Shown piece by piece: positions 1-60,770 of a stretch of 60,770 nucleotides of DNA (position 1 is its first letter; each line of letters starts with the position of its first letter). Source of the stretch: a virus; IMG/VR virus record IMGVR_UViG_3300045962_000005, positions 1 to 60,770 of that record; one strand, written 5' to 3'. The translations under genes were made by a program, and so were the position numbers. The notes below the pieces were generated by a model. That model was given only the letters and a program-made list of their open reading frames with translations, did no database searches and was not told the origin of the DNA.

Positions 1-443
1 ACAACCTGTTCTGTACCTGTTTGATTGCCTTCATCGTCATAAATCAGTTTATCAATCATTAGCGGTTCAACAGGCTCAACCCCTTTAATTGTGTATCCTT
101 CCTCAATGACATTTTCCATTTCGTCTAGTACAGGTTCAATAACTTGCTCTGGTCTGCCATCTTCTAATTTATACTTTTTAAGTCGTGATACCGCTTTGTT
201 GTATTCTTGCTCTTTTCGATTTGTTTCATTCTCAATTGCAAAGTCAATCCCCCATTGCCGACAGCTTTCCACATGTGCCTGATAGTCAGCTATCTCTTGC
301 ATCTCGTCTGCTGTTGGTGCATAAGTGCCAAGTGCTGCACCATGAAGAAATCTGGACAATCGCTGTTCTGCGTTAATGTCGTATTTCTGTCGTATCTTTT
401 GGATAATACGTTTATGTATCTGTTGCTGTGTTAGAATAATCAT
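1..443 (-). CDS. hypothetical protein downstream of tail fibre, C-terminus missing
   Basis: The reading frame opens with ATG at 443, overlapping the TGA of the upstream 99-aa gene (ATGA), and stays open for 147 codons to the window edge, so it is cut off. The visible part is hydrophilic and helical, rich in Gln, Glu and Lys, with no membrane segment or motif I recognise. Its place behind a tail-fibre gene suggests a fibre-assembly or fibre-associated role; this is positional inference only. If the contig is a lasso (see findings), the gene belongs to an alternative fibre haplotype. Confidence 0.6.
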   Translation of the reverse strand, partial: MIILTQQQIHKRIIQKIRQKYDINAEQRLSRFLHGAALGTYAPTADEMQEIADYQAHVESCRQWGIDFAIENETNRKEQEYNKAVSRLKKYKLEDGRPEQVIEPVLDEMENVIEEGYTIKGVEPVEPLMIDKLIYDDEGNQTGTEQV

Positions 444-739
444 AATTTCACCCAGCTATAAACTGCAATATCATTTAAACTGGTTGGTGCTACAGAAAAG
501 ACAATTGTCTTAGTAAAGCCATTGTCTGCTACTGTGTACTCATCCCCTGAGCCTTCTTTTTGTAATGCACCTGCATCAAATACTTGATAGGGTTCAAGTC
601 CAGCCTCAAGCTCAAAGTCCGTAGTCGAACCATCCCCAGCGAACCAAGTTACTGTGGGTTTCTCTGCATACTTAGGTTTATAAAACCCTGCCAGTTCTTC
701 TCGTAGATTTATAGAGTCTTTAGTTACATAAGCACCCAT
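440..739 (-). CDS. small fibre-type beta-domain protein
   Basis: 99 aa. The pattern 'WFAGDGSTTDFEL...YQVFDAGALQKEGSGDEYTV...KTIVFSVAPTSLNDIAVYSW' matches the small beta-sandwich module common in podovirus tail fibres (a 'time-to-value' strand, a named quantity, a G-x-DYT turn and a final V-F-x-x-x-P). It follows the LamG fibre gene by 2 nt and overlaps the next gene by 4 nt, so translation is coupled. Likely virion-associated. The family assignment rests on pattern only. Confidence 0.6.
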   Translation of the reverse strand: MGAYVTKDSINLREELAGFYKPKYAEKPTVTWFAGDGSTTDFELEAGLEPYQVFDAGALQKEGSGDEYTVADNGFTKTIVFSVAPTSLNDIAVYSWVKL

Positions 740-741
740 AG

Positions 742-3348
742 TTATATTCCTTTAATTACAAAGCCAGCTTCCGCATCAATGCTTGTACCCGCATCATTAT
801 CCCCACCCGAACCACTGTCATATTTAACAATCTGTCCATCATGTCTTGCAGTCCAGCCAGAATCAGATATTTCGTATAGAGTTTTAGTGGACTCATCATA
901 ACCTAAGTCATTGATATCTAAAGCAGATGTCGAAAATTCAGCACCATCACGAAATAGATGCTTCTCGCTTTCATACATAAATTGTATTTGTGTGGCAGTA
1001 GGAGTGCCGCCAGATATTCTTGGCAAAGCTATTGAACCATCAAATGGTGCATCACTATTGATTGAATAACCGACCCGCAATGTTTCCGCTGATGTCATAT
1101 CAACCATTGTTAATGTTGCTGTGGCATAGCTTACACCATCAATATAAATTGTCTGTGCATCTGCCCCATCATTAGTTAATACAAAATGATGCCAATTGCC
1201 ATTCCCAACATCTGTTGTGCTTGAGCCTATTGTGTTTGACCCCTGAATATACAAAGCAAGCTCACCTGTAGTTCCTACAACTTGTAATGTACGTCTCTTG
1301 CCTGTTACCAACTCACCAAAGTCAATAATACATTGGCTGGTAGCATCAGTTGTTGTCTTAAACCAACCCATAACCGTAAATGCGTCTGCTGCTGCAAAAA
1401 CCATATCGGCGTTATAAGGCTGGACAAAATAATTTGAACTGGAGAAGCCCGAAGCGCACGTCATCTCTGCCCCACTTGCCACCGCACTTTTTGTGATACT
1501 GCCCACAGCTTTGAGGCCATTGTTATTGTAGGACATGTCGGGTGTGGCTTGGGTTATTGTGATATCTTTAATTGAAAATGTAGCTGTAGTTGCACCTGAA
1601 GCGGCAAATCTAACATACACAGTTGTGTCAATAGCGATAAAAGTGCTTGTTTTAACACCTGTGGTTGTCTCATTTGCAGTGTATAAATTTCCAGAGCCAA
1701 TCTCATCTTGAACGTAACAATCCACTGTATTTGATACTGCTGTTATTTCAAAACTGATTAGATACGTCAAGCCAGCTACTGTTGTTACTTCCCGCTCTAA
1801 ATGGTCATAGCTGGCACTATTTCTATCAACACTAACAACACCACTTGATGTAGAGATTAACTGCCCTGTTGGACTTGTCCAATCTGCGTAAGTTGAATCA
1901 AAAGTTGCTTTATCTGCTACATCTGTACTGAATGATTCATTGACTAAATCCGTACCACTCAGCGAATCAGTCGAGGTGTCACCCAGCCAAGCACCTTTGA
2001 TATCGCCATATAACCAGCCTGATGTAAATGCATTATCACCACCTGTGATGGTGCAGATTAAACTTGACCCTTCTGAACCTGCTGTATAGTTGGGTTTAAT
2101 GAGGCTTAACCCTCTATCCGAAGCAAAAGCATTATGGGCGAAATCATTTGGTTGTGCTGATGTGCCTTCATAGGTTAAAGGCAACATTGTTGCATTATAT
2201 CCAGAATATTGAGCAGTTCCACCATAATAGAAACTGTAATGAAAGTAAGAAGTACTAGCGTAGCGGGAATCAACTAAAGCTGAATTAATTGGTTGACTGA
2301 GAATATATTTGTTAGCTACATAACTGTCTGTTGACCAATACACATAATCTCCGATAATACCAATATTATATACACTATCAACCCCGTTCCCATCATCAGT
2401 CCAGCTCGAAACACTGTTATCAGAAGTATCAATGCGGTCAAGGCCACCATCTGAGCCAACGAAAACTATGTTTTTACCTGTGCTGGGGTCTGTGGTTACT
2501 GCGAGTGCGTTAAAGTCTCTATCTGATAAAGGCTCTGAAAAATAACCTGTTATGACAGTTGAGATGCTATCATCGCGTGTAACAAGTCCATTATGCGGAT
2601 AATATAAAGATGCACTATTAATTCTCCAGAATGATGAATCATCTATAAAATTAACTGTAGACACAGCCCCAGTTCCACTTGATGCACTATATAAAATACC
2701 ATTTAACATCTTAATAGAAACAAGAGGGTTTACCCCGCCAGCAATAGAAAGCCCGCTCCCAGCATTAAACACCATCCACATCGGCAATGAACTATCAGTG
2801 GCATCATAAATAGTTACTGTGTCTGATTCTGCAACGATAAGCGCCACTTTTGGAAAAGCCTTTGTTTTTCCACGAGTCGCAGTATTGAGTGTTTCATTGT
2901 ACCAGCTTGTGTGTCCGCATTCATTAACCCAGTTGGGGTTGTGGTCTTTTGATACATCGTATATGAAAACGTCAACAATGGTTCCAGTATTCACAACTTC
3001 TGATACTGCGTCTAAATTATCTAGCTTTAAGTCAAAAAATTGTTTAGTAGTACTACAATAGACAAAGCAGTTTGTTCCTGATAATGAGATAGCGGAAGGA
3101 GATGTATCATCAAAAGTGCCTGACACTAAAGTTGTATGAACAGTAGTTCGGGCAAGCGTATTACCCGCACCGATTGTCCCTATCCCCGTTTCCCGGTCAT
3201 TGCCATCCTGTATCGTATAATAAACCGTATCACCTTCACTAAACGCTTCGGAAAAACGAGCAAAACCAGATACTTCGGTTAAAGTAACAGTACCCGTACC
3301 CGTGGTGCTTGTAGACTCTTTAACAAAGTCATGTACTAAATTAGCCAT
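742..3348 (-). CDS. tail fibre / adhesin with LamG domain (haplotype A)
   Basis: 868 aa; ATG at 3348 with GGTG upstream. Residues 1-110 (VKEST...TVTLTEVSGF...YTIQDGNDRETGIGTI...LARTTV) match the N-terminal region shared by many phage fibres, which usually anchors the fibre to the tail. The middle (about 250-360) reads like a beta-propeller-type 'SDGGLDRIDTSDNSV' segment. A carbohydrate-binding-like beta domain follows (about 475-595), then a LamG/concanavalin-type domain (about 640-790; FTVMGWFKT, NWHHFVLT, IYIDGV). Blocks are near-identical in DNA to the gene at 58984-60770, while the domains between them differ. Probably binds a host surface glycan. Confidence 0.8.
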   Translation of the reverse strand: MANLVHDFVKESTSTTGTGTVTLTEVSGFARFSEAFSEGDTVYYTIQDGNDRETGIGTIGAGNTLARTTVHTTLVSGTFDDTSPSAISLSGTNCFVYCSTTKQFFDLKLDNLDAVSEVVNTGTIVDVFIYDVSKDHNPNWVNECGHTSWYNETLNTATRGKTKAFPKVALIVAESDTVTIYDATDSSLPMWMVFNAGSGLSIAGGVNPLVSIKMLNGILYSASSGTGAVSTVNFIDDSSFWRINSASLYYPHNGLVTRDDSISTVITGYFSEPLSDRDFNALAVTTDPSTGKNIVFVGSDGGLDRIDTSDNSVSSWTDDGNGVDSVYNIGIIGDYVYWSTDSYVANKYILSQPINSALVDSRYASTSYFHYSFYYGGTAQYSGYNATMLPLTYEGTSAQPNDFAHNAFASDRGLSLIKPNYTAGSEGSSLICTITGGDNAFTSGWLYGDIKGAWLGDTSTDSLSGTDLVNESFSTDVADKATFDSTYADWTSPTGQLISTSSGVVSVDRNSASYDHLEREVTTVAGLTYLISFEITAVSNTVDCYVQDEIGSGNLYTANETTTGVKTSTFIAIDTTVYVRFAASGATTATFSIKDITITQATPDMSYNNNGLKAVGSITKSAVASGAEMTCASGFSSSNYFVQPYNADMVFAAADAFTVMGWFKTTTDATSQCIIDFGELVTGKRRTLQVVGTTGELALYIQGSNTIGSSTTDVGNGNWHHFVLTNDGADAQTIYIDGVSYATATLTMVDMTSAETLRVGYSINSDAPFDGSIALPRISGGTPTATQIQFMYESEKHLFRDGAEFSTSALDINDLGYDESTKTLYEISDSGWTARHDGQIVKYDSGSGGDNDAGTSIDAEAGFVIKGI
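2447..2573. repeat. 127-bp exact copy of the window's last 127 bases
   Basis: This segment is base-for-base identical to 60644-60770. The base before it differs (A at 2446, G at 60643), so the identity running to the sequence end is exactly 127 bp. It lies inside the fibre gene. Exactly 127 is the usual maximum k of de Bruijn assemblers, so this is probably a graph junction rather than a biological terminal repeat. Confidence 0.95.
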
Positions 3349-3363
3349 GCGTATTTCACCAAT

Positions 3364-3813
3364 TTATGCTAAAGTAAATATACCCGACCCAGACCATGTA
3401 ACGGAGATATCACCTGTTTGTAAACTAATAGCTGTTGTACCGTCGCCACCAGTTGTCATATCAACATAAGCTAAAGCTGTATCGCTTGCCTCTGTATCGT
3501 CGTAGATAATTCCGTATCGAATATCAACTGGGCCTGACGCATCCTGTGACCACGATGGGGTCGTGGAGCTATCAAAAGTGACTGTTCCACCTGATTCAAC
3601 CCATGTGCAGGTCAGTGTTATCCCGCCAGCAACGTAACTTGTTCCGCCTGAGACTTCAGTAAAACCTGTTGCCAATGCTAAATCAGCTTGTGTCGCCACT
3701 AAGCTGGAATCGCTCACTAGAGCAATTTTAAATACATGCGTATCTAAATCAAAAGTACCATCTGCTAGATATTCTTTTGATGAGTTAAATACTGTTACTG
3801 TTCCTTGGCTCAA
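3364..3813 (-). CDS. virion-associated beta-rich protein
   Basis: 149 aa with a TTG start at 3813. AAGGAG lies 6-7 nt upstream and there is no Met early in the frame, so TTG is the best start. The pattern 'FKIALVSDSS...T.FTEVSGG-TSYVAGGITLT...W...VDIRYGIIYDDTEASDTALAYVDM' is that of a widespread phage structural family next to fibres and decoration genes (a putative tail or accessory capsid beta-protein). It is 15 nt upstream of the fibre gene in the same operon. Exact role unknown. Confidence 0.65.
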   Translation of the reverse strand: MSQGTVTVFNSSKEYLADGTFDLDTHVFKIALVSDSSLVATQADLALATGFTEVSGGTSYVAGGITLTCTWVESGGTVTFDSSTTPSWSQDASGPVDIRYGIIYDDTEASDTALAYVDMTTGGDGTTAISLQTGDISVTWSGSGIFTLA

Positions 3814-3855
3814 AATCCTTCTCCTTAATAAAAATTGTGATAAACAAGTTCAGCA

Positions 3856-4761
3856 TTATGCTGCCAATAAAGTTCTGTTTTTAGCGGTAACTTCTACTTG
3901 TCGGTTCTTAGCAAGAACATCAACTTGGCGATTTTTAGCTGTGACGTATACATTTCTTCTAACAAAGAAATCTGGTATTACCGCTAACCCAGCAACATCA
4001 GCTAATTGCCCATTAATCTGCAACGTAGCCGTTACAGCGTTAATATTTTGTCCGTCAACTACAACGGCATCGTTTTCTGCAATAGTCAGGTCTTGCTCTA
4101 TAGCAAAGATACCCGTACCTATATTTAAACTGGCTTGAATACCAGTTACCGACAATACAGTTGTTATCGTCTGGATGTCGTTATCAGCTTTTACTAAAGC
4201 TTGATGCTCAGTGATTACTAACGAAGCTATCGCTGCATCAACTGTTTTATTAACCTGAACTACTGAGTCTTGCCCGGTTATAACTAAGGTATCTTCAATA
4301 CCAATTAAAAACTTACCGTTATTGACAAGTGATGCCTGACCTTCTATATCAAGAACCGCTGTTTCTGCTATAACATCAACATCAGCTTTTACAAGTGCCT
4401 GATATTCTGTAATAATTAAAGCGTCAATCTCTGACGTTATATTTATCTCAGCATTTACAGTCGCTTCAAACTCAGTAATAACCAAGCTTGGCGTTGTACC
4501 GTTTAATTCCTGCTTGTTGTTAACAAGAGAGTCGTACTCAGCGATAAGTAAATTATCAGTGATTGAGTGTAAATCTCTAGCGTCATTGACTGTTGCCTGA
4601 TACTCAGTAGTAACTAAAGTATCTTCAATACCTGTTAAGAAGCGAGCATCATTAATAGTTGCTTGGTGTTCAGTAATAGTTAATGATGCTACCCCTGCAC
4701 CTATAATGCGGGATACCGCTGGTGCTGCTAGTGGGTACGTATTTAAAGCATCGAAGTTCAT
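3856..4761 (-). CDS. repeat protein, ten-plus 22-residue beta repeats
   Basis: 301 aa. From about residue 25 it is built of ten complete 22-residue repeats plus a partial eleventh, with consensus x-x-L-v-I-T-E-x-q-A-x-V-N. Two short strands alternate with a turn, as in beta-rich virion proteins of marine phages. The last 30 residues hold three 9-residue repeats around A-K-N-R. There is no signal peptide or enzyme motif. It lies between the adaptor and fibre genes, so a fibre/tail-spike shaft or capsid-surface role is plausible. Variable internal repeats point to growth by duplication. Confidence 0.75.
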   Translation of the reverse strand: MNFDALNTYPLAAPAVSRIIGAGVASLTITEHQATINDARFLTGIEDTLVTTEYQATVNDARDLHSITDNLLIAEYDSLVNNKQELNGTTPSLVITEFEATVNAEINITSEIDALIITEYQALVKADVDVIAETAVLDIEGQASLVNNGKFLIGIEDTLVITGQDSVVQVNKTVDAAIASLVITEHQALVKADNDIQTITTVLSVTGIQASLNIGTGIFAIEQDLTIAENDAVVVDGQNINAVTATLQINGQLADVAGLAVIPDFFVRRNVYVTAKNRQVDVLAKNRQVEVTAKNRTLLAA

Positions 4762-4764
4762 AAT

Positions 4765-5109
4765 TTACTTTTCACCGCATGATAAAACCGCTGTCTGATC
4801 CTCAATAATCCCATTAGAAGCTGTAATACGGCACGTTACGTTATACTTAATGCCTGCAGTTCCACCACTTAACCATGCATAAATAATAGAATTTGGAACA
4901 TCGACTAAAATCGACCCAACAACTATTGGTGTTGTGTCTTCACTAGCATCGAAGTTGTCAGTAACTGCAATAATAATCTCTCGATTATCAACGTCATCAA
5001 CTAAAGTTGTACTTTCAGCAGTTGTCCAATCAGACCAATCAAACGAGTAGGGGATATAGCTATTAGGGTCTTTACAATCTGTAAATTTAGGGAATTTAAG
5101 ACACGCCAT
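4765..5109 (-). CDS. phage fibre-tail adaptor-like protein
   Basis: 114 aa with a strong GGAGGTG ribosome-binding site. The layout 'K-DPNSYIPYSFDWSDWT...ITV...VVGSILVDVPNSIIYAWLSGGTAGIKYNVTCRITASNGIIEDQTAVL' matches the small phage family described as fibre-tail adaptors: a FDWSDWL-type N-terminus, then a W-L-S-G-G-T-x-G-x-x-Y-x-V-x-x-x-I-x-T Ig-like domain. It sits directly downstream of the large terminase and ahead of fibre genes, where this family is usually found. The role is inferred from the family. Confidence 0.7.
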   Translation of the reverse strand: MACLKFPKFTDCKDPNSYIPYSFDWSDWTTAESTTLVDDVDNREIIIAVTDNFDASEDTTPIVVGSILVDVPNSIIYAWLSGGTAGIKYNVTCRITASNGIIEDQTAVLSCGEK

Positions 5110-5164
5110 CTACACCTCCAAACACAATTATAGAAATATAAGCACATTATAGCACTTAAATCAA

Positions 5165-6595
5165 CTACAACCACGCTTTTAAGTTAGATATTTTTATGTT
5201 TCTTCGGCCTCTAAACCCTTGATGCATGCCACCAAAAGTCTGATCGACGTGTAAACAGGCATATTGATGCGCGTCCGCTATGTGGGAGTAAAAATTCTTC
5301 TCTGGTTTAGGCTCGATTTCACCGTTTGTTTTCATCTTATATCGGTAACCAGACCGCATCGCTTTTATCAATTTCTTACAGGACGGGTCTATAATATGCC
5401 GTGCGCCTGTATCAACCTGCCCGGAGAGTAGATTCTCAACGGCTGATATTCTAGCTTGAATCGAGTTTGTTTTAGCAGGTATAATAGTAAAACCCTCTGC
5501 TTTCAGAACGTCAAAGACTGACCGCTCATCAGTTTGCGCACGTTGCGAACCAGCAGGGTCACCTATGATAATCACAGGGTGTCCGGGGAATTTGTTGGTC
5601 AGCAATGGTCTGAGCAATTCGCGGCAGAACCGCAGAATACCCATACCTTCGCTAGTGAGTTCTGCAAGCGTAATTAACCTTCCTCTAGCATCCTGTTGAT
5701 TTATCGTACACGCGGGGGTTAACCCGAAATCCATACCGATTAATAAAGGATGGTTCTCAGATACGAACGCCTTTAACGGTTCTTCTGCAACGTGATACCG
5801 GCTATCAAAGCTTCTGAATACCGGCTTACCGGATAAAGACTTACCAAACTTACTGTGTACATATACGTCTACCCAATCGTCGTCGTTAGACTGCATCAGG
5901 TTGTCATAGTACCCATCAGGCAGAAAATGTAGCCAATCCGCGATATCAGAAACGCCGCTAGGCTGTATAAAACAGTCTGCGTTTGTAGGCGGGTCACTAA
6001 AATACTGTTCCCAGTACGTATCCGCATCAGGTGGGTTACTCATCCCCCATACGTGCGCGTTCGACGAACCGTCTTCTTTGACGCAACCGCCAGAATGCAT
6101 ACCCGGTTTCGGTGGTACAAGCATCTTGTCTGGGTATCTGCCCAATCGTCCTTGCATGGTAGAGAATACGTCTGGATTAATTTCACGGAATTCGTCGAAT
6201 ATCGCAAAGCTGGCTTGCAGCGACAACAATCTACGCACATCATTTCCGTCGTCAAGTCCACGGAACAACACCTCGCATTCAACATCGTTAAACCTCAATA
6301 TAAATTTCATTTCAGTTTTTAGTAATGAACCAGCTGCTCCGTCAGGGAACCACTTTAAAAAATCAGGTATGCTGGTATCCCATAGCATCTGTCTGGTGTT
6401 ACGAACCCAGACTGCTCTACTGCGCCTAATACCGTCTTTACACGGATGCATCATAGCCGCATGATGCGCTATCTTCATTATCCCGGCGCTTGTCTTCGTG
6501 CTTCCCACAGGGCCTAATTGTAGTGCTATGAATTTCTCCGACGCAAAAAACGGTAACAAAGAATCAGGCGGTTTAAAATCTACAGATTCACTCAT
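5165..6595 (-). CDS. terminase large subunit
   Basis: 476 aa, the packaging motor ATPase and nuclease. Walker A-like GPVGSTKT at residues 28-35; Walker B AIFDEF with D134/E135. The RNase H-like nuclease domain begins about residue 285, with acidic residues in IGMDFG (D289), IIGDPAG (D346) and HIADAHQY (D441). Length is normal for podovirus TerL. The start codon at 6595 overlaps the upstream gene's stop. It cuts and pumps concatemeric DNA into proheads through the portal (41.8-43.9 kb). Confidence 0.95.
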   Translation of the reverse strand: MSESVDFKPPDSLLPFFASEKFIALQLGPVGSTKTSAGIMKIAHHAAMMHPCKDGIRRSRAVWVRNTRQMLWDTSIPDFLKWFPDGAAGSLLKTEMKFILRFNDVECEVLFRGLDDGNDVRRLLSLQASFAIFDEFREINPDVFSTMQGRLGRYPDKMLVPPKPGMHSGGCVKEDGSSNAHVWGMSNPPDADTYWEQYFSDPPTNADCFIQPSGVSDIADWLHFLPDGYYDNLMQSNDDDWVDVYVHSKFGKSLSGKPVFRSFDSRYHVAEEPLKAFVSENHPLLIGMDFGLTPACTINQQDARGRLITLAELTSEGMGILRFCRELLRPLLTNKFPGHPVIIIGDPAGSQRAQTDERSVFDVLKAEGFTIIPAKTNSIQARISAVENLLSGQVDTGARHIIDPSCKKLIKAMRSGYRYKMKTNGEIEPKPEKNFYSHIADAHQYACLHVDQTFGGMHQGFRGRRNIKISNLKAWL

Positions 6596-6795
6596 TGCTT
6601 AGTATAACTCCATTTGTCCGCATCGTGCGTATTATATAAAACTCTGGAAAGCGATGCGGTGTTGCCTTCGGATGCTTCTTCATGTTCTTTACATATCGAA
6701 CACCCGTGTATAAAGCCTTTAGCGTAAGTCCACCCCTCCTTATGCCCGTACTTATCATACATTCTAACGATGTATTCCCCGGTTTTCTGCCTCAT
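6592..6795 (-). CDS. small hypothetical protein
   Basis: 67 aa, ATG at 6795, overlapping terminase by 4 nt. Charged, with a C-x-x-C pair (HGCSICKEH) in the middle, so metal binding is possible. Not recognised. It is tightly packed in the terminase operon. Confidence 0.65.
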   Translation of the reverse strand: MRQKTGEYIVRMYDKYGHKEGWTYAKGFIHGCSICKEHEEASEGNTASLSRVLYNTHDADKWSYTKQ

Positions 6796-7056
6796 TTATC
6801 CCTCCGTTTTCCCGTATTTTAGCAATCGCCGTTCCTCTGACTGCATATAAAAGATAACTTTCCTGCAATCCCGTAGTTTATCACTATGAGAAGATTCCCC
6901 GTACCGGTATAAGCTTCTGAACGATTCACCAACCTGAGCATTCATGTCTTTATAGGATATCAGGTCTTGCAGCTCTTTTGCATCGTTCGGTATCTCATAG
7001 TAACTCGCTGTTGAACCATCCGACGTTACTTTTTGCGTCGTGTTCTGTGTTTTCAT
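6796..7056 (-). CDS. small hypothetical phage protein
   Basis: 86 aa starting at the ATG at 7056 (MKTQNTTQ), preceded by GAGG at good spacing. The longer frame from 7107 would overlap the upstream gene and lacks a better site. The pattern 'YYEIPNDAKELQDLISYKDMNAQVGESFRSLYRYGE...KLRDCRKVIFYMQSEERRL' resembles a short helical family seen in many phages, comparable to DUF3310-type proteins in layout (an E-L-x-D stretch, then a G-x-x-F-x-x-x-Y-R-x-G helix). No function is known to me. Confidence 0.65.
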   Translation of the reverse strand: MKTQNTTQKVTSDGSTASYYEIPNDAKELQDLISYKDMNAQVGESFRSLYRYGESSHSDKLRDCRKVIFYMQSEERRLLKYGKTEG

Positions 7057-7069
7057 TGTTTTTAGTTCC

Positions 7070-7411
7070 TCATGTTGTGTTGACGGGATTCCAAGGAACA
7101 GAACCATACCAAAAAGCGATGTTTGCCTCTGTGCCTAACGCTTCTTTTTGCCGTGGCCCTATCGCGGATACAGTGACTTTTTTATTGTTCCTGATAAAAT
7201 ACTGATTAGACTCATCACGATTCGCCAGCTCATCAATTTCTTCTACTGTATACTCATTTTTCTTCCGTAGCCGCAACTTAAAGGTATGGTATCGCAATAG
7301 CCCTTCAACTCTCTCCTTACTTGGGTTTATTTTTCTACAATACTTATTAAACAGGTCAACCGCAAAATTCACTTCCCCTTCGACAATAACTGTCGCGCTT
7401 TTCTTTGGCAT
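7070..7411 (-). CDS. hypothetical protein
   Basis: 113 aa. The ATG at 7411 overlaps the upstream TAA (TAATG), so it is coupled. Basic and helical in the middle (KERVEGLLRYHTFKLRLRKKNEYTVEEID), with a beta-like C-terminus. Not recognised. Confidence 0.6.
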   Translation of the reverse strand: MPKKSATVIVEGEVNFAVDLFNKYCRKINPSKERVEGLLRYHTFKLRLRKKNEYTVEEIDELANRDESNQYFIRNNKKVTVSAIGPRQKEALGTEANIAFWYGSVPWNPVNTT

Positions 7412-7584
7412 TAGTAGTCCTCCATTTCCCTGAACGTGTGCCAGTAATTCGGTTTTTGCTTAGGCTGGTATTTCTCACATGCCCTAAAATATTTAATTAT
7501 AATAGTTGAGCCATAAGCATTAGCTTTGTTGTAGTCACATTTTTTGTTCGCACATTCTTTTATACAAACGGTCTTTTTATTCAT
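7411..7584 (-). CDS. 57-aa Cys-containing protein
   Basis: Short reading frame with ATG at 7584 (a second ATG at 7587), ending TAA at 7411-7413 where the next ATG begins. It has Cys at residues 7, 11, 16 and 36 (VCIKECANKKCDYN...RAC), a spacing seen in small phage zinc-binding proteins of the 'CPKEC' type. It lies in the middle of the operon with no gap on either side, which supports it being real. Function unknown. Confidence 0.6.
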   Translation of the reverse strand: MNKKTVCIKECANKKCDYNKANAYGSTIIIKYFRACEKYQPKQKPNYWHTFREMEDY

Positions 7585-7654
7585 CATTCACCAATTGTTT
7601 TTTAGCTGATTCTAAAATACCTATCATATCCTTTACTTCAAATAATTCTGTCAT
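7577..7654 (-). CDS. 25-aa peptide
   Basis: ATG at 7654 preceded by AGGTG, stop at 7577-7579, overlapping the following 57-aa gene by 8 nt and the preceding gene's end by 17 nt. The product is acidic and probably helical (MTELFEVKDMIGIL...). The good ribosome-binding site and overlaps favour translation, but so short a frame could be chance. Confidence 0.4.
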   Translation of the reverse strand: MTELFEVKDMIGILESAKKQLVNDE

Positions 7655-7901
7655 TAATCACCTCTTTAAACTTAGTTATTTTACCCTCACTGAGATAATC
7701 AATATGTAGAGCAGTTAATCTCATCTTTAATCGTTCTAAATCACTATCGGCTGTATGATTCCCAGCGATATCAGTGTAAATCCATCCCTCTCTCGGTTTA
7801 AGTTTTTCTTCAAAGTGGTCTGCTTTTCCATGAATACATTTATCACATATATTATCTATATGTGTTTCTGTATTCCATCTACATTGTTCACATTTACTCA
7901 T
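7638..7901 (-). CDS. small zinc-ribbon-like protein
   Basis: 87 aa. The start at 7901 (MSKCEQCRW) overlaps the TGA of the preceding gene (ATGA). Residues 4-23 form C-x2-C-x12-C-x2-C, a zinc-ribbon spacing; the rest is helical and charged. One of five neighbouring short Cys-rich proteins. No function recognised. Confidence 0.6.
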   Translation of the reverse strand: MSKCEQCRWNTETHIDNICDKCIHGKADHFEEKLKPREGWIYTDIAGNHTADSDLERLKMRLTALHIDYLSEGKITKFKEVINDRII

Positions 7902-8089
7902 ATCGAATCTTCTTCCCAGTTGCACACTATAGACACACCTTTGATGCATTGATTACATGGGTAGACAATTTTATCACTACTGTATTTACAACTAGTGCAA
8001 CTTAAACCAGCAGATAATTCATAAGCCACATCTATAAGCGTGTTATTAATAATTTCAACAAGTTTCTTTCTTTCAATATTTGCTTTCAT
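7898..8089 (-). CDS. small Cys-rich protein
   Basis: 63 aa: a basic helical N-terminus, then C-x2-C...C-x2-C (SCTSCKYSSDKIVYPCNQC) and one more Cys near the end, consistent with a zinc knuckle. It ends in a 4-nt overlap with the next gene. Not recognised. Confidence 0.55.
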   Translation of the reverse strand: MKANIERKKLVEIINNTLIDVAYELSAGLSCTSCKYSSDKIVYPCNQCIKGVSIVCNWEEDSI

Positions 8090-8102
8090 TCTTCACATTC
8101 AC

Positions 8103-8585
8103 TCATAAAATTAATATTCCATTATTGAGAGCTTCCGCAGTTTTTATAGCACCTTCTTTTGTTAGTTTTAATGCAGTTATTTCTGTAACATCTTCAGCTA
8201 TATCTACACCCCATTCGTTATACATATCACTCCAATATACTGTTGCCCATTCTTCTAAATCGTCTGAAGCAAGATAGTCATGCTCGCAAGCCCAAGCATG
8301 TAACTTAGCTAATTGCTTTAATCGTTTAGATAAGTCTTCTGCTTGCTCTCCAGTTGAGCAAAAAGTATTTAGACGAACAACTGGTGGTTCTAAAGTTTCT
8401 AGATTTCCTTTAGTAGCAGTTACATCAATTATATGTTTTGGTTCCCATTGCTTAGGTTCAAAGTAATCACTTTCAAACTCAGGTGAATGTATACAAGTAG
8501 ATTTATAATCACACCAATGCTGTGCGTTTGGTTCAAAGTCAAAATGTTTGCATTTATTGCAGGGTTCTTTTTCTATGCTATTCAT
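8103..8585 (-). CDS. hypothetical protein with N-terminal Cys cluster
   Basis: 160 aa. The N-terminus (residues 9-32: CNKCKHFDFEPNAQHWCDYKSTC) has the C-x2-C...C-x5-C spacing of a metal-binding module. The C-terminal half is helical and acidic (about 90-155). The start at 8585 overlaps the stop of the preceding 55-aa membrane protein. Not recognised. Confidence 0.6.
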   Translation of the reverse strand: MNSIEKEPCNKCKHFDFEPNAQHWCDYKSTCIHSPEFESDYFEPKQWEPKHIIDVTATKGNLETLEPPVVRLNTFCSTGEQAEDLSKRLKQLAKLHAWACEHDYLASDDLEEWATVYWSDMYNEWGVDIAEDVTEITALKLTKEGAIKTAEALNNGILIL

Positions 8586-8745
8586 AACCTTTCATCTCCC
8601 AAAGATTTAATAACCATAGCGGCCAGAACATCAACGTAAAAACAAACGCACCGATTAGCCACCATCCTTCGTAGTAGTCATCTATACATAGTCGAACTAT
8701 AAAAATTAATAGCCCTATTTCACCATATAAATCGAGAAATGACAT
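8578..8745 (-). CDS. 55-aa two-helix membrane protein
   Basis: ATG at 8745, TAG at 8578-8580, overlapping the next gene's start by 8 nt. Two hydrophobic segments are visible, residues 8-21 (GEIGLLIFIVRLCI) and 29-50 (rich in W, L and F), separated by an acidic turn (DDYYEG). Probably an inner-membrane protein. It is far from the endolysin, so a holin role is not implied. Confidence 0.5.
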   Translation of the reverse strand: MSFLDLYGEIGLLIFIVRLCIDDYYEGWWLIGAFVFTLMFWPLWLLNLWEMKGYE

Positions 8746-8812
8746 ATAGAATCCCGCTTATAAACCCAACCGTTATCAAAATATTTAACCAACACTCATT
8801 ACAACACTGCAT
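8720..8812 (-). CDS. 30-aa hydrophobic peptide
   Basis: ATG at 8812 with GGAG seven nt upstream; TGA at 8720-8722, overlapping the next gene by 26 nt. The N-terminus has C-C-x2-C, then a single hydrophobic stretch of about 18 residues (NILITVGFISGILYVI). The ribosome-binding site is convincing, but the product is unrecognised. Confidence 0.4.
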   Translation of the reverse strand: MQCCNECWLNILITVGFISGILYVISRFIW

Positions 8813-8814
8813 GC

Positions 8815-9027
8815 CTACTCCCTATAGTACCGGCACCTCCATCCGTCCGGCTTGCATTTTATCTCCCCTAAGCCCTCTAACTGCTCCCGATATTCTGCAC
8901 TTAGATAAATCTCGCAGTAGTGCTTCCTTTTACACTTACTCTGCGTACAAAATCCTTGGTATTTTTGTCCATACACGTCGTGTATGAACGCAACCCCTTC
9001 TTCATTCAAAAATTTATCGTCGCTCAT
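8815..9027 (-). CDS. small Cys-rich protein
   Basis: 70 aa. Cys pattern C-x4-C-x5-C then C-x5-C (FCTQSKCKRKHYC...IKCKPDGWRC), consistent with metal binding. Compact, positively charged, in the operon of small proteins between ThyX and terminase. Not recognised. Confidence 0.55.
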   Translation of the reverse strand: MSDDKFLNEEGVAFIHDVYGQKYQGFCTQSKCKRKHYCEIYLSAEYREQLEGLGEIKCKPDGWRCRYYRE

Positions 9028-9031
9028 GCTT

Positions 9032-9202
9032 CTACGTCACCTTGCTCGTCCTCTCCTGCTCCAACCGCCGTTTTACCAACCCCATCGCCTTACGCCTGTT
9101 AGCCAGACAGTCAACGCAACGAATTTTACGGAACCCCACTTTAACTATCCTGCTCACTGGCTTTTTAGACTGACAGCTAGGACATACCTTAGTCTCTTCC
9201 AT
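9032..9202 (-). CDS. small zinc-ribbon protein
   Basis: 56 aa from ATG 9202 (MEETKVCPSC). The longer frame upstream lies inside the ThyX-like gene, so the short start is preferred; it overlaps that gene by 14 nt. CPSC...CVDC flank a basic hairpin, followed by a very basic helix (NRRKAMGLVKRRLEQER), so it may bind nucleic acid. Confidence 0.6.
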   Translation of the reverse strand: MEETKVCPSCQSKKPVSRIVKVGFRKIRCVDCLANRRKAMGLVKRRLEQERTSKVT

Positions 9203-10070
9203 GCATCTGCTCCTGCAAATAATAGTGCCGGTACTGTATCCAGCTATTAAATTTACCAGAACCAAAGGTTAAATCTCTATTAATCCTCGTAACCCCTTGG
9301 GGCCAATGTCTGGGCATGATGTATTTTGATGCATTCGCTATTTTTGAACCTATCGGTTTCGCCTGATGGTCAAGCGGTGATAAATGCTGTGGCTTCGCTT
9401 CGGTTAACCGTTTGTATAATTTTACATCTTCTTCTATAGTTGGTTCTTTTCCATCATGTAGTTTATATGATGTTCGTGCGCAACGAGCAACAGATATCTG
9501 TAGCGCATAGTCCTGACACATAGGAGTATTTACATAAGGTAAGTGCCACTCGTATTCTTTTAGTTCTGTTGGTCTGGATTTTAAAAGAGCATGTTTAATT
9601 TCTGATGCAAGTGCGTAGATATTCGGATCAGCATCTTTGTGGTATCTTAATGATAAAAAATAATCCCATTCTTCTTTAGTTGCAGTCATTATTTTTGTCT
9701 GCATCATAAACGGCTCCAGATACCGGTTCAGGTGCTGCTTATGAATACTAAAGTTTTTATCCAGATAAGCGACATTTTCTGTCGTTTTATCATAGATTTC
9801 TAATAGTGACATTTTAATGTCTACCAGTTCTTTTTGGGAGTAACCTTCAAACCCTTGCATACCTTTTTCATTTTTACGTATATCGTTGGGTAAATATGGT
9901 TTTTGCACTAAAGTTTTTTTGAGTGGAATTGCTCTGCTGGAAGAACTATTACTGGCTACCATGCAGTGTTTTTCTATTTCGCCATCTAGAAATTTTGGAG
10001 CTTTTGTTTCTATTGATATAAGTTCATTTCCTTCAAACGAACTGTGTTTGATTATTTTTGCAGCTATCAT
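9189..10070 (-). CDS. thyX: ThyX-like flavin-dependent thymidylate synthase
   Basis: 293 aa. Family hallmarks: S-S-S-S-R-A-I-P (about 46-53), then H-K-Q-H-L-N-R-Y-L-E-P-F (about 115), T-x-x-x-W-D-Y-F-L-S-L-R (about 138) and A-x-P-N-I-Y-A-L-A. ThyX makes dTMP from dUMP using FAD, NADPH and methylene-tetrahydrofolate. Odd: the flavin/dUMP signature, usually R-H-R-x2-S-x-N-x2-S-x-R, reads K-H-C-M-V-A-S-N-S-S-S-S-R, losing both Arg of R-H-R, and the usual P-E-I is P-N-I. It could be a diverged or inactive paralogue. The ATG at 10070 overlaps the small terminase stop. Confidence 0.75.
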   Translation of the reverse strand: MIAAKIIKHSSFEGNELISIETKAPKFLDGEIEKHCMVASNSSSSRAIPLKKTLVQKPYLPNDIRKNEKGMQGFEGYSQKELVDIKMSLLEIYDKTTENVAYLDKNFSIHKQHLNRYLEPFMMQTKIMTATKEEWDYFLSLRYHKDADPNIYALASEIKHALLKSRPTELKEYEWHLPYVNTPMCQDYALQISVARCARTSYKLHDGKEPTIEEDVKLYKRLTEAKPQHLSPLDHQAKPIGSKIANASKYIMPRHWPQGVTRINRDLTFGSGKFNSWIQYRHYYLQEQMHGRD

Positions 10071-10570
10071 TTTTCTTTTTCCGCTTCGTACGTTACAAAC
10101 TTATCAGGTTTCGCTTCTTCTGCTGACGTATCTATTTTATCCGTTGGCAGTTTCTTGGTATCAATATTAGAAAGCCCTGACAGGTCAATATTAACAACAA
10201 ACCCGCTTCCTGCAGTTTTAACGTCCGTCTGCTGTTTGTTTATCCCCGCCATATCGCCTAGTTGTTTGCATCCTTGCACAACAACATTCGCAGGCGTTTC
10301 CGGGTCGTGTATTAATCGGTGCAGGCGTGGTATGGAATCTTCTAAGGCAATAGCGCTTTTCAGTCGCACTCCTTCGTGGTCACGTTCTAGCTCAGCACGA
10401 TACGCTCTTACCATCTGCTTAAAGTTTTCATTTTTTAGCAGCAGCTTCAGCGTTTCTTCTGTAATGTTGAGTTTGGCAATCAGTTCCGGTACGGACAGAC
10501 CCATACCCAGATGGTTTCTAGCCAGCTCCAGAGCTATGACATTTTCATCATTATTCAGCTGTTGTAGCAT
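10067..10570 (-). CDS. putative terminase small subunit
   Basis: 167 aa from ATG 10570, which has GGGTAGGG just upstream; an in-frame ATG at 10597 lies inside the preceding gene. An N-terminal helix-turn-helix (about 20-60: LARNHLGMGLSVPELIAKLNITEETLKLLLKN) is followed by a helical stretch (RAELERDHEGVRLKSAIALEDSIPRLHRLIHDPETPANVVVQGCKQLGDMAG), typical of small terminase/pac-binding proteins of marine podoviruses. The tail is acidic. It would recognise the packaging site and recruit TerL. Confidence 0.65.
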   Translation of the reverse strand: MLQQLNNDENVIALELARNHLGMGLSVPELIAKLNITEETLKLLLKNENFKQMVRAYRAELERDHEGVRLKSAIALEDSIPRLHRLIHDPETPANVVVQGCKQLGDMAGINKQQTDVKTAGSGFVVNIDLSGLSNIDTKKLPTDKIDTSAEEAKPDKFVTYEAEKEK

Positions 10571-10721
10571 TTTCCCTACCCTTCTGAAATTTAACAAACT
10601 TGTTTATAAGAATTCGCATTAGAGCAGAGGTCGATACTCCCCTGCGTTTGGCAAATTGCTGTAGATAATCATAATCTTTAGGTTCTACATAAAAATTTCT
10701 GCGGTTTAATTTGGTTGACAC
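10551..10721 (-). CDS. ribbon-helix-helix transcriptional regulator (GTG start)
   Basis: 56 aa starting at GTG 10721 with AGGAG seven to nine nt upstream; overlaps the small terminase start by 20 nt. The sequence 'RRNFYVEPKDYDYLQQFAKRRGVSTSALMRILINKF' is an Arc/MetJ-type ribbon-helix-helix fold: a short beta strand, helix 1, a G-V-S turn and helix 2 (SALMRILI). It is the first gene of the leftward operon and lies 26 nt from a 21-bp operator-like palindrome (10747-10767) covering its -10 box, so autoregulation is likely. Dimeric RHH proteins insert the beta ribbon into the major groove. Target is inferred, not shown. Confidence 0.75.
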   Translation of the reverse strand: MSTKLNRRNFYVEPKDYDYLQQFAKRRGVSTSALMRILINKFVKFQKGRENATTAE

Positions 10722-10746
10722 TTTTTTCTCCTAGGCTCGTTACGAA

Positions 10747-10767
10747 TGATGTATTAAGTATACATCA
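10747..10767. promoter_or_regulatory. operator-like palindrome TGATGTAT-N5-ATACATCA
   Basis: Perfect 8-bp inverted repeat with a 5-nt spacer (TAAGT). It overlaps the leftward -10 box and ends 26 nt from the RHH gene's start. The 10-mer GTATACATCA recurs at 10861 and 12861, and TGATGTAT at 12717 and 16011 (the last at a -10 box). The likely ligand is the RHH protein; this is inference. Confidence 0.6.
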
Positions 10768-10784
10768 CTTTTATAATATAGCAA
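10757..10784 (-). promoter_or_regulatory. leftward sigma70-type promoter
   Basis: On the minus strand, TTGCTA (10784-10779), 16 nt, then TATACT (10762-10757), reading toward the RHH-terminase operon. The -10 box lies inside the operator palindrome, so binding there would block polymerase. The -35 box is imperfect. Confidence 0.55.
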
Positions 10785-10944
10785 GAAAAAATATAAAATG
10801 GTGTCAGTAAAGGGCTAAGACGTCTGTCGAAAAGATGAAACTCCGCTATCAGCGAAGGGTGTATACATCACTATGAAAAGTTACGGTTGCGATGAGGGCG
10901 ATACGCTACTATCACCCATAGGGTGCCGATGGTGCCCATACCCC

Positions 10945-10973
10945 TTGACTGTATGCCTACGTTGTGAGATAAT
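10945..10973 (+). promoter_or_regulatory. rightward sigma70 promoter P1
   Basis: TTGACT, 17 nt, GATAAT (10968-10973) with a TGTGA extension before the -10 box. Predicted start about 10980, right at the first base of the hairpin at 10981, so the mRNA would begin with a stem-loop. Drives the 146-aa gene. Confidence 0.75.
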
Positions 10974-10980
10974 ATGTTTA

Positions 10981-11016
10981 CTGATTAGGACATGGGGTCT
11001 TAATCAGATATTTACT
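10981..11016 (+). promoter_or_regulatory. 5'-leader element 1: stem-loop + GATATTTACT
   Basis: Stem CTGATTAGGA (10981-10990) / TCTTAATCAG (10998-11007), ten pairs with one G-U, loop CATGGGG, followed directly by ATATTTACT. The layout matches the other leaders although the stem sequence is unrelated to their TTCTAACGCGTTAGAA palindrome, which argues for an RNA structure. Confidence 0.65.
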
Positions 11017-11034
11017 TAACTGAGGGATCAGAAC

Positions 11035-11475
11035 ATGAATATCAGAGAAACGATATTAAAAGAAATCGACCGCAACTGCAATAGAGTTGCGTCTTTAAAT
11101 AACGAAATTAAAGCTTGGACTGTCGTAAATGTAGACGCATACCAAGCGCTCATGGACGAGTTTACGGCTGTTGCCGATGAATTGAAAGCAAGCGGGCTGG
11201 TCACATGGACGTACGTCCACTTGTCTATGACAGGTACACCGACAATAGTCCTATCGGCAGATATAGATAAGTCAAGATTCAATGAAGTGGTGGACGTAGT
11301 AACTGAATTAGACCAGTATAGTGGTCGCTTCTCCAATTCATTCGAGCTGGCAGGGATACCAGTGAGATTCAGAATAGAGGCACCTGTTCCACAAGAGGAC
11401 GTTGATTTCCTTGAATCACTGGGTAAAGTCAAGACAATAACGGAAACACGTAAAGTAATGACCTGTAGTATTTAA
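11035..11475 (+). CDS. hypothetical early protein
   Basis: 146 aa. ATG at 11035 with GAGGGA upstream. First gene of the rightward early region, immediately behind P1 and leader element 1. Mixed alpha/beta, no Cys cluster until the C-terminus, no signal or membrane segment. Not recognised; as the first early gene it may be a host-takeover or regulatory protein, but nothing in the sequence shows this. Confidence 0.75.
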   Translation: MNIRETILKEIDRNCNRVASLNNEIKAWTVVNVDAYQALMDEFTAVADELKASGLVTWTYVHLSMTGTPTIVLSADIDKSRFNEVVDVVTELDQYSGRFSNSFELAGIPVRFRIEAPVPQEDVDFLESLGKVKTITETRKVMTCSI

Positions 11476-11484
11476 TCCCTCAGA

Positions 11485-11513
11485 GGTGAGGCGCCCCGGC
11501 GCCGAGCCTCGCC
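11485..11513 (+). other. stable G/C-rich hairpin behind the first early gene
   Basis: GGTGAGGC (11485-11492) pairs with GCCTCGCC (11506-11513); inside it GGCGCC-CC-GGCGCC can form an alternative 6-bp stem. No U-run follows, so it is not a classical intrinsic terminator; it could stabilise the 3' end or pause polymerase. Confidence 0.5.
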
Positions 11514-11515
11514 CT

Positions 11516-11535
11516 TACTATCATAACTACTATCA
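11516..11535. repeat. TACTATCATAACTACTATCA repeat, copy 1
   Basis: Twenty bases matching the repeats at 12521 and 12565; internally a 12-bp period direct repeat of ACTATCA. Sits between a G/C-rich hairpin and promoter P2. Possibly a protein-binding site. Confidence 0.6.
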
Positions 11536-11554
11536 CCGCCGTATGCCATAGGCC

Positions 11555-11582
11555 TTGCAATAGTGTGTGGATGCGGTATAAT
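11555..11582 (+). promoter_or_regulatory. sigma70 promoter P2
   Basis: TTGCAA, 16 nt, TATAAT (11577-11582). Drives the 260-aa basic protein through an 80-nt leader with a CATCGC/GCGATG hairpin (11593-11609). Confidence 0.75.
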
Positions 11583-11612
11583 GGGCACATGTCATCGCAC
11601 AAGGCGATGCAC

Positions 11613-11648
11613 TTCTAACCGGTTAGAACCTGTTAGAGGATATTTATT
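11613..11648 (+). promoter_or_regulatory. 5'-leader element 2: palindrome + GATATTTATT
   Basis: TTCTAACCGGTTAGAA (11613-11628) has a CCGG centre in place of the usual GCGC core, but stays self-complementary. The 3' arm is repeated (GTTAGAG, 11632-11638) so that TTCTAAC can pair either with the near arm or with the arm directly before GATATTTATT. Two alternative hairpins are therefore possible. Confidence 0.65.
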
Positions 11649-11670
11649 TATATGTATGGAGATACAGACA

Positions 11671-12453
11671 ATGGAAACATTAAACGACGCAAAACAAAAA
11701 GAGCTGGTAAAATTAATCAAGAGCGTAGATTCAAAGGAAAGTTCAGCAGTGAACGCCGCCGATAAAGTCGCAGATTTTCTGATTACCGAAGTTTACGACG
11801 CAACAAGACCAGCAGTGAAAGAAGCGGATTTTATTATGTCGTTCGCTAAGTCACTCTCAGACGATAACAAGATAGTCTTGAAATACAGTAAAAATGTCTG
11901 GTCAAAGATCAAACATCAAGTCAGTATCGCGGTACTTATTCAGGCAAAGCCAAACGCAGTAGTGGATTTTACCATCAACGAGCGCGGCAAGTCTAAGACT
12001 TTCACCATGACGCCGGAAGAATTAAAAACCGCTGGAGTTAAGCAAAAAGCGGCTGCAGCTGCACAGATAAGAAAAGAACTGGGCACCAGCGACGGCAGAG
12101 CCGGAAACAAAAGAGCGCCCCAAACACCGGCGGCACCAGTAACACCGGATACCATCAAGACACCGGCGGCAACTGAAACAACAAAGAAAACCACCGGCAG
12201 GCGTCAACCTAAAAACTATGAGATGCAAGTTAAAGATGCGCTATTGTTGGTAGGCGACGCCGACGAGTTCATTGACGCGCTCGTAGTGTACAGGGATAAG
12301 ATAAAATCGGCGGCTAATCGTAGAGGATACATAATCACCATAGCTGAAAAGAGCGCTGTCGTAAAGGCCCAGAAGAAAGCACCGGCTAAGAAAACAACCA
12401 CTAGACGAGCACCAAGAAAGCCGGTTGCACCAGCGCCATCAGCAAGCGCGTAG
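11671..12453 (+). CDS. basic protein with Ala/Pro/Lys-rich linker and tail
   Basis: 260 aa from ATG 11671 (METLNDAK), which has GGAG nine nt upstream; in-frame codons further 5' fall within the promoter and leader. The N-terminal third is helical (ESSAVNAADKVADFLITEVYDATR). The middle and C-terminal segments are histone H1-like (KRAPQTPAAPVTP, KAQKKAPAKKTTTRRAPRKP) around a small folded block (about 188-235). Very likely a DNA-associating protein, perhaps nucleoid-modifying. Not assigned to a family. A strong terminator follows. Confidence 0.75.
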   Translation: METLNDAKQKELVKLIKSVDSKESSAVNAADKVADFLITEVYDATRPAVKEADFIMSFAKSLSDDNKIVLKYSKNVWSKIKHQVSIAVLIQAKPNAVVDFTINERGKSKTFTMTPEELKTAGVKQKAAAAAQIRKELGTSDGRAGNKRAPQTPAAPVTPDTIKTPAATETTKKTTGRRQPKNYEMQVKDALLLVGDADEFIDALVVYRDKIKSAANRRGYIITIAEKSAVVKAQKKAPAKKTTTRRAPRKPVAPAPSASA

Positions 12454-12469
12454 TTCTAACGCGTTAGAA
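12454..12469. repeat. 16-bp palindrome TTCTAACGCGTTAGAA after a stop codon
   Basis: Begins at the base after the TAG of the basic-protein gene and precedes the terminator by 5 nt. No GATATTTATT follows. Shows the palindrome is not confined to leaders. Confidence 0.8.
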
Positions 12470-12474
12470 CCTCG

Positions 12475-12502
12475 AAGCCTCGCAGAAATGCGAGGCTTTT
12501 TT
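12475..12502 (+). terminator. intrinsic terminator of the basic-protein gene
   Basis: AAGCCTCGC / GCGAGGCTT, a perfect 9-bp stem with loop AGAAAT, followed by TTTT. A second small hairpin GTGCC-N8-GGCAC (12503-12520) comes next. Confidence 0.9.
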
Positions 12503-12520
12503 GTGCCTGAAAAAAGGCAC

Positions 12521-12541
12521 TACTATCATAACTACTATCAT
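12521..12541. repeat. 21-nt repeat, copy 2
   Basis: Starts TACTATCATAACTACTATCA and ends with T; identical to 12565-12585. Between the two copies lies a perfect hairpin GCCGTG-TGT-CACGGC (12545-12559). Confidence 0.8.
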
Positions 12542-12564
12542 AGCGCCGTGTGTCACGGCCCCAT

Positions 12565-12585
12565 TACTATCATAACTACTATCAT
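12565..12585. repeat. 21-nt repeat, copy 3
   Basis: Exact copy of 12521-12541, 44 bp apart start to start; followed by a G/C-rich stretch and the palindrome at 12611. Confidence 0.8.
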
Positions 12586-12610
12586 GCCGCGCCGTGCTGC
12601 GATAGGCAAT

Positions 12611-12626
12611 TTCTAACGCGTTAGAA
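12611..12626. repeat. 16-bp palindrome TTCTAACGCGTTAGAA at the left edge of the repeat region
   Basis: Exact palindrome with no promoter or gene next to it and no GATATTTATT behind it. It is followed by GGCACAGTATGCC, a short hairpin. Confidence 0.8.
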
Positions 12627-12836
12627 CCGGCACAGTATGCCGTGCAGTCGTGTGAAAAATGTCCAAAGCGAAAGTTTCGTAATTTAGCTATCTATTTTAG
12701 TATACACAACGTTGTGTGATGTATGCCTCCCTATCTATTTGTACAAGGCTACATAAAAACAGTGGACGCGCGTCCACTAATTATGTATGGCGTCGTGTAA
12801 CTGGACGTATGAAAATGGGGTAAAAGTGGTGTATGT

Positions 12837-12866
12837 GTATACTCCAGAGTATACTCCAGAGTATAC
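12837..12866. repeat. GTATAC array, 12-bp period
   Basis: Three GTATAC sites at 12837, 12849 and 12861 with TCCAGA between them, so that GTATACTC-CA-GAGTATAC forms two overlapping palindromes. A two-site version at 13328-13345 (GTATACTACAGAGTATAC) marks the other side of the region. Likely cooperative protein-binding sites. Confidence 0.65.
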
Positions 12867-13130
12867 ATCATAGCCCTCTATGTATTTGTACATGGCTGTA
12901 TAGAAAAAGTGGGTTTCTGTCCACTAAGGTGGACGCAAGGTGGACGGAAAACGCCGAAATTGTACCGCAAACGCCTTGTGAAATTCCTTTAAAATCAGTG
13001 TTGTGTCACTTTTTGCGTCCACAGCGTCCACATACGCAATGGGATAAGCATATGAAATATATATATATATTAGTAGTAGCGTCCACCGTGGACGCAAAAA
13101 AAAAATCTACAAAGGGTCAAAATTTCAGAT

Positions 13131-13158
13131 CGAGTAAGGAAGATCCCTACTCGTTTTT
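13131..13158 (+). terminator. intrinsic terminator with no gene upstream
   Basis: CGAGTAAGGA pairs with TCCCTACTCG (nine of ten pairs), loop AGA, followed by TTTTT and an A-run. It lies inside the repeat region on the plus strand, more than 600 nt after the last gene, so it may end a small RNA made from the region. I found no clear promoter for such an RNA. Confidence 0.55.
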
Positions 13159-13369
13159 AAAAAAAAACCCAGCTCTACCCTGAAAATTGCGTCCATCTGT
13201 CCACAAATGCCTCAAAGCCAAGCCCAGCAAGGCCTACAGGCTGGACAGAACTTTTTTATTTGCGTCCACTAGTCTGGACGCTCGTCCACCTTTTTTACAC
13301 AGCCTTGTACAAATACACACAGGGGGAGTATACTACAGAGTATACACACCTAGACTCTCTCATCCTAGC

Positions 13370-13397
13370 TTGACATAGTGTTTAAAGAGCGTATAAT
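13370..13397 (+). promoter_or_regulatory. sigma70 promoter P3
   Basis: Consensus TTGACA, 16 nt, consensus TATAAT (13392-13397), just right of the iteron region. Drives the 157-aa gene through a 135-nt leader containing a GTGCGTA/TATGCAC stem (about 13456-13488) and two extra TATTTAT motifs. Confidence 0.85.
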
Positions 13398-13495
13398 GGT
13401 AAGTGAGATGTGGGAGATTGCATTCACTGAAGGACAAAATCTCATTTCTTAAATGTGCGTATTTATTACATGCCTATTTATATGCACGCTTATAG

Positions 13496-13540
13496 TTCTA
13501 ACGCGTTAGAAATTAACTTAACCTTAACAGGATATTTATT
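13496..13540 (+). promoter_or_regulatory. 5'-leader element 3: palindrome, spacer, GATATTTATT
   Basis: TTCTAACGCGTTAGAA (13496-13511) is separated from GATATTTATT (13531-13540) by 19 nt, unlike elements 5 and 6 where they abut. The ATG follows at once, so the AU stretch lies between the AGG ribosome-binding site and the start codon. Confidence 0.65.
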
Positions 13541-14014
13541 ATGGAACAACTACCCATAGACGAAAGGCCCAAGTACCTGTCAATAGCACTGACCACTGGG
13601 CAGAATAATTTTTTGCATACAGTCAATGCGAACTCGTTTACTTTCCTGAAGCACAGAGGGGTAACCTTTGCGTTGACAGAACGTAACTATTATTTCGACA
13701 CCAATAACAGCAAGCCACGCTACACCACCATGAAAACAACCAACTGTAGCTGGGATAAGAATTATGCTATCTATATACTAGTGCCTGAATACGACGTGTT
13801 TATACACGTGTCTACTGTATCAGTAGACAATGAGACAGAATACGAGCAGGTAACTGAAGCACTGGACGGAGCGCGAATGACTTATGCCAGTACATCTGAG
13901 CGGGCGATAGCGGGATTTATGCAAACTCTGCACTGGCTGGACGGCAGTAAGCCATTCACTAAGCCAAACACAGGCTATGATGTCGTATCACGCGCCAATG
14001 GCGCCAAATATTAA
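13541..14014 (+). CDS. hypothetical early protein
   Basis: 157 aa, start fixed by P3 and the leader. Mixed alpha/beta with Tyr-rich strands (NYYFDTNNSKPRYTTM, YNYAIYILVPEYD-like). No Cys motif, no membrane segment. Not recognised. Probably co-transcribed with the next gene, whose start is 10 nt after its stop. Confidence 0.75.
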   Translation: MEQLPIDERPKYLSIALTTGQNNFLHTVNANSFTFLKHRGVTFALTERNYYFDTNNSKPRYTTMKTTNCSWDKNYAIYILVPEYDVFIHVSTVSVDNETEYEQVTEALDGARMTYASTSERAIAGFMQTLHWLDGSKPFTKPNTGYDVVSRANGAKY

Positions 14015-14024
14015 GGAGAAAAAA

Positions 14025-14477
14025 ATGAAAGTCATATTAAATAAATGCTACGGCGGGTATACATTATCGCATGATGCCAAAATGGAACTACTGAAAGTTA
14101 AACATACAGGGGCATACCCATATGTATGCTCATCAAACTACGATGGGAAAACAATTACATTGTTAGATATGCCATACAACAGTGAAAATGCAACCTATGG
14201 GCTGGATATTGTATATATGGAAGGGCCAATTGAAGAAACGCCGTGCGTTATGCACGAAGATGATTTTATGCAGGAAGCAAAAACAGCCAATGACATATTT
14301 TCGAGTACCGAAAGAGATGATCCTGATTTAGTTGCCGTAGTAGAAAGGCTGGGCGAACGGGCATCAGGTTCGTGTTCTAAATTGGTTGTCGTGGATATAG
14401 ACGATGATATACAAGACTACGAGATATCAGAGTACGACGGGTTTGAAACACTTCACGAAAAACATCGTAAGTGGTAA
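14025..14477 (+). CDS. conserved phage hypothetical protein
   Basis: 150 aa from ATG 14025, preceded by AAGGAG. The start 'MKVILNKCYGGYTLS' and the end 'DPDLVAVVERLGERASG...LVVVDIDDDIQDYEISEYDGFETLHEKHRKW' match a small protein present across many myo- and podoviruses (K-V-x-x-I-P-D-x-x-x-x-x-I-x-E-Y-D-G-x-E-x-x-x-E-x-H-R-x-W). Its function is unknown. An ACGGCTACC/GGTAAGCCGT hairpin follows (about 14492-14514). Confidence 0.75.
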   Translation: MKVILNKCYGGYTLSHDAKMELLKVKHTGAYPYVCSSNYDGKTITLLDMPYNSENATYGLDIVYMEGPIEETPCVMHEDDFMQEAKTANDIFSSTERDDPDLVAVVERLGERASGSCSKLVVVDIDDDIQDYEISEYDGFETLHEKHRKW

Positions 14478-14572
14478 GAGTACTGAGCACGGCTACCAGA
14501 AGGTAAGCCGTAACTGCAATACATTAGTGCTGCTAACACTATGAATTATAAAACTAAACAGAGGACAAAGCA

Positions 14573-14806
14573 ATGCTACAGGAGCAAAATAATAAATTAA
14601 AACGTGCAAAAAGACTTGAGCGTAATAAAATAGAGCGTAGCAAGTCGCACGAAATTAAGAACAAGACGCACGCACGTCGTCCAGAGCAGTTCACTATGTC
14701 AGTGAAGGAATACGACATAGACTATTATGCAGAACATATTGATGCATATACCGATGGTGACGATTGGCGTACCTATATATTATACGCAGACGGGAGAACA
14801 GCCTAA
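14573..14806 (+). CDS. small basic-acidic hypothetical protein
   Basis: 77 aa with GAGG upstream. The first half is strongly basic (KLKRAKRLERNKIERSKSH), the second acidic and Tyr-rich (EYDIDYYAEHIDAYTDGDDW). The basic half may bind nucleic acid. Not recognised. Confidence 0.6.
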   Translation: MLQEQNNKLKRAKRLERNKIERSKSHEIKNKTHARRPEQFTMSVKEYDIDYYAEHIDAYTDGDDWRTYILYADGRTA

Positions 14807-14830
14807 TTACGTACGACAAAAGGAACTATT

Positions 14831-14859
14831 TTGACATACGCCTCACGGCGTGAGATAAT
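14831..14859 (+). promoter_or_regulatory. sigma70 promoter P4
   Basis: TTGACA, 17 nt, GATAAT (14854-14859), with the same CGTGA/TGTGA-GATAAT -10 context as P1. Followed by a perfect hairpin TAGGGG-CACT-CCCCTA (14868-14883) at the predicted 5' end. Confidence 0.85.
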
Positions 14860-14887
14860 AGTAGAAATAGGGGCACTCCCCTAAACA

Positions 14888-14948
14888 CTGCGTCGGGTAT
14901 TCTAACGCGTTAGAATCTACACCAACTACTTCGACGCAGATATTTATT
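14888..14948 (+). promoter_or_regulatory. 5'-leader element 4: long stem enclosing the palindrome + GATATTTATT
   Basis: Outer stem CTGCGTCG (14888-14895) / CGACGCAG (14932-14939) encloses the TTCTAACGCGTTAGAA hairpin (14900-14915). The outer stem's last G is the first base of GATATTTATT (14939-14948). Here the AU motif abuts a second, unrelated stem rather than the palindrome. Confidence 0.7.
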
Positions 14949-14965
14949 AATGACAGGAGAAAATT

Positions 14966-15985
14966 ATGTCACAGACACAACCACAACATACACCACTCGT
15001 ATCATCCACCATGGCGAAGGCTGATACATTGATTACAAGCGCACGGAATACCTTTTACCGGGCGAAGATAACTTTTACGATGCCACCACGCACTAAGAAA
15101 GACCGCAAGGCAGAGGCTGATGCGGAATCTATAAATAATGCCTATGGTGCCATCAAAGCGTCGCGTAACCTGTATGCTGCGCAGTTCATTAAACCGTTCG
15201 AGTCTATTGCCAGTAAGTGGCGTAAGCGTATTGCCTCGTTCGCGGTACTCATCGGTGAAGACCAGTGTATACACAAGGAATACATCATGCAGGTCATGGA
15301 GGAATATCAGGACGAGTGCCTACCGGAGTGGAACCACCAGAAAGTCATATTCGGCAATCACTACGCGGAAATACTCAGGCAGTCACAGCATGAACAGGGT
15401 GATTTGTTCGACCCGACGATTTATCCTGATGTAGCACAGGTAATAGACCAGTTCACTTGCACACTGGACATACGACCACTTGGCACGGTTCAGACAGAAA
15501 TGTTTGACGGGCTGGAAACAGCGATAGCTGATGAGGTAGCAGAGTCCATGAAAGCGACGATTATGCGCGATATAGAGAACTCACTGCGCAAGCCTGTAGA
15601 GACGCTAATGGAGAACCTGATGAACGTGCATCAGAAATTATCCAAGAGTATTAATACGCCGGAAGGGGTTAAGGCAACACCGCTGTACGAATCGTTGATG
15701 CTGAACTTAGAGGATATTGCCAATATGATGCCAGCACTGAACGTTACAAATAGTGCGTTTCTCAATGACATCGCGGCGAAGGCACGCAGGCTGATTGTAC
15801 CGATAGAAACGTTGCGGGTAAGCCAGACCGCTAGGGAGGAAACAGCGGAGAAGGCTGAGGCACTGCTGACTGAACTCAATGTGAATACGGACAATAATAA
15901 AAATGCCAACGACATTAAGGACAGGCGGGAGGCAGCCAAGGCGTCGGCTGAGGCTATACTGGCACAAATGAAGGGAATGTTCTAG
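14966..15985 (+). CDS. helical protein upstream of the MoxR-VWA pair
   Basis: 339 aa, start with AGGAG. Almost wholly helical, with a conserved-looking N-terminus (KADTLITSARNTFYRAKITF), a central acidic part and a long C-terminal coiled-coil-like region (ETAEKAEALLTELNVNTD). It resembles DUF3150-type proteins that accompany MoxR ATPases in phages; that link is from memory and uncertain. Own promoter P4; the MoxR gene follows under P5. A partner or substrate of the ATPase pair is plausible. Confidence 0.7.
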   Translation: MSQTQPQHTPLVSSTMAKADTLITSARNTFYRAKITFTMPPRTKKDRKAEADAESINNAYGAIKASRNLYAAQFIKPFESIASKWRKRIASFAVLIGEDQCIHKEYIMQVMEEYQDECLPEWNHQKVIFGNHYAEILRQSQHEQGDLFDPTIYPDVAQVIDQFTCTLDIRPLGTVQTEMFDGLETAIADEVAESMKATIMRDIENSLRKPVETLMENLMNVHQKLSKSINTPEGVKATPLYESLMLNLEDIANMMPALNVTNSAFLNDIAAKARRLIVPIETLRVSQTAREETAEKAEALLTELNVNTDNNKNANDIKDRREAAKASAEAILAQMKGMF

Positions 15986-15993
15986 GAAGTTCT

Positions 15994-16021
15994 TTGACAT
16001 TATGCCCATGTGATGTATAAT
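15994..16021 (+). promoter_or_regulatory. sigma70 promoter P5
   Basis: TTGACA, 16 nt, TATAAT (16016-16021). TGATGTAT (16011-16018), a half-site of the operator at 10747, covers the -10 box and is followed by ATTACATA, an imperfect second half. Drives the MoxR-VWA genes and perhaps the replication genes. Confidence 0.85.
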
Positions 16022-16033
16022 ATTACATAGATG

Positions 16034-16123
16034 GGTAACCATTTCCGTTGAGGTGTGAACACGCTCACTCCCCCTTGCCATATTTCTCACAGGTTACCAA
16101 TGCCAGTGGTAACCACTCAACGG
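16034..16123 (+). promoter_or_regulatory. structured leader with competing stems
   Basis: GGTTACC (16092-16098) can pair with GGTAACC at 16034-16040 or with GGTAACC at 16108-16114. The second pairing nests inside an outer stem CCGTTGAG (16045-16052) / CTCAACGG (16116-16123). The two states exclude each other. This fits a conditional RNA switch ahead of the MoxR gene, but the ligand or trigger is unknown. Confidence 0.5.
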
Positions 16124-16129
16124 CACAAC

Positions 16130-16155
16130 TTCTAACTCGTTAGAAGATATTTATT
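16130..16155 (+). promoter_or_regulatory. 5'-leader element 5: palindrome abutting GATATTTATT
   Basis: CTTCTAAC-TC-GTTAGAAG: the arms are kept while the centre deviates, as expected if the centre is a hairpin loop. The stem's closing G begins GATATTTATT (16146-16155). AGGAGG and ATG follow. Confidence 0.7.
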
Positions 16156-16174
16156 AACAGCTCAGGAGGAAACC

Positions 16175-17188
16175 ATGAGTATTAAAATTAGTGCAGTACC
16201 AGATATAATCGTTTCATTGTATAACAATGAGCAAACGCGTCACCGTACCTTATTTTTAAAAGGTGCATCAGGTGTTGGTAAGTCAGACACCGTAAGGCAG
16301 GCTGCTGAAGTATTAGGCGTAGACCTGATTGACTTACGTTTAGCACAGCTTGACCCGACAGATTTAAAAGGGATACCGTATCCGGTGGATGGGGTTACCC
16401 AGTGGGCCGTACCGGGGTTTTTCCCTCAAGACCCTGAGTCTGCAGGGATATTATTCTTGGACGAAATTACGTCCGCACCTCCAGCGATACAGGCAGCTGG
16501 ATACCAGTTGGTTCTTGACCGTGCACTGGGGGATTATCAGTTGCCGGATGGGTGGATGATAATTGCTGCGGGTAACCGTACCTCTGACCGTGGCGTTACG
16601 TATCAAATGGCGGCGCCGTTACAGAACCGCGTGACGGAGCTGGACGTGGAGCATACGCTTGAAGGGATACTGGACTATGGTGCGGGTAATGGACTCGACC
16701 CTCGCGTTATGGCCTTTTTATCTGAACGTGCCGACTTGGTGCATAAATTTGGTAAAGAGGAATACGGCAAGCCGTTCCCTTCTCCGCGTGGTTGGTTCGC
16801 AGTGAGTCCGATACTGGACATGGACCTACCGCAGGCTTATAAACTTGACCTGATTATTGGGTCAGTGGGGCATGAAGCAGGGATAGCGTTCGAGGCGTTC
16901 TTACGGGTATGGGACAAGATGCCGTCCATCAGCAAGATACTGGCGGGTGAACCTGAGCAAGTGCCTACCGATTTAGGTACGTTGGCCTGTGTAACCATGG
17001 GCCTGTCCGCACGGCTCACCGCTAAAGGTATGGATAAGGCATGGGATTATCTCATGAGTATGCCACGGGAGATGTCGTTACTGGCTATTAAGTTAGCGTA
17101 TAAGCGCGACAAGTCATTAGCTCAGGCTAAAATGTTTGGTGAATGGGCGAGAAGTAATAAAGACCTGTTTAAAGAACTATTACAATAG
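16175..17188 (+). CDS. MoxR-family AAA+ ATPase
   Basis: 337 aa. Walker A GASGVGKS (30-37), Walker B ILFLDEI (92-98), sensor 1 'IIAAGNRTSD' (about 129), and a MoxR-type C-terminal lid. MoxR proteins are chaperone-like ATPases that act with VWA-domain partners to remodel or insert metal in target complexes. The partner gene lies 9 nt downstream. Ribosome-binding site AGGAGG. The host or phage target is unknown. Confidence 0.9.
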   Translation: MSIKISAVPDIIVSLYNNEQTRHRTLFLKGASGVGKSDTVRQAAEVLGVDLIDLRLAQLDPTDLKGIPYPVDGVTQWAVPGFFPQDPESAGILFLDEITSAPPAIQAAGYQLVLDRALGDYQLPDGWMIIAAGNRTSDRGVTYQMAAPLQNRVTELDVEHTLEGILDYGAGNGLDPRVMAFLSERADLVHKFGKEEYGKPFPSPRGWFAVSPILDMDLPQAYKLDLIIGSVGHEAGIAFEAFLRVWDKMPSISKILAGEPEQVPTDLGTLACVTMGLSARLTAKGMDKAWDYLMSMPREMSLLAIKLAYKRDKSLAQAKMFGEWARSNKDLFKELLQ

Positions 17189-17197
17189 GGGATTAAC

Positions 17198-18436
17198 ATG
17201 GATTTAGAACAACGACTGAATGACGTAGCCGCGCGTATGGTGCTGGCTGAACCGTTCCTTGCCAGTATCTTTGTGAAACTACCGCGTAAGGTAGTGGATT
17301 GGGGAACAGCAGCAACGAATGGTGAGGTATTTTACTTTTGCGACTCGTTCTGCAGTGACTTAAATGACAGTGAACTGATGTTTATTGCACTGCATGAAAC
17401 GGCGCATGTTGCGCTACAGCACTCTTGGCGCAGAGGTGACAGGGAACCGTCAATATATAATACCGCTTGTGATGCAGTGATTAACCCAGAGATAAAACGG
17501 CTACCGAGAAATTACCAGATGCCGGAGGGCGGTGTATTATTCCCTTGGGTAACTCAGGAGATGTCAGCGGAGGACGTGTACTCTATACTGCGTAAGCAGG
17601 CGAGTGAACAACCGGACTATCCGCAGTCTGGCAGTGGTCAGGGTAATGAAGGTGAACAATCGGGTCAGGGAGGTGCGTCGCGTCGGAAATCCCCGGCACA
17701 ACAGGGAGACGACGCAGACGGTGGGAAATCACCGGAAGAGCAGGCTGCTAATACTGGTGGTGGGGGTTGGGATGGTCAGGGTGACCTGATGGACTCTACG
17801 TCACCGGAGGCACAGGCTGATATAGAGGCAACGATTATTGCTAATGCCCGTATGTTTAAAGCAGCAGGTTCGAGTTCGGCCTTTGCGGACAGGGTAATTG
17901 ACGGTGCTAATACGCCACAGGTATCTTGGCCTGAACTACTGCGTCAGGTAATGACTTCTACATCTAAGGACGACTATTCTTGGAGGCGGGGCAACCGACG
18001 CTATACGCATCAGGGGTTATATCTTCCTTCATTATATACGGACTCAATGGGCGGGCTGGTGGTAGCCGTGGATACGTCGGGTTCCGTAGGGCAGGACGAG
18101 ATGAATCAGTTTGCTGCTGAAATCAATGCGATATTTGAAGACTGCAGGCCGGATTGGGTGGAGGTGATTTATTGCGATACTAATGTGAAACACCACGAAC
18201 GGTTTAACGAAGGGGATATTGTGGAGCTGCACGCAAAAGGTGGCGGTGGCACACGGTTCAGACCTGTATTTGACTACGTGGAAGAAATGCAGGAGAGAGT
18301 ATCCGCTATGGTTTTCTTCACTGACCTTATGGGTAATGTGCATGAGCTGGAGGAACCGGACTATCCGGTACTGTGGGGTCTGACCTATGGAAGCAAAGAG
18401 GCGCCTTTCGGTGAAACTGTGAGGATAGACGTATGA
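17198..18436 (+). CDS. VWA-like metallopeptidase-domain protein (DUF2201 type)
   Basis: 412 aa. The N-terminal domain has H-E-T-A-H at 66-70 inside a helix (LMFIALHETAHVALQHSW), an HExxH zinc site, and a CDAVINPEI stretch. A flexible Gly/Gln/Ser linker (about 135-205) follows. The C-terminal VWA domain has an intact MIDAS: D-T-S-G-S at 292-296, Thr in GGGGTRF (about 352), Asp in FFTDLMG (about 376). This is the standard partner layout for MoxR ATPases. It overlaps the next gene by 4 nt. Whether it is an active protease is open. Confidence 0.85.
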   Translation: MDLEQRLNDVAARMVLAEPFLASIFVKLPRKVVDWGTAATNGEVFYFCDSFCSDLNDSELMFIALHETAHVALQHSWRRGDREPSIYNTACDAVINPEIKRLPRNYQMPEGGVLFPWVTQEMSAEDVYSILRKQASEQPDYPQSGSGQGNEGEQSGQGGASRRKSPAQQGDDADGGKSPEEQAANTGGGGWDGQGDLMDSTSPEAQADIEATIIANARMFKAAGSSSAFADRVIDGANTPQVSWPELLRQVMTSTSKDDYSWRRGNRRYTHQGLYLPSLYTDSMGGLVVAVDTSGSVGQDEMNQFAAEINAIFEDCRPDWVEVIYCDTNVKHHERFNEGDIVELHAKGGGGTRFRPVFDYVEEMQERVSAMVFFTDLMGNVHELEEPDYPVLWGLTYGSKEAPFGETVRIDV

Positions 18437-18654
18437 ACTTCAGCGAGTTTTTATATCGCTTGTGGGTAGCTGAGACACTTCACTATTTTGGTGAGGTGTT
18501 ACCGATTAACGAGATAACCGCAGGCACACTAGAGCACCGCGTTGACTATAACGACCCGCCTATTGTTGACGTAGACGGCGATGCAATGCGGACATTTATA
18601 TTAACCTACGACATAGAGAGACTTATTTATGAGCAGAAGAACACATTTAACTGA
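18433..18654 (+). CDS. small hypothetical protein
   Basis: 73 aa, ATGA overlap with the VWA gene, so translationally coupled. Acidic, with Tyr- and Phe-rich stretches. It overlaps the next gene by 26 nt. Not recognised; may belong to the MoxR-VWA module. Confidence 0.6.
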   Translation: MNFSEFLYRLWVAETLHYFGEVLPINEITAGTLEHRVDYNDPPIVDVDGDAMRTFILTYDIERLIYEQKNTFN

Positions 18655-18919
18655 TGATAAGGGCAAGTTTGACCCGATGGCAGAAGTCTTAAAACGCGTG
18701 CGTCGCATCGAGACGCGAGTGATGAAAGGCTTTGAACAGCTTGGTGCTACTATCACGCACGAAGATGGGCGAATTATCATTGACCATGACAATGAAGTGA
18801 TAACCATCAAAACGATGGGTACAACTGTCGGAGAGATATTAACGGCGCTTGGCAATAACAAGGGCGAGTATTATGTCGTATACAACGACGTGGCACGTTG
18901 CATACTGAAAGTGCAATAA
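18629..18919 (+). CDS. small hypothetical protein
   Basis: 96 aa. A basic N-terminus (RVRRIETRVMKGFEQLG) is followed by beta-like strands (RIIIDHDNEVITIKTMGTTVGEILTAL). Not recognised. Its stop is 12 nt ahead of the next start. Confidence 0.6.
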   Translation: MSRRTHLTDDKGKFDPMAEVLKRVRRIETRVMKGFEQLGATITHEDGRIIIDHDNEVITIKTMGTTVGEILTALGNNKGEYYVVYNDVARCILKVQ

Positions 18920-18931
18920 GGAGAGAGAATA

Positions 18932-19111
18932 ATGCATATTTTATTTGCGAAACCAAAAGAAATTGTTTTCACTTTAGACGCCTTTAGGGGAGAAGCACTA
19001 TCAAATCTGGTAGAAACATTGGGCCTTTCGGATGAAGACCTTGAAGGTTTAGATGAATTTTATTTAACAGTAACAGCAGTTGAAACTGTGTACCTTGAAA
19101 AAGATGAGTAG
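18932..19111 (+). CDS. 59-aa acidic hypothetical protein
   Basis: ATG at 18932 behind AAGGAGAGAG, ending TAG at 19109-19111. Acidic, with the pattern ETLGLSDEDLEGLDEFYLTVT. It fills what would otherwise be a gap in a packed operon and overlaps the next gene by 8 nt. Not recognised. Confidence 0.65.
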   Translation: MHILFAKPKEIVFTLDAFRGEALSNLVETLGLSDEDLEGLDEFYLTVTAVETVYLEKDE

Positions 19112-19379
19112 TATAGCGCTGCGGAAAGAAACTATAGACTTGCTGAGAAAGGCAATCAGGGAGCTGGGCGAAGATAAAGCGTACAACTTATTCTCCGAGG
19201 CTATGGCGCAGGTTAAATCAGAACGCGTGAAACCGGTTACTGCGGTGCCACTTCTGAGTCCTAATCAGGTTGACCTGTGTAAACGGCTAACATCTAAATA
19301 CGGGTATACGCCGCATGAGTTGTCCAGAAAACTGCAGGTGGATAAACAAACGATAATTAACGTGCTGGAGGGGGCATAA
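19104..19379 (+). CDS. small helix-turn-helix protein
   Basis: 91 aa from ATG 19104 (MSSIALRK); a frame from 19080 would need a TTG. The C-terminal 40 residues (SPNQVDLCKRLTSKYGYTPHELSRKLQVDKQTIINVLEG) read as a helix-turn-helix with a recognition helix DKQTIINVL. The N-terminus is helical. It overlaps the polymerase start by one base. Possibly a regulator or DNA-binding accessory of replication. Confidence 0.6.
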   Translation: MSSIALRKETIDLLRKAIRELGEDKAYNLFSEAMAQVKSERVKPVTAVPLLSPNQVDLCKRLTSKYGYTPHELSRKLQVDKQTIINVLEGA

Positions 19380-21217
19380 TGGCAGATATTAATTTTTTTG
19401 CAACGATAGATTTTGAGACGTACTATGACAGGGAATTTTCTCTGTCTAAAATGCAGACCGACGAGTATGTATTAGACTCACGATTTGAAATTATAGGCGT
19501 GGGGTGTAAAGTTGGAAACGGTGAAATAGAGTTTTTCAGCGGTAGCCATCAGGAAGTATGCGATTGGTTAGTGACACGGTTTAACTGGGCCACGACACCA
19601 GTATGTTTTCATAATGCACAGTTCGACGGGTTTATATGCACGCAGATATTAAAACTAAAACCGTATATCATACTGGATACGATATCAATGGCGCGTATGG
19701 TTTATCCTTGGTGGAAATCCTATTCACTGAAAAACGTTTCTAACGCGTTAGAAATTGGCAGCAAGGGTACGGAAGTAGTTACCTTCATGGGGTATCAGCT
19801 ACAGGACTTTACTGAAGATGCATTGCGTCGTTACGGGGAATACTGTAAAAATGACGTAGGGTTAACGCATACAATAGCAGAGATGTTGATACCTAAAATA
19901 CCATTATTAGAAATAATGATGATTGATATGACTGTCCGAATGTTTACCGAGCCGAGGATAAAAGGGGATACGGCTAGGCTAGTGGCCTACCACAACCAAG
20001 AGGTGAGCAGGAAAATAGAACTGGTCAATGCGGCTAATGCCGATAAAGAAGACTTGATGTCTAATGAAAAGTTTGCGGATAAACTGCGCGACTTAGGGAT
20101 TAAACCACCTATGAAGATATCAAAACGTACTGGTAAATGGGCCTTTGCCTTTGCTAAGAATGACCGTCAGTTTACTGACCTGTTAAATTGCGGAGTGCCG
20201 GAAGTGGAAGCGCTTGTATCCGCGCGAATAGGGGTAAAAAGTACAATTTCAGAAACCCGTGCGCTGCGTATGATTCATGCTAGTCACCGAGGTTTACTAC
20301 CCGTACACTTAAACCACTGGGGCGCTAAAACTACAGGCAGGCTATCTGGTGGTAATAAAATGAACTACCAGAATATACCGTCCAGAGGTTTAGGCAAGGA
20401 GCTACGTAAATGCATGGTAGCACCGGAAGGGTATAAGATAGTGGTTGGGGATTCCTCCAACATAGAGCTGCGGGTAGTTATGGCTTGTGCTGGCGATAAG
20501 GAGAGCTTAGCCCTGCTGTATAACGGTGATGATTTATACTGTGACTTTGCCAGTAAGCTGCATGGCAGGGTCATAACTAAGGAGGACAAGAAAGAACGTA
20601 TGCTAGGTAAAGTAGCTATGCTGTCACTTCAATACGGTGCTGGTTCAAGTACGTTCAGGCATATGGTACGAATGATGGCAGGTATAGTTATTGATGAGGA
20701 CGAAGCGCAAAGCATCGTAAACATATATAGAAATATACACCCTGAGATTAGAGACTTATGGGATAGGATGGAGTATATACTACGGGCTGTGCAAAATGGC
20801 GAAGAACTGGTGCCATTGGATAAAAATGCATGGGTTCTGACAACAGAAGATGGTTTCGCTATACCCGGATTACCGGGAGTGTGCTACAATAATTTACGTA
20901 GAGGCAGCGATGGCTCTTGGGAGTACCGGATGGGGGATAATTACGTGCATATTTACGGCGGTAAAGTCGTAGAAAATTTATGCCAACACATAGCTAGGCA
21001 CATTGTAATGTGGCAAACGCTAAGGGTACATAGGAAATATCCAGTTTCTATAAGTGTGCACGATGAGATGGTCTGCGTTGTTCCTGAAGAAGAGGCAGAG
21101 GCATGTAAAGCGTATATGCTTGAATCTCTGCGAAAGGCACCTGTTTGGTGCGAAGGTGAAATACCACTAGAAGGAGAGGTAGCTTATGGCGATAGCTATG
21201 GCGAAGCAAAAATATAG
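19379..21217 (+). CDS. DNA polymerase, family A, with 3'-5' exonuclease
   Basis: 612 aa, the phage replicase. Exonuclease motifs: D11-F-E13 (IDFETY), HNAQFD (78-83), YCKND (155-159). Polymerase motifs: A at GDSSNIELR (D358), B at K411...Y419-G420, C at HDE (561-563). There is no 5'-3' exonuclease domain, as in T7-type enzymes. One 16-bp palindrome lies in the coding sequence (19738-19753). Nuclease, helicase and primase genes follow, so it belongs to the replication unit. Confidence 0.95.
   Translation: MADINFFATIDFETYYDREFSLSKMQTDEYVLDSRFEIIGVGCKVGNGEIEFFSGSHQEVCDWLVTRFNWATTPVCFHNAQFDGFICTQILKLKPYIILDTISMARMVYPWWKSYSLKNVSNALEIGSKGTEVVTFMGYQLQDFTEDALRRYGEYCKNDVGLTHTIAEMLIPKIPLLEIMMIDMTVRMFTEPRIKGDTARLVAYHNQEVSRKIELVNAANADKEDLMSNEKFADKLRDLGIKPPMKISKRTGKWAFAFAKNDRQFTDLLNCGVPEVEALVSARIGVKSTISETRALRMIHASHRGLLPVHLNHWGAKTTGRLSGGNKMNYQNIPSRGLGKELRKCMVAPEGYKIVVGDSSNIELRVVMACAGDKESLALLYNGDDLYCDFASKLHGRVITKEDKKERMLGKVAMLSLQYGAGSSTFRHMVRMMAGIVIDEDEAQSIVNIYRNIHPEIRDLWDRMEYILRAVQNGEELVPLDKNAWVLTTEDGFAIPGLPGVCYNNLRRGSDGSWEYRMGDNYVHIYGGKVVENLCQHIARHIVMWQTLRVHRKYPVSISVHDEMVCVVPEEEAEACKAYMLESLRKAPVWCEGEIPLEGEVAYGDSYGEAKI
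19738..19753. repeat. TTCTAACGCGTTAGAA inside the polymerase gene
   Basis: Exact 16-bp palindrome encoding V-S-N-A-L-E around residues 120-125 of the polymerase. No promoter or GATATTTATT is next to it. Confidence 0.85.
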
Positions 21218-21275
21218 GGAAAAATACGTAGTTACTTCATGCGACATACTAAAAGGAAGATGCTATGCAAAATAA
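21186..21275 (+). CDS. possible 29-aa overlapping peptide
   Basis: ATG at 21186 with GGAGAGG nine nt upstream, running out of the polymerase 3' end in another frame and over the start of the nuclease gene. Basic product (MAIAMAKQKYREKYVV...). It bridges the 47-nt gap and could couple translation of the two genes. Weak: length only. Confidence 0.3.
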   Translation: MAIAMAKQKYREKYVVTSCDILKGRCYAK

Positions 21276-21924
21276 ATTTCCGCTCAGTTACAGCAGGTTA
21301 AGCTGTTTTAAACAGTGCCCTGCGAAATTTGAGTACTTGTATATTACTAAGTCAGTGCAGGATGCTGGCAATGAGCATACGCGGTTCGGAGAAAGGGTTC
21401 ATAAATCACTGCAGTCGTATGGTGAAACAGCTGACCCAGCTGAGCTAACTAATGAGACAGTAGACTTTAAAAGGATACTGGACAAAGTACTTGGCTATTC
21501 AGGCAAACACTACTACGAGCATAAAATGGCGATAGATGAAGACTGTATGCCTGTAGATTGGTTCAGTTCTGATGCGTGGTTTCGAGGCATAGCGGACGTA
21601 TTAATAGTAGATGGGGATAGAGCGACATGTATCGATTGGAAAACAGGAAAAAAGAGAGAAGACATGACGCAGCTGATGCTGTTCTCTTGCATGGTTATGT
21701 TTACTTTCCCTCAGATAAATACGGTACAAAGTGCATTCGTCTGGTTAAAATCCGAAGAAACAACGACGTGCACAGTAGACCGTGAAGCAGCTGAAAAGTT
21801 TTGGGTTAGGATGCAGAGTCAGTTTGATAAAGTGCAGGAGGCGGTGGACGTTGGCGTTTTCACTGCTAAGACGAGTGCCTTATGTAACTGGTGCCCTGCA
21901 AATAAAGTGTGTATATACAGATGA
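21265..21924 (+). CDS. Cas4/RecB-like PD-(D/E)XK nuclease with Fe-S cysteines
   Basis: 219 aa. Nuclease motif residues: H46, E85, D111 (FRGIADVLIV), D124-W-K126 (CIDWKTGKK). Cys14/Cys18 plus a C-terminal CNWCPANKVC (Cys207, 210, 216) form a Cas4/AddB-type iron-sulphur cluster site. Probably processes DNA ends during replication or recombination. No CRISPR array or Cas1 is nearby. Its last codon overlaps the next gene. Confidence 0.85.
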   Translation: MQNKFPLSYSRLSCFKQCPAKFEYLYITKSVQDAGNEHTRFGERVHKSLQSYGETADPAELTNETVDFKRILDKVLGYSGKHYYEHKMAIDEDCMPVDWFSSDAWFRGIADVLIVDGDRATCIDWKTGKKREDMTQLMLFSCMVMFTFPQINTVQSAFVWLKSEETTTCTVDREAAEKFWVRMQSQFDKVQEAVDVGVFTAKTSALCNWCPANKVCIYR

Positions 21925-22208
21925 AGAACGAAGGTGACGTTAAGAAAGAGGTTAAAAAAATACTTAACGCCATTGATAACTGCTGGTGGTATATGCCAGT
22001 GCAAACAGGGTATGGGGTAAAAGGCATACCGGATTTTATATGCAGCGTTAGGGGTACGCTAGTAGGCATAGAAACGAAGTTTGGAAACAACAAAGAATCG
22101 CCTTGGCAAAAACGGCAAGGTGAAGGAATACTAAACTCAGGTGGTATTTATGTAGTTATTAACAATAAAAACATAGGTACGCTAACTGAGATATTAACTA
22201 ATATATAG
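21921..22208 (+). CDS. VRR-NUC domain nuclease
   Basis: 95 aa from ATG 21921 (MKNEGDVKKEVKKIL), overlapping the preceding TGA. PD-(D/E)XK variant: E4, then GIPDFI...LVGIETK with Asp, Glu and Lys in order, then SPWQKRQGE, the typical VRR-NUC Q. Stand-alone VRR-NUC proteins are common in phages and cut branched DNA. Likely resolves replication or recombination intermediates for packaging. Confidence 0.85.
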   Translation: MKNEGDVKKEVKKILNAIDNCWWYMPVQTGYGVKGIPDFICSVRGTLVGIETKFGNNKESPWQKRQGEGILNSGGIYVVINNKNIGTLTEILTNI

Positions 22209-22218
22209 GAGAAGTAAA

Positions 22219-22938
22219 ATGGCAACAGTTAGAATGACAAAAACGCTAAAGCAAGAAATTTTAAGTGCTATAGACGCTAAGTACAATACGGTTATAGATT
22301 CATATAAACCCAGCAAGGACATTATAGACAGAGCTACGGAACTTGCTCATAAAGCGATAGAGGAAGACGTGGTAAAAGTGAAAGAAATTGAATCAGAGCT
22401 GCAAGGACTTTTAGACAGACATACACGCTACATAAAAGACGTCAGTGCTGACCTTTTTGCAAGTAGAATATTTAATAGGCACTATGGTTATATTCCTGTT
22501 ACGTTGTCGGAAAAAGAAGATACAGTAAACTTACTAAGTTTTAATATGCCTTTAGATAGGTATGAAAAATCTAATAGCTATGTTTATACAACTACTGGTA
22601 TAGGTAATCGTATTCGTTTAGAAGATGAAGACCTAATTAAACTGGTAAAGCCGTTAAGAACTGAAGCTAATAGTATTAATAACGCTAGATACGAAATAAA
22701 ACAGCACATAAGAGAGATTATGATAACGACAACAACACTAAAGCAGTTGTTAGATGTCGTGCCTAAAGTTGTAGAGTTCGTGCCATCGTATGCTATTTCA
22801 GCTAGGAACAGCAAAGAAAAACGCTACGCTCCTAAAAAAGAAAAAGAAACTATCGATGAAACTATGGCTAATAGCCTTAGTAAGTCCTTAGATGAAGTAT
22901 CTACGCACGCTGATGCAATAAAAATACTGGGAGAATAA
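22219..22938 (+). CDS. hypothetical protein, resembles Nmad5-type
   Basis: 239 aa. The N-terminus 'MTKTLKQEILSAIDAKYN' followed by a helical coil and a beta-rich middle (about 85-140) resembles the family called nucleotide modification-associated domain 5; I hold this match loosely. No catalytic motif is visible. It lies between nuclease and helicase genes with 1-10 nt gaps. If the match holds, the phage might modify its bases, yet no glycosyl- or methyltransferase is seen. Confidence 0.5.
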   Translation: MATVRMTKTLKQEILSAIDAKYNTVIDSYKPSKDIIDRATELAHKAIEEDVVKVKEIESELQGLLDRHTRYIKDVSADLFASRIFNRHYGYIPVTLSEKEDTVNLLSFNMPLDRYEKSNSYVYTTTGIGNRIRLEDEDLIKLVKPLRTEANSINNARYEIKQHIREIMITTTTLKQLLDVVPKVVEFVPSYAISARNSKEKRYAPKKEKETIDETMANSLSKSLDEVSTHADAIKILGE

Positions 22939-22939
22939 T

Positions 22940-24484
22940 ATGTTTGTAGTACCTTCAAAACGGAAATTAGTCTTCAGGGCTAACGACCACAACAAGGTAT
23001 CTGCATTACTGCCAACAGCAAAAGCATTCAACTACGATGGCGCTCCTGCCGTCGCGGTTGACCACAGTCAGGATGCAGTACGAATACTTAGGAACATAGG
23101 GTATAGAAATGTACCCTCACCTATCCGATATTACTATGATTGGTCAGGGCTATATAAACCAATGCCGCACCAGATAGACACCGCAGAATTCATGTCGATG
23201 AACAGCCGTGCTCTATGTCTAAACGCACCGGGTACGGGTAAAACGGTTAGTGTGTTGTGGGCTGCCGACCATATGCTGCAGGAGGGCATAATAAAACGGA
23301 TTCTTATTATAGCGCCGTTATCAACACTCAAGCCCGTATGGGGAAATGAGATAATGCGCCACTTTATGCACTTGAATTTTGTTATTGTAACGGGTGACCG
23401 TAAGCGTAAAATGAAACTGGCTAGTGACAAAGACGCAGACGTTGTTATTATAAACCACGATGGTTTTACCACTATGCCAAGTATGTTTTATGACTGCGAC
23501 TTAATCATATACGATGAAGCAACGGCACTAAAAACGCCAACGTCTATACGATATAAAACCATGTTTAAATACATGCGAACGCATAGGCCGAGGCTATGGT
23601 TGTTGACGGGTACACCCATATCGCAGAACCCTACTGATGCGTGGACACTATCTAAGCTGTGTGAGTCACCAAAAGTACCAGCCACTTTTACGCACTTCAA
23701 AGAATTAACGATGCGTAAGGTAAGTCAGTTCAAGTGGATACCAAGGCCAGAAGCGCTGAGCATCTGTAAGGAGGTAATGCAGCCGTCTATACGTTTTTCT
23801 TTAGACGAGTGTAAAGACCTACCTGACACGGTGTACGTTGACAGAGGGTGTGAACTAACGAAGATGCAGAGTGTTGCATTTGACGAGATGCTGGAGAAAG
23901 CAGTTGTCGCGGGTACAGATATTGAAGCGGCGAACGCGGCAGTACTTTTCTCTAAGCTAGTACAAATTAGTTGTGGCGTTGCGTACGATACGGACGGTGA
24001 CAGGGTTCATTTTGACGATGCCGGAAGGGTGGATGCACTAACTGAAATCATCGATGAAATTGGTGATAAGGTCATTATTTTTGTGCCGTTAAGAGGTGTT
24101 CAGGATAGGCTGGAGACGCTGCTGGGTAAGCATTACGACGTTGCGTCAGTACATGGCGGCGTGAGCAAGAATGAGCGCAACAAGATATTTGACATATTCC
24201 AGAATAGTGATAAAATAAAGGTATTAATAGCGCACCCTAAAGTTGCAGCACACGGGCTAACATTAACCCGTTCACGTTGCATCATCTGGTATGCTCCGAT
24301 ATATAGCCTAGAACAATACGAGCAGGCAAACGCACGTATACGCAGGTTAAACACTCAGGGCAGAACAGTTATTTACCATATATACGCTACTAAATTTGAG
24401 AAGACACTGTACGGACGTTTAAAGAATAAGCAAAAGATTCTGAACGACTTCCTTGCGTTAGTGCGTGGAACAAATGAGGACTGA
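22940..24484 (+). CDS. SNF2-type superfamily 2 helicase
   Basis: 514 aa. Motif I NAPGTGKT (about 95-102), Ia IIAPLSTLKPVW, II YDEAT (about 191-195), III LTGTP, V KVAAHGLTLTRS, VI YEQANARIRR. Compact phage form without a separate DNA-binding domain. Such enzymes act in phage replication or recombination as duplex translocases. Its start is one base after the preceding stop. Leader element 6 begins one base after its stop. Confidence 0.9.
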   Translation: MFVVPSKRKLVFRANDHNKVSALLPTAKAFNYDGAPAVAVDHSQDAVRILRNIGYRNVPSPIRYYYDWSGLYKPMPHQIDTAEFMSMNSRALCLNAPGTGKTVSVLWAADHMLQEGIIKRILIIAPLSTLKPVWGNEIMRHFMHLNFVIVTGDRKRKMKLASDKDADVVIINHDGFTTMPSMFYDCDLIIYDEATALKTPTSIRYKTMFKYMRTHRPRLWLLTGTPISQNPTDAWTLSKLCESPKVPATFTHFKELTMRKVSQFKWIPRPEALSICKEVMQPSIRFSLDECKDLPDTVYVDRGCELTKMQSVAFDEMLEKAVVAGTDIEAANAAVLFSKLVQISCGVAYDTDGDRVHFDDAGRVDALTEIIDEIGDKVIIFVPLRGVQDRLETLLGKHYDVASVHGGVSKNERNKIFDIFQNSDKIKVLIAHPKVAAHGLTLTRSRCIIWYAPIYSLEQYEQANARIRRLNTQGRTVIYHIYATKFEKTLYGRLKNKQKILNDFLALVRGTNED

Positions 24485-24485
24485 C

Positions 24486-24511
24486 TTCTAACGCGTTAGA
24501 AGATATTTATT
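24486..24511 (+). promoter_or_regulatory. 5'-leader element 6: palindrome abutting GATATTTATT, no promoter
   Basis: CTTCTAACGCGTTAGAAG followed by ATATTTATT, identical in layout to element 5. I see no -35/-10 pair nearby, so it would lie within a read-through mRNA. This fits RNA processing or a translational element better than an operator. Confidence 0.7.
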
Positions 24512-24530
24512 TACAACAAAGGAGAACATT

Positions 24531-24932
24531 ATGGACTTAGAAAGAGCCATTAAAGAGTATTTGAATTGCCGTAAGCAAATAGAAACTATTGATGCAGAGG
24601 CTAGGAAACAGAAAGCTGGTGTACGTATCATCATGGGTAAGCTTGAGCAGTGGATAACTAACACAGCTAAAGAACAAGGGCTTAAAGATATCCCAACAGA
24701 AGCAGGAACAGGATACTGGAGTACACATAAAAAATGCAGTGTTGCAGACCAAGAAGTTTTCTTTAAGTATGTAAAAGAAAATGAGCGGTGGGATTTAATA
24801 GAGAAGCGTGCGTCTAAGGTTGCCGTTGGCAATCAGATAGAAGCGACGGGTGAAGCTGTGCCGGGGGTTAACTTTTCTCAGGTTAGCGTTTTTACTGTAC
24901 GTGCTAACAACAAAGATAAGGAGGCCGCATGA
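24531..24932 (+). CDS. conserved phage protein
   Basis: 133 aa. A coiled N-terminus (about 1-45) precedes a domain 'GTGYWSTHKKCSVADQEVFFKYVKENERWDLIEKRASKVAVGNQIE...VPGVNFSQVSVFTVR' that recurs in many phages beside replication genes. Its function is not known to me. AGGAG precedes the start; it overlaps the next gene by 4 nt. Confidence 0.7.
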   Translation: MDLERAIKEYLNCRKQIETIDAEARKQKAGVRIIMGKLEQWITNTAKEQGLKDIPTEAGTGYWSTHKKCSVADQEVFFKYVKENERWDLIEKRASKVAVGNQIEATGEAVPGVNFSQVSVFTVRANNKDKEAA

Positions 24933-25180
24933 AAGTCATAGACATGCCAAAACGTGTCGATGGCAACGAAGCAACTAGGGCACGTATCGCACACATTATG
25001 ACGCATCAGTTGCATGGTGTAGCTATGTCTATAAACCTGTATGAAGCATTAGTAGCGCACGGTAAGCTGGATAACCGTCGCAGTAACAGGGTAGAGCAGA
25101 AACAGTACGAGGCTATTGTTAGTAGGTTTAGAAAGACACTGGACAATTTTGAAGAGTTTATAAAGGAGGAAGTGTTATGA
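24929..25180 (+). CDS. small helical hypothetical protein
   Basis: 83 aa, ATGA-coupled to the genes on both sides. Basic and helical. Not recognised. Confidence 0.6.
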   Translation: MKVIDMPKRVDGNEATRARIAHIMTHQLHGVAMSINLYEALVAHGKLDNRRSNRVEQKQYEAIVSRFRKTLDNFEEFIKEEVL

Positions 25181-25470
25181 AAAAAGGTGACACAGTTATG
25201 ACTCCAGACGGTGTAGGCATTGTCTGCACAGTAGACGAATACAGAAACTATGTTCTAGTAAGTTTTAGCAAGAATGTCTATGGTTCTGGTAGATTAAGAG
25301 ATGAACAGGACTACGCTTTTAAGTATGGCATCAATACGATTGAGGCGTATAACCCTGAAGAAGAGGCTGAGTTCGCAAGCGACTACGTACCTAGCTATCT
25401 GCGTAAACCAGAAACTAAAGAGGAAAACGTATATGAGGGTGTGGAGGAACCTAAAGACTATGAAGGTTGA
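25177..25470 (+). CDS. small SH3-like hypothetical protein
   Basis: 97 aa. The first 45 residues (KKGDTVMTPDGVGIVCTVDEYRNYVLVSF) look like a KOW/SH3-type beta barrel: a G-D-x-V-x-x-P-x-G-x-G-x-V opening and a V-x-V-S-F strand. The tail is acidic. Possibly nucleic-acid- or protein-binding. Confidence 0.6.
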   Translation: MKKGDTVMTPDGVGIVCTVDEYRNYVLVSFSKNVYGSGRLRDEQDYAFKYGINTIEAYNPEEEAEFASDYVPSYLRKPETKEENVYEGVEEPKDYEG

Positions 25471-25522
25471 ATTACTAGGTATTCTAGTAATTATTTTATT
25501 TATAATTGGGCATAATATATAG
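25460..25522 (+). CDS. 20-aa single-span membrane peptide
   Basis: ATG at 25460 overlapping the previous gene's end, GGAGG 13 nt upstream, TAG at 25522. Nearly the whole product is hydrophobic (MKVELLGILVIILFIIGHNI). It is followed directly by the SSB-like gene's AGGAG. Tiny but well placed. Unknown role. Confidence 0.4.
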   Translation: MKVELLGILVIILFIIGHNI

Positions 25523-25533
25523 GAGAATTTTTT

Positions 25534-26451
25534 ATGCAAGATACAACAAATATTAAAGTACCAGCGCATATAGCAGCTAAAATTGAAGCTAATAAAAAAG
25601 CTGGTATAAAGTCTAGTATTGCATCGGCCTTAGCGGGTTCTGTTAATATACCACGCATATCTAAAAAGTCTAGTCGATTCAGATTAAACTCTGGTGGTAT
25701 CGAGACAGTGATAGGAATGGAGTTAGATATTATTATTGTCGGGTCTAATCCGTTTACTTCTAAGATATACTACGATAAAGACTATGAAGACGATTCAGAA
25801 GAATCACAAGCGCCACGCTGTTTATCCAGTAATGGTAGAAAGCCTGATGCAGAGGTAGAAGAACCTATTGCTGAGTCCTGCTTAACTTGTGCTAATAATG
25901 TACTGGGTTCTAAGATTACGCCTAAAGGCGCAAAGTCTAAGATATGCTCAGATGTACGTTATCTGGCAGTAGTTCCAGCGTCCGACCCGACGCAGGTATA
26001 TCAGATGCAGATTTCTGTAACGGAGATGAAAGGGCTACGTGAATATATTAGTTTACTAAATAACTATGGTATTCCACCGGAGTACGTAATAACTAAGCTG
26101 ACCTTTGATGATAAAGCGTCTTATCCTAGAGTTATATTTAACCGCAGTGGTTTCGTTCCTGAAAAAGCAATGGACGCTATTACTAAGTTGCAGGATACCG
26201 ACGACGTTAAGATTGCTACAAAGGAAATCCCGCACCCTGACGCTATGCCAATAGGAGCAATGCAAAAGCAGGCTATAGCAAATGTTACGCCTATTGAAAA
26301 GGCTAAGCCAAAACCAAAACCGGAACCTATTGCAGTTACCGATGCAGAAGCTGTTGCTGTTGAACCATCTGTTAAACCTGCGAAAGCGCCTAAAGATGAT
26401 AAGCAAAATCAAGAACTTGAATCGGAACTTGACAACTTATTTGGAACCTAA
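25534..26451 (+). CDS. SSB-like conserved phage protein
   Basis: 305 aa. A beta-rich body (about 45-215) has a conserved core: RFRLNSGG, LDIIIVGSNP, YYDKDY, a metal-type Cys set (PRCLSSNGRKP...ESCLTCANN...KICSD) and VTKLTFD. The tail is Pro/Lys/Ala-rich and ends acidic with Phe (ELESELDNLFGT), like the tips by which SSB and gp2.5 proteins contact partners. Marine podoviruses carry this family beside replication genes, often called an ssDNA-binding protein. Role inferred. Confidence 0.65.
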   Translation: MQDTTNIKVPAHIAAKIEANKKAGIKSSIASALAGSVNIPRISKKSSRFRLNSGGIETVIGMELDIIIVGSNPFTSKIYYDKDYEDDSEESQAPRCLSSNGRKPDAEVEEPIAESCLTCANNVLGSKITPKGAKSKICSDVRYLAVVPASDPTQVYQMQISVTEMKGLREYISLLNNYGIPPEYVITKLTFDDKASYPRVIFNRSGFVPEKAMDAITKLQDTDDVKIATKEIPHPDAMPIGAMQKQAIANVTPIEKAKPKPKPEPIAVTDAEAVAVEPSVKPAKAPKDDKQNQELESELDNLFGT

Positions 26452-26498
26452 TAGTATTAGGATAAGTATGGTTTTTTAGGGCTGGCACTCTAAATACG

Positions 26499-26530
26499 GG
26501 GCACTGGTTTACCCAAATCGGTGTCCTTTT
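26499..26530 (+). terminator. hairpin with short U-run before the primase gene
   Basis: GGGCACTG (26499-26506) pairs with CGGTGTCC (26519-26526), eight pairs with two wobbles, then TTTTG. It lies in the 113-nt gap between the SSB-like and primase genes, the largest gap in this unit, and may lower primase-helicase expression by partial termination. Confidence 0.5.
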
Positions 26531-26564
26531 GTATTTATAAATTGGGCGTAAAAAGGAGTTGGGC

Positions 26565-29426
26565 GTGGACTTACGAACTTACTTGGCTAAGTTATTAGCT
26601 AGTGAAAACAGATATGTACTTTGGGTACATAAAACAAAGGGCACTTACAATAAAAATTGTGAGACATTAGAAGAAGCGGAAAAAGAAATAACCGCATTAG
26701 ACAAATCGCTAAGCACCGTTTATATAGCAGTCGGTAAGTTTGCTGATAATATCGGCATCCATAAAAAGACAGGCTCAGAATATGTTCAGCGTAAGCAAGA
26801 CCAAGCGACACATTTCAAAAGTCTATGTGTAGACTTAGATGTAGACGCAAATAATCCAACTAAATACCCGTCGCAAAGAGAAGCAGCTAAAACACTGTTT
26901 GCTACCTGCGATAAGATAAACCTGCATAGACCAATGCTGATAAACTCAGGGTATGGTGTTCATGCATACTGGCCTCTAACCATGTCTATAAGTAAAGACA
27001 TGTGGGTTAAGATGTCTACAAGTTTATTCCACGCACTAACAAAAAATGGATGCATACTAGATGCGTCGAAGGTGCATGACCCGTCGATGGTGCTGCGTCC
27101 GGTAGGAACGCACAACAAAAAAGATAAATCATCGTGGAAAGAAGTTACACAAATAACCGACGTACCAGAAATTAATCCGGTAGAACTGGGTAAAGTACTG
27201 GCTCAGTATTACATACCTCCCGCGCAGAAAAGCGTTTTATCTGGTAAAAAGAAAGAGCAGAATCAGAATGCTATTGTAGCAGCGATACTCAATAGTGAAC
27301 CTGTAGTAGAGATAAAATCTTTAATAGGTTGTGGGCAGATGAAACCTATTATCGAAACGAATGGTGCGTTAGCCTACAATGACGCTAAGGTTAGTGAACC
27401 GTTATGGCGTGCATCTTTAGGTATAGCCAAGTTTTGTATCGACAAAGAGCAAGCAGCTATCTATGTATCTAAAGGGCATCCAGACTACGACGAAGACGAT
27501 GTACTGAACAAGCTGGACTTGTACGCTGGTACTGGGCCAACGACCTGTAGCACGTTTGATAAATTGCTACCGGAAGGGTGTATTAATTGTCCGCACAAGC
27601 ACACACTGACGACACCGTTGCAGCTAGGTAATGGTGCAACAGAAATCACTGAAGTCAATCCTGAAACTAATAAGAAGGAGGAAATAGCATTACCAAGAGG
27701 GTATGAGTTTAAAGGCAACAGAATTGTTTATATAAACTCAATCACAAATGAAGAACTATTTGTCTCGTCGTACCTGATGTGGGTTGTTTCCCGCGTCACA
27801 GATGTAGAAGAAAGCACTAACTATGCGAATATCGCAGTGAAATTTCCTACTGAGGGGGTACGCTTGATAAAAGTTGAGTCCGCAGTAATAGCAGCTGGTG
27901 GCAACGATTTACGTAAAGCGCTGGCTGAAAAGCAAGTCTATATAAAAGAAAATATAGAACCGATTAAAGGATATTTTATGAACTTTCTAAAGAAACTACA
28001 AATAGAAACACCAGCCGATAAGAGCTACGCGCATTTGGGTTGGCAGGACGATGGAACGTTTTTAGCAGCTGACAATGAGTTAATAGGCTCAAAAGACGAT
28101 ACAAAGGTTTACTTAGATAAAGGCGTAGGCCAGATAGCTAAAGGTATGAAAGCATATGGGTCTATGGATGCCTATGTGAATGCAACGAAGGTATATGACC
28201 TAGACGAATTTTCATTGCACGCCTATGTATATCTTGTTGGGCTGGGCGCACCGCTCTTTGCGTTCAGTGGTCTGGCTAGTGCCGTTGTGAATATGTTTAG
28301 CGTAAGCTCTGGTTCTGGTAAGACAATAACAGGTAACATGATACTAGCGGCATGGGGCAATCCCTATATACTATCATTCACCAACGACGATACCGAATTG
28401 TCACTGTACAAAAAGCTAGGCATACTGCGCAGTGCTGGCGGGTACGCTGATGAGATAACAACCAAGGACGATAAAACGCTACGAGATTTCGTTATGGACG
28501 TCCAGCGCGGTAAAGAAAGGAACCGACTAAATAGAGGTGCAGACGGATTCAGGGAAGGTGCCTCATGGCAAATGCCCTTTATAACAAGTAGTAATAAAGA
28601 CCTGTATGATGTCATGGCAGGTAAAATGACTAATGAAGCTGAACAGCTACGTGTAGTACAGGTTACTCTTGAAAGGTCGGGATTCCTAGAAGGAGATAAG
28701 GGCACCAAGCGCGGTAAAGCATGGGCTGAAATACCTTTAAATAACTACGGGCATATCGGGCCTATGTTTGTAAAAGCAGTGTTTAAAGAGGCTAAGGCTG
28801 AAGGGTTAACTATTCAGCAATGGGCTAGTAAGATGCAATCAGAGATGATGGATAAAGGCAATACGTTTCTGGCAAAAGAAAGATTCTATTTACAGATACA
28901 TGCCCTTGCCTACATAGCAGCATATATTTGTAACAAGTATGGCTTAATAAAGTTTAATGGTATGAAAGCAGTTAACGCAGGATATAAGTTTATATCCGGT
29001 ACAGTACGTCAGCGTCGTGAAAACAATAGAATGTCAGGACTAGAAACGGTGTCGCAATTCTTAACTGAGTGCCAAGACCAAATAGTTAACTGGATTGAAA
29101 AGCCAACGAACAAGTACGTTATACAACCAGCACCAAGAACAGCATCGGCACGTAAAGAGTTAATAGAAGATGGAAACGGAGCCATAGCTACCGCTACTTT
29201 ATTCATTAGCAAGCAGGCATTTAGGTACTGGTGCAAGCAACGTGGGGCTAATTATAATTACATAGTTGACGACTTAATCGCCGCGGGTATATCGTGCGAC
29301 GACAACGCAAGGTCTTCTTTATACAGAGGTGTAGCAGGTCAAAGTACGGGTAGGGTGCGATGTTTAGAAATTAATTTACTGTCTACAGACGATACTAAGC
29401 AGCTTGCTGAAAAAATAAATATATAG
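26565..29426 (+). CDS. primase-helicase (AEP primase-like N-terminus, SF3/DUF927-like ATPase)
   Basis: 953 aa from GTG 26565, six nt after AGGAG; the upstream in-frame TTG has no spacing to that site. The N-terminal part (about 85-200: CVDLDVDANN...YPSQREAAKTL...INSGYGVHAYWPL...VLRPVGTHN) is of the archaeo-eukaryotic primase type. CINCPHKH (about 345) may bind zinc. The ATPase has Walker A SSGSGKT (about 582-590) and YADEITTKDD (about 625). It unwinds and primes DNA for the family A polymerase. Last gene of the rightward region. Confidence 0.85.
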   Translation: MDLRTYLAKLLASENRYVLWVHKTKGTYNKNCETLEEAEKEITALDKSLSTVYIAVGKFADNIGIHKKTGSEYVQRKQDQATHFKSLCVDLDVDANNPTKYPSQREAAKTLFATCDKINLHRPMLINSGYGVHAYWPLTMSISKDMWVKMSTSLFHALTKNGCILDASKVHDPSMVLRPVGTHNKKDKSSWKEVTQITDVPEINPVELGKVLAQYYIPPAQKSVLSGKKKEQNQNAIVAAILNSEPVVEIKSLIGCGQMKPIIETNGALAYNDAKVSEPLWRASLGIAKFCIDKEQAAIYVSKGHPDYDEDDVLNKLDLYAGTGPTTCSTFDKLLPEGCINCPHKHTLTTPLQLGNGATEITEVNPETNKKEEIALPRGYEFKGNRIVYINSITNEELFVSSYLMWVVSRVTDVEESTNYANIAVKFPTEGVRLIKVESAVIAAGGNDLRKALAEKQVYIKENIEPIKGYFMNFLKKLQIETPADKSYAHLGWQDDGTFLAADNELIGSKDDTKVYLDKGVGQIAKGMKAYGSMDAYVNATKVYDLDEFSLHAYVYLVGLGAPLFAFSGLASAVVNMFSVSSGSGKTITGNMILAAWGNPYILSFTNDDTELSLYKKLGILRSAGGYADEITTKDDKTLRDFVMDVQRGKERNRLNRGADGFREGASWQMPFITSSNKDLYDVMAGKMTNEAEQLRVVQVTLERSGFLEGDKGTKRGKAWAEIPLNNYGHIGPMFVKAVFKEAKAEGLTIQQWASKMQSEMMDKGNTFLAKERFYLQIHALAYIAAYICNKYGLIKFNGMKAVNAGYKFISGTVRQRRENNRMSGLETVSQFLTECQDQIVNWIEKPTNKYVIQPAPRTASARKELIEDGNGAIATATLFISKQAFRYWCKQRGANYNYIVDDLIAAGISCDDNARSSLYRGVAGQSTGRVRCLEINLLSTDDTKQLAEKINI

Positions 29427-29468
29427 TACACTGTAAGAACAACTCATATAGAGTAGTCCTTTGTTGTT

Positions 29469-29504
29469 GCCCTTCTATTCCTCCTTTAGAGGGGCATTTT
29501 TTAA
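29469..29504 (+). terminator. intrinsic terminator ending the rightward region
   Basis: GCCCTTCTA (29469-29477) pairs with TAGAGGGGC (29487-29495), nine pairs with one G-U, loop TTCCTCCTT, then ATTTTTT. It lies between converging genes; the opposite strand has no U-run, so it stops rightward transcription only. Confidence 0.9.
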
Positions 29505-29755
29505 GCCATCCCTGCGTTTTCAGTTCTCTTAAAGCTTCTGTTTTTATTTTTGTTAATGACTCTGGTGTTACCTTTTTTTGAACCGCCTTTAGCTAAAGGT
29601 TTAACGTGATGCACGTCCATGCCGTCACCTTTACTCGCTCTACCTTCTTTCATAGCTTTGGCTCTTGCCCTGTTACGAGCTGCCCTGTTTTTCTTTTGCT
29701 CTGGTCGGCTATGGTAATTTTCATACTCTTTTTTGTAGTTACGTTTAGCTGCCAT
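29501..29755 (-). CDS. small HNH-motif protein
   Basis: 84 aa. 'DGMDVHHVKPLAKGGSKKGNTRVINKNKNRS' is an HNH-type ββα-metal core (H-H then N-x-x-V-I-N). Very basic N-terminus (RARAKAMKEGRASK). This compact form sits at the end of structural operons in several podoviruses and may nick DNA for packaging. It is the last gene of the leftward late operon and lies one base after the giant gene's stop. Confidence 0.75.
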   Translation of the reverse strand: MAAKRNYKKEYENYHSRPEQKKNRAARNRARAKAMKEGRASKGDGMDVHHVKPLAKGGSKKGNTRVINKNKNRSFKRTENAGMA

Positions 29756-29756
29756 T

Positions 29757-32700
29757 TTAGTTCTCCTGTATATCTAGTTCCTCTCTTAGCTCTTCAATCA
29801 TCCTACGATTCAAGTCTCTTATTTCTGCACTAAGTTTTTCTAAGTTTGGAAACCTTTGCCTGTTTGCTTCTCTACGCAGCCTGCTGATACTGGTTGCATA
29901 CTTTCTCTTAATCGCCTTTATATTCCACGTCTTGTATACTTTAGCATCTGGAACGTTTATTTGGAATACGCCTAGCCCTAAATTCCTTGCAACGTCAATC
30001 CACGGATTAGGTTCACTACCAGATGGCCCTTGCTCCCCTGTAAAGTATTTGTCGGCGTCGGCGTATGCCTTGGTAGCCCATCCGGGTGCCATGTTATTCG
30101 CAACGTAACCTATAGCTTTCAGTGTTGACTCGTATCGCGTATCAGTCTCTTCGTGTATAGGCTTATGTGTTAGCGACTGTTTATTTGCAAGTAGGTCAAA
30201 GAATATGGTTAAAGGGCCACCGGGATTTACTACTTGAGGCAATCCAGAATTAGACATAGTTTCTATATCCGCTAATGGTATGACTCTCGCCAGATTATAG
30301 TATATTGGGTTACCTTCTTCATCGCTCCACGGCATCCTGATATAGTTGGGTATGGAAGGTATACCCCATAGCGTGCTTTGGTGCCAATCGGGAAGAAGTG
30401 CCCACTCTTTATCCTGCTCATCGTCATCCATGCCAAGTATTGCATAGAACGCAGCGTTCGCCGTATACACAGCACCGACAGTACTCATTAATTTCCACGG
30501 CTTAGTGATGGCTATACGTGACATAATACCAGCAGCTCTATAAGGCCATGCCATGAAAGGTAGCAATGTTTGGCGTAGCGTCTTAACAGCGGGAGCATGG
30601 ATATTATAATCTACAAACGCACGGGTAGCTTCCATAGCTGCCTCTTGTTTCATTTTCATACCGACGTCACCGCTCTTAGGTATGCCCTTTTTACCAGCAC
30701 TATCCTGCAGTACCGTCATGTACATAGCTAAACGAGCGATGTTGTCCTGCATACTGTATAGGTCAATCATAGTTGAAGAGGCACGCTCAAAAAGCGTTAT
30801 CGCTTTCATCAGGTTACTCTTTTCTGAACCTTCCCCCTGCTGGATTTTATACAGTAGGTCGTCGAACAAGCTATCTGCTTGAGGGTCGTAGTCTGCTGTC
30901 TTGGCCTGAGCAAGTGTAATACCCATAGCGTTCATTTCAGCGACCAACGCTTTTTCTTCTGCCGTTGGCTTTTTACCGTACGCTACATGTATAACAGCTT
31001 TAGCAGCCGTGATAAAGTTTTCAGACGGTACGTCATGCATATACAGAAATACAAAGTTGCCAGTGATATTGTTTATGTGAGCTGCAGGTGAGTACGCTGT
31101 TTTGTTACGTTTCCACGCAGCGATTATAGCGTTATAACTTTCGTTATCGACTATGGGGCTTACATCTTTAAAGTCTTCTATCCCTGCAAATACTGGCCCT
31201 CTAACTAGCTTACCTGCTAGGTCACCAAATTCAGTTCTCATATCAGGGTTATCAGGTATGGCTACCCAAGAACCGGGGATACGTGCTTTACGTAATAGCT
31301 TTCTATACTCTTTCTTACTGCTTTTTTTACCGCTTATCAGCGCTGTATGCGTCCGTTCCTTATCAATCATATCAGAAAGTTCTTCAGGGATATCAACGTT
31401 TCCAGCAGCGTCATTCTTGAGAACGCCGTCTATAATCCACTTATCTTCTGTATTCTCTATCTCCTGATTTTCAGTTATCATCGCCTGTGTATTCATGCGT
31501 GTATCTATTGCCATACCGAGTTCTTGTATGAAAGCGGTTAAGCCTGATAAACCTGTAGCTCTGGTTATTGGATTAGAACTAAACTTAGTATTTTCGTGTT
31601 CAGCTAAATGCCGGTTCTGTTCTGAAACAGTGCGTTGACGAGCAAACAAATGCAGGTCGCTGTCATGCTTGTCCTTGCCTATATGTTTAAGTGGTCTGGC
31701 ATTTTCATCGACTTTCCAGCCATTGTCTTTTAGCAGCTGTTTATTCTTAGCTGCCCACGCAGGGATTATTATAGTTTCGTTGTTAGCACCAAGAGCAACG
31801 ACAAAACGTTTTGACTGCATGTCTCGCTTGCTGTGCCACTTACCACCTGATTGATAAGGCCATAGTATATTGTTTACATTGACTGTTTCTAAATGTACGT
31901 CGCTATCTCTGCTACTCTTTTTATCGCTTACAGGGCTAAAAGTATCTATGTTAGTTCCGCGTATGAATTTAAACTGACCCGTTTTACCAATGGCGAATAG
32001 TTCACGTATCGGAGGAAAACCTTCTGATGTAGTTTTTATTTGCCCAGTGCCAACCGCAACGTCGTACATGTGCCTTACACTGGCTATCAAATCGACTACG
32101 GGTTGCTGGTATTTTTTAGGCAACTGCTTACGAATAACTTCTTCAAATTTTGCATTGTCTAAATTATCTAATACCATCTGTTGCTGAGCTTCGTTCATGG
32201 TAACCAGCTCGTCATAAGACGCATGGGCAACGTTCATTATACCCTGCCTTTGCGCGCTAACTGCACGGATGCTATTCTTAAACGAATCAGGTGTACCGAA
32301 ACCACTAAACCAGTTAGAAAATATATACCCAACCATTTTTGCCATTGGCGTATTTTTCTCTGTAAACGATACGACTTTAGTGCCAGCAGCATTGTATACT
32401 GCATCTTCTGCAAATTGGCTAAACGTAGTATATTTGCCATCGAAAAAGGCAGTGCTGATAGCTCTGGTCACTGCATCAAATATAGACTCTAGCACCCTAT
32501 CCGGTAGCCATGCACTTCTGCGTTTACCCCAAGTCTTTTTGTTTTTTCTGTTCTTAACTACGGTTATATTCTTTTCTTGGTAAGCTAAAGACTTACCTGT
32601 TTCAATACGTTTCTTCTCCCGTATGCTTTCCTCATAAGCTTCTTTACCTGATAGCGTGCCATTATTCATAGCATCTATTACCGCTTTCTCATGCATCGAC

Positions 32701-35700
32701 TGTGTGTAGTCGCTATCACCTTGCGTATCATTAAAAGTTTTACTGTCTAATGAAACCGCTGGTTTAGGTACGCCGCGTATAGAAAATATGTCATTGCCTT
32801 TGTTAGATTCAGCGTATATCTCAGCTAACAGTGCTGAGTTAGCCTCCATCACATCGTCAAACATATTGTCGTATTCTTTATTACGAACCATTATCTTATT
32901 GCCAAGGCCGAACAGGGTAGCCATTTTAAACTTAAATGCCTGCCATAGATTCTTACCTTTCACTGCTTTAGTTTTCGGTGCAACTACCGTTTTGAGAAAT
33001 GCTTGGAATTTATTGCTGGTCATACTGTAAGCAACGAACTCATCTAAGTTAGCAGTGCCATCACCGTTGTCTATCACTTCAGAGATAATGCCATGTGCCG
33101 TTTTATTGTTAATTTTTAGCGCTGCTTTCTGTGAGTCTGACATTTTGTTAAATGTAGTAACAGCGTGCTTAGCTAATCTTTCTATATCCTTCACTATGCG
33201 TTTTTGATTCGTGGTAAGAACATTACCTGTTCTAGCAGAGTTTAGTATACCCAACGTAGTAGCGTGCAGGACTTCATGCAGGATAGTCTCTACATTATCG
33301 CCACCTTTGTATAAGGTTATGTGAATTTTCCCGTCGTCGTCTAGGCTGGTATGCCCTACAACGGTTGAGCCATTACCATTTACACCTTTTTCTGCTGAAA
33401 TAGTAAGCCGTATATTGTCTATAAAAGGCGCTGTAGTTACTCCGTCTTCTTGAAATACACTACCGAGTCTAGCTTCTGCAGAACGAGATGCTAACTGGTT
33501 TAGTATCCGATACAAGTTTTCTCTAAGTACCTGTACAGCAGGATACATTTGAGGTGTCAGTGCACCTAACAACGCTTCTACCGGGGATATATTTTTGTGC
33601 GATTCCTCAGCTTCTTTCTGAGCTTCTATAATCTTATCCTGAATCTGAGTAGTACCCGCTTTTGGATGGGTTCGTACGTTATCTTTCCCAGATTCAAACG
33701 TTATTGACCCTTCAGGGTTACGCAGCCTCTCTTGTGTTTCGTTAAGTTTGCGTATCTCATTAGCGGGTATCCTGCCCGGTTCAACTGCATTACTTTGTTT
33801 GTACTGCTTGTATAGCTGAGAAAAACGCACTCCTGTTTTAGACTCTTGCCCAGCAGCTGCTGTCCATAGCGGGTCTTTTTTAGACATAGCTGCAAATGCT
33901 TTTGAGCCAAACATCGCGGCGTTAAGTGCATCCCTGCCTACAAGCAGCTCTATCTCTGCAAATAATTCATTGATGTTTTCGGTTACCCAGTTTAAAGCTG
34001 ACTTATTAGACCTTTCGTTTGTTTCTAGGTCAATAGGCAATTCAAACTGTTCTGCTATATCTTCTAGGTCTACTTCTATGTTAAACCCGTAGCGTCGAAC
34101 CAACTCTTCTTGATCTTTATTTAATACGCCACCGTCTGCTTGTTTCTTTAGCGCTTCCAGTAAGTCAACTTTTAAATCTTCTGGTATCCTGCCTTTAGTT
34201 GCAGAGCGACCCATAGGGTCTACGTTACCGAATCTACTTTTTATAGTATCGTATCGGTTAAGTAAACCACGTAGCTCGTCAAATTTAGCAACTAGGTCTT
34301 CAGTTGCCGGTTTATTTTCTAGCTGCTGGTATATGGCCTCGACCATATTTTGCTCACCCGCAGGTATTTTTGCTCTATCTATACTACCGAACCCTGCGAC
34401 AATACGACTAGCTGCAAGTCCAAGTTCGGGATAATTATACTTACCCGCAAGTTCGTTAGCCCTTCGTCGTAACTGCCCTCTGGCACGGGCGGTCATATCA
34501 GTAGTTCTACCATACTTGTTCAGAGTATCGAAAAATTTACGTATGTCAGCTGGCATAGCCTGACCTCTGAAATTTTTTCTGAATTTTCCTTTGGCGGTGA
34601 ATATCTCAGATGCTAATTCCTTTTTGTCTCTTTTAGCATCTTTAACATTTTTATACCTAGACTTTCTTATTTTTCCTAGCATCTCTTTTACTGAGTTAGG
34701 AGTCACGCCATTAATAAGGCTAATTAACGCTGCCATCGCACCGTCTTGTTGTTTAACCTTTTTAGCGTAAGCCTCACCCGTTAGCTTAACTGTGCTAGTA
34801 TCTTCGTTCTCAAATACCCGCATAGCAGCGGGCACGGTAGTATTCTTTTCATTTTTTGCTGGCTTTACTTGCTTCTGTGTCGCTGGTTCTACGGCATCAT
34901 TGACACCAGCCTCGTCAAGCATAGCTTCTAAATCTTTTAAGTTAGCCTGAAGTTCTTCATCGGTTGCATCAGGGTTCTTATCACGCAGCTCAGCAGTATC
35001 TATTTCCTGTTCAGATGGTTTCTCTGGCGGTTGTTCGTCTACTGTCGATTCGCTATCAGTTTCTTTTGCTACCGTAGCTTCTGTCTTAATCTCAGGCACT
35101 TTAATAATTGATTTTTCCGCTTCTGCCAAGTACCTGCTGCGTAAACTTTTAGCCTCGTTGCGTGCGTTAGCCGCTTTAATAGACTCTTCTGTTAATTGCT
35201 TTTCGCTATTAGTGGTATCGTTAATAAAAGCTAATGCTTCGTTATTCTTTAACGATTGCATGAGTGCATCATTAGACAGTATATTCGCTCTGTCTTTTTT
35301 ATTAAGCCCAGTGACGCTATCCAGCTTAGCTTCTAATTCTTCTATGTTTGTACTGTAGGATAACTCGTTCTTAATGCGCGATAGCTTTTTAGGCCCAATC
35401 CCAACTATAGCACTCAATTCGTTTAACGCTGCATTCCACTCATCTTGATGAAGCATTGGGTTCTCTAGATTGACTTTAGCTCTTTCTGTGCCTAAATCCT
35501 TTATTAGATTAAATTCTTCCAAGGCCAGTGTTTGCGCTTTGCTACCTTCTTCTGCTTCCTCTACGCGCTTACGCAAGTCCATAAAGTACTTAGTCGTGAA
35601 GTCTTTTTTAGCATCAGCTACTTCTTGCTTACGCCTGAAAGCTGCATCATCTTTTTCCTGTTTTATTTCTCCCTTAACAGTTTTACGTGCTGGGTCTACT

Positions 35701-36560
35701 AAAGAAGTACCCGCACCCATTACGGAACCTGCTAAAAGCCCTTCAGCCATTCCCCTACCAAGGTCTTCATCCCATTCTCTACCTTGCACTATATTAGCAG
35801 GGATAGTTTCAAACGGTGCCTGAAGTAGTTCTTCAGCGCCTTCCATTACAGCACTTGCACCCATACGAGCTGTAAGCGATTTTCCTAATGTACTTTGTGC
35901 TTTGCCTAGTAAGCCGTCTGCGACTTCGCCACGGAGAACTTTTTCTACTGTTTCACTCGATGCGCCACCCGCAACGAGTGATTCTATATCGCCTGCGTGT
36001 AGCCCCATTTTCTGAGCGAGTGTACCACCACCGAACGCAACCAGACCTGTACCTGCGCCTGTAACTAAGGAGGCTAATTCGCTATCCGTTGCACTCATCT
36101 GGTGGCCAGCAGATATTGCGCCTTCGCCTATAGCGCCAGCACCTAGGCCAGTTTTCGCTAATCCTAGTGCCCTAGCACCTTTACCAAGAACACCACCCGC
36201 AAGCATATCTGGAGCTGTCCTAGCAATTAGATTGCCTAGCTGTGATGGGTTTTCTGCGTATGCACCGACGGTATCTAAAAAGCCTTTACCTTCCAGTGCC
36301 CTATTGAATTCCCTAGTTTCTGGCCTCTTTAGCGCATCTAGTTTTTGTGCTTCTGTTGCTAAGTCGTAGCCTGCATAGTCTTCAACGGCTTGCAGCGCTT
36401 TGGACGCTGGGTCAAATGGTAACGCGATATCAATTATACCTGCTAATGCATCAGGTAATCCCATACCACCCTGTTGGAGAGAGTAGCCTAAATCGGATAA
36501 GTATGTTGGTTCGTCGTCTTCTGTTTCTGGTGCAGGAGGTATAGCACTGAGCGGTAGCAT
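29757..36560 (-). CDS. giant internal virion / ejection-type protein, 2267 aa
   Basis: The N-terminal 290 residues have Gly/Ala-rich amphipathic or membrane-like helices (GVLGKGARALGLAKTGLGAG). A long helical region follows (about 290-1000). 'ETILHEVLHATTLG' near residue 1090 gives an HExxH-type motif inside a Gly- and beta-rich domain. The C-terminal 500 residues hold 'TLLPFMAWPYRAAGIMSRIAI', 'YYNLARVIPLADIETM' and a coiled coil. This layout resembles the large polyvalent or internal proteins podoviruses eject to build a DNA channel. No lysozyme motif was spotted. Domain limits are approximate. Confidence 0.75.
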   Translation of the reverse strand: MLPLSAIPPAPETEDDEPTYLSDLGYSLQQGGMGLPDALAGIIDIALPFDPASKALQAVEDYAGYDLATEAQKLDALKRPETREFNRALEGKGFLDTVGAYAENPSQLGNLIARTAPDMLAGGVLGKGARALGLAKTGLGAGAIGEGAISAGHQMSATDSELASLVTGAGTGLVAFGGGTLAQKMGLHAGDIESLVAGGASSETVEKVLRGEVADGLLGKAQSTLGKSLTARMGASAVMEGAEELLQAPFETIPANIVQGREWDEDLGRGMAEGLLAGSVMGAGTSLVDPARKTVKGEIKQEKDDAAFRRKQEVADAKKDFTTKYFMDLRKRVEEAEEGSKAQTLALEEFNLIKDLGTERAKVNLENPMLHQDEWNAALNELSAIVGIGPKKLSRIKNELSYSTNIEELEAKLDSVTGLNKKDRANILSNDALMQSLKNNEALAFINDTTNSEKQLTEESIKAANARNEAKSLRSRYLAEAEKSIIKVPEIKTEATVAKETDSESTVDEQPPEKPSEQEIDTAELRDKNPDATDEELQANLKDLEAMLDEAGVNDAVEPATQKQVKPAKNEKNTTVPAAMRVFENEDTSTVKLTGEAYAKKVKQQDGAMAALISLINGVTPNSVKEMLGKIRKSRYKNVKDAKRDKKELASEIFTAKGKFRKNFRGQAMPADIRKFFDTLNKYGRTTDMTARARGQLRRRANELAGKYNYPELGLAASRIVAGFGSIDRAKIPAGEQNMVEAIYQQLENKPATEDLVAKFDELRGLLNRYDTIKSRFGNVDPMGRSATKGRIPEDLKVDLLEALKKQADGGVLNKDQEELVRRYGFNIEVDLEDIAEQFELPIDLETNERSNKSALNWVTENINELFAEIELLVGRDALNAAMFGSKAFAAMSKKDPLWTAAAGQESKTGVRFSQLYKQYKQSNAVEPGRIPANEIRKLNETQERLRNPEGSITFESGKDNVRTHPKAGTTQIQDKIIEAQKEAEESHKNISPVEALLGALTPQMYPAVQVLRENLYRILNQLASRSAEARLGSVFQEDGVTTAPFIDNIRLTISAEKGVNGNGSTVVGHTSLDDDGKIHITLYKGGDNVETILHEVLHATTLGILNSARTGNVLTTNQKRIVKDIERLAKHAVTTFNKMSDSQKAALKINNKTAHGIISEVIDNGDGTANLDEFVAYSMTSNKFQAFLKTVVAPKTKAVKGKNLWQAFKFKMATLFGLGNKIMVRNKEYDNMFDDVMEANSALLAEIYAESNKGNDIFSIRGVPKPAVSLDSKTFNDTQGDSDYTQSMHEKAVIDAMNNGTLSGKEAYEESIREKKRIETGKSLAYQEKNITVVKNRKNKKTWGKRRSAWLPDRVLESIFDAVTRAISTAFFDGKYTTFSQFAEDAVYNAAGTKVVSFTEKNTPMAKMVGYIFSNWFSGFGTPDSFKNSIRAVSAQRQGIMNVAHASYDELVTMNEAQQQMVLDNLDNAKFEEVIRKQLPKKYQQPVVDLIASVRHMYDVAVGTGQIKTTSEGFPPIRELFAIGKTGQFKFIRGTNIDTFSPVSDKKSSRDSDVHLETVNVNNILWPYQSGGKWHSKRDMQSKRFVVALGANNETIIIPAWAAKNKQLLKDNGWKVDENARPLKHIGKDKHDSDLHLFARQRTVSEQNRHLAEHENTKFSSNPITRATGLSGLTAFIQELGMAIDTRMNTQAMITENQEIENTEDKWIIDGVLKNDAAGNVDIPEELSDMIDKERTHTALISGKKSSKKEYRKLLRKARIPGSWVAIPDNPDMRTEFGDLAGKLVRGPVFAGIEDFKDVSPIVDNESYNAIIAAWKRNKTAYSPAAHINNITGNFVFLYMHDVPSENFITAAKAVIHVAYGKKPTAEEKALVAEMNAMGITLAQAKTADYDPQADSLFDDLLYKIQQGEGSEKSNLMKAITLFERASSTMIDLYSMQDNIARLAMYMTVLQDSAGKKGIPKSGDVGMKMKQEAAMEATRAFVDYNIHAPAVKTLRQTLLPFMAWPYRAAGIMSRIAITKPWKLMSTVGAVYTANAAFYAILGMDDDEQDKEWALLPDWHQSTLWGIPSIPNYIRMPWSDEEGNPIYYNLARVIPLADIETMSNSGLPQVVNPGGPLTIFFDLLANKQSLTHKPIHEETDTRYESTLKAIGYVANNMAPGWATKAYADADKYFTGEQGPSGSEPNPWIDVARNLGLGVFQINVPDAKVYKTWNIKAIKRKYATSISRLRREANRQRFPNLEKLSAEIRDLNRRMIEELREELDIQEN

Positions 36561-36561
36561 A

Positions 36562-37809
36562 TTACGCCTCCATTTCAGATTCAGCTTTATCCATCATGGA
36601 TTGGAAAAATTTAACTCCATAAAACCGTAAGACTTCAGCTGGCACGACATAATCACCTGTTTCCATATGTGCTGTTTTTCCTTCAGCCATTGGGTCTTCT
36701 ACTTCTACATCTGTATCTGTATCTGTATCTACTTCGCCGCCTTCAGCAAAACCTAACTCACCTAGTATGAGCCTTGCATATTCATCGTATTTTGCTGCGG
36801 ATTCATCGTCGTAAAAATCGCTTGTAGTAGGGTTACGGTATAGTTCGTTTAGCATCTTTAGTTTATTGAGTGCGTTAGAATAACGTGAAGATTCTCCCAG
36901 CCTACTTTCTTGCACCCGGCTCCGTTCATTCTGAGCTTTTGTAGACATAACGTCGCTTAACAGGTCTAAGTCTTTAATATCATACTGTGTTCTGTCTCTG
37001 CCTCTGGAACTTTCTGCACTGGTGTCGTACCCGTATCGGGAGGTTTCAGCAGATAGCTTGTTGCCTTCGCGCGTTGCGTCGGTATTGGCAACAGAATTTA
37101 AATAACGTAGCGACGCATCTAGTCCTCTTGCGCTTCCACCGGATGCATCCAATGCATCAATAACTGACTGCTCTATTCGTTGTCTTGCAGTTGGACGGTT
37201 TTTTGGTGCTCTGGTAAACCCTTCTAATATACCTTCAACCGGACGGGCATCTGATAATTGCACCTGCCTGCCAAATGTCGGGTCTTTTGCTATAGGTATG
37301 GCATCGTAATCCATATCGCCGTAGTACCCTCTGTCCATAGCACGTAGACGCGCTTCACCGTCCAATATACGTCTGCGCGTTAGGGCATCCGTAAGCCTTG
37401 GTTCTGGTTCTCTTCCAGATGGCTCAGCTTTAGCAGCGTTCTCTGGTAGAGCAGTCGGTGCTTTTCTAGTAGCAGTATTAGCGGTAGTAGGAAGTGCGTA
37501 CAAAGCATTAAGCTCAGCTGTTCTATTGGCGACGGGCATAGAATAAATTTCATTAAGCGCTGCTACCCTATCGGCATTTTTACGTTTAGCCTTTTTACCG
37601 CTTTGCTCTGAACCTAGGGCTGCTACAAATGGGTCGGCAAACTCTCGAAACGTTTGCGCGTTCTTTCCAGTTCTTGGTGTAGACCTAGCAGGTTTAGCAG
37701 GGGGCTTAGGTTTTCTGTTTTTGACATATTCCCCTCTCGCCTCGGCTGCCGCCATATCCATAGCTGATTTTCTAGCGTCCGCTATATCTTGGGGAGTCAT
37801 AATTTTCAT
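36562..37809 (-). CDS. virion-associated protein with C-terminal GDYVVP motif
   Basis: 415 aa. A disordered, basic Pro/Lys/Arg N-terminus (about 1-140), a helical middle (about 145-330), then F-A-E-G-G-E-V, a D-T-D-T-D-T repeat, and 'METGDYVVPAEVLRFYGVKFFQSMMDKA'. The same ending (DGGEV...LSKDEFVIPKHVVDYYGTKHFDTLI) is found in the 43857-44741 product. Stop-to-start gap with the giant gene is one base. Possibly an internal or ejection protein. Confidence 0.65.
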   Translation of the reverse strand: MKIMTPQDIADARKSAMDMAAAEARGEYVKNRKPKPPAKPARSTPRTGKNAQTFREFADPFVAALGSEQSGKKAKRKNADRVAALNEIYSMPVANRTAELNALYALPTTANTATRKAPTALPENAAKAEPSGREPEPRLTDALTRRRILDGEARLRAMDRGYYGDMDYDAIPIAKDPTFGRQVQLSDARPVEGILEGFTRAPKNRPTARQRIEQSVIDALDASGGSARGLDASLRYLNSVANTDATREGNKLSAETSRYGYDTSAESSRGRDRTQYDIKDLDLLSDVMSTKAQNERSRVQESRLGESSRYSNALNKLKMLNELYRNPTTSDFYDDESAAKYDEYARLILGELGFAEGGEVDTDTDTDVEVEDPMAEGKTAHMETGDYVVPAEVLRFYGVKFFQSMMDKAESEMEA

Positions 37810-37819
37810 TTCAATTCAC

Positions 37820-38455
37820 CTATGTCCATTTAGTAGTGGTTACTATATCTCCAGCTCTACCTCTATAAAAGCTACGCTTTATTTCTCTTAACTCTTCATA
37901 CCATAAATCTTTAAACTGCTCAGCAGTGCCTACGTTGTTACCGTCTGCGTCGTTGGTTATTAAACATTTATACGCAGCATAATAGACGAGTACTTCATGG
38001 TATTCTTCTGGGATATAGGGGCCGTTGTTTTGTAGTATAGTTCCATCGGGGCTAACCGATGCAAGTACCGTCATTGAATAAACATCATCAGGAACGGGGT
38101 ATAGCACAATATCTTTCATATTGTAGTGGGTGCTAAAGTATTTGGGTTCGCTTGTATTCGTATCCCAAAACGCTTTAAGCGGTGACCCTCTCATACGGGT
38201 GAGTATAGTATCTCCAGCCTTAACACCTAGAACCCTGAGTATTTTATCTCCGGTGAATCCCGTTATCTGGTATGAACTTTTACCGCTTTTAGTACTGAAC
38301 CTTATCCCACCGTCTATTAGTACGCCAGTATACCTGCAGAACTCTTTTTCTCCTTGGTCTAAGTATCGCAGTATTACCGCTTCTGACCAAAGGTAAGGTG
38401 CAACAGTGTCGGCAGTTTCTTCTCGTACAGCAGCAACAATTTCGTCTTTGTCCAT
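37820..38455 (-). CDS. head-tail adaptor-like protein
   Basis: 211 aa. 'LWSEAVILRYLDQGEKEFCRYTGVL', a beta domain (KSSYQITG...ILRVLGVKAG), 'YFSTHYNMKDIVLYPVPDDVYSMTVLASVSP' and 'IPEEYHEVLVYYAAYKCLITNDAD' follow the layout of podovirus adaptor proteins (gp4/DUF6682-type) that join the portal to the tail. It lies in the structural cluster. Confidence 0.7.
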   Translation of the reverse strand: MDKDEIVAAVREETADTVAPYLWSEAVILRYLDQGEKEFCRYTGVLIDGGIRFSTKSGKSSYQITGFTGDKILRVLGVKAGDTILTRMRGSPLKAFWDTNTSEPKYFSTHYNMKDIVLYPVPDDVYSMTVLASVSPDGTILQNNGPYIPEEYHEVLVYYAAYKCLITNDADGNNVGTAEQFKDLWYEELREIKRSFYRGRAGDIVTTTKWT

Positions 38456-38457
38456 GG

Positions 38458-38667
38458 CTACGAGCCTATGTCAGCGGCTAATTTTTCCTCTGCGGTTTTA
38501 GCTTTCTTTTTTGCAGGGGCACGTCTACGACGCGGTTTAGGTTTTTCTTCTACAACCTCAGCCTCCGCTTCAAACTGTTCAAAAACTTCTGTATCGTCTC
38601 TCTTAGCTAAAAGATCGGTGTACACGAAAATATCGCCTGTAGGCTTATGTCTTAGCATAGTAGGCAT
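38458..38667 (-). CDS. small basic-acidic structural-region protein
   Basis: 69 aa. The N-terminus (MLRHKPTGDIFVYTDLLAKRDDTEVF) resembles small proteins next to phage coat genes; the C-terminus is Lys/Arg/Ala-rich (KPRRRRAPAKKKAKTAEEK). Likely virion-associated. Not recognised. Confidence 0.6.
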   Translation of the reverse strand: MPTMLRHKPTGDIFVYTDLLAKRDDTEVFEQFEAEAEVVEEKPKPRRRRAPAKKKAKTAEEKLAADIGS

Positions 38668-38728
38668 ATCAGTCTCCCTATTTTAATGGGCAACGACAAA
38701 AGGGGGGAAAGCCGTCACCCAAACTTTA

Positions 38729-39157
38729 TTACCCTACGATGGTTACGTCTAAATACACTTTTATTTTTAGTGTATCGGCAGCCGCCGTTATAACAGTAAC
38801 ACGGAGCGGTTTGTCACCAGCATGAACGGTAGCAGTTCCTAAATCAGCAGCGGCAGGAGTACCCACCTTAATACCTGCAGTATCGCAGTCTGTAGATGTA
38901 AGGAAACCGTTAGGATCGTCGGCAGTTCCAAGTTCAACATTAACGTCAGTTTCGCCTGTTATGACTTCTAAAAGACAGCTGTTAACAACAGTACCTTCAG
39001 GCAGTGTCATAACATCAGCGGTATCGTCAATAGCCATATTGCGTTTAGACGCATCGAATTCAGCTACCATTACAGTAGTAGCTGGGTAGCCAGCAGCGTT
39101 AGCACCATTGGCATTAGCAATAGTGTCTCCGTTGCTATAAGTGGTGTAGTTAGCCAT
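38729..39157 (-). CDS. putative capsid decoration protein
   Basis: 142 aa, all beta by pattern. 'VMVAEFDASKRNMAI...LPEGTVVNSCLLEVITGETDVNVELGTAD...KPLRVTVITAAADTLKIKVYLDVTIVG' looks like the beta-sandwich head-decoration or head-fibre proteins encoded behind coat genes. One Ala/Asn-rich N-terminal arm. Confidence 0.6.
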   Translation of the reverse strand: MANYTTYSNGDTIANANGANAAGYPATTVMVAEFDASKRNMAIDDTADVMTLPEGTVVNSCLLEVITGETDVNVELGTADDPNGFLTSTDCDTAGIKVGTPAAADLGTATVHAGDKPLRVTVITAAADTLKIKVYLDVTIVG

Positions 39158-39173
39158 TTATTTTATCCTCTTA

Positions 39174-39557
39174 TTAAGTAATGGTTATCGCAGGTGGAGC
39201 AGCAACGCCAGCAGCGCCAACAATTACCCAACCAACAGTGTCGTTTACATATTCAAGTGTAGCAGTATCTCCTGCATCAGCAAACACTATAGTTGCAAAA
39301 CCAGAACAGGTAGCCGGAGTTAAAGTACCAGTACCACCGCCGTCAGTGACTAGCGATATGGTAATGGTTTGTCCAGTTTTTCCGTTTGCTAAAGTTAACG
39401 CTTCAGCGTCAGCTCCAGTGGTCTTTGCAACATAGCGATGAGTGACAGGGATAGCTAAGGCATCAGCAGCAGAAGTAGTTGAATACCCTCTAACGCCAGT
39501 ACGCAAAGAACGTTCTACTACTAAATCGCCAACTGTATGTTTTTCATATCTAGCCAT
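39174..39557 (-). CDS. putative capsid-associated beta protein
   Basis: 127 aa. 'HRYVAKTTGADAEALTLANGKTGQTITISLVTDGGGTGTLTPATCSGFATIVFADAGDTATLEYVNDTVGWVIVGAAG' is a common phage capsid-accessory pattern. It sits between the decoration-like and coat genes. 12-17 nt gaps. Confidence 0.65.
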   Translation of the reverse strand: MARYEKHTVGDLVVERSLRTGVRGYSTTSAADALAIPVTHRYVAKTTGADAEALTLANGKTGQTITISLVTDGGGTGTLTPATCSGFATIVFADAGDTATLEYVNDTVGWVIVGAAGVAAPPAITIT

Positions 39558-39568
39558 CTCTAGTCTCC

Positions 39569-40507
39569 TTATTCAGCTGCCTGATATACATAACCGCCAA
39601 CAAGTGATTCACCATCTACAACTTTATACCCATAGACCTGCAGTCCACGCATAATGTCACCAAAAGTAGACTCTGCACGCAGGGTTTCAGTCTTGGTTAA
39701 TTGAGATGCGAAAGTTAAACCTTGAGTAACGCCAGCGAAAACATAGTAGTGATTAGTAGTAATCGTATCACTGGTATCGCTTACGAACGGAAGGTTGTTG
39801 CTGTTGTATATAGTGAAACGGTCAATAATTCCAACACGTCCATTACGCATAGGAGTAGTGCCGTCGCCTGTTAAAGATGCATCTTTGATGTCAGACTTTT
39901 TAAGCTTAGTTGTCATCCAGTATGGAAGAACTAAGAAACGACCAGTTTCAGGACGGTTTTGCTCGTCTAAAACTTGACCCATATCAAGAATAAAATCTAG
40001 CACGGTAGCTGAGTTAATGGGAACACCGTCAGTAGCAGCACCCATATCTATACCTGCTGTGATACGACCTGCAGTAGCGCCTTTATTAGCAGCTGCAATA
40101 TCAGGGTAAATAGACCCTAAGATATCTGTATCAATAGCAATCTTCATTTGCTCAGCAGCATCTTGTGCCCATAAATTCATCTGATTAATGTCAGCTTGCT
40201 TTTCCTGAACATCGTCTATAATTGCAGACCAGTACTTACCTTTGTCGATAAGTAACTCTACGTTACTAGATTCAGGACGCTGGTTAACCAAAGTTTGACC
40301 AGATGAGTAATCGTTAATAGAAAGTGAAGGGATGGTACGAATAAGGACTTTATCACCTTGGTTGGAGATTTCGCCTTCGTATGTTGTATTACTAATAGCC
40401 CCTAACACTGTAGCATCATAGAACTTTTCGATTAGTTTGCTACTCCAGATTTCAGGTATAAAAGTACCTGAGTAGGAAGTAGAACCGTTTACGACTGGAT
40501 AAGCCAT
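39569..40507 (-). CDS. major capsid protein
   Basis: 312 aa with the sequence pattern of P22/N4-type HK97-fold coats: 'FIPEIWSSKLIEKFYDATVLGAISNTTYEGEISNQGDKVLIRTIP', 'GKYWSAIIDDVQEKQAD', 'AIDTDILGSI', 'GRFLVLPYWMTTKLKKSD', 'YYVFAGVTQGLTFASQLTKTETLR', 'VYGYKVVDGESL'. Follows the scaffold gene in the order of transcription. Confidence 0.85.
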   Translation of the reverse strand: MAYPVVNGSTSYSGTFIPEIWSSKLIEKFYDATVLGAISNTTYEGEISNQGDKVLIRTIPSLSINDYSSGQTLVNQRPESSNVELLIDKGKYWSAIIDDVQEKQADINQMNLWAQDAAEQMKIAIDTDILGSIYPDIAAANKGATAGRITAGIDMGAATDGVPINSATVLDFILDMGQVLDEQNRPETGRFLVLPYWMTTKLKKSDIKDASLTGDGTTPMRNGRVGIIDRFTIYNSNNLPFVSDTSDTITTNHYYVFAGVTQGLTFASQLTKTETLRAESTFGDIMRGLQVYGYKVVDGESLVGGYVYQAAE

Positions 40508-40530
40508 AGTTATTTCCTCATAAAATTAGG

Positions 40531-41547
40531 TTACGCTGCAATCCTACCTTCGGACTGAGCTGCAAAAAAATCCCGCTCAAGCGCTTTAAACTCTTTGTCT
40601 GATATTAGACCTTTTCGTTTATTGGCATACACTTGTGCGATTTCATTGCGTGTCCACGTGCGTTTCGATTCAGATTTGGGGGTAGTGCTTTTAGCTTTTC
40701 CCGGTGCAACCAGTTTTTCTTTAGCGGATTTAGCAGTAGATGATGGTTCTTGTTTTTCCAGACTGCTATGGTACTGGTTAAAAAACACAGCTGCTCTGTT
40801 AGCGTCTTGGTTTTTATGGGCAAGGCCTAGAAGCTCCATCTTGGTTGTTCCGGTGTAAGGGTCTACCTGCTGCAACCAACTTATAAAATCTTGGTTTTCG
40901 TTTAGTTCCCGCCATTCTGGTGAAAGACGGTCTAACGTAGCGTAAAATGCATTTTGAGATACTTCCTCAGTAGATTTAGCGACGTTACTAATGCCACCTT
41001 CCAGCTTTGCCAAACGGTCTTCAAGCTTTCTAGTGTACGAAGTGAATTGTTTAGCCATAGATTCTGATGCGACTCTACGCATTACATCAATCATATCGTT
41101 GCCATACTCTTCAATATCGTCTTTTGTAACAAGTTGCTTAATTTCAGGAGCTTTATTTTCCTGCGCTGGTTTAGCATTACTAATGTCTGACAAGAGCGAA
41201 CGCATAGCTTCTATCTCTTCATCTTTTTTAGTAATCATACCTTGCAAGACTTTCCACCGCTGGTCTGCCTGTTCTACCTGCTTACGAAGATACCCTACTT
41301 CATTTTCTGAATCTTTTTCTTCCGTGGATTCAACACCAGAATCAGTCTCCGGTGTTTGCACGTCTTTATCAATATCGTCTGACTGAACGTTTTCGGCCTC
41401 TGCTGTGATTGCATCGTCCTGTTCACTTTCTTGTTTTTCAACGGAAGGTTCTTTATTTTCCCCATCTAAAGGGCCAGCTTTTTCCTGTTGATTCAACTTA
41501 GTGATTAGTGCGTCTGCTTCTTCACCTAATTTTTTTGGGTCGAACAT
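40531..41547 (-). CDS. scaffolding-type protein
   Basis: 338 aa. Strongly acidic first 110 residues, a coiled-coil middle (about 85-190), a 'LSPEWRELNENQDFISWLQQVDPYTGTTKMELL' segment and a basic C-terminal end (KSTTPKSESKRTWTRNEIAQVYANKRKG), as in podovirus scaffolds whose basic C-terminus touches the coat. Directly upstream of the coat gene. Confidence 0.75.
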   Translation of the reverse strand: MFDPKKLGEEADALITKLNQQEKAGPLDGENKEPSVEKQESEQDDAITAEAENVQSDDIDKDVQTPETDSGVESTEEKDSENEVGYLRKQVEQADQRWKVLQGMITKKDEEIEAMRSLLSDISNAKPAQENKAPEIKQLVTKDDIEEYGNDMIDVMRRVASESMAKQFTSYTRKLEDRLAKLEGGISNVAKSTEEVSQNAFYATLDRLSPEWRELNENQDFISWLQQVDPYTGTTKMELLGLAHKNQDANRAAVFFNQYHSSLEKQEPSSTAKSAKEKLVAPGKAKSTTPKSESKRTWTRNEIAQVYANKRKGLISDKEFKALERDFFAAQSEGRIAA

Positions 41548-41572
41548 AGTTATTTATCTCCTAGATGCCGGG

Positions 41573-41797
41573 TTATCTACCTGCTTTTCTTATGATGTCA
41601 TTAGCGCCTTTTATGTTGTCTATTAAATCTGACAACTCCTGAGCGCGGCCTTGTGACCAGCGAACGTGCACCTCTTTTTCCATAGTAGTTATGTCTTTGT
41701 GGTGCTTATTTAATCGTTCCTGTAGCCACTCAATAAACACGGGTTCAGAGCTTTTTAGCCTAGCTAATGCCTCTACAACTTTTATGTCTATTTTCAT
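41573..41797 (-). CDS. small helical structural-region protein
   Basis: 74 aa, all helical, with W-L-Q-E-R and W-S-Q-G-R-A-Q-E-L motifs seen in small proteins between portal and scaffold genes of podoviruses. Function unknown. Confidence 0.6.
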   Translation of the reverse strand: MKIDIKVVEALARLKSSEPVFIEWLQERLNKHHKDITTMEKEVHVRWSQGRAQELSDLIDNIKGANDIIRKAGR

Positions 41798-41835
41798 ATC
41801 TTATATTATGTACTAAAAGCCTGCATTGTCAAGGG

Positions 41836-43863
41836 TTATGACAACGCACGCATATCATTATTTCCAAAATTATCTATTATTTCAGCTCCCGTAAATAATT
41901 GGTCTTCGTTTGGCTTACTAATCGCCTCTTGTCCGTTCGGTGCTGGTGGTGGTTCTGGTTGTGCCGGTGGCACTGAACCACGCATAGGAATAACGCGGTT
42001 AGTGTCCATACCCAAATCTTTAGCGACTTCGCGTAGTATTTCTGCACGACCTTCTGGGCCAACAATCTGAGAATCAATTGGGTTAGCTGTTGCCTGTAAA
42101 AATTCGTTGCGTCTTAGCTGTAATGTTTCTATCTGCATGAGTGCTACTGCACCTTTAGCGACTACCTGTGCGTCACCTTTCACGCTACTATCATCGTCAT
42201 ACTGCATATTGAACTGGTACAACTGAGTTAACAGTGGAGTAAGCACTTTCGTATCTATAGTGGATACCACGCCTTTTAGCCCTTTATTCGCTGCATTGAA
42301 CAGCATAGACATGCCTGACGCAGTGCGACCTACACCACCACTGATGTTATCTGAACCACCCATGTATCTCGGTATTAAACTCCAATCATCTGCGTACTGG
42401 TAGAACTTATCTAAAACGGCAAGTAGCTCCGACGCATTGGTATTTGGCTGGAAAAAGTCTATTGCTTGTGCACCGGAACCATACTGACTATCGGTTATCT
42501 GCCATATCTTCCAAGGGTGCATAGTTTCTATGTCCTCACCGGGAGGTAACCGGTCTACGTTGATAGCGACTTGTGGCCCTGATGCAATCCCCATATTATT
42601 CACTAGAGAACGTAAGGCTGCATTGGTAACCCCTTCAACATCTTTTAGGCCATCAGGTAATCCCTGCCCCCAGTACTCACCGGGTATTTCTTCCCAACAT
42701 GCTTTGAATATCGGTCTGATGCCTAATGGATTCGGATTAAGCTGTACTTTTATAACTTGTTTATTTATCAACCATGCCGTAACTTCGTAATCTTTATCTT
42801 TATCTGTAATGTCGTTAGAACTCATTCCCCACTCTAATAAGAGATGCCCGGGAATAGGCCCGTAGTATTCTAGGGCATCTATTTCAAACATAGGTTTATT
42901 TAGCGAGTGCGTACTATTATCGTAATCTGCCTCGTCAGCATCGGTAAGACCCAACCAATTCCGTAGCGCACCGTTTTTACTTTCTTCCAAAACCATGCGG
43001 ATAGATTCTTCATTGTATCCCTCTAGCCCTATCAAGTCATGCAGAGAACCGCGCTCTAATGTTATATGTTCTATCCAGTATCCGTCTTGCGGAGAAGATG
43101 AACCCGGACTAGGGTATGCACGTAACGGGTCTACTCTGTCAAAGGTAGGTATGATTTCATCCTCTGCGTCAGGTGCCCAGCCATTCGCGTTCTGCTGCCA
43201 TTTGAGCATCGTCTTGCGTCTGAATATCGGGCCTTTAAAGTGAGCTGCCGGGTAAGTAACCATATCGTTAAGGAAATCACCCCACGCTTCATTAAACCCC
43301 GCTTCTACCATCTGGTCTTCAATCTTATCGCCCATGCGTTCTACAGCTAATCTAGCTTCTTCTTTTATACGCATACGAACAGCGTCGGTTAGCTCATTTT
43401 TACGGGCTTGAACCATTTCCAACGGGGGAGATTGGCCTGTTAATGCAGTTGCCTCTATTATTTCTTTGTGTATTGCCTGCTCTACCTGCATTAAGTTTTC
43501 TGTGGTGAGCGTCGGTACGGGTGTTGGTTTAAGTGACCAAGCTCTATCAGATTGGCCTAGGTATACATCGCGCAACCATGCCTCTGCTATGCGACACTTG
43601 TTGCTAACAATCCTGCCGTATTCTTCGGAACCACCTGTGACTGACCGTATCTCAGATAACTTACTGGACTCATATTCCCCACGTCTAGCCCTACTAGCCG
43701 AAAGTATACGGTCTTTAACATCTGATTTCGCAGTTCGCGCATCCTGCCAAGCACTGTGAATATGTCCAGCTATACCTTCTAGTACAGGAGCATCGAAAGA
43801 AGCTTCTTTAGCCTCTTCATCCTCCATCGCTAATAGCTGAGAATTAGTAACTACGTTTAGCAT
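41836..43863 (-). CDS. portal protein
   Basis: 675 aa, in the size range of P22-type portals. Diagnostic stretches: 'ILSASRARRGEYESSKLSEIRSVTGGSEEYGRIVSNKCRIAEAWLRDVYLG', 'MVTYPAAHFKGPIF', 'VDPLRAYPSPGSSSPQDGYWIEH', 'YWGQGLPDGLKDVEGVTNAALRSLVNNMGIASGPQVAIN', 'GGSDNISGGVGRTASGMSMLFNAANKGLKGVV'. Forms the dodecameric DNA gate. The start overlaps the preceding gene's stop by 7 nt. Confidence 0.85.
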   Translation of the reverse strand: MLNVVTNSQLLAMEDEEAKEASFDAPVLEGIAGHIHSAWQDARTAKSDVKDRILSASRARRGEYESSKLSEIRSVTGGSEEYGRIVSNKCRIAEAWLRDVYLGQSDRAWSLKPTPVPTLTTENLMQVEQAIHKEIIEATALTGQSPPLEMVQARKNELTDAVRMRIKEEARLAVERMGDKIEDQMVEAGFNEAWGDFLNDMVTYPAAHFKGPIFRRKTMLKWQQNANGWAPDAEDEIIPTFDRVDPLRAYPSPGSSSPQDGYWIEHITLERGSLHDLIGLEGYNEESIRMVLEESKNGALRNWLGLTDADEADYDNSTHSLNKPMFEIDALEYYGPIPGHLLLEWGMSSNDITDKDKDYEVTAWLINKQVIKVQLNPNPLGIRPIFKACWEEIPGEYWGQGLPDGLKDVEGVTNAALRSLVNNMGIASGPQVAINVDRLPPGEDIETMHPWKIWQITDSQYGSGAQAIDFFQPNTNASELLAVLDKFYQYADDWSLIPRYMGGSDNISGGVGRTASGMSMLFNAANKGLKGVVSTIDTKVLTPLLTQLYQFNMQYDDDSSVKGDAQVVAKGAVALMQIETLQLRRNEFLQATANPIDSQIVGPEGRAEILREVAKDLGMDTNRVIPMRGSVPPAQPEPPPAPNGQEAISKPNEDQLFTGAEIIDNFGNNDMRALS

Positions 43864-44741
43864 TTCATGGCCCTCTTGACTGTGCCGCCTTGCCTATAGT
43901 TCTGGTCTTCACTTTTTCGTCTGGCTTTACCCATTGCTTCCCTAGCCTTAGCTATGAGCGTATCGAAATGTTTAGTGCCATAATAGTCTACGACGTGTTT
44001 AGGTATAACAAATTCATCCTTAGATAAACGTGCTGGTTGTTGACCGTCTATCATTGCAAGTACGGAATCTGATTTAGGCGTTCCGGGGCCGTCTACCATT
44101 GCACCGCCTACGTCTTGAAGCTCATCGGTTACTACACCGCCTTTAGCGTATAACTGAGTTTGTCCAGCGTTTCGGGCTACCATATTATTGCGTGCACGCT
44201 TAGAAAGCAACGCTCCGACGACTTTGGCGTATTGCTCAGGGGAGAGCGCATTGGCATTGCCCACCATCGCTTTAGCGTATGCGGGATACCCTGCAGCGAC
44301 TTCTCCACCATCAGCGTATTTATAACTTACAACGGTTTCGTATTTTGCCCTATCGTTAGGGTCTGTAATCGGAGCGCCCAGCGATCCTAATAGGCCTTGT
44401 CTATACCCTTCGTATAAGGGACCTTCAGAATCTTGCGTTGCGTCTAGCGCCATTTTAGTCTGGTCTAACCCGAACCTGTCGCGGTCTAACCCGAACCTGT
44501 CGCGGTCTAACCCGAACTTATCTCTTTCTAGCGCCGCTTGGTCTTTCTCCAAACCGTACTTAGCCTGTTGCTCTGCGGTCAGCTGAGCGTTATCCAGCTC
44601 TTTCTCTGCAGCCATAAACGCTGTTTTAGACACTGCACCCGTTCGGCTTCTACCCTTAGCATCGCTTATGATTTTCCGTGCCCGTTTTCCAGCGAGGTCT
44701 TCTGCAGATTCATCGTTTCCTAACATTCCTATAAAAGCCAT
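43857..44741 (-). CDS. virion-associated protein with 7-residue tandem repeat
   Basis: 294 aa. The middle has three copies of a 7-residue unit D-R-D-R-F-G-L encoded by a 21-bp tandem DNA repeat (about 44463-44518). The C-terminal half has 'YADGGEVAAGYPAY', 'YAKGGVV' and 'LSKDEFVIPKHVVDYYGTKHFDTLI', a Gly-Gly-Val plus GEFVIP ending also present in the 36562-37809 product and in many podovirus internal or tape-measure-like proteins. Encoded directly upstream of the portal. Confidence 0.65.
   Translation of the reverse strand: MAFIGMLGNDESAEDLAGKRARKIISDAKGRSRTGAVSKTAFMAAEKELDNAQLTAEQQAKYGLEKDQAALERDKFGLDRDRFGLDRDRFGLDQTKMALDATQDSEGPLYEGYRQGLLGSLGAPITDPNDRAKYETVVSYKYADGGEVAAGYPAYAKAMVGNANALSPEQYAKVVGALLSKRARNNMVARNAGQTQLYAKGGVVTDELQDVGGAMVDGPGTPKSDSVLAMIDGQQPARLSKDEFVIPKHVVDYYGTKHFDTLIAKAREAMGKARRKSEDQNYRQGGTVKRAMKC
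44463..44518. repeat. 21-bp tandem repeat in the upstream-of-portal gene
   Basis: The unit GTCTAACCCGAACCTGTCGCG occurs in two near-exact copies plus a diverged third; gives the D-R-D-R-F-G-L repeat. Copy number may vary between strains. Confidence 0.75.
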
Positions 44742-44752
44742 TTTATTTCTCC

Positions 44753-46693
44753 TTATACTGCTTCAAATGAGTTATTAGCAGAATCGCTAATCTGAGCGCT
44801 AACACTAAGTCCTGATAAATAAGACCCACCAATAGTAGCGCCTATTTGCGCTTCCATCTTAGTCGCTTCGACTAGATAATCTGCTTCTTTCATAGCAGCC
44901 TGTAATTCTAGTTCTAATTTCCTAAATGTATTTTCAATATTCAGTTTAGTATTTTCTATTCCAGCTAAAAACTCTTTCAATGCCTGATCCCGCATACCAG
45001 TATAATTCTGTATCATTGCCTTGGCATAATCTGTTTGAGCATTAGCACCTTGTACTCTAATCTGCTGAGCCTTGATCACTTCTTCGCTTTCAATTTGATA
45101 TTTCTGTAATTTAGTTTTAAACACGTCAAGTTCAAACTGCTTTTCTTTAATAACTGCATCTAAATCTTCTAATCTTGTTTTTTGTGAAAGCTCGAACTCA
45201 CGGTACCCGGCTAAATAGTTTTCAATTACTTGTGCATCAAGTTCAGTTTCTGTTTTCAATGCTTGTGCCCAAGTATTCTTAATTTCAAATGCCATTTGGT
45301 GAACTTTAGCCCTGTTTAAATTAGTCTCTACATAAGCATTATATTCTTCTATTTTCTGTTTATTATAAGCAAAACCAAGTTCTGCTTTTTCTACCGCCAA
45401 CCGATAACTATTAATCGCACTATTAACCGCTTCTACTTCCGCCATATAAACTTTAACTTTAGACTCGTTGTACCCTAATTGAGCTTGAGCAGACTCTATT
45501 TTTAATTTATCCGCTTCTAATTTAAGTTTCATTTCTTCCAACTGAACACGATGTACTTCAAATTGAAATTTATACACCTCAGTATCAAGATTATATAGGT
45601 CAATATCAGCTCGTAATTTATCAAACTGAGCTTGGAATGTAACTTTAGCAACTTCAAATAAACGATTTTCAACTTCTTGGAATAAGGATATATTAAGACG
45701 TTCCATATCCAACCCTTGAACAACTGCGTGTTTTAAGTTTTCAACTTCATGTTTAACACGTTCTATAGCCAAATCTCTAGAGCGCCCTAACTCAGTATCT
45801 AAGACTTTTTGATTAATTTCATCTTCACGGGCAACCTGTATACCTGTCGGCATAGTGAAACCAAGATTAGCAATGGATTGTCTTACTTCCTGAATTGCTT
45901 TAACAGTGGCTTTGTTTTCTCTGTCCTGCTCACGCCCCCAGATTAAATCCCATGTTTCATCAGGAATCCCAGTTGTGCCATTAAGCATTTCTGTAATAAC
46001 TTCTTCGACTTTATCCCACATAGTACTCGAGTAAGAAGTGCCTACCCAACTAAAATTCTTTATGTCGCTTGATTCTGTACCTGTATAATTCGGAGCAGTT
46101 TCAGTGAAGTCAGATATAGTTCCGTAATTGTCTAATAAATTAAGATTAGTGATTGGTTTTATATCAACAGCATTTGGTAAATCCGGTATATCTTGATTTG
46201 GTAGTTCATCAATGTTATCTAAATTAAAAGGAGAAACTTCTACATATCCTAAATCATCTTTTATTGTATCCGGGTCTTGTGGTTTATCAACATATTCAGG
46301 TAAAACACTATTCCTTACAATTAAATCTTCGTTTTCTTTATCTTCTTCACTTTTATAGACAGGTTGATTTTCTTCAGCATCAAAATTAATGATTTCATCA
46401 TCTACATCATTTGGGAAATTACTTTTCAAATCACTAATTTTTGAATGAAGTTCATCCATTAATTCTTTTGCATCCTCAAGTGCAGATTTAGCATCAGCAG
46501 AAGCGCTTTCATCTATTAAATCATTGGGTAATGGTATTTCTTGCGGGTCGGTAGCGCCAATTAAGCCTGTAGGAATTTTTTGTTGCATAGCACTAATAAC
46601 TTGCAAAGCATCATCTACTAAATCAGTAGCTCGTTTTACTTTAGAATCGTAAAAACCTGCTACATAAGCTGGTGCACCTGTAGTTACTGTCAT
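44753..46693 (-). CDS. long coiled-coil virion-type protein
   Basis: 646 aa. Residues about 280-600 are an almost continuous heptad coiled coil (LDMERLNISLFQEVENRLFEVAKVTFQAQFDKLRADIDLYNLDTEVYKFQFEVHRVQLEEMKLKLEADKLKIESAQAQLGYNESKVKVYMAEV). The first 250 residues are acidic and Pro/Asn-rich. The Gly/Ser C-terminus ends SLSVSAQISDSAN. This layout recurs in phage head-tail or internal proteins of unknown role. It lies between tail and portal genes. Confidence 0.7.
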   Translation of the reverse strand: MTVTTGAPAYVAGFYDSKVKRATDLVDDALQVISAMQQKIPTGLIGATDPQEIPLPNDLIDESASADAKSALEDAKELMDELHSKISDLKSNFPNDVDDEIINFDAEENQPVYKSEEDKENEDLIVRNSVLPEYVDKPQDPDTIKDDLGYVEVSPFNLDNIDELPNQDIPDLPNAVDIKPITNLNLLDNYGTISDFTETAPNYTGTESSDIKNFSWVGTSYSSTMWDKVEEVITEMLNGTTGIPDETWDLIWGREQDRENKATVKAIQEVRQSIANLGFTMPTGIQVAREDEINQKVLDTELGRSRDLAIERVKHEVENLKHAVVQGLDMERLNISLFQEVENRLFEVAKVTFQAQFDKLRADIDLYNLDTEVYKFQFEVHRVQLEEMKLKLEADKLKIESAQAQLGYNESKVKVYMAEVEAVNSAINSYRLAVEKAELGFAYNKQKIEEYNAYVETNLNRAKVHQMAFEIKNTWAQALKTETELDAQVIENYLAGYREFELSQKTRLEDLDAVIKEKQFELDVFKTKLQKYQIESEEVIKAQQIRVQGANAQTDYAKAMIQNYTGMRDQALKEFLAGIENTKLNIENTFRKLELELQAAMKEADYLVEATKMEAQIGATIGGSYLSGLSVSAQISDSANNSFEAV

Positions 46694-46703
46694 AGTCTTT
46701 CTC

Positions 46704-47015
46704 CTAATCTATATCATTGAATACTGTATAAAAATTTGTAGCATCAATGCTCGGAACTATCGCTTTGCCGTTTCCATCAGCTCCGTTTTGTAATAATATA
46801 TCACCATTAAAGATGATAAGCTGAATGTAGCATACATACCCTGTACTGTTCCATTCACCAATTGTAGTAGTTACAGCGTATTCTTGCACATATTTATTTT
46901 GTTCTTTATCCCAATATGTCATACCAGCGTTCATGAGTTTTTCATCAGTAATGTTAAGCTCACAATCTCCGCTTTCAAAATTAAACCCTTGTGGATTATA
47001 ACTTTCAACTTTCAT
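46704..47015 (-). CDS. hypothetical tail-region protein
   Basis: 103 aa from ATG 47015 (MKVESYNPQG), preceded by GGAG; the longer frame to 47087 would lie in the preceding gene. Beta-rich and acidic. Start overlaps the upstream gene's stop by 11 nt. Not recognised. Confidence 0.6.
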   Translation of the reverse strand: MKVESYNPQGFNFESGDCELNITDEKLMNAGMTYWDKEQNKYVQEYAVTTTIGEWNSTGYVCYIQLIIFNGDILLQNGADGNGKAIVPSIDATNFYTVFNDID

Positions 47016-49128
47016 CGTACCAAGACTCCTCTCCTGTACCGTTTTTAACAGTATAATCCCCTGTCCATTCTTTAAACCCAGTACCATAACTTGGTGGTGG
47101 AGAACTACCTAAACCCCCACATTCTCCAGTATCACCTGTAGTATCACCACAACTATAACTACCTATTGGTATATTTTTTACTTCTGGGCTGCCATAAGTA
47201 ATCGCACCTGCTCTATTAAAATTACCAATGTCAAACGATGTAGTACCACCCGTAGATTCAGTAGTAGAATCAAGTATTACACGTTGTTTTCCTTCTGCAC
47301 AAAAATACGTTTTCCTTGTTAGTTTATTTTTTACTCCGTTACTAGGTGTAATATTATAATCTGAGGATAAACCATATCTTGATTTATAAGTCGAGGCTGT
47401 GCCTGAAGATTTATATTCTTCTATCGTTACTAAATAAAGCTCCATTGACAAATCTACCAATCTAAATGAAGCTGTCTTTGTAGTTCTATCTATCGTAGCG
47501 GTTTCTGTTGTTACACCATCATAGTTTAAAACTCCCGGTTCTTCTGCATCGACAAAAGTATCATCACGAATATTTTCTGAATATCGGAGTGTTTCATTAG
47601 TTGTATTAGGAGTAGGAGGAAACAGTGTTGTACTACCTTCGACAACATAAGTATTTCCAGAAGTTCCACCTGTAATTGTAGCATTTCCAGATTTATTATT
47701 TGTAGATTTAGTTTCAGAAAAGAAAAGTGTTGCTTGTCCTATATTATATGAACTGCTTTTTTTATCTACGCTCCATGAATAACTAGTTGTATATTCAAAA
47801 TCTTCATCCCGAATCGCATATAATCTGTTATCTGTTATTCTACTATAAGCAACTCCTAGTAAATTTTTTCTTTTATTTACTACTTTATATGTACCTGACC
47901 CTGTATCTGTACCAGCAGATTCATTACCTAATCTGGAATTATTAGAAGTGTATGCTCTACAAGGTGAAGTTGCAAACTCTCCTGTAGAGCACCCTGACCA
48001 GTTACGAGAGCCAGAAGGCGTACTAGTACCGCTATGGCTCACAGTACCATAATTTACTGTACTTCTGTCGTAACCGGGGCCTATAGTACGTAGCTTATTT
48101 ACAGACATTGTCCCATCAGCAGTAGTATCATTTATTTCATAAACTTCATACCGCCTATCGGCTTCCCAATACCCGAACTCGATAAAGAAAATAGTTTTTG
48201 TGCCATCACGATTCGTTACAAAGTTCGCTCCCTGCAGTATCGGTGTAGAAGGTACTCTGGCATTTAGCCCTGCAGGAATATTTTTAGTCCACTGATCAAC
48301 AAAAGAAAAACTAGGAAGCGGGTATACCTGATCTTCTTTATAGTTAGTGTCATAAGGTAACTTTCCTTTAGTTATTTTAAGTGTACCAGTATTCCAGTTT
48401 AGGAAATTATAAGTATAGCCAATCACCCAGCGAACACCATCTTCATCCTTCTTAATGTGTACGCCACCGCCTATACCTAGCTGTCCAATAGCGTTAGGCC
48501 CATTAACCACTAAGCCCTGAACAAATTCTTTACAGATAACTTGATGCCCTAAACCGCATATTTTTGTATTTTGCTCAGCATCTACATTTTGACCAAACCT
48601 GTATTCTGTATTCCAGCTGCGATAAATAGCTGAAACAGCAGCACCAGTTTTCTGCTCAACCCAAGTTATTGACCCTAATCTTAAAAATGGATTTCCATTA
48701 TATAATTGAGAACTTTTATTTTGATCAGGAGATATTTCAAACTTACCTTTTTCACGTTCTTCTCCGGGAAGGATTGGTATATAATCATAAGTACCTCGAC
48801 CCCAATCAAAAATATTATTGAAGTAAGGGGGATTAAGGCTAGAAGATTTTAAAACTGCAACAAGTGAACGAATACCGCCTAAACCCATTTTATCAAGGTC
48901 AATCCAACAGGTGATATCTCTATGACCCGAAAGTCTAAATGAATGGATTATTGTAAAGATAATATTATTATGAGATCGAAAAGAATGCCTAAACATTCTT
49001 TCATTTCTATGTAGCGAAATAGCTTGTTCTATATAAGAACGGGCCATAGGAAAATAAGGACTGATTAATTTGTTACGCCCTTTAGCAACAAATCTAACCG
49101 GCCCTATATATTTTCCTTGCGTTCTCAT
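47005..49128 (-). CDS. large beta-rich tail-region protein
   Basis: 707 aa. Mostly beta strands with Tyr, Thr and Gly, no enzyme motif spotted. A Ser/Thr/Gly stretch (about 350-430) and a Cys/Gly-rich end (SYSCGDTTGDTGECGGLGSSPPP). Placed between two tail-type genes; likely a tail or tail-tip component. Coupled to the LamG gene upstream (4-nt overlap). Confidence 0.6.
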   Translation of the reverse strand: MRTQGKYIGPVRFVAKGRNKLISPYFPMARSYIEQAISLHRNERMFRHSFRSHNNIIFTIIHSFRLSGHRDITCWIDLDKMGLGGIRSLVAVLKSSSLNPPYFNNIFDWGRGTYDYIPILPGEEREKGKFEISPDQNKSSQLYNGNPFLRLGSITWVEQKTGAAVSAIYRSWNTEYRFGQNVDAEQNTKICGLGHQVICKEFVQGLVVNGPNAIGQLGIGGGVHIKKDEDGVRWVIGYTYNFLNWNTGTLKITKGKLPYDTNYKEDQVYPLPSFSFVDQWTKNIPAGLNARVPSTPILQGANFVTNRDGTKTIFFIEFGYWEADRRYEVYEINDTTADGTMSVNKLRTIGPGYDRSTVNYGTVSHSGTSTPSGSRNWSGCSTGEFATSPCRAYTSNNSRLGNESAGTDTGSGTYKVVNKRKNLLGVAYSRITDNRLYAIRDEDFEYTTSYSWSVDKKSSSYNIGQATLFFSETKSTNNKSGNATITGGTSGNTYVVEGSTTLFPPTPNTTNETLRYSENIRDDTFVDAEEPGVLNYDGVTTETATIDRTTKTASFRLVDLSMELYLVTIEEYKSSGTASTYKSRYGLSSDYNITPSNGVKNKLTRKTYFCAEGKQRVILDSTTESTGGTTSFDIGNFNRAGAITYGSPEVKNIPIGSYSCGDTTGDTGECGGLGSSPPPSYGTGFKEWTGDYTVKNGTGEESWYDES

Positions 49129-51119
49129 ATCATTCTCTTTAGCACCAACGGTATTAACTCCACGCTATCTATTTCTACCTCACCTTCGCCTAATAATACA
49201 AACTGCCAATACCTTGATTTAACCCCCTTACCCAGCTGTATTCTAGTGTTATCAACAGAACCATTAGTATGAATTCCCCGATACCAAGTTTCTTGCTTGG
49301 TGCCACGATAGTCTGTAACTGTTTTTAATACAATCGTATTATCTGAAGCTACGCCTATATAACAGTAGGGCACTTGTTTTTCGTAAGGTTCCCCAAAATC
49401 TAAAGACCCTGTTTTCAGACTCCAATCGATAGCCGTACCTGTATCAGTAGTACCTTCAAGTTTATATAGCCCATCTTCTTTACATAAATAGCCATTACTG
49501 TAACTGTTAAAGTCATAATTATGATACTCACTAATTCCTTTAGTTAATGAGTTCATTACATAAGTAGCGGTATTGTAGTTCCTACGCTCAGCTAGAAATA
49601 CTAACCCTTCTTCAACTGCAAAAGCTAACTCTGCTTGCAGAGTAGATGTATCAGCATACTCTATATTATCAGGAACAATAAAACCCAATGAATAAGCAGG
49701 CGTAACTGCAGTAGAAGTCTCAAGTGTATCTAGTATCTGCATTATCTGCTTTGAGATAACACGAATAGCATATGTGAATGTAAGCTCATCGTTAGGTGAA
49801 AATTTAAATCCACGAGTTGCTAATGATTGAAAAGCAAGGGCTGTTGCTGCACGACAAGCTAGTTCACCTCGATTAATTGCTGCAGTACCTGTGCCAAATA
49901 ACTGATTGACCGTAAGGTTAATTAGCCCTTTACGGGTTGCTTCATCTACATTATTAATAATATCTGCGACTGCAAAAAAGAGAGTAATAAAAGCTTTATC
50001 TAATAAATTAGTACCAGCACTGACAAACTGTTTATAGATTGTTGAATTGAATAGGGCTTCAGGTATTAAATTGAATGCAGCATCAATAGCATCGAGAATA
50101 AGAGCAAACCCAACAGCATTAGTCATAGTTGTTGTATCCGTAGCAGCTAAATCTGTAGTTCTAAAACTAGTCGCAGTACCACCAATTGAATACCCACCAG
50201 TAGATGGAAAAATAACCCAGTGTTCTAATCCACCACTTGTCGTATAGTTATAGGCTAAATACCCATTACCTTCACCAGTATAAGTAACTAAAACATCGTC
50301 TTGTACTGGATCATGAGCAGTAAACGTTTGGACAACATCATTAAGTTTAATCGTTGCAGTTGAGGGTGAATTTATAGAACTATTATCCATCCCACCAGAA
50401 GGAGTAGTAACAATAAAATCTATTGTTGAGGCATTATATTTATTATAAAGTGCAGTAACTTCTGATTGAATTAACTCTGTTGGGAATACTGCAACTTCAT
50501 CAATATGCCCACTAAAATAATGAGCACTATACTGACCAAACCTACCAATACTGGGAGCAATCGTTCCTACTGTTCCTAAAGCTACACCAGAAGTCCACGT
50601 AGTACTTAATGTGCCATCTATGTATGCTTTTAGAGTAGTACCATTAATAGTGACTACTATATGATATGTTGTACCTGTACTCATACCATGGGCAGTAGTA
50701 CCTAAAGTAGATGAAGCCGTTCCATCCCCAAGAGAGAAATACCAATTACTACCATTAGTACAAACTACTAAACGAGTAGTTGATGCAGTTCCACTACCAT
50801 CACAATCTGCAAAAATAGTTCTATACCCAGAAAAACTATCAGAATCAATAATAGCAGTAAAAGAAATAGTAGGGCTTGCTGGTATTACTAATAACGGGTC
50901 AGTAAACGAAAAATTTACAAACCCAGTACTTCCATCAAATAAAACACAAGGATTAGTACCACGTTGTTGTAAAGTGGTTTCGCCTAAAGTATATGTTCCC
51001 CCATATAAACCATCATGCCCATTTCCTGATATATCTATACAATCTGTACCTGATGTCTCGTCTAATCTCCAATAAGCAATTGGAGATAACGATAATATAT
51101 GGTCTTCATAATCAGCCAT
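49125..51119 (-). CDS. tail protein with N-terminal LamG domain
   Basis: 664 aa. The N-terminal domain begins 'ILSLSPIAYWRLDETSGTDCIDISGNGHDGLYGG' and continues with 'HIVVTINGTTLKAYIDGTL' and 'FSGHIDEVAVFPTELIQSEVTALYNKY', classical LamG/concanavalin features (about 1-230). The C-terminal 430 residues are alpha/beta with 'DAIDAAFNLIPEALFNSTIYKQF' and 'DGLYKLEGTTDTGTAIDWSLKTGSLDFGEPYEKQVPYCYIGV', which resembles a tail-attachment region. Likely glycan-binding tail protein. Confidence 0.75.
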   Translation of the reverse strand: MADYEDHILSLSPIAYWRLDETSGTDCIDISGNGHDGLYGGTYTLGETTLQQRGTNPCVLFDGSTGFVNFSFTDPLLVIPASPTISFTAIIDSDSFSGYRTIFADCDGSGTASTTRLVVCTNGSNWYFSLGDGTASSTLGTTAHGMSTGTTYHIVVTINGTTLKAYIDGTLSTTWTSGVALGTVGTIAPSIGRFGQYSAHYFSGHIDEVAVFPTELIQSEVTALYNKYNASTIDFIVTTPSGGMDNSSINSPSTATIKLNDVVQTFTAHDPVQDDVLVTYTGEGNGYLAYNYTTSGGLEHWVIFPSTGGYSIGGTATSFRTTDLAATDTTTMTNAVGFALILDAIDAAFNLIPEALFNSTIYKQFVSAGTNLLDKAFITLFFAVADIINNVDEATRKGLINLTVNQLFGTGTAAINRGELACRAATALAFQSLATRGFKFSPNDELTFTYAIRVISKQIMQILDTLETSTAVTPAYSLGFIVPDNIEYADTSTLQAELAFAVEEGLVFLAERRNYNTATYVMNSLTKGISEYHNYDFNSYSNGYLCKEDGLYKLEGTTDTGTAIDWSLKTGSLDFGEPYEKQVPYCYIGVASDNTIVLKTVTDYRGTKQETWYRGIHTNGSVDNTRIQLGKGVKSRYWQFVLLGEGEVEIDSVELIPLVLKRMI

Positions 51120-51532
51120 TAGCTGGCCTCGATGCGTGGAGTAATTTTAATAGTGTCTCCATTAGTATTAATATTTAATGGAGCGCCGGGGAAACGTTCT
51201 GCATAAATTAAAGTCCCTGAAGTTGCTAATGTAACAAAATACCCATAGACCGGTAAATCTGTACCAGTATAAGTAAACGTGAACGTTTGCTCTGGATACG
51301 TTATATATGATGGATCACCTGAAGTTGCAGCAGCCCAAGTAGCACCAGTTAACGTAATAGCTGAATATCCAGAAATAGTACATTCATCATCTGTATAAAG
51401 TGTTACTGCATCCGCATCAGTAGGAGTTATATCTATATCGTACAAACGCAGTACCAAATTTTCCGCAGTAGTTTTATTAACTAAAACCTCTAAGGCATGA
51501 GCTTCACCTGAGTTAGCAAATACAATAGTCAT
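51119..51532 (-). CDS. small beta-rich tail protein
   Basis: 137 aa. 'MTIVFANSGEAHALEVLVNKTTAENLVLRLYDIDITPTDADAVTLYTDDE...GATWAAATSGDPSYITYPEQTFTFTYTGTDLPVYGYFVT' is a small phage pattern seen near tail-fibre genes. Unknown exact role; overlap of one base with the LamG gene. Confidence 0.6.
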   Translation of the reverse strand: MTIVFANSGEAHALEVLVNKTTAENLVLRLYDIDITPTDADAVTLYTDDECTISGYSAITLTGATWAAATSGDPSYITYPEQTFTFTYTGTDLPVYGYFVTLATSGTLIYAERFPGAPLNINTNGDTIKITPRIEAS

Positions 51533-51542
51533 AACTTACTCC

Positions 51543-52106
51543 TTATGAACTAGTAGCAGTTAAAGAATACTCAACATTAAGTACGTCACCCGCTAATACA
51601 GCACGAGAAGTAAAAGTTGTTGCTGCCAGTAATGTGCCACCGGAATCGTTAGTACCCGGAGTTCCATTTGCCGTGCTAAACACATTCGTTGACATAATAG
51701 CAGCTCCATATATCGTACCTGCTGAGTCAGTAAGAGTATCAACAGTAAATGTCGCATTTGTTGTTGAGTTATCCACCATGCGCCCTGAAGGGCTGCCTGC
51801 TTCGGGTGTGTCAGCAGACCATACGGGTCGTGTAGCTTCAGTTACATCATAAAATTCCTGATGACCATCAGTACCGTAAAATTGTGCACATGTGTTTCCT
51901 GCTGCTGGATCACCTGAATTATCTTTTAAGGACACATACCATGTTGATATTTCCATATCAGTTGTGTTCCTAATTGCTGCATTTAAGATATAATCCAGAC
52001 CTTCAGTAGGTACAATATTATGAGAAGATTCTTCATGAATCAGCTCTCCATCTCTATAGTGTTTCAAAGTAAAAACACCACCTGTTGTTAAAGTTTCCTG
52101 TTTCAT
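51543..52106 (-). CDS. tail-region beta protein
   Basis: 187 aa. 'SHNIVPTEGLDYILNAAIRNTTDMEISTWYVSLKDNSGDPAAGNT...WSADTPEAGSPSGRMVDNSTTNATFTVDT...IYGAAIMSTNVFSTANGTPGTNDSGGTLLAATTFTSRAVLAGDVLNVEYSLTATS' matches a common podovirus virion protein family (tail or head decoration). ATGA overlap with the small gene upstream. Confidence 0.65.
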   Translation of the reverse strand: MKQETLTTGGVFTLKHYRDGELIHEESSHNIVPTEGLDYILNAAIRNTTDMEISTWYVSLKDNSGDPAAGNTCAQFYGTDGHQEFYDVTEATRPVWSADTPEAGSPSGRMVDNSTTNATFTVDTLTDSAGTIYGAAIMSTNVFSTANGTPGTNDSGGTLLAATTFTSRAVLAGDVLNVEYSLTATSS

Positions 52107-52195
52107 ATGGTTACTCCATCTAATTTAATTAATATACCTTTAGGATGCACTTCATAATCAGCATCGTTTATACCTATTCCACAAACTAATTTCAT
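52103..52195 (-). CDS. 30-aa GIND-motif peptide, likely remnant
   Basis: ATG at 52195 overlaps the upstream stop, and its own TGA overlaps the downstream ATG: a coupled position on both sides. It reads M-K-L-V-C-G-I-G-I-N-D-A-D-Y-E-V, the N-terminal signature (G-x-G-I-N-D-A-D-Y) of phage proteins that continue with a W-x-x-M-x-x-R-C-Y helix; that part is missing here. Either a reduced, kept fragment or a coupling peptide. Confidence 0.5.
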   Translation of the reverse strand: MKLVCGIGINDADYEVHPKGILIKLDGVTI

Positions 52196-53166
52196 ATTGT
52201 TACACCATTTCTTTGAATTGACATTGTTGCTCTATCTGATGCACCATACTGAGTATCAGTACCGCCAGAAACGGAAGCAACTATTTGTTTAATACCATCT
52301 TTCTCTCTATAGCCAATGACAAAACTTTCTTCGGTATTAAAAGAAATTCTGTCTTTAGTTACTTGCTGAATAGTTCCATTCGGAAGCCCAACAACAAACC
52401 CATTAACAGATACCCACACAGGTAACTTGTAATCGTAATCATCAATACCTAAGTCGTTAGCGTGAACATATATTGGCTCGCCATTATGTGCACCTTCGCC
52501 AACAATAGACTGTTTAAAGTTCGTAAAATCTGTACCTTCTAAAAAATAAGTTCTATACTTAGTAGAAACAAATATTCCTGATTCTACTTTCGCTAAGCAG
52601 GTAACATTATCTTCGTACTGTAACCAGTTTTGTGCTTCTCTGGTCAGGTCATAATTTAAAGGTTCTGAAAAGTAAATAATTTTATCATTAACCACATATA
52701 ACCGACCTTTGAACTCCATTAATTTATTGCCTAAAGGTAGTTGAGTTAAATGTTGTTCCTCTAATGTCAATCGAGTAGAGTTATGTTCACTGTTACCACT
52801 AGTTACTCTATCTCGCCATGTGACATACTGAAATCCTGAATTTAGCTTCCCATGTAAATTATTGTTACTAAAGTAAATTAGATCATTAATTTCAACATAA
52901 CTTAAGGGGTCATTGCCGACACCTCCAAGGATGCCTGATTTATCACTAACCAAGCGTAAAGTACCACCAGCTACAAAAACACCTTTATATAACGAGTGGC
53001 AATTAGTACCATTGTAAACTTTAGTGTATCCATCTCTTGATGCTAGAATGCCATCGTTATGAATATCTAGGTTGATACAAGAACGTAACGATTTAGAATC
53101 TAACTCTCTTATGTTAGAAACAGTATCTTGCCCTAAAGTTGGTTTATCTAAACGTATGGTTTTCAT
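52192..53166 (-). CDS. beta-propeller-like tail protein
   Basis: 324 aa. 'LRSCINLDIHNDGILASRDGYTKVYNG...HSLYKGVFVAGGTLRLV', 'VEINDLIYFSNNN', 'FKGRLYVVNDKIIYFSEPLNYDLTREAQNWLQYEDNVTCLAKVESGIFVSTKYRTYFLEG' repeat a bladed pattern as in podovirus tail tube/needle-region proteins (P22 gp10-like role). Sequence suggests a propeller; the role is inferred. Confidence 0.65.
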   Translation of the reverse strand: MKTIRLDKPTLGQDTVSNIRELDSKSLRSCINLDIHNDGILASRDGYTKVYNGTNCHSLYKGVFVAGGTLRLVSDKSGILGGVGNDPLSYVEINDLIYFSNNNLHGKLNSGFQYVTWRDRVTSGNSEHNSTRLTLEEQHLTQLPLGNKLMEFKGRLYVVNDKIIYFSEPLNYDLTREAQNWLQYEDNVTCLAKVESGIFVSTKYRTYFLEGTDFTNFKQSIVGEGAHNGEPIYVHANDLGIDDYDYKLPVWVSVNGFVVGLPNGTIQQVTKDRISFNTEESFVIGYREKDGIKQIVASVSGGTDTQYGASDRATMSIQRNGVTI

Positions 53167-53246
53167 TTACAAACCTTTGATTATTCCACTAATTATATAT
53201 TACAGGCTATTATTTAACCTACATGAATTTTACATAACTTACCGCG

Positions 53247-53492
53247 TTAACTAACAACTCGTATTTCATTAGCGTACATAACGTCTAAGGGGGTCTCTCC
53301 TACTTGGTGTTCCTTGCTCATTTCTACCCTGCATAAAGCCTTAGTCGCTATGTCTGTAGTAAGGCTAGTAACATTAGGTGGTATACCGACAGGAACATTG
53401 GCAGGTAAATCATAAGTTTCACCACCAATAGTTAAAGTTACATCATCCTGAAACATTGTAGCTACAACATTTGTCGTATCTAAAGTTGCCAT
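53247..53492 (-). CDS. small hypothetical tail-region protein
   Basis: 81 aa, beta-rich ('DDVTLTIGGETYDLPANVPVGIPPNV'). Its ATG overlaps the upstream stop by one base. An 80-nt gap follows before the propeller gene, with no terminator visible. Not recognised. Confidence 0.6.
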   Translation of the reverse strand: MATLDTTNVVATMFQDDVTLTIGGETYDLPANVPVGIPPNVTSLTTDIATKALCRVEMSKEHQVGETPLDVMYANEIRVVS

Positions 53493-53833
53493 TATTCTAT
53501 TTCCTCATTGTTAAATTCTGGTTGAGCTGTTAAAAGTTTAAGTTGTGCATTCGTCAGTTGTAGTGCTGGTATATTACTCATTGCTAAGTCTGCAAAGGCT
53601 TGAAGTGTTAACGGCCTTAACCTAGTAATGTAGTCAGGTATTGTCTCTTCTTCCTCTATGCTAGGTGCTATGTAGGCATCAGGATATGCTAATCCTTTAA
53701 CGATGTAGTATTGATTCTCTGAGCCATCTAGTCGGACGGGTTCTAAAATACCAACGTCTGCATTGGCATAGACATACGCTCGATTATCCTCGTTGTCATC
53801 AATGAATGCCTTGGTTATGATTGTGTAGTTCAT
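53492..53833 (-). CDS. small hypothetical protein
   Basis: 113 aa. 'DDNEDNRAYVYANADVGILEPVRLDGSENQYYIVKGLAYPDAY' then an acidic helical tail. ATGA overlap with the LamG-like gene upstream. Not recognised. Confidence 0.6.
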   Translation of the reverse strand: MNYTIITKAFIDDNEDNRAYVYANADVGILEPVRLDGSENQYYIVKGLAYPDAYIAPSIEEEETIPDYITRLRPLTLQAFADLAMSNIPALQLTNAQLKLLTAQPEFNNEEIE

Positions 53834-54900
53834 AATAAAATTACCTCTCTGATTGATACGCTATCAATGATTCCTGTAACTGTTCCTTGAGATTTAACAC
53901 CTAGAGTTTGATTTACTGTTCCAACAATCACATCAGTATGTTTACCAGTTGTTGAAAATATAGTTCCGCTAGTGCCACCAATATACCCCCTAAAGCCTGC
54001 TCCTGCAGATAAACTAACTATATTAAACTTTAATAAATAGGTTGTTCCAGCTAGACTACTACCCTGAAAAATCCCTGTGCTTACATTATTAAAAACACAC
54101 TCACCAGATACAACTGATGCCGTATTTAAAGCCCAACCAGTATCTCCATCACTAAACCGCCCGTTCGTTATCAGTTCAGTTCGAGACACCCAGCCCACAT
54201 TATCGCCCAGTGAATAGTCAAAGTAATACTTATCCCAATCGCTTGATGAGACATTATATAGTGTGGCTCTTTTATCGGTATCTGAAGGATTTAACTTGTC
54301 GATAATATAATCATCACGTCCATTACTAAAGCGATATTCCCTTGAGTTAGCAGGGGTTGTTGTGTCTGTGAGCTTGACGGATTTGATGATGCCATCGAAG
54401 TAATTACTTGTAGTAGAAGCACCAGTATATCGACCGCCAATAAGTGTGACAACCTGAGATGGTGCAGAGGCATATGTTGTTGTTCTAGTATCAACAGTAT
54501 TAGTAGTGCCATCATCTATTGTTAATGTAAAGTCATCACCTGAACGACTTAAAACAATCTTATGTAGTTTGCCATCTGTGATATCTTTAGAGCAGGCCAT
54601 ATACCCAAGTGTTGTAGCATCCTTTCTAACCATTGCCTGTGTTCCATTTGGAGCAGTGCCATGAGTATTTTGTAGTTTTTGCAGTAATCCAAAACTAGGG
54701 TAGTTAGTATCATAATCTTGAGATAATATAAAATCAGTAGTAGTATCATCAGCAGATGTTTGAGCATATACCTCTATTTCAAAATCACCAACAAAGGTTA
54801 TTGTTTCAGGCAATTCAGCATAAGCCGTTGTACCATCAAATGTTAATAGTTTAGTTATCTTTGGTTTAGGTTTCATTAACGATAAACTTAAATCTAGCAT
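53830..54900 (-). CDS. LamG-like glycan-binding protein
   Basis: 356 aa. The first 200 residues form a LamG-type domain ('FDGTTAYAELPETITFVGDFEIEVYAQTS', 'KLHKIVLSRSGDDFTLTIDDG', 'NYFDGIIKSVKLTDTT'). The last 120 (TNGRFSDGDTGWAL...CVFNN...GTTYLLKFNIVSLSAGAGFRGYIGGTSG...VDSVSI) are a carbohydrate-binding-like beta domain of the same kind as the variable module in both tail-fibre genes. Located next to lysis genes. Probable adhesin. Confidence 0.7.
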   Translation of the reverse strand: MLDLSLSLMKPKPKITKLLTFDGTTAYAELPETITFVGDFEIEVYAQTSADDTTTDFILSQDYDTNYPSFGLLQKLQNTHGTAPNGTQAMVRKDATTLGYMACSKDITDGKLHKIVLSRSGDDFTLTIDDGTTNTVDTRTTTYASAPSQVVTLIGGRYTGASTTSNYFDGIIKSVKLTDTTTPANSREYRFSNGRDDYIIDKLNPSDTDKRATLYNVSSSDWDKYYFDYSLGDNVGWVSRTELITNGRFSDGDTGWALNTASVVSGECVFNNVSTGIFQGSSLAGTTYLLKFNIVSLSAGAGFRGYIGGTSGTIFSTTGKHTDVIVGTVNQTLGVKSQGTVTGIIDSVSIREVILL

Positions 54901-55226
54901 TTATCTAACTCCAATTTTTCTTCTAATGTCTTTGGTTGCCACTCAATATGATAGTGTGTTCTTTCATTTACACAGTCATAGCCAGATGGTAACAACTCAG
55001 CGATAGTATTAAATAACTCATCTGCAAAATCTATATGCTGTGATCTGATATCAAGGGCTGCACCTAGATAGTGAAGTGATCCAAACATGTGCTTGTCGCT
55101 ATCTAGTGCACTTGTAATCATCAGATCCACCCCTTTATTATCAAAGAATGGTTTGATTAAATAAACCATCTCCCATAACTTCGGATGTAGCCCTCGAACA
55201 TCAACATTATCTTTAATTACTATCAT
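54894..55226 (-). CDS. endolysin, peptidase M15-type
   Basis: 110 aa. Zinc ligands H52-x6-D59 (LHYLGAALDI) and H-Y-H (H91/H93) before E-W-Q fit the M15 (D-Ala-D-Ala carboxypeptidase-like) fold: H-x6-D...H-x-H. Single compact catalytic domain with no cell-wall-binding or signal segment, so it needs a holin. It would cut peptide cross-links at lysis. Confidence 0.85.
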   Translation of the reverse strand: MIVIKDNVDVRGLHPKLWEMVYLIKPFFDNKGVDLMITSALDSDKHMFGSLHYLGAALDIRSQHIDFADELFNTIAELLPSGYDCVNERTHYHIEWQPKTLEEKLELDKC

Positions 55227-55693
55227 CTTGAATGCTCTTTTAACACGGTTATAATTTCTTGCATTTGTTTACTGTGTATTTGATAATTCCTATCAGTCGA
55301 ATTTTTCACACTCTTAATGTCTGTTCGGATATCATCATAGATATAAGCAAATAGACCCGCACAGATAACAATCGCTGTACCTACAATTTTAATATGACCG
55401 CTCATAATATCTTTAATATCAGATTTCATACGTTCTTGTATCTCACTATGCGCTCTTTCATTGTCTTTGTAGTTTTCTCTGATTCTGTCATTAATCGCAT
55501 CGATAGTTTTATAAACTGTGTTAAAGTCCACTTTCATGTGATTAAGATTGTTGACTGTGAAAGTCGAGATATCTTTACGAATCAATTTAAGCTCCAACTC
55601 TATATCGTGAATAGCTGAAGATACCTGTTTGCGACAATCATTTAATTCACTTCTAACATCATCAATTTCTTCTTTCAATTCTTGCTCTGTCAT
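55223..55693 (-). CDS. coiled-coil membrane protein of the lysis cassette
   Basis: 156 aa. A coiled coil (about 1-100) is followed by one membrane segment (about 104-122, IVGTAIVICAGLFAYIY) and a helical tail (about 123-156). It overlaps the endolysin start by 4 nt. Could be a holin-like, i-spanin-like or lysis-anchor protein; the membrane segment after rather than before the coil is unlike a classical Rz. Confidence 0.65.
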   Translation of the reverse strand: MTEQELKEEIDDVRSELNDCRKQVSSAIHDIELELKLIRKDISTFTVNNLNHMKVDFNTVYKTIDAINDRIRENYKDNERAHSEIQERMKSDIKDIMSGHIKIVGTAIVICAGLFAYIYDDIRTDIKSVKNSTDRNYQIHSKQMQEIITVLKEHSR

Positions 55694-55773
55694 AATGCTA
55701 TTTCCGTAATTGCAATAAAAAGTACAGTTACCAATAGTAAAGCAATTACAAACAGTAAATCATCACTATCCAT
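55690..55773 (-). CDS. 27-aa membrane peptide, holin candidate
   Basis: ATG at 55773; TGA overlaps the next ATG (ATGA). MDSDD then about 20 hydrophobic residues (LLFVIALLLVTVLFIAI). Single-span, placed directly before the coiled-coil and endolysin genes. Short and hydrophobic, with a weak ribosome-binding site. Confidence 0.45.
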   Translation of the reverse strand: MDSDDLLFVIALLLVTVLFIAITEIAL

Positions 55774-56209
55774 GCCATGCCATCCAGCCGAAAGTTCGTA
55801 CTGCATAATAGAGTAAATGCCTTTTAATAAAATTAACTTTGTCTTTTTTCATTAGATACAAAAAACATTTATCTGCATTCAGCCTCGTACCAATCCGGTT
55901 ACGATATAAATAGTCATGCGCCACTGAAGCACGTACATGTCGTCCACTTGCCTGACGTGCAATCCATTGAAATATCGCTGGCACTGATGCTAAATCAGTT
56001 TTAAAACCAACTGGAACTGTCATCCAAAAATCTTTATGGTATGGACTATGGAATGAAAATTCTTTCACCACTAACCATGTCCTGCCATCAGGGAGCATTT
56101 TGATAACCAGTTCGTCAGCAAAACTCATTGAGATATCACAATTATGATATGTACAATAATGCCCGTTAATACTAGAATAGACATCATCATCATCAAATAG
56201 TCGTACCAT
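55766..56209 (-). CDS. DUF1353 family protein
   Basis: 147 aa from ATG 56209 (MVRLFDDDD), AGGTGA upstream; the longer frame uses a poor start. 'MTVPVGFKTDLASVPAIFQWIA...RASVAHDYLYRNRIGTRLNADKCFLYLMK' is the DUF1353 signature (V-P-x-G-F-x-T-D-L-A-S-V-P and A-x-x-H-D-x-L-Y). Common in phage lysis/tail regions; its D...H-D residues hint at an enzyme, but activity is unknown. Confidence 0.8.
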   Translation of the reverse strand: MVRLFDDDDVYSSINGHYCTYHNCDISMSFADELVIKMLPDGRTWLVVKEFSFHSPYHKDFWMTVPVGFKTDLASVPAIFQWIARQASGRHVRASVAHDYLYRNRIGTRLNADKCFLYLMKKDKVNFIKRHLLYYAVRTFGWMAWHG

Positions 56210-56210
56210 T

Positions 56211-56477
56211 TCACTTGCAATCACCTACACTCACCTGAACACCACCAGAATTAGATTTATAGCAGTAATTTTTGGGCAGATTTTCAGAACAGAAGATAGC
56301 ATTTTTTTGGTAACGTCCAGCAGCACTAACAAACGTACCGCTCACATCAGCTATAGCATCTTTCTGATAGCATCCATATTTTGCATCTGCTGGCAACTCA
56401 GCTATTTGTTCTTCAATGCTTGCTGTACTACAACCAACTAGAAAAGGTACAACTAATAATAGTTTTTTCATATCCAT
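56211..56477 (-). CDS. small lipoprotein
   Basis: 88 aa. The N-terminal KKLLLVVPFLVGC is a signal peptide with a lipobox (L-V-G-C) at residue 16, so the mature protein is lipid-anchored. The rest has four more Cys (two possible disulphides). Overlaps the SGNH gene by 10 nt. Could be an outer-membrane spanin or a superinfection-exclusion protein; sequence does not decide. Supports a Gram-negative host. Confidence 0.7.
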   Translation of the reverse strand: MDMKKLLLVVPFLVGCSTASIEEQIAELPADAKYGCYQKDAIADVSGTFVSAAGRYQKNAIFCSENLPKNYCYKSNSGGVQVSVGDCK

Positions 56478-57589
56478 TCCTTCATTGCTTCTTTTACTTT
56501 AAATTTAAAAACTGCTTGTGGGTTACCGGAAAAAGGTTGAGTTGTATATTCTGGTCTACTGCCATACACTCCCGGCCATGCATCAGGTCTTACATCTTGT
56601 ATATCCTGCAGCATTTCAATTAAACTCTGGGCATCTTTTTTCCAGTAATTTAATTCGTTCGGTAATGCTTTTCTTCCGATACAGTTCTTAGTAACGTAGT
56701 GTATCCACTCTTTACGTTTAAGATTGTTAACATTCTTATCAACCCAATTAATTGAGAACTGACATACCTCTTTATCTGTCTTGGTTTTTAATAACTCTAC
56801 CAGATAATTTATAATATCCTTCGGTGGATTTTTACCCATTAAAGCAATATAGATTTTCACAGCAGTTTTATATAAGACTAGCTCTCTCATATCATTAACA
56901 ATGGTAGGATAAGCTAATTGAGCGAATTTGACTGAACCGTTGCGACCTTGAGCAGGATGAACCATATCATCTAATTCAACCTCAATACCTCTTTCCACAT
57001 AACCCACATCATTTGGTAAACAAACTCCTGATGATTTCATAATATAAATAACATCTATTAAGTTAGCCTTAGTCTGTTGGTTAGTATGCTCAGGGATAGC
57101 ATTAGGAATTAATACATATAATTTTTTACCTGCTTTATTACATCTTTCAATTAATTCATTTAGTGATTTCTTAAATTTCTTTGGTGTACTATATGACGCA
57201 TCATTTAATCCTAAGTGTACTAATACAAAATCTGCATCTGATTTTTCTAAAGATTTTTCTGTTAAAGAACCAGAACCTTTGCTGTCTTTAGTCATATCAA
57301 AAACTGGAGACATAGCACCATCTCTAATCCCTAAGTGCCAATCTAGGGTAGTCGAAGGTATCGTATGATTCTCTATCTCAACACCAACCCCAACCTGTGA
57401 CATAATCGCACACTTGATTAGATAACCAACATCACTATCAACTCGTTCTAGTTTAGGACTATGTTGTGCTGAAGGTAAATTCTGATGTCCATGCTCAACC
57501 CGATTATTAAACCCACGCATAAAAGCACTAGATGTTGATTCACCAACATACATGAATTTAATTATTTCATTAGAGAGTACGGCATTCAT
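56468..57589 (-). CDS. SGNH/GDSL-type hydrolase
   Basis: 373 aa. Block I is G-E-S-T at 16-19 (usually G-D-S), block III is H-L-G-L-N-D with G-x-N-D at 127-130, block V is D208-x2-H211 (DDMVHP). All catalytic roles are filled. The C-terminal 130 residues (YITLMGK...DKNVNNLKRKEWIHYVTKNCIGRKALPNELNYWKK) resemble a helical attachment domain. Likely a deacetylase or esterase acting on host surface glycans. Sits with the fibre genes. Confidence 0.8.
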   Translation of the reverse strand: MNAVLSNEIIKFMYVGESTSSAFMRGFNNRVEHGHQNLPSAQHSPKLERVDSDVGYLIKCAIMSQVGVGVEIENHTIPSTTLDWHLGIRDGAMSPVFDMTKDSKGSGSLTEKSLEKSDADFVLVHLGLNDASYSTPKKFKKSLNELIERCNKAGKKLYVLIPNAIPEHTNQQTKANLIDVIYIMKSSGVCLPNDVGYVERGIEVELDDMVHPAQGRNGSVKFAQLAYPTIVNDMRELVLYKTAVKIYIALMGKNPPKDIINYLVELLKTKTDKEVCQFSINWVDKNVNNLKRKEWIHYVTKNCIGRKALPNELNYWKKDAQSLIEMLQDIQDVRPDAWPGVYGSRPEYTTQPFSGNPQAVFKFKVKEAMKEWI

Positions 57590-58368
57590 TTTTTCTTTTT
57601 CTTAGTCCTTGAATCCAAATGGATTTGATAATAAGCAGATTTAACGAGTCGAGCTATTGCAATAATATCGTCAAAAGTAAACTCAATATCTTCATCGTCT
57701 GCCGTAGTCCAGATGACTGTACCATCGGGCAATCCTGCCATACGTGACAAAATAATATCCGTGACTGTGCCATTTAGTTCTTGTCGTGCTTTTTCATGAC
57801 CTTCGATTGTATGCCCGTTATATTCTACGGTTAAATTCTTATAAGCTTTATCTCGTTCAGCATTAACTTTCTTACGCTTTTTAATTTGGTTAGGCTTATA
57901 TTCTTTTGGACTTTTATCCATGTTCAATTCAACTACAGGAAAAATGTCAGGAGAATAAATAATTTCTGGTTTTTCTTTAGTGAACTCAGGATTATCTTCT
58001 GTTGATATAAAAGCGTCTTTTTCAGTTTGCCACTGAGCTATTTCTGCATTACGTTCATCTACTTCCTCTTGAGTATAGTAATGCTCTGGTTTTACTGGTG
58101 CTATTGGTTCTTCACCACAGTCACCCTCTTCACTTTCTATGCAAGCATTGTAGTTAGTCAGTAGTGTTTCATATTCAGATAACTTAGCATCATAAGTCGA
58201 TATATTTTCATAATCGACATAAGCTAATGACTTACCATCTAACCAATATTTTATTTGTGCAGTTGCCCGTTTAACTGGGATATATTCAAAGTTACCATCA
58301 GCATAAGTGACTTTATACTCAGATTGGTTATCAGAAGTGAACTCTATATCAGTTATCTCGTTATACAT
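57586..58368 (-). CDS. DUF4376-type tail protein
   Basis: 260 aa. The C-terminal 100 residues ('RQELNGTVTDIILSRMAGLPDGTVIWTTADDEDIEFTFDDIIAIARLVKSAYYQIHLDS') match DUF4376, a domain of phage tail-fibre assembly-type proteins. The middle has a helical, Lys/Glu-rich part (RNAEIAQWQTEKDAF). It ends in a K-rich tail. Follows the fibre and 207-aa genes in the operon. Confidence 0.7.
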   Translation of the reverse strand: MYNEITDIEFTSDNQSEYKVTYADGNFEYIPVKRATAQIKYWLDGKSLAYVDYENISTYDAKLSEYETLLTNYNACIESEEGDCGEEPIAPVKPEHYYTQEEVDERNAEIAQWQTEKDAFISTEDNPEFTKEKPEIIYSPDIFPVVELNMDKSPKEYKPNQIKKRKKVNAERDKAYKNLTVEYNGHTIEGHEKARQELNGTVTDIILSRMAGLPDGTVIWTTADDEDIEFTFDDIIAIARLVKSAYYQIHLDSRTKKKKK

Positions 58369-58984
58369 TTTTTATCCACCCGTCCCCAACATTTTTGTCT
58401 GTTGTTAAAGTTCCCGTTGATTGATAATGAAAGTCAACCATAAGGCCAAATATTTCTTCTGTACCTGTCACACTAGCTGCATCCATTTCCACTTCCATAA
58501 CGATTAGCGTATCTGTCTCTAATAAGTCAATCGCCTGTGCGTCTGATGTTTCAACAATCAAATGTTCTCCTGCTGCTTCATCACCCGTTGCCGTATAAGT
58601 CAGCGTTATAGTCGCTCTGGTATCGTCTAAAATTCCACCTTGTTGGTAGCCCTTGCCGATTGTGTAATGCAATTTCCATGTGATGGTGTCGCCTGCCGTG
58701 AGTGCAATATCGACTAGAAAATGAACATGAGGATAGGCAAGAGAAGTCGGTTTATAGTCATGTAATACGTGGAAGGTTGCAAAGGCTGATTCACCTGCCG
58801 TAAAGTGCATACCGTAATGCCCGTTAACCATAGCTTTCCAAGCAGGTGGTGATAGCCCAGCGGCATTGCTATTATTTAAAACAGCGACTAAATCTTGCCA
58901 CCCTGCACCATAGCGATTTTGATTGCTGAGCCGTGCTAACTCGCTTCTTGTGTTTATATCCGGTCTAGTTGCTGTTGCGCCCAT
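58361..58984 (-). CDS. fibre-associated virion protein
   Basis: 207 aa. 'SRSELARLSNQNRYGAGWQDLVAVLNNSNAAGLSPPAWKAMVNGHYGMHFTAGESAFATFHVLHDYKPTSLAYPHVHFLVDIALTAG' is a phage tail family found in T7-like and cyanophages (H-x-x-H-D-Y and H-V-H-F motif). ATG overlaps the fibre gene stop by one base. Unknown mechanism; structural. Confidence 0.65.
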   Translation of the reverse strand: MGATATRPDINTRSELARLSNQNRYGAGWQDLVAVLNNSNAAGLSPPAWKAMVNGHYGMHFTAGESAFATFHVLHDYKPTSLAYPHVHFLVDIALTAGDTITWKLHYTIGKGYQQGGILDDTRATITLTYTATGDEAAGEHLIVETSDAQAIDLLETDTLIVMEVEMDAASVTGTEEIFGLMVDFHYQSTGTLTTDKNVGDGWIKNV

Positions 58985-60770
58985 TATTCGCCCCTCAGTG
59001 TGTAATTTGATTCTATATCTATGACAGTTCCAGAGTCAGCCCCAGAATCATGCTTGACAATCTGTCCGTCATGTCGTTTAGTCCAACCGCTGGCCGTACT
59101 CTCTATCAATTCTTTAGTAGTGCTATCGTAAGCTATAGCGGTGATATCCAACTGGCTAGTTGTAAATTCTGCGTTGTCTCTGAATAGATGCTTCTCTGAT
59201 TCATAGATTTCTTGTATTTGTGTGGCAGTGGGTGTTCCTCCGGATATTCTAAGGAGTGCTATTGAACCTGTAAATAAAAAGTCATTAGCTGTTGAATAAA
59301 ATAAACGTAAGGTAGCCGATGAATTTGTTGTATCTCTATCAGTTCCTGAAATGGTTGTATCAACCACACCGTTCAAATAAGCAGTTAATACCCCAGCATT
59401 TCTAGTAATCCCTAGATGTACCCAACCTAACCCTTCAATATCAGTTGTGCTAGTCAAGATAGAATTTGCTGCTGCTTCACTTATAATAAAAACAAAACCA
59501 GCAGAATTATTGTAGAGTCTATACCCCGAAGTACCAGAACCACTTCTAAAATCTACTATATAACCTCCATCTGTATCATTGCTATTCACCCATACTGAAA
59601 TATAAAAAGCATCTGTGCCAAAATCTAAGTTTGCATTATAGGGTTGGTAAAAATAATTTGAACTGGAGAAGCCCGAAGCGCATGTCAATTCTGCCCCAGT
59701 TGCCACGGCACTCTTGGTGATACTGCCAACGGCTTTGAGTCCGTTGTTGTTGTAGGACATGTCTGGTGTGGCTTGGACTACTGATACGTTGTCAAAACCA
59801 GCCGTATTACTTGCTAGTCCTGATGTGCATCTCAAAGACAAATAGGTAGTAGTAGTTGTCGCAACAAAAGTAAAGGTATCCTCTGTTAAAGAAGTGCTTG
59901 TTATGTCTGTTGAGTTTATATATTGACTTCCTCCCACAGAAGTTCCAAGCAAGAAATCAGCATTACCTAGTATTTTCTTGCCCTCCAGACTAACCATATA
60001 AGTTTTTCCAATTACTGTACTAAATGACTGTCTTGCTTGCCCAGTTGATTCAGTACCGCTTACAGTTATGACTAATTCTCCACTAGAAATAGATAAAGTT
60101 GCCCCAAAAGCAGTCCACCCAGTGGTATCCGTATCAAAAGTACCATTAGTTACCAATTCACTGCCACTCAACGAGTCAGTCGAGGTGTCTCCCAGAAACG
60201 CTCCTTTGATATCGCCGAACTGCCAGCCTGACGTAAATGCATTATCACCACCTGTGATGGTGCATATGAGTCCTGAACCTTCTGAGCCTTCTGTATAGTT
60301 TGGTTTGAGTAGTGTTAAACTGCGGTTGGTTGCTATGGCATTGTGGGATAAATCTTGTGTCAGTGAGTTTGTACTTCCATAATGTATAGGATGCCTCCCA
60401 GTTGTAGTCCATTGCGTACCATAACTAACAAGACCATGATATTGTGGGTCGGTTGTATATCTTCCATCAGTTAACGTTGTCATAGCAGATTGATACTTTG
60501 TGTATTTACTATCTGTAGTATTATCGGTACTCCAATACACATAATCATCTATGACTGCAACATTATTTACATTATCAACAGTATTCCCATCGTCAGTCCA
60601 ACTCGAAACACTATTATCAGAAGTATCAATACGGTCAAGGCCGCCATCTGAGCCAACGAAAACTATGTTTTTACCTGTGCTGGGGTCTGTGGTTACTGCG
60701 AGTGCGTTAAAGTCTCTATCTGATAAAGGCTCTGAAAAATAACCTGTTATGACAGTTGAGATGCTATCAT
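58984..60770 (-). CDS. tail fibre / adhesin with LamG domain (haplotype B), N-terminus beyond window
   Basis: The frame stays open for 595 codons to the window edge, so the start lies outside; an internal GTG near 60540 is not a real start. Domains in order: a SDGGLDRIDTSD segment, a carbohydrate-binding-like domain (about 60160-59790), and a LamG domain (about 59640-59250), each flanked by blocks near-identical to 742-3348. If the contig closes as a lasso, its N-terminus is 3348-2447 and the whole protein is 853 aa. Likely receptor-binding. Confidence 0.8.
   Translation of the reverse strand, partial: DSISTVITGYFSEPLSDRDFNALAVTTDPSTGKNIVFVGSDGGLDRIDTSDNSVSSWTDDGNTVDNVNNVAVIDDYVYWSTDNTTDSKYTKYQSAMTTLTDGRYTTDPQYHGLVSYGTQWTTTGRHPIHYGSTNSLTQDLSHNAIATNRSLTLLKPNYTEGSEGSGLICTITGGDNAFTSGWQFGDIKGAFLGDTSTDSLSGSELVTNGTFDTDTTGWTAFGATLSISSGELVITVSGTESTGQARQSFSTVIGKTYMVSLEGKKILGNADFLLGTSVGGSQYINSTDITSTSLTEDTFTFVATTTTTYLSLRCTSGLASNTAGFDNVSVVQATPDMSYNNNGLKAVGSITKSAVATGAELTCASGFSSSNYFYQPYNANLDFGTDAFYISVWVNSNDTDGGYIVDFRSGSGTSGYRLYNNSAGFVFIISEAAANSILTSTTDIEGLGWVHLGITRNAGVLTAYLNGVVDTTISGTDRDTTNSSATLRLFYSTANDFLFTGSIALLRISGGTPTATQIQEIYESEKHLFRDNAEFTTSQLDITAIAYDSTTKELIESTASGWTKRHDGQIVKHDSGADSGTVIDIESNYTLRGE
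60644..60770. repeat. 127-bp terminal copy of 2447-2573
   Basis: Exact copy, ending at the last base of the window and starting right after a mismatch with its partner. See the finding on lasso topology. Confidence 0.95.

Follow-up and report, generated by a model that had tools for sequence, protein, structure and literature searches.

Putative palindromic operators and a start-associated leader motif in the early region of a phage genome

The stoperators of mycobacteriophage L5 and the SAS and ESAS repeats of cluster K appear, by analogy, to be the closest known counterparts of the elements described here. The L5 stoperators are asymmetric 13-bp sites that are oriented with transcription and bound by the monomeric repressor of temperate phages (PMC9283540), and the consensus of L5-type stoperators is phage-specific and diverges among relatives (PMC6550527). 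In the case of cluster K, the SAS (GGGATAGGAGCCC) is located 3-7 bp from the start, and the ESAS consists of imperfect 17-bp repeats with a variable spacer (PMC3203893). The consensus of the cluster K inverted repeats differs between subclusters and their pairing is not conserved, and DNA binding has therefore been proposed for them (PMC3203893).

Here we analyzed a 60,770-nt stretch of viral DNA (the window), which has no DNA similarity to known phages and belongs to a clade related to RHph_TM3_14A and, judged by DNA polymerase, to KPP25. It contains two repeated elements (Table 1), the palindrome TTCTAACNNGTTAGAA (in duplex form TTCTAACGCGTTAGAA) and the motif GATATTTAYT with its hairpin. 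We estimate a probability of roughly 0.6 that the former is a DNA operator and the latter a second, leader element.

Table 1. Positions in the window of the motif, hairpins, palindromes, predicted promoters and candidate binder
Feature	Position	Strand	Remarks
Sigma-70-like promoter, leader 1, TTGACT-17-GATAAT	10945..10973	+	10/12 consensus positions
Hairpin CTGATTAGGA/TCTTAATCAG, leader 1	10981..11007	+	-12.9 kcal/mol, shuffle p 0.012; closes on motif G; no palindrome
Motif GATATTTACT, leader 1	11007..11016	+	exact match
Sigma-70-like promoter, leader 2, TTGCAA-16-TATAAT	11555..11582	+	10/12 consensus positions
Hairpin CTTCTAAC/GTTAGAGG, leader 2	11612..11639	+	-11.2 kcal/mol, shuffle p 0.05
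Palindrome TTCTAACCGGTTAGAA, leader 2	11613..11628	.	exact copy
Motif GATATTTATT, leader 2	11639..11648	+	exact match
Palindrome	12454..12469	.	directly 3' of gene ending 12453, just 5' of terminator-like hairpin; no motif
Palindrome	12611..12626	.	non-coding DNA; no motif
Sigma-70-like promoter, leader 3, TTGACA-16-TATAAT	13370..13397	+	12/12 consensus positions
Palindrome, leader 3	13496..13511	.	19 nt upstream of motif
Motif GATATTTATT, leader 3	13531..13540	+	3' of ribosome-binding site and 5' of ATG 13541; abutting stem not significant
Sigma-70-like promoter, leader 4, TTGACA-17-GATAAT	14831..14859	+	11/12 consensus positions
Hairpin CTGCGTCG/CGACGCAG, leader 4	14888..14939	+	-16.4 kcal/mol, shuffle p 0.002; palindrome within loop
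Palindrome, leader 4	14900..14915	.	exact copy
Motif GATATTTATT, leader 4	14939..14948	+	exact match
Sigma-70-like promoter, leader 5, TTGACA-16-TATAAT	15994..16021	+	12/12 consensus positions
Palindrome TTCTAACTCGTTAGAA (16130-16145), leader 5	16129..16146	+	also abutting stem; leader of MoxR-like ATPase gene
Motif GATATTTATT, leader 5	16146..16155	+	exact match
Small ORF, candidate binder	19104..19379	+	C-terminal helix-turn-helix (predicted); immediately 5' of DNA polymerase
Palindrome	19738..19753	.	within DNA polymerase A gene
Palindrome (24486-24501), leader 6	24485..24502	+	also stem; flanked by helicase and Gam-like genes; lacks an adjacent promoter
Motif GATATTTATT, leader 6	24502..24511	+	exact match

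The leader motif and its abutting hairpins

All six motif sites reported in a preliminary description of this DNA were recovered; they are the only copies of GATATTTAYT in the window, all on the + strand and all in 5' leaders, against a mean of 0.61 and a maximum of three exact matches in 200 dinucleotide shuffles of the window (both strands). A plausible start codon is located 0-22 nt downstream of each copy (11035, 11671, 13541, 14966, 16175 and 24531), and sigma-70-like promoters, identified by consensus match only, precede all leaders except leader 6. So far a single genome has this motif: GATATTTAYT with an abutting stem was found in none of the relatives examined, and the wording "phage-wide" is too strong for a signal present in six leaders of the early region and in no relative. 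GATATTTA gave isolated matches only in the relatives, the exact combination of palindrome and motif gave no match in viral contigs, and an Rfam search with the leader element gave none at the gathering threshold. Most other start-associated repeats in the relatives turned out to be CTACTATCA or the palindromes.

A hairpin closing on the first G of the motif is predicted in five of the six leaders, one more than originally claimed; the exception, leader 3, has a 3-bp helix only and no scored stem. The closing pairs are C10981-G11007 (P 0.99), C11612-G11639 (P 0.96), C14888-G14939 (P 0.98), C16129-G16146 (P 0.44 in the full leader) and C24485-G24502 (P 0.98). For the energies of stems anchored at the motif G, Fisher p was 1e-4 versus shuffles, 5e-4 versus random G positions and 3e-3 versus intergenic G positions. 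The hairpin of leader 2 is made up of one palindrome half and a third half-site, and the abutting stem of leader 5 is the palindrome itself, which reaches only -4.2 kcal/mol (shuffle p 0.14). Stable stems of different sequence end on the motif G in leaders 1, 2 and 4, and the AU stretch of leaders 1-5 is predicted to be largely unpaired. The reading as an RNA leader element is therefore tenable (combined p 1e-4 to 3e-3), with a function that is predicted only. In our reading, GATATTTAYT with its abutting stem is a lineage-specific, start-associated leader motif and a second element besides the palindrome.

The palindrome and its counterparts in related phages

The 16-bp DNA palindrome TTCTAACNNGTTAGAA is perfect and has a strict 7-2-7 layout; the window contains eight exact copies of it and none with one or two mismatches. 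It is the TTCTAAC..GTTAGAA stem shared by several leaders, and for this stem the earlier preference for RNA structure over a DNA operator was not supported, since the identical copies also occupy coding and non-leader positions. Five copies are located in motif leaders and the other three at 12454, 12611 and 19738; leader 1 has none. At 19 nt (leader 3) and 23 nt (leader 4) from the motif, the palindrome is not the abutting stem in these leaders. TTCTAACNNGTTAGAA alone matched five viral contigs, at one place in each. It should be noted that the window also has non-coding DNA rich in repeats at 12.6-13.4 kb, as well as shared CTACTATCA repeats.

The related phages have palindromes of their own in the same setting (TAATCCCNNGGGATTA, CTAACAN(1-2)TGTTAG, GTCACANTGTGAC, TTCGTACNGTACGAA, CGGAACN3GTTCCG and GTTACCN6GGTAAC), with one sequence per genome in 5-22 copies, and 38 in one genome. 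Counted over whole contigs, the arrays comprise 19 exact copies in G001, 10 exact and 8 one-mismatch copies in G002, 9 exact and 13 one-mismatch copies in G003, and 10 copies in G004, each restricted to one region, and 15 exact and 23 one-mismatch copies spread over the genome of RHph_TM3_14A; permuted-arm controls were near 0. Such arrays are not universal in the clade, because G009, G011, G012 and the KPP25 stretch, all with ample DNA, have none. An array-like repeat in L122, GCTGCT(5)AGCAGC, was disregarded because it probably reflects coding repeats. Half of the sites (55/110) are located at -70 to +20 of a start predicted, in unannotated contigs, by a simple purpose-written gene caller, versus a background of 17% (p 1e-15), and with the annotated genes of RHph_TM3_14A 17 of 38 sites are near starts, versus 12% (p 3e-7). 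Several copies enclose the start codon, and several are located just 5' of operon terminators.

The leader of the ATPase gene has the same promoter-palindrome-RBS layout, with unrelated palindromes, in the window, L024, G001, G002, G006 and L073; in G003 the palindrome is at a greater distance, and in L007 it is weakly supported. The helicase/Gam-like junction has neither palindrome nor motif in 12 relatives, and leader 6 is thus specific to this phage. Among the one-mismatch copies in the relatives, pairing is broken in 46 of 65, i.e., primary sequence is kept and pairing is not, which is the pattern that the preliminary description had named as speaking against an RNA element. Homologues are lacking for the stems in leaders 1 and 4, and this test therefore covers the palindrome only.

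Operator or RNA element

The palindromes probably point to protein-bound DNA operators of a stoperator-like kind. In favor of this we count the lack of near-misses among the eight copies, the sites in coding and non-leader DNA, the one-sequence arrays with their permuted-arm controls, the enrichment at gene starts, the layout kept in the ATPase leader and the broken pairing of one-mismatch copies. Against it, weak RNA hairpins can likewise form from palindromes of 13-18 bp, some relatives have no array, and the spacing of the CTAACA half-site, which differs (1-2 nt) between phages sharing it, is unusual for one dimer geometry. TTCTAACNNGTTAGAA would be bound by a phage-encoded dimeric regulator, for which we have candidates only. 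One, unproven, is the ORF at 19104-19379, whose predicted structure has a pLDDT of 81-88 over the helix-turn-helix (HTH), giving moderate confidence for the HTH only; it gave no significant fold match and no relative was found. An HTH protein resembling P22 c2/ImmR, conserved in many relatives, speaks for an operator, but the window, L016, L024 and RHph_TM3_14A lack this family, which speaks against it. Candidates in the relatives are an XRE-like protein and a ribbon-helix-helix-like protein. Relative to sigma-70 start sites, copies of TTCTAACNNGTTAGAA are found at about +25 to +100, and they lie between genes, ahead of a terminator and within a gene. Given these positions, the bound protein would most likely target RNA polymerase during elongation and affect early gene expression, acting as a roadblock or stoperator and not just by covering promoters. 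A half-site private to each phage lineage would fit a joint change of regulator and operators. The hairpin would most likely keep the AU stretch unpaired ahead of the ribosome-binding site, which may favor 30S/S1 loading or set mRNA stability; in leaders 5 and 6, a single sequence would fill both the operator and the stem role.

The alternative that survives best, although we consider it unlikely, is that the stem and AUAUUUAYU constitute one post-transcriptional signal (an RNase E-type site, a 5' stabilizer or an S1 site), the stem acting as RNA. The stable stems and the single-stranded motif described above agree with it, as does GAU/AUU, which we take to be compatible with a loose RNase E consensus. 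It does not account for palindromes that occur within a gene or ahead of a terminator and lack the motif, for their weak folding (-1.7 to -4.2 kcal/mol) and unconserved pairing, for leader 3, or for the absence of the motif from the relatives. Clearly less probable is a translational operator around start codons, in which the palindromes would be RNA hairpins for a phage RNA-binding regulator. Many copies in L073 and G002 do enclose the ATG beside the ribosome-binding site, a loop length of 3-6 nt is common in hairpins, and GU-preserving changes (19/65) are somewhat above 1 in 6; yet copies are also found before terminators, in mid-gene and in both gene orientations (RHph_TM3_14A), pairing is broken in most near-miss copies, and exact palindromy reaches into the would-be loop. 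The GU-versus-mirror asymmetry of one-mismatch copies, assessed by hand as an RNA test, was not decisive.

Slightly less probable again is that the palindromes have a role in replication, recombination or packaging, or represent selfish repeats, their location at gene starts being incidental: the repeat-rich 12.6-13.4 kb and the CTACTATCA repeats suggest other DNA-level functions nearby, but the gene-start association is strong and the position in the ATPase leader is kept despite sequence turnover. An N4-like hairpin promoter for a phage RNA polymerase was rejected, since the match of the 2267-aa ORF at 29757-36560 to the N4 virion RNA polymerase profile covers only positions 206-642 of 3406, outside the polymerase core; the stems also differ widely in size and loop. 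A search for phage RNA_pol gave no match and is uninformative, because its control was equally silent.

Comparison with known systems

If the operator reading is correct, stoperator-like control by dispersed, here palindromic, sites exists outside temperate actinobacterial phages, and the clade would be a natural series for studying how specificity changes jointly in a regulator and its 10-40 sites in the genome. In ten related contigs we found neither an integrase nor a resolvase domain, and the classic reason for stoperators is missing because no lysogeny gene was found; the clade would allow one to ask why integrase-less phages need such control. More tentatively, and with the odds somewhat against it, these apparently non-integrating phages may gate elongation and initiation of early genes individually via phage-specific arrays of palindromic operators that often include the start codon, with repeated wholesale replacement of the half-site between lineages, and coupled in this member to an RNA hairpin/AU cassette. 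On the operator reading, a repeated palindrome in leaders should not be taken as an RNA stem by default.

In layout, with an AU stretch next to a stem and 5' of the ribosome-binding site, the motif resembles AU-rich translational enhancers and S1/Hfq and RNase E sites, although only one genome has it. P22 has few operators, located at two promoters. The sites described here are palindromic like those of P22 c2/XRE type, and the relatives have the c2-like protein, but they number 5-22 (once 38) across genes, and this phage lacks that protein. The likeness to SAS/ESAS, which is one of layout only, consists of an asymmetric start-associated repeat in one orientation, at non-structural genes, with inverted repeats upstream of a subset; the motif is AU-rich, unlike GGGATAGGAGCCC, and 0-22 nt from the start, and in contrast to ESAS the palindromes are short, perfect and also present away from starts. 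The sites differ from L5 stoperators in being perfect or near-perfect palindromes instead of asymmetric, oriented 13-bp sequences, and in that we found candidate binders and no integrase, instead of the repressor of a temperate phage. As in L5 and cluster A, there are many short, dispersed copies of a single phage-specific sequence, between and in genes, and the block of elongation proposed there may also apply here.

The leader motif and its stem

All six GATATTTAYT sites claimed in the preliminary description are exact and on the + strand of the window (shuffles give 0.61), and RNA folding predicts a stem closing on the motif's G in five leaders. When the best hairpin ending exactly at this G is scored for the six leaders jointly, p is 1e-4 against shuffles, 5e-4 against random G positions and 3e-3 against intergenic ones, driven mostly by leaders 1, 4 and 6 (in leader 6 the hairpin scored is longer than the palindrome), while leader 3 adds nothing. 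The leader element of motif and stem is real, though its statistical weight is modest. Sigma-70-like promoters, with 10-12 of 12 consensus matches, head five of the six leaders; promoter-like matches are not above shuffles region-wide, and the leader promoters nevertheless rank among the best. Leader 6 is flanked by genes for an SNF2-type helicase and a Gam-like protein. The motif resembles a start-associated sequence and, judging by its position, could have a role in ribosome loading, mRNA stability or cleavage; relatives lack it, apart from isolated matches in two loci.

Phage-specific palindromes around early genes

The stem in front of the motif is mostly a palindrome, TTCTAACNNGTTAGAA, of which the window holds eight copies and none with one or two mismatches (0.42 expected for up to two). 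Five copies fall in leaders 2-6, directly adjoining the motif only in leaders 5 and 6. With the DNA polymerases of RHph_TM3_14A, Rollin and KPP25 the window enzyme shares 30-37% identity, and with those of some IMG/VR contigs about 50-56%. Scanning relatives for repeated gapped palindromes revealed arrays, each specific to its phage, with permuted-arm controls at about zero. In the long contigs except RHph_TM3_14A, the sites are restricted to one 8-20 kb stretch around early genes. Several other related contigs show no array, some of them because too little of their upstream DNA was covered.

Table. Coordinates and copy numbers of the features (G, related phage contigs; L, their loci; a + b, exact + one-mismatch copies)
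Feature	Genome or locus	Position	Copies or context
GATATTTAYT, leaders 1-6	window	11007, 11639, 13531, 14939, 16146, 24502	
TTCTAACNNGTTAGAA	window	12454	directly after gene, ahead of terminator-like hairpin
TTCTAACNNGTTAGAA	window	12611	non-coding DNA
TTCTAACNNGTTAGAA	window	19738	within DNA polymerase gene
CTAACANTGTTAG	G001/L088		19 exact
CTAACANNTGTTAG	L073		13
palindrome array	G002/L043		10 + 8
GTCACANTGTGAC	G003/L030		9 + 13
TTCGTACNGTACGAA	G004/L051		10
CGGAACN3GTTCCG	G007/L072		3 + 6
GTTACCN6GGTAAC	RHph_TM3_14A		15 + 23
TAATCCCNNGGGATTA	L024		5 + 1
core TAATCC, as in L024	G010/L016		8
directional repeat CTACTATCA	window	10906, 11527, 12520, 12532, 12576, 18747, 42185	one strand only
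directional repeat CTACTATCA	L125 (G010)		5
non-coding, repeat-rich, origin-like stretch	window	12640-13400	
long inverted repeats	window	12736-12776/13275-13315, 12874-12938/13260-13324	in this stretch
GTATACTCCAGAGTATAC palindromes of this stretch	window	12835, 12847, 13326	
2267-aa protein	window	29757-36560 (-)	N4 virion RNA polymerase profile matched at 206-642 of 3406 only
two diverged copies of primase-helicase block	G003 (L101-L105)	13-20 kb, 80-87 kb	possibly two phages joined in assembly

In RHph_TM3_14A, 17 of 38 sites fall at -60 to +20 of annotated gene starts, where 12% would be expected (p 3e-7); across eight genomes including the window, 55 of 110 lie at -70 to +20 (17% expected, p 1e-15), as counted with our own simple gene caller. 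Several copies immediately precede an operon terminator. In the MoxR-like ATPase leader, the window, L024, G001, G002, G006 and L073 share one layout, with a promoter first, then a palindrome, then the ribosome-binding site and the start (promoters of relatives identified by eye), although the palindromes are unrelated in sequence; the G003 palindrome lies farther upstream and that of L007 is weakly supported. In L073 and G002, the start codon lies inside many copies. For several genes of L073, L060 and L088, the palindrome encloses the start codon beside a GGAGGA-like ribosome-binding site, so that one sequence would be both putative operator and translation start. The repeat CTACTATCA, common to the window and the L016 contig, lies near palindromes in both.

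DNA operator or RNA stem

The preliminary description took stem and motif for an RNA-level post-transcriptional signal, a view that sequence conservation with loss of pairing would contradict. For the palindromes this is what we observe, as 46 of the relatives' 65 one-mismatch copies break a pair and 19 leave G-U. The RNA fold of TTCTAACNNGTTAGAA is weak (-1.7 kcal/mol alone, -4.2 with a C-G closing pair). Together with the lost pairing, the common sequence of copies inside one phage, beyond mere pairing, and the location of sites within coding regions and at gene ends, as well as, for RHph_TM3_14A, in genes running in either direction, fit the pattern that a DNA operator would show. This evidence covers the palindrome alone; leaders 1, 2 and 4 have stems that lack homologues.

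The palindrome-binding protein of the window phage was not found. Many relatives encode, between two conserved genes, a 78-91 aa protein confidently predicted to be a helix-turn-helix domain (pLDDT 89.5), best matched structurally by ImmR, DdrO and P22 c2 (Foldseek E-values 0.1-0.5, probabilities 0.9-1.0). Next to the recognition helix's conserved Tyr, the following residue is N in phages with CTAACA, M with TTCGTAC and H with CGGAAC, while the GTCACA contig encodes two copies, with A or T at this place; this apparent tracking of the palindrome, noticed post hoc among related phages, is only suggestive. Equally confounded by kinship is the co-occurrence with CTAACA of a ribbon-helix-helix-like protein (sequence reading; weak BrnA match) in the six CTAACA phages of the set. 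The 78-91 aa family is absent from the window, whose ORF 19104-19379 is helix-turn-helix-like.

Putative mechanism and nearest known systems

Relative to the inferred transcription starts, the window's leader palindromes sit at about +25 to +100, where polymerase already in elongation would run into a bound protein, which is why we favour roadblock or stoperator-like control by a putative palindrome-binding protein. Two integrase/resolvase searches with positive controls detected no lysogeny genes in ten related contigs. The public record of RHph_TM3_14A annotates attL/attR and an integrase at 42239-45322 (L008 32240-35323); this 'integrase' clusters with the window's DUF927 primase-like gene and, given this, may be misnamed.

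We found no description of these palindromes in the open-access literature. The nearest known kinds are stoperators (PMC6550527, PMC9283540) and SAS/ESAS (PMC3203893), from which the elements described here differ in site symmetry and in sequence, and with which they may have a working principle in common.
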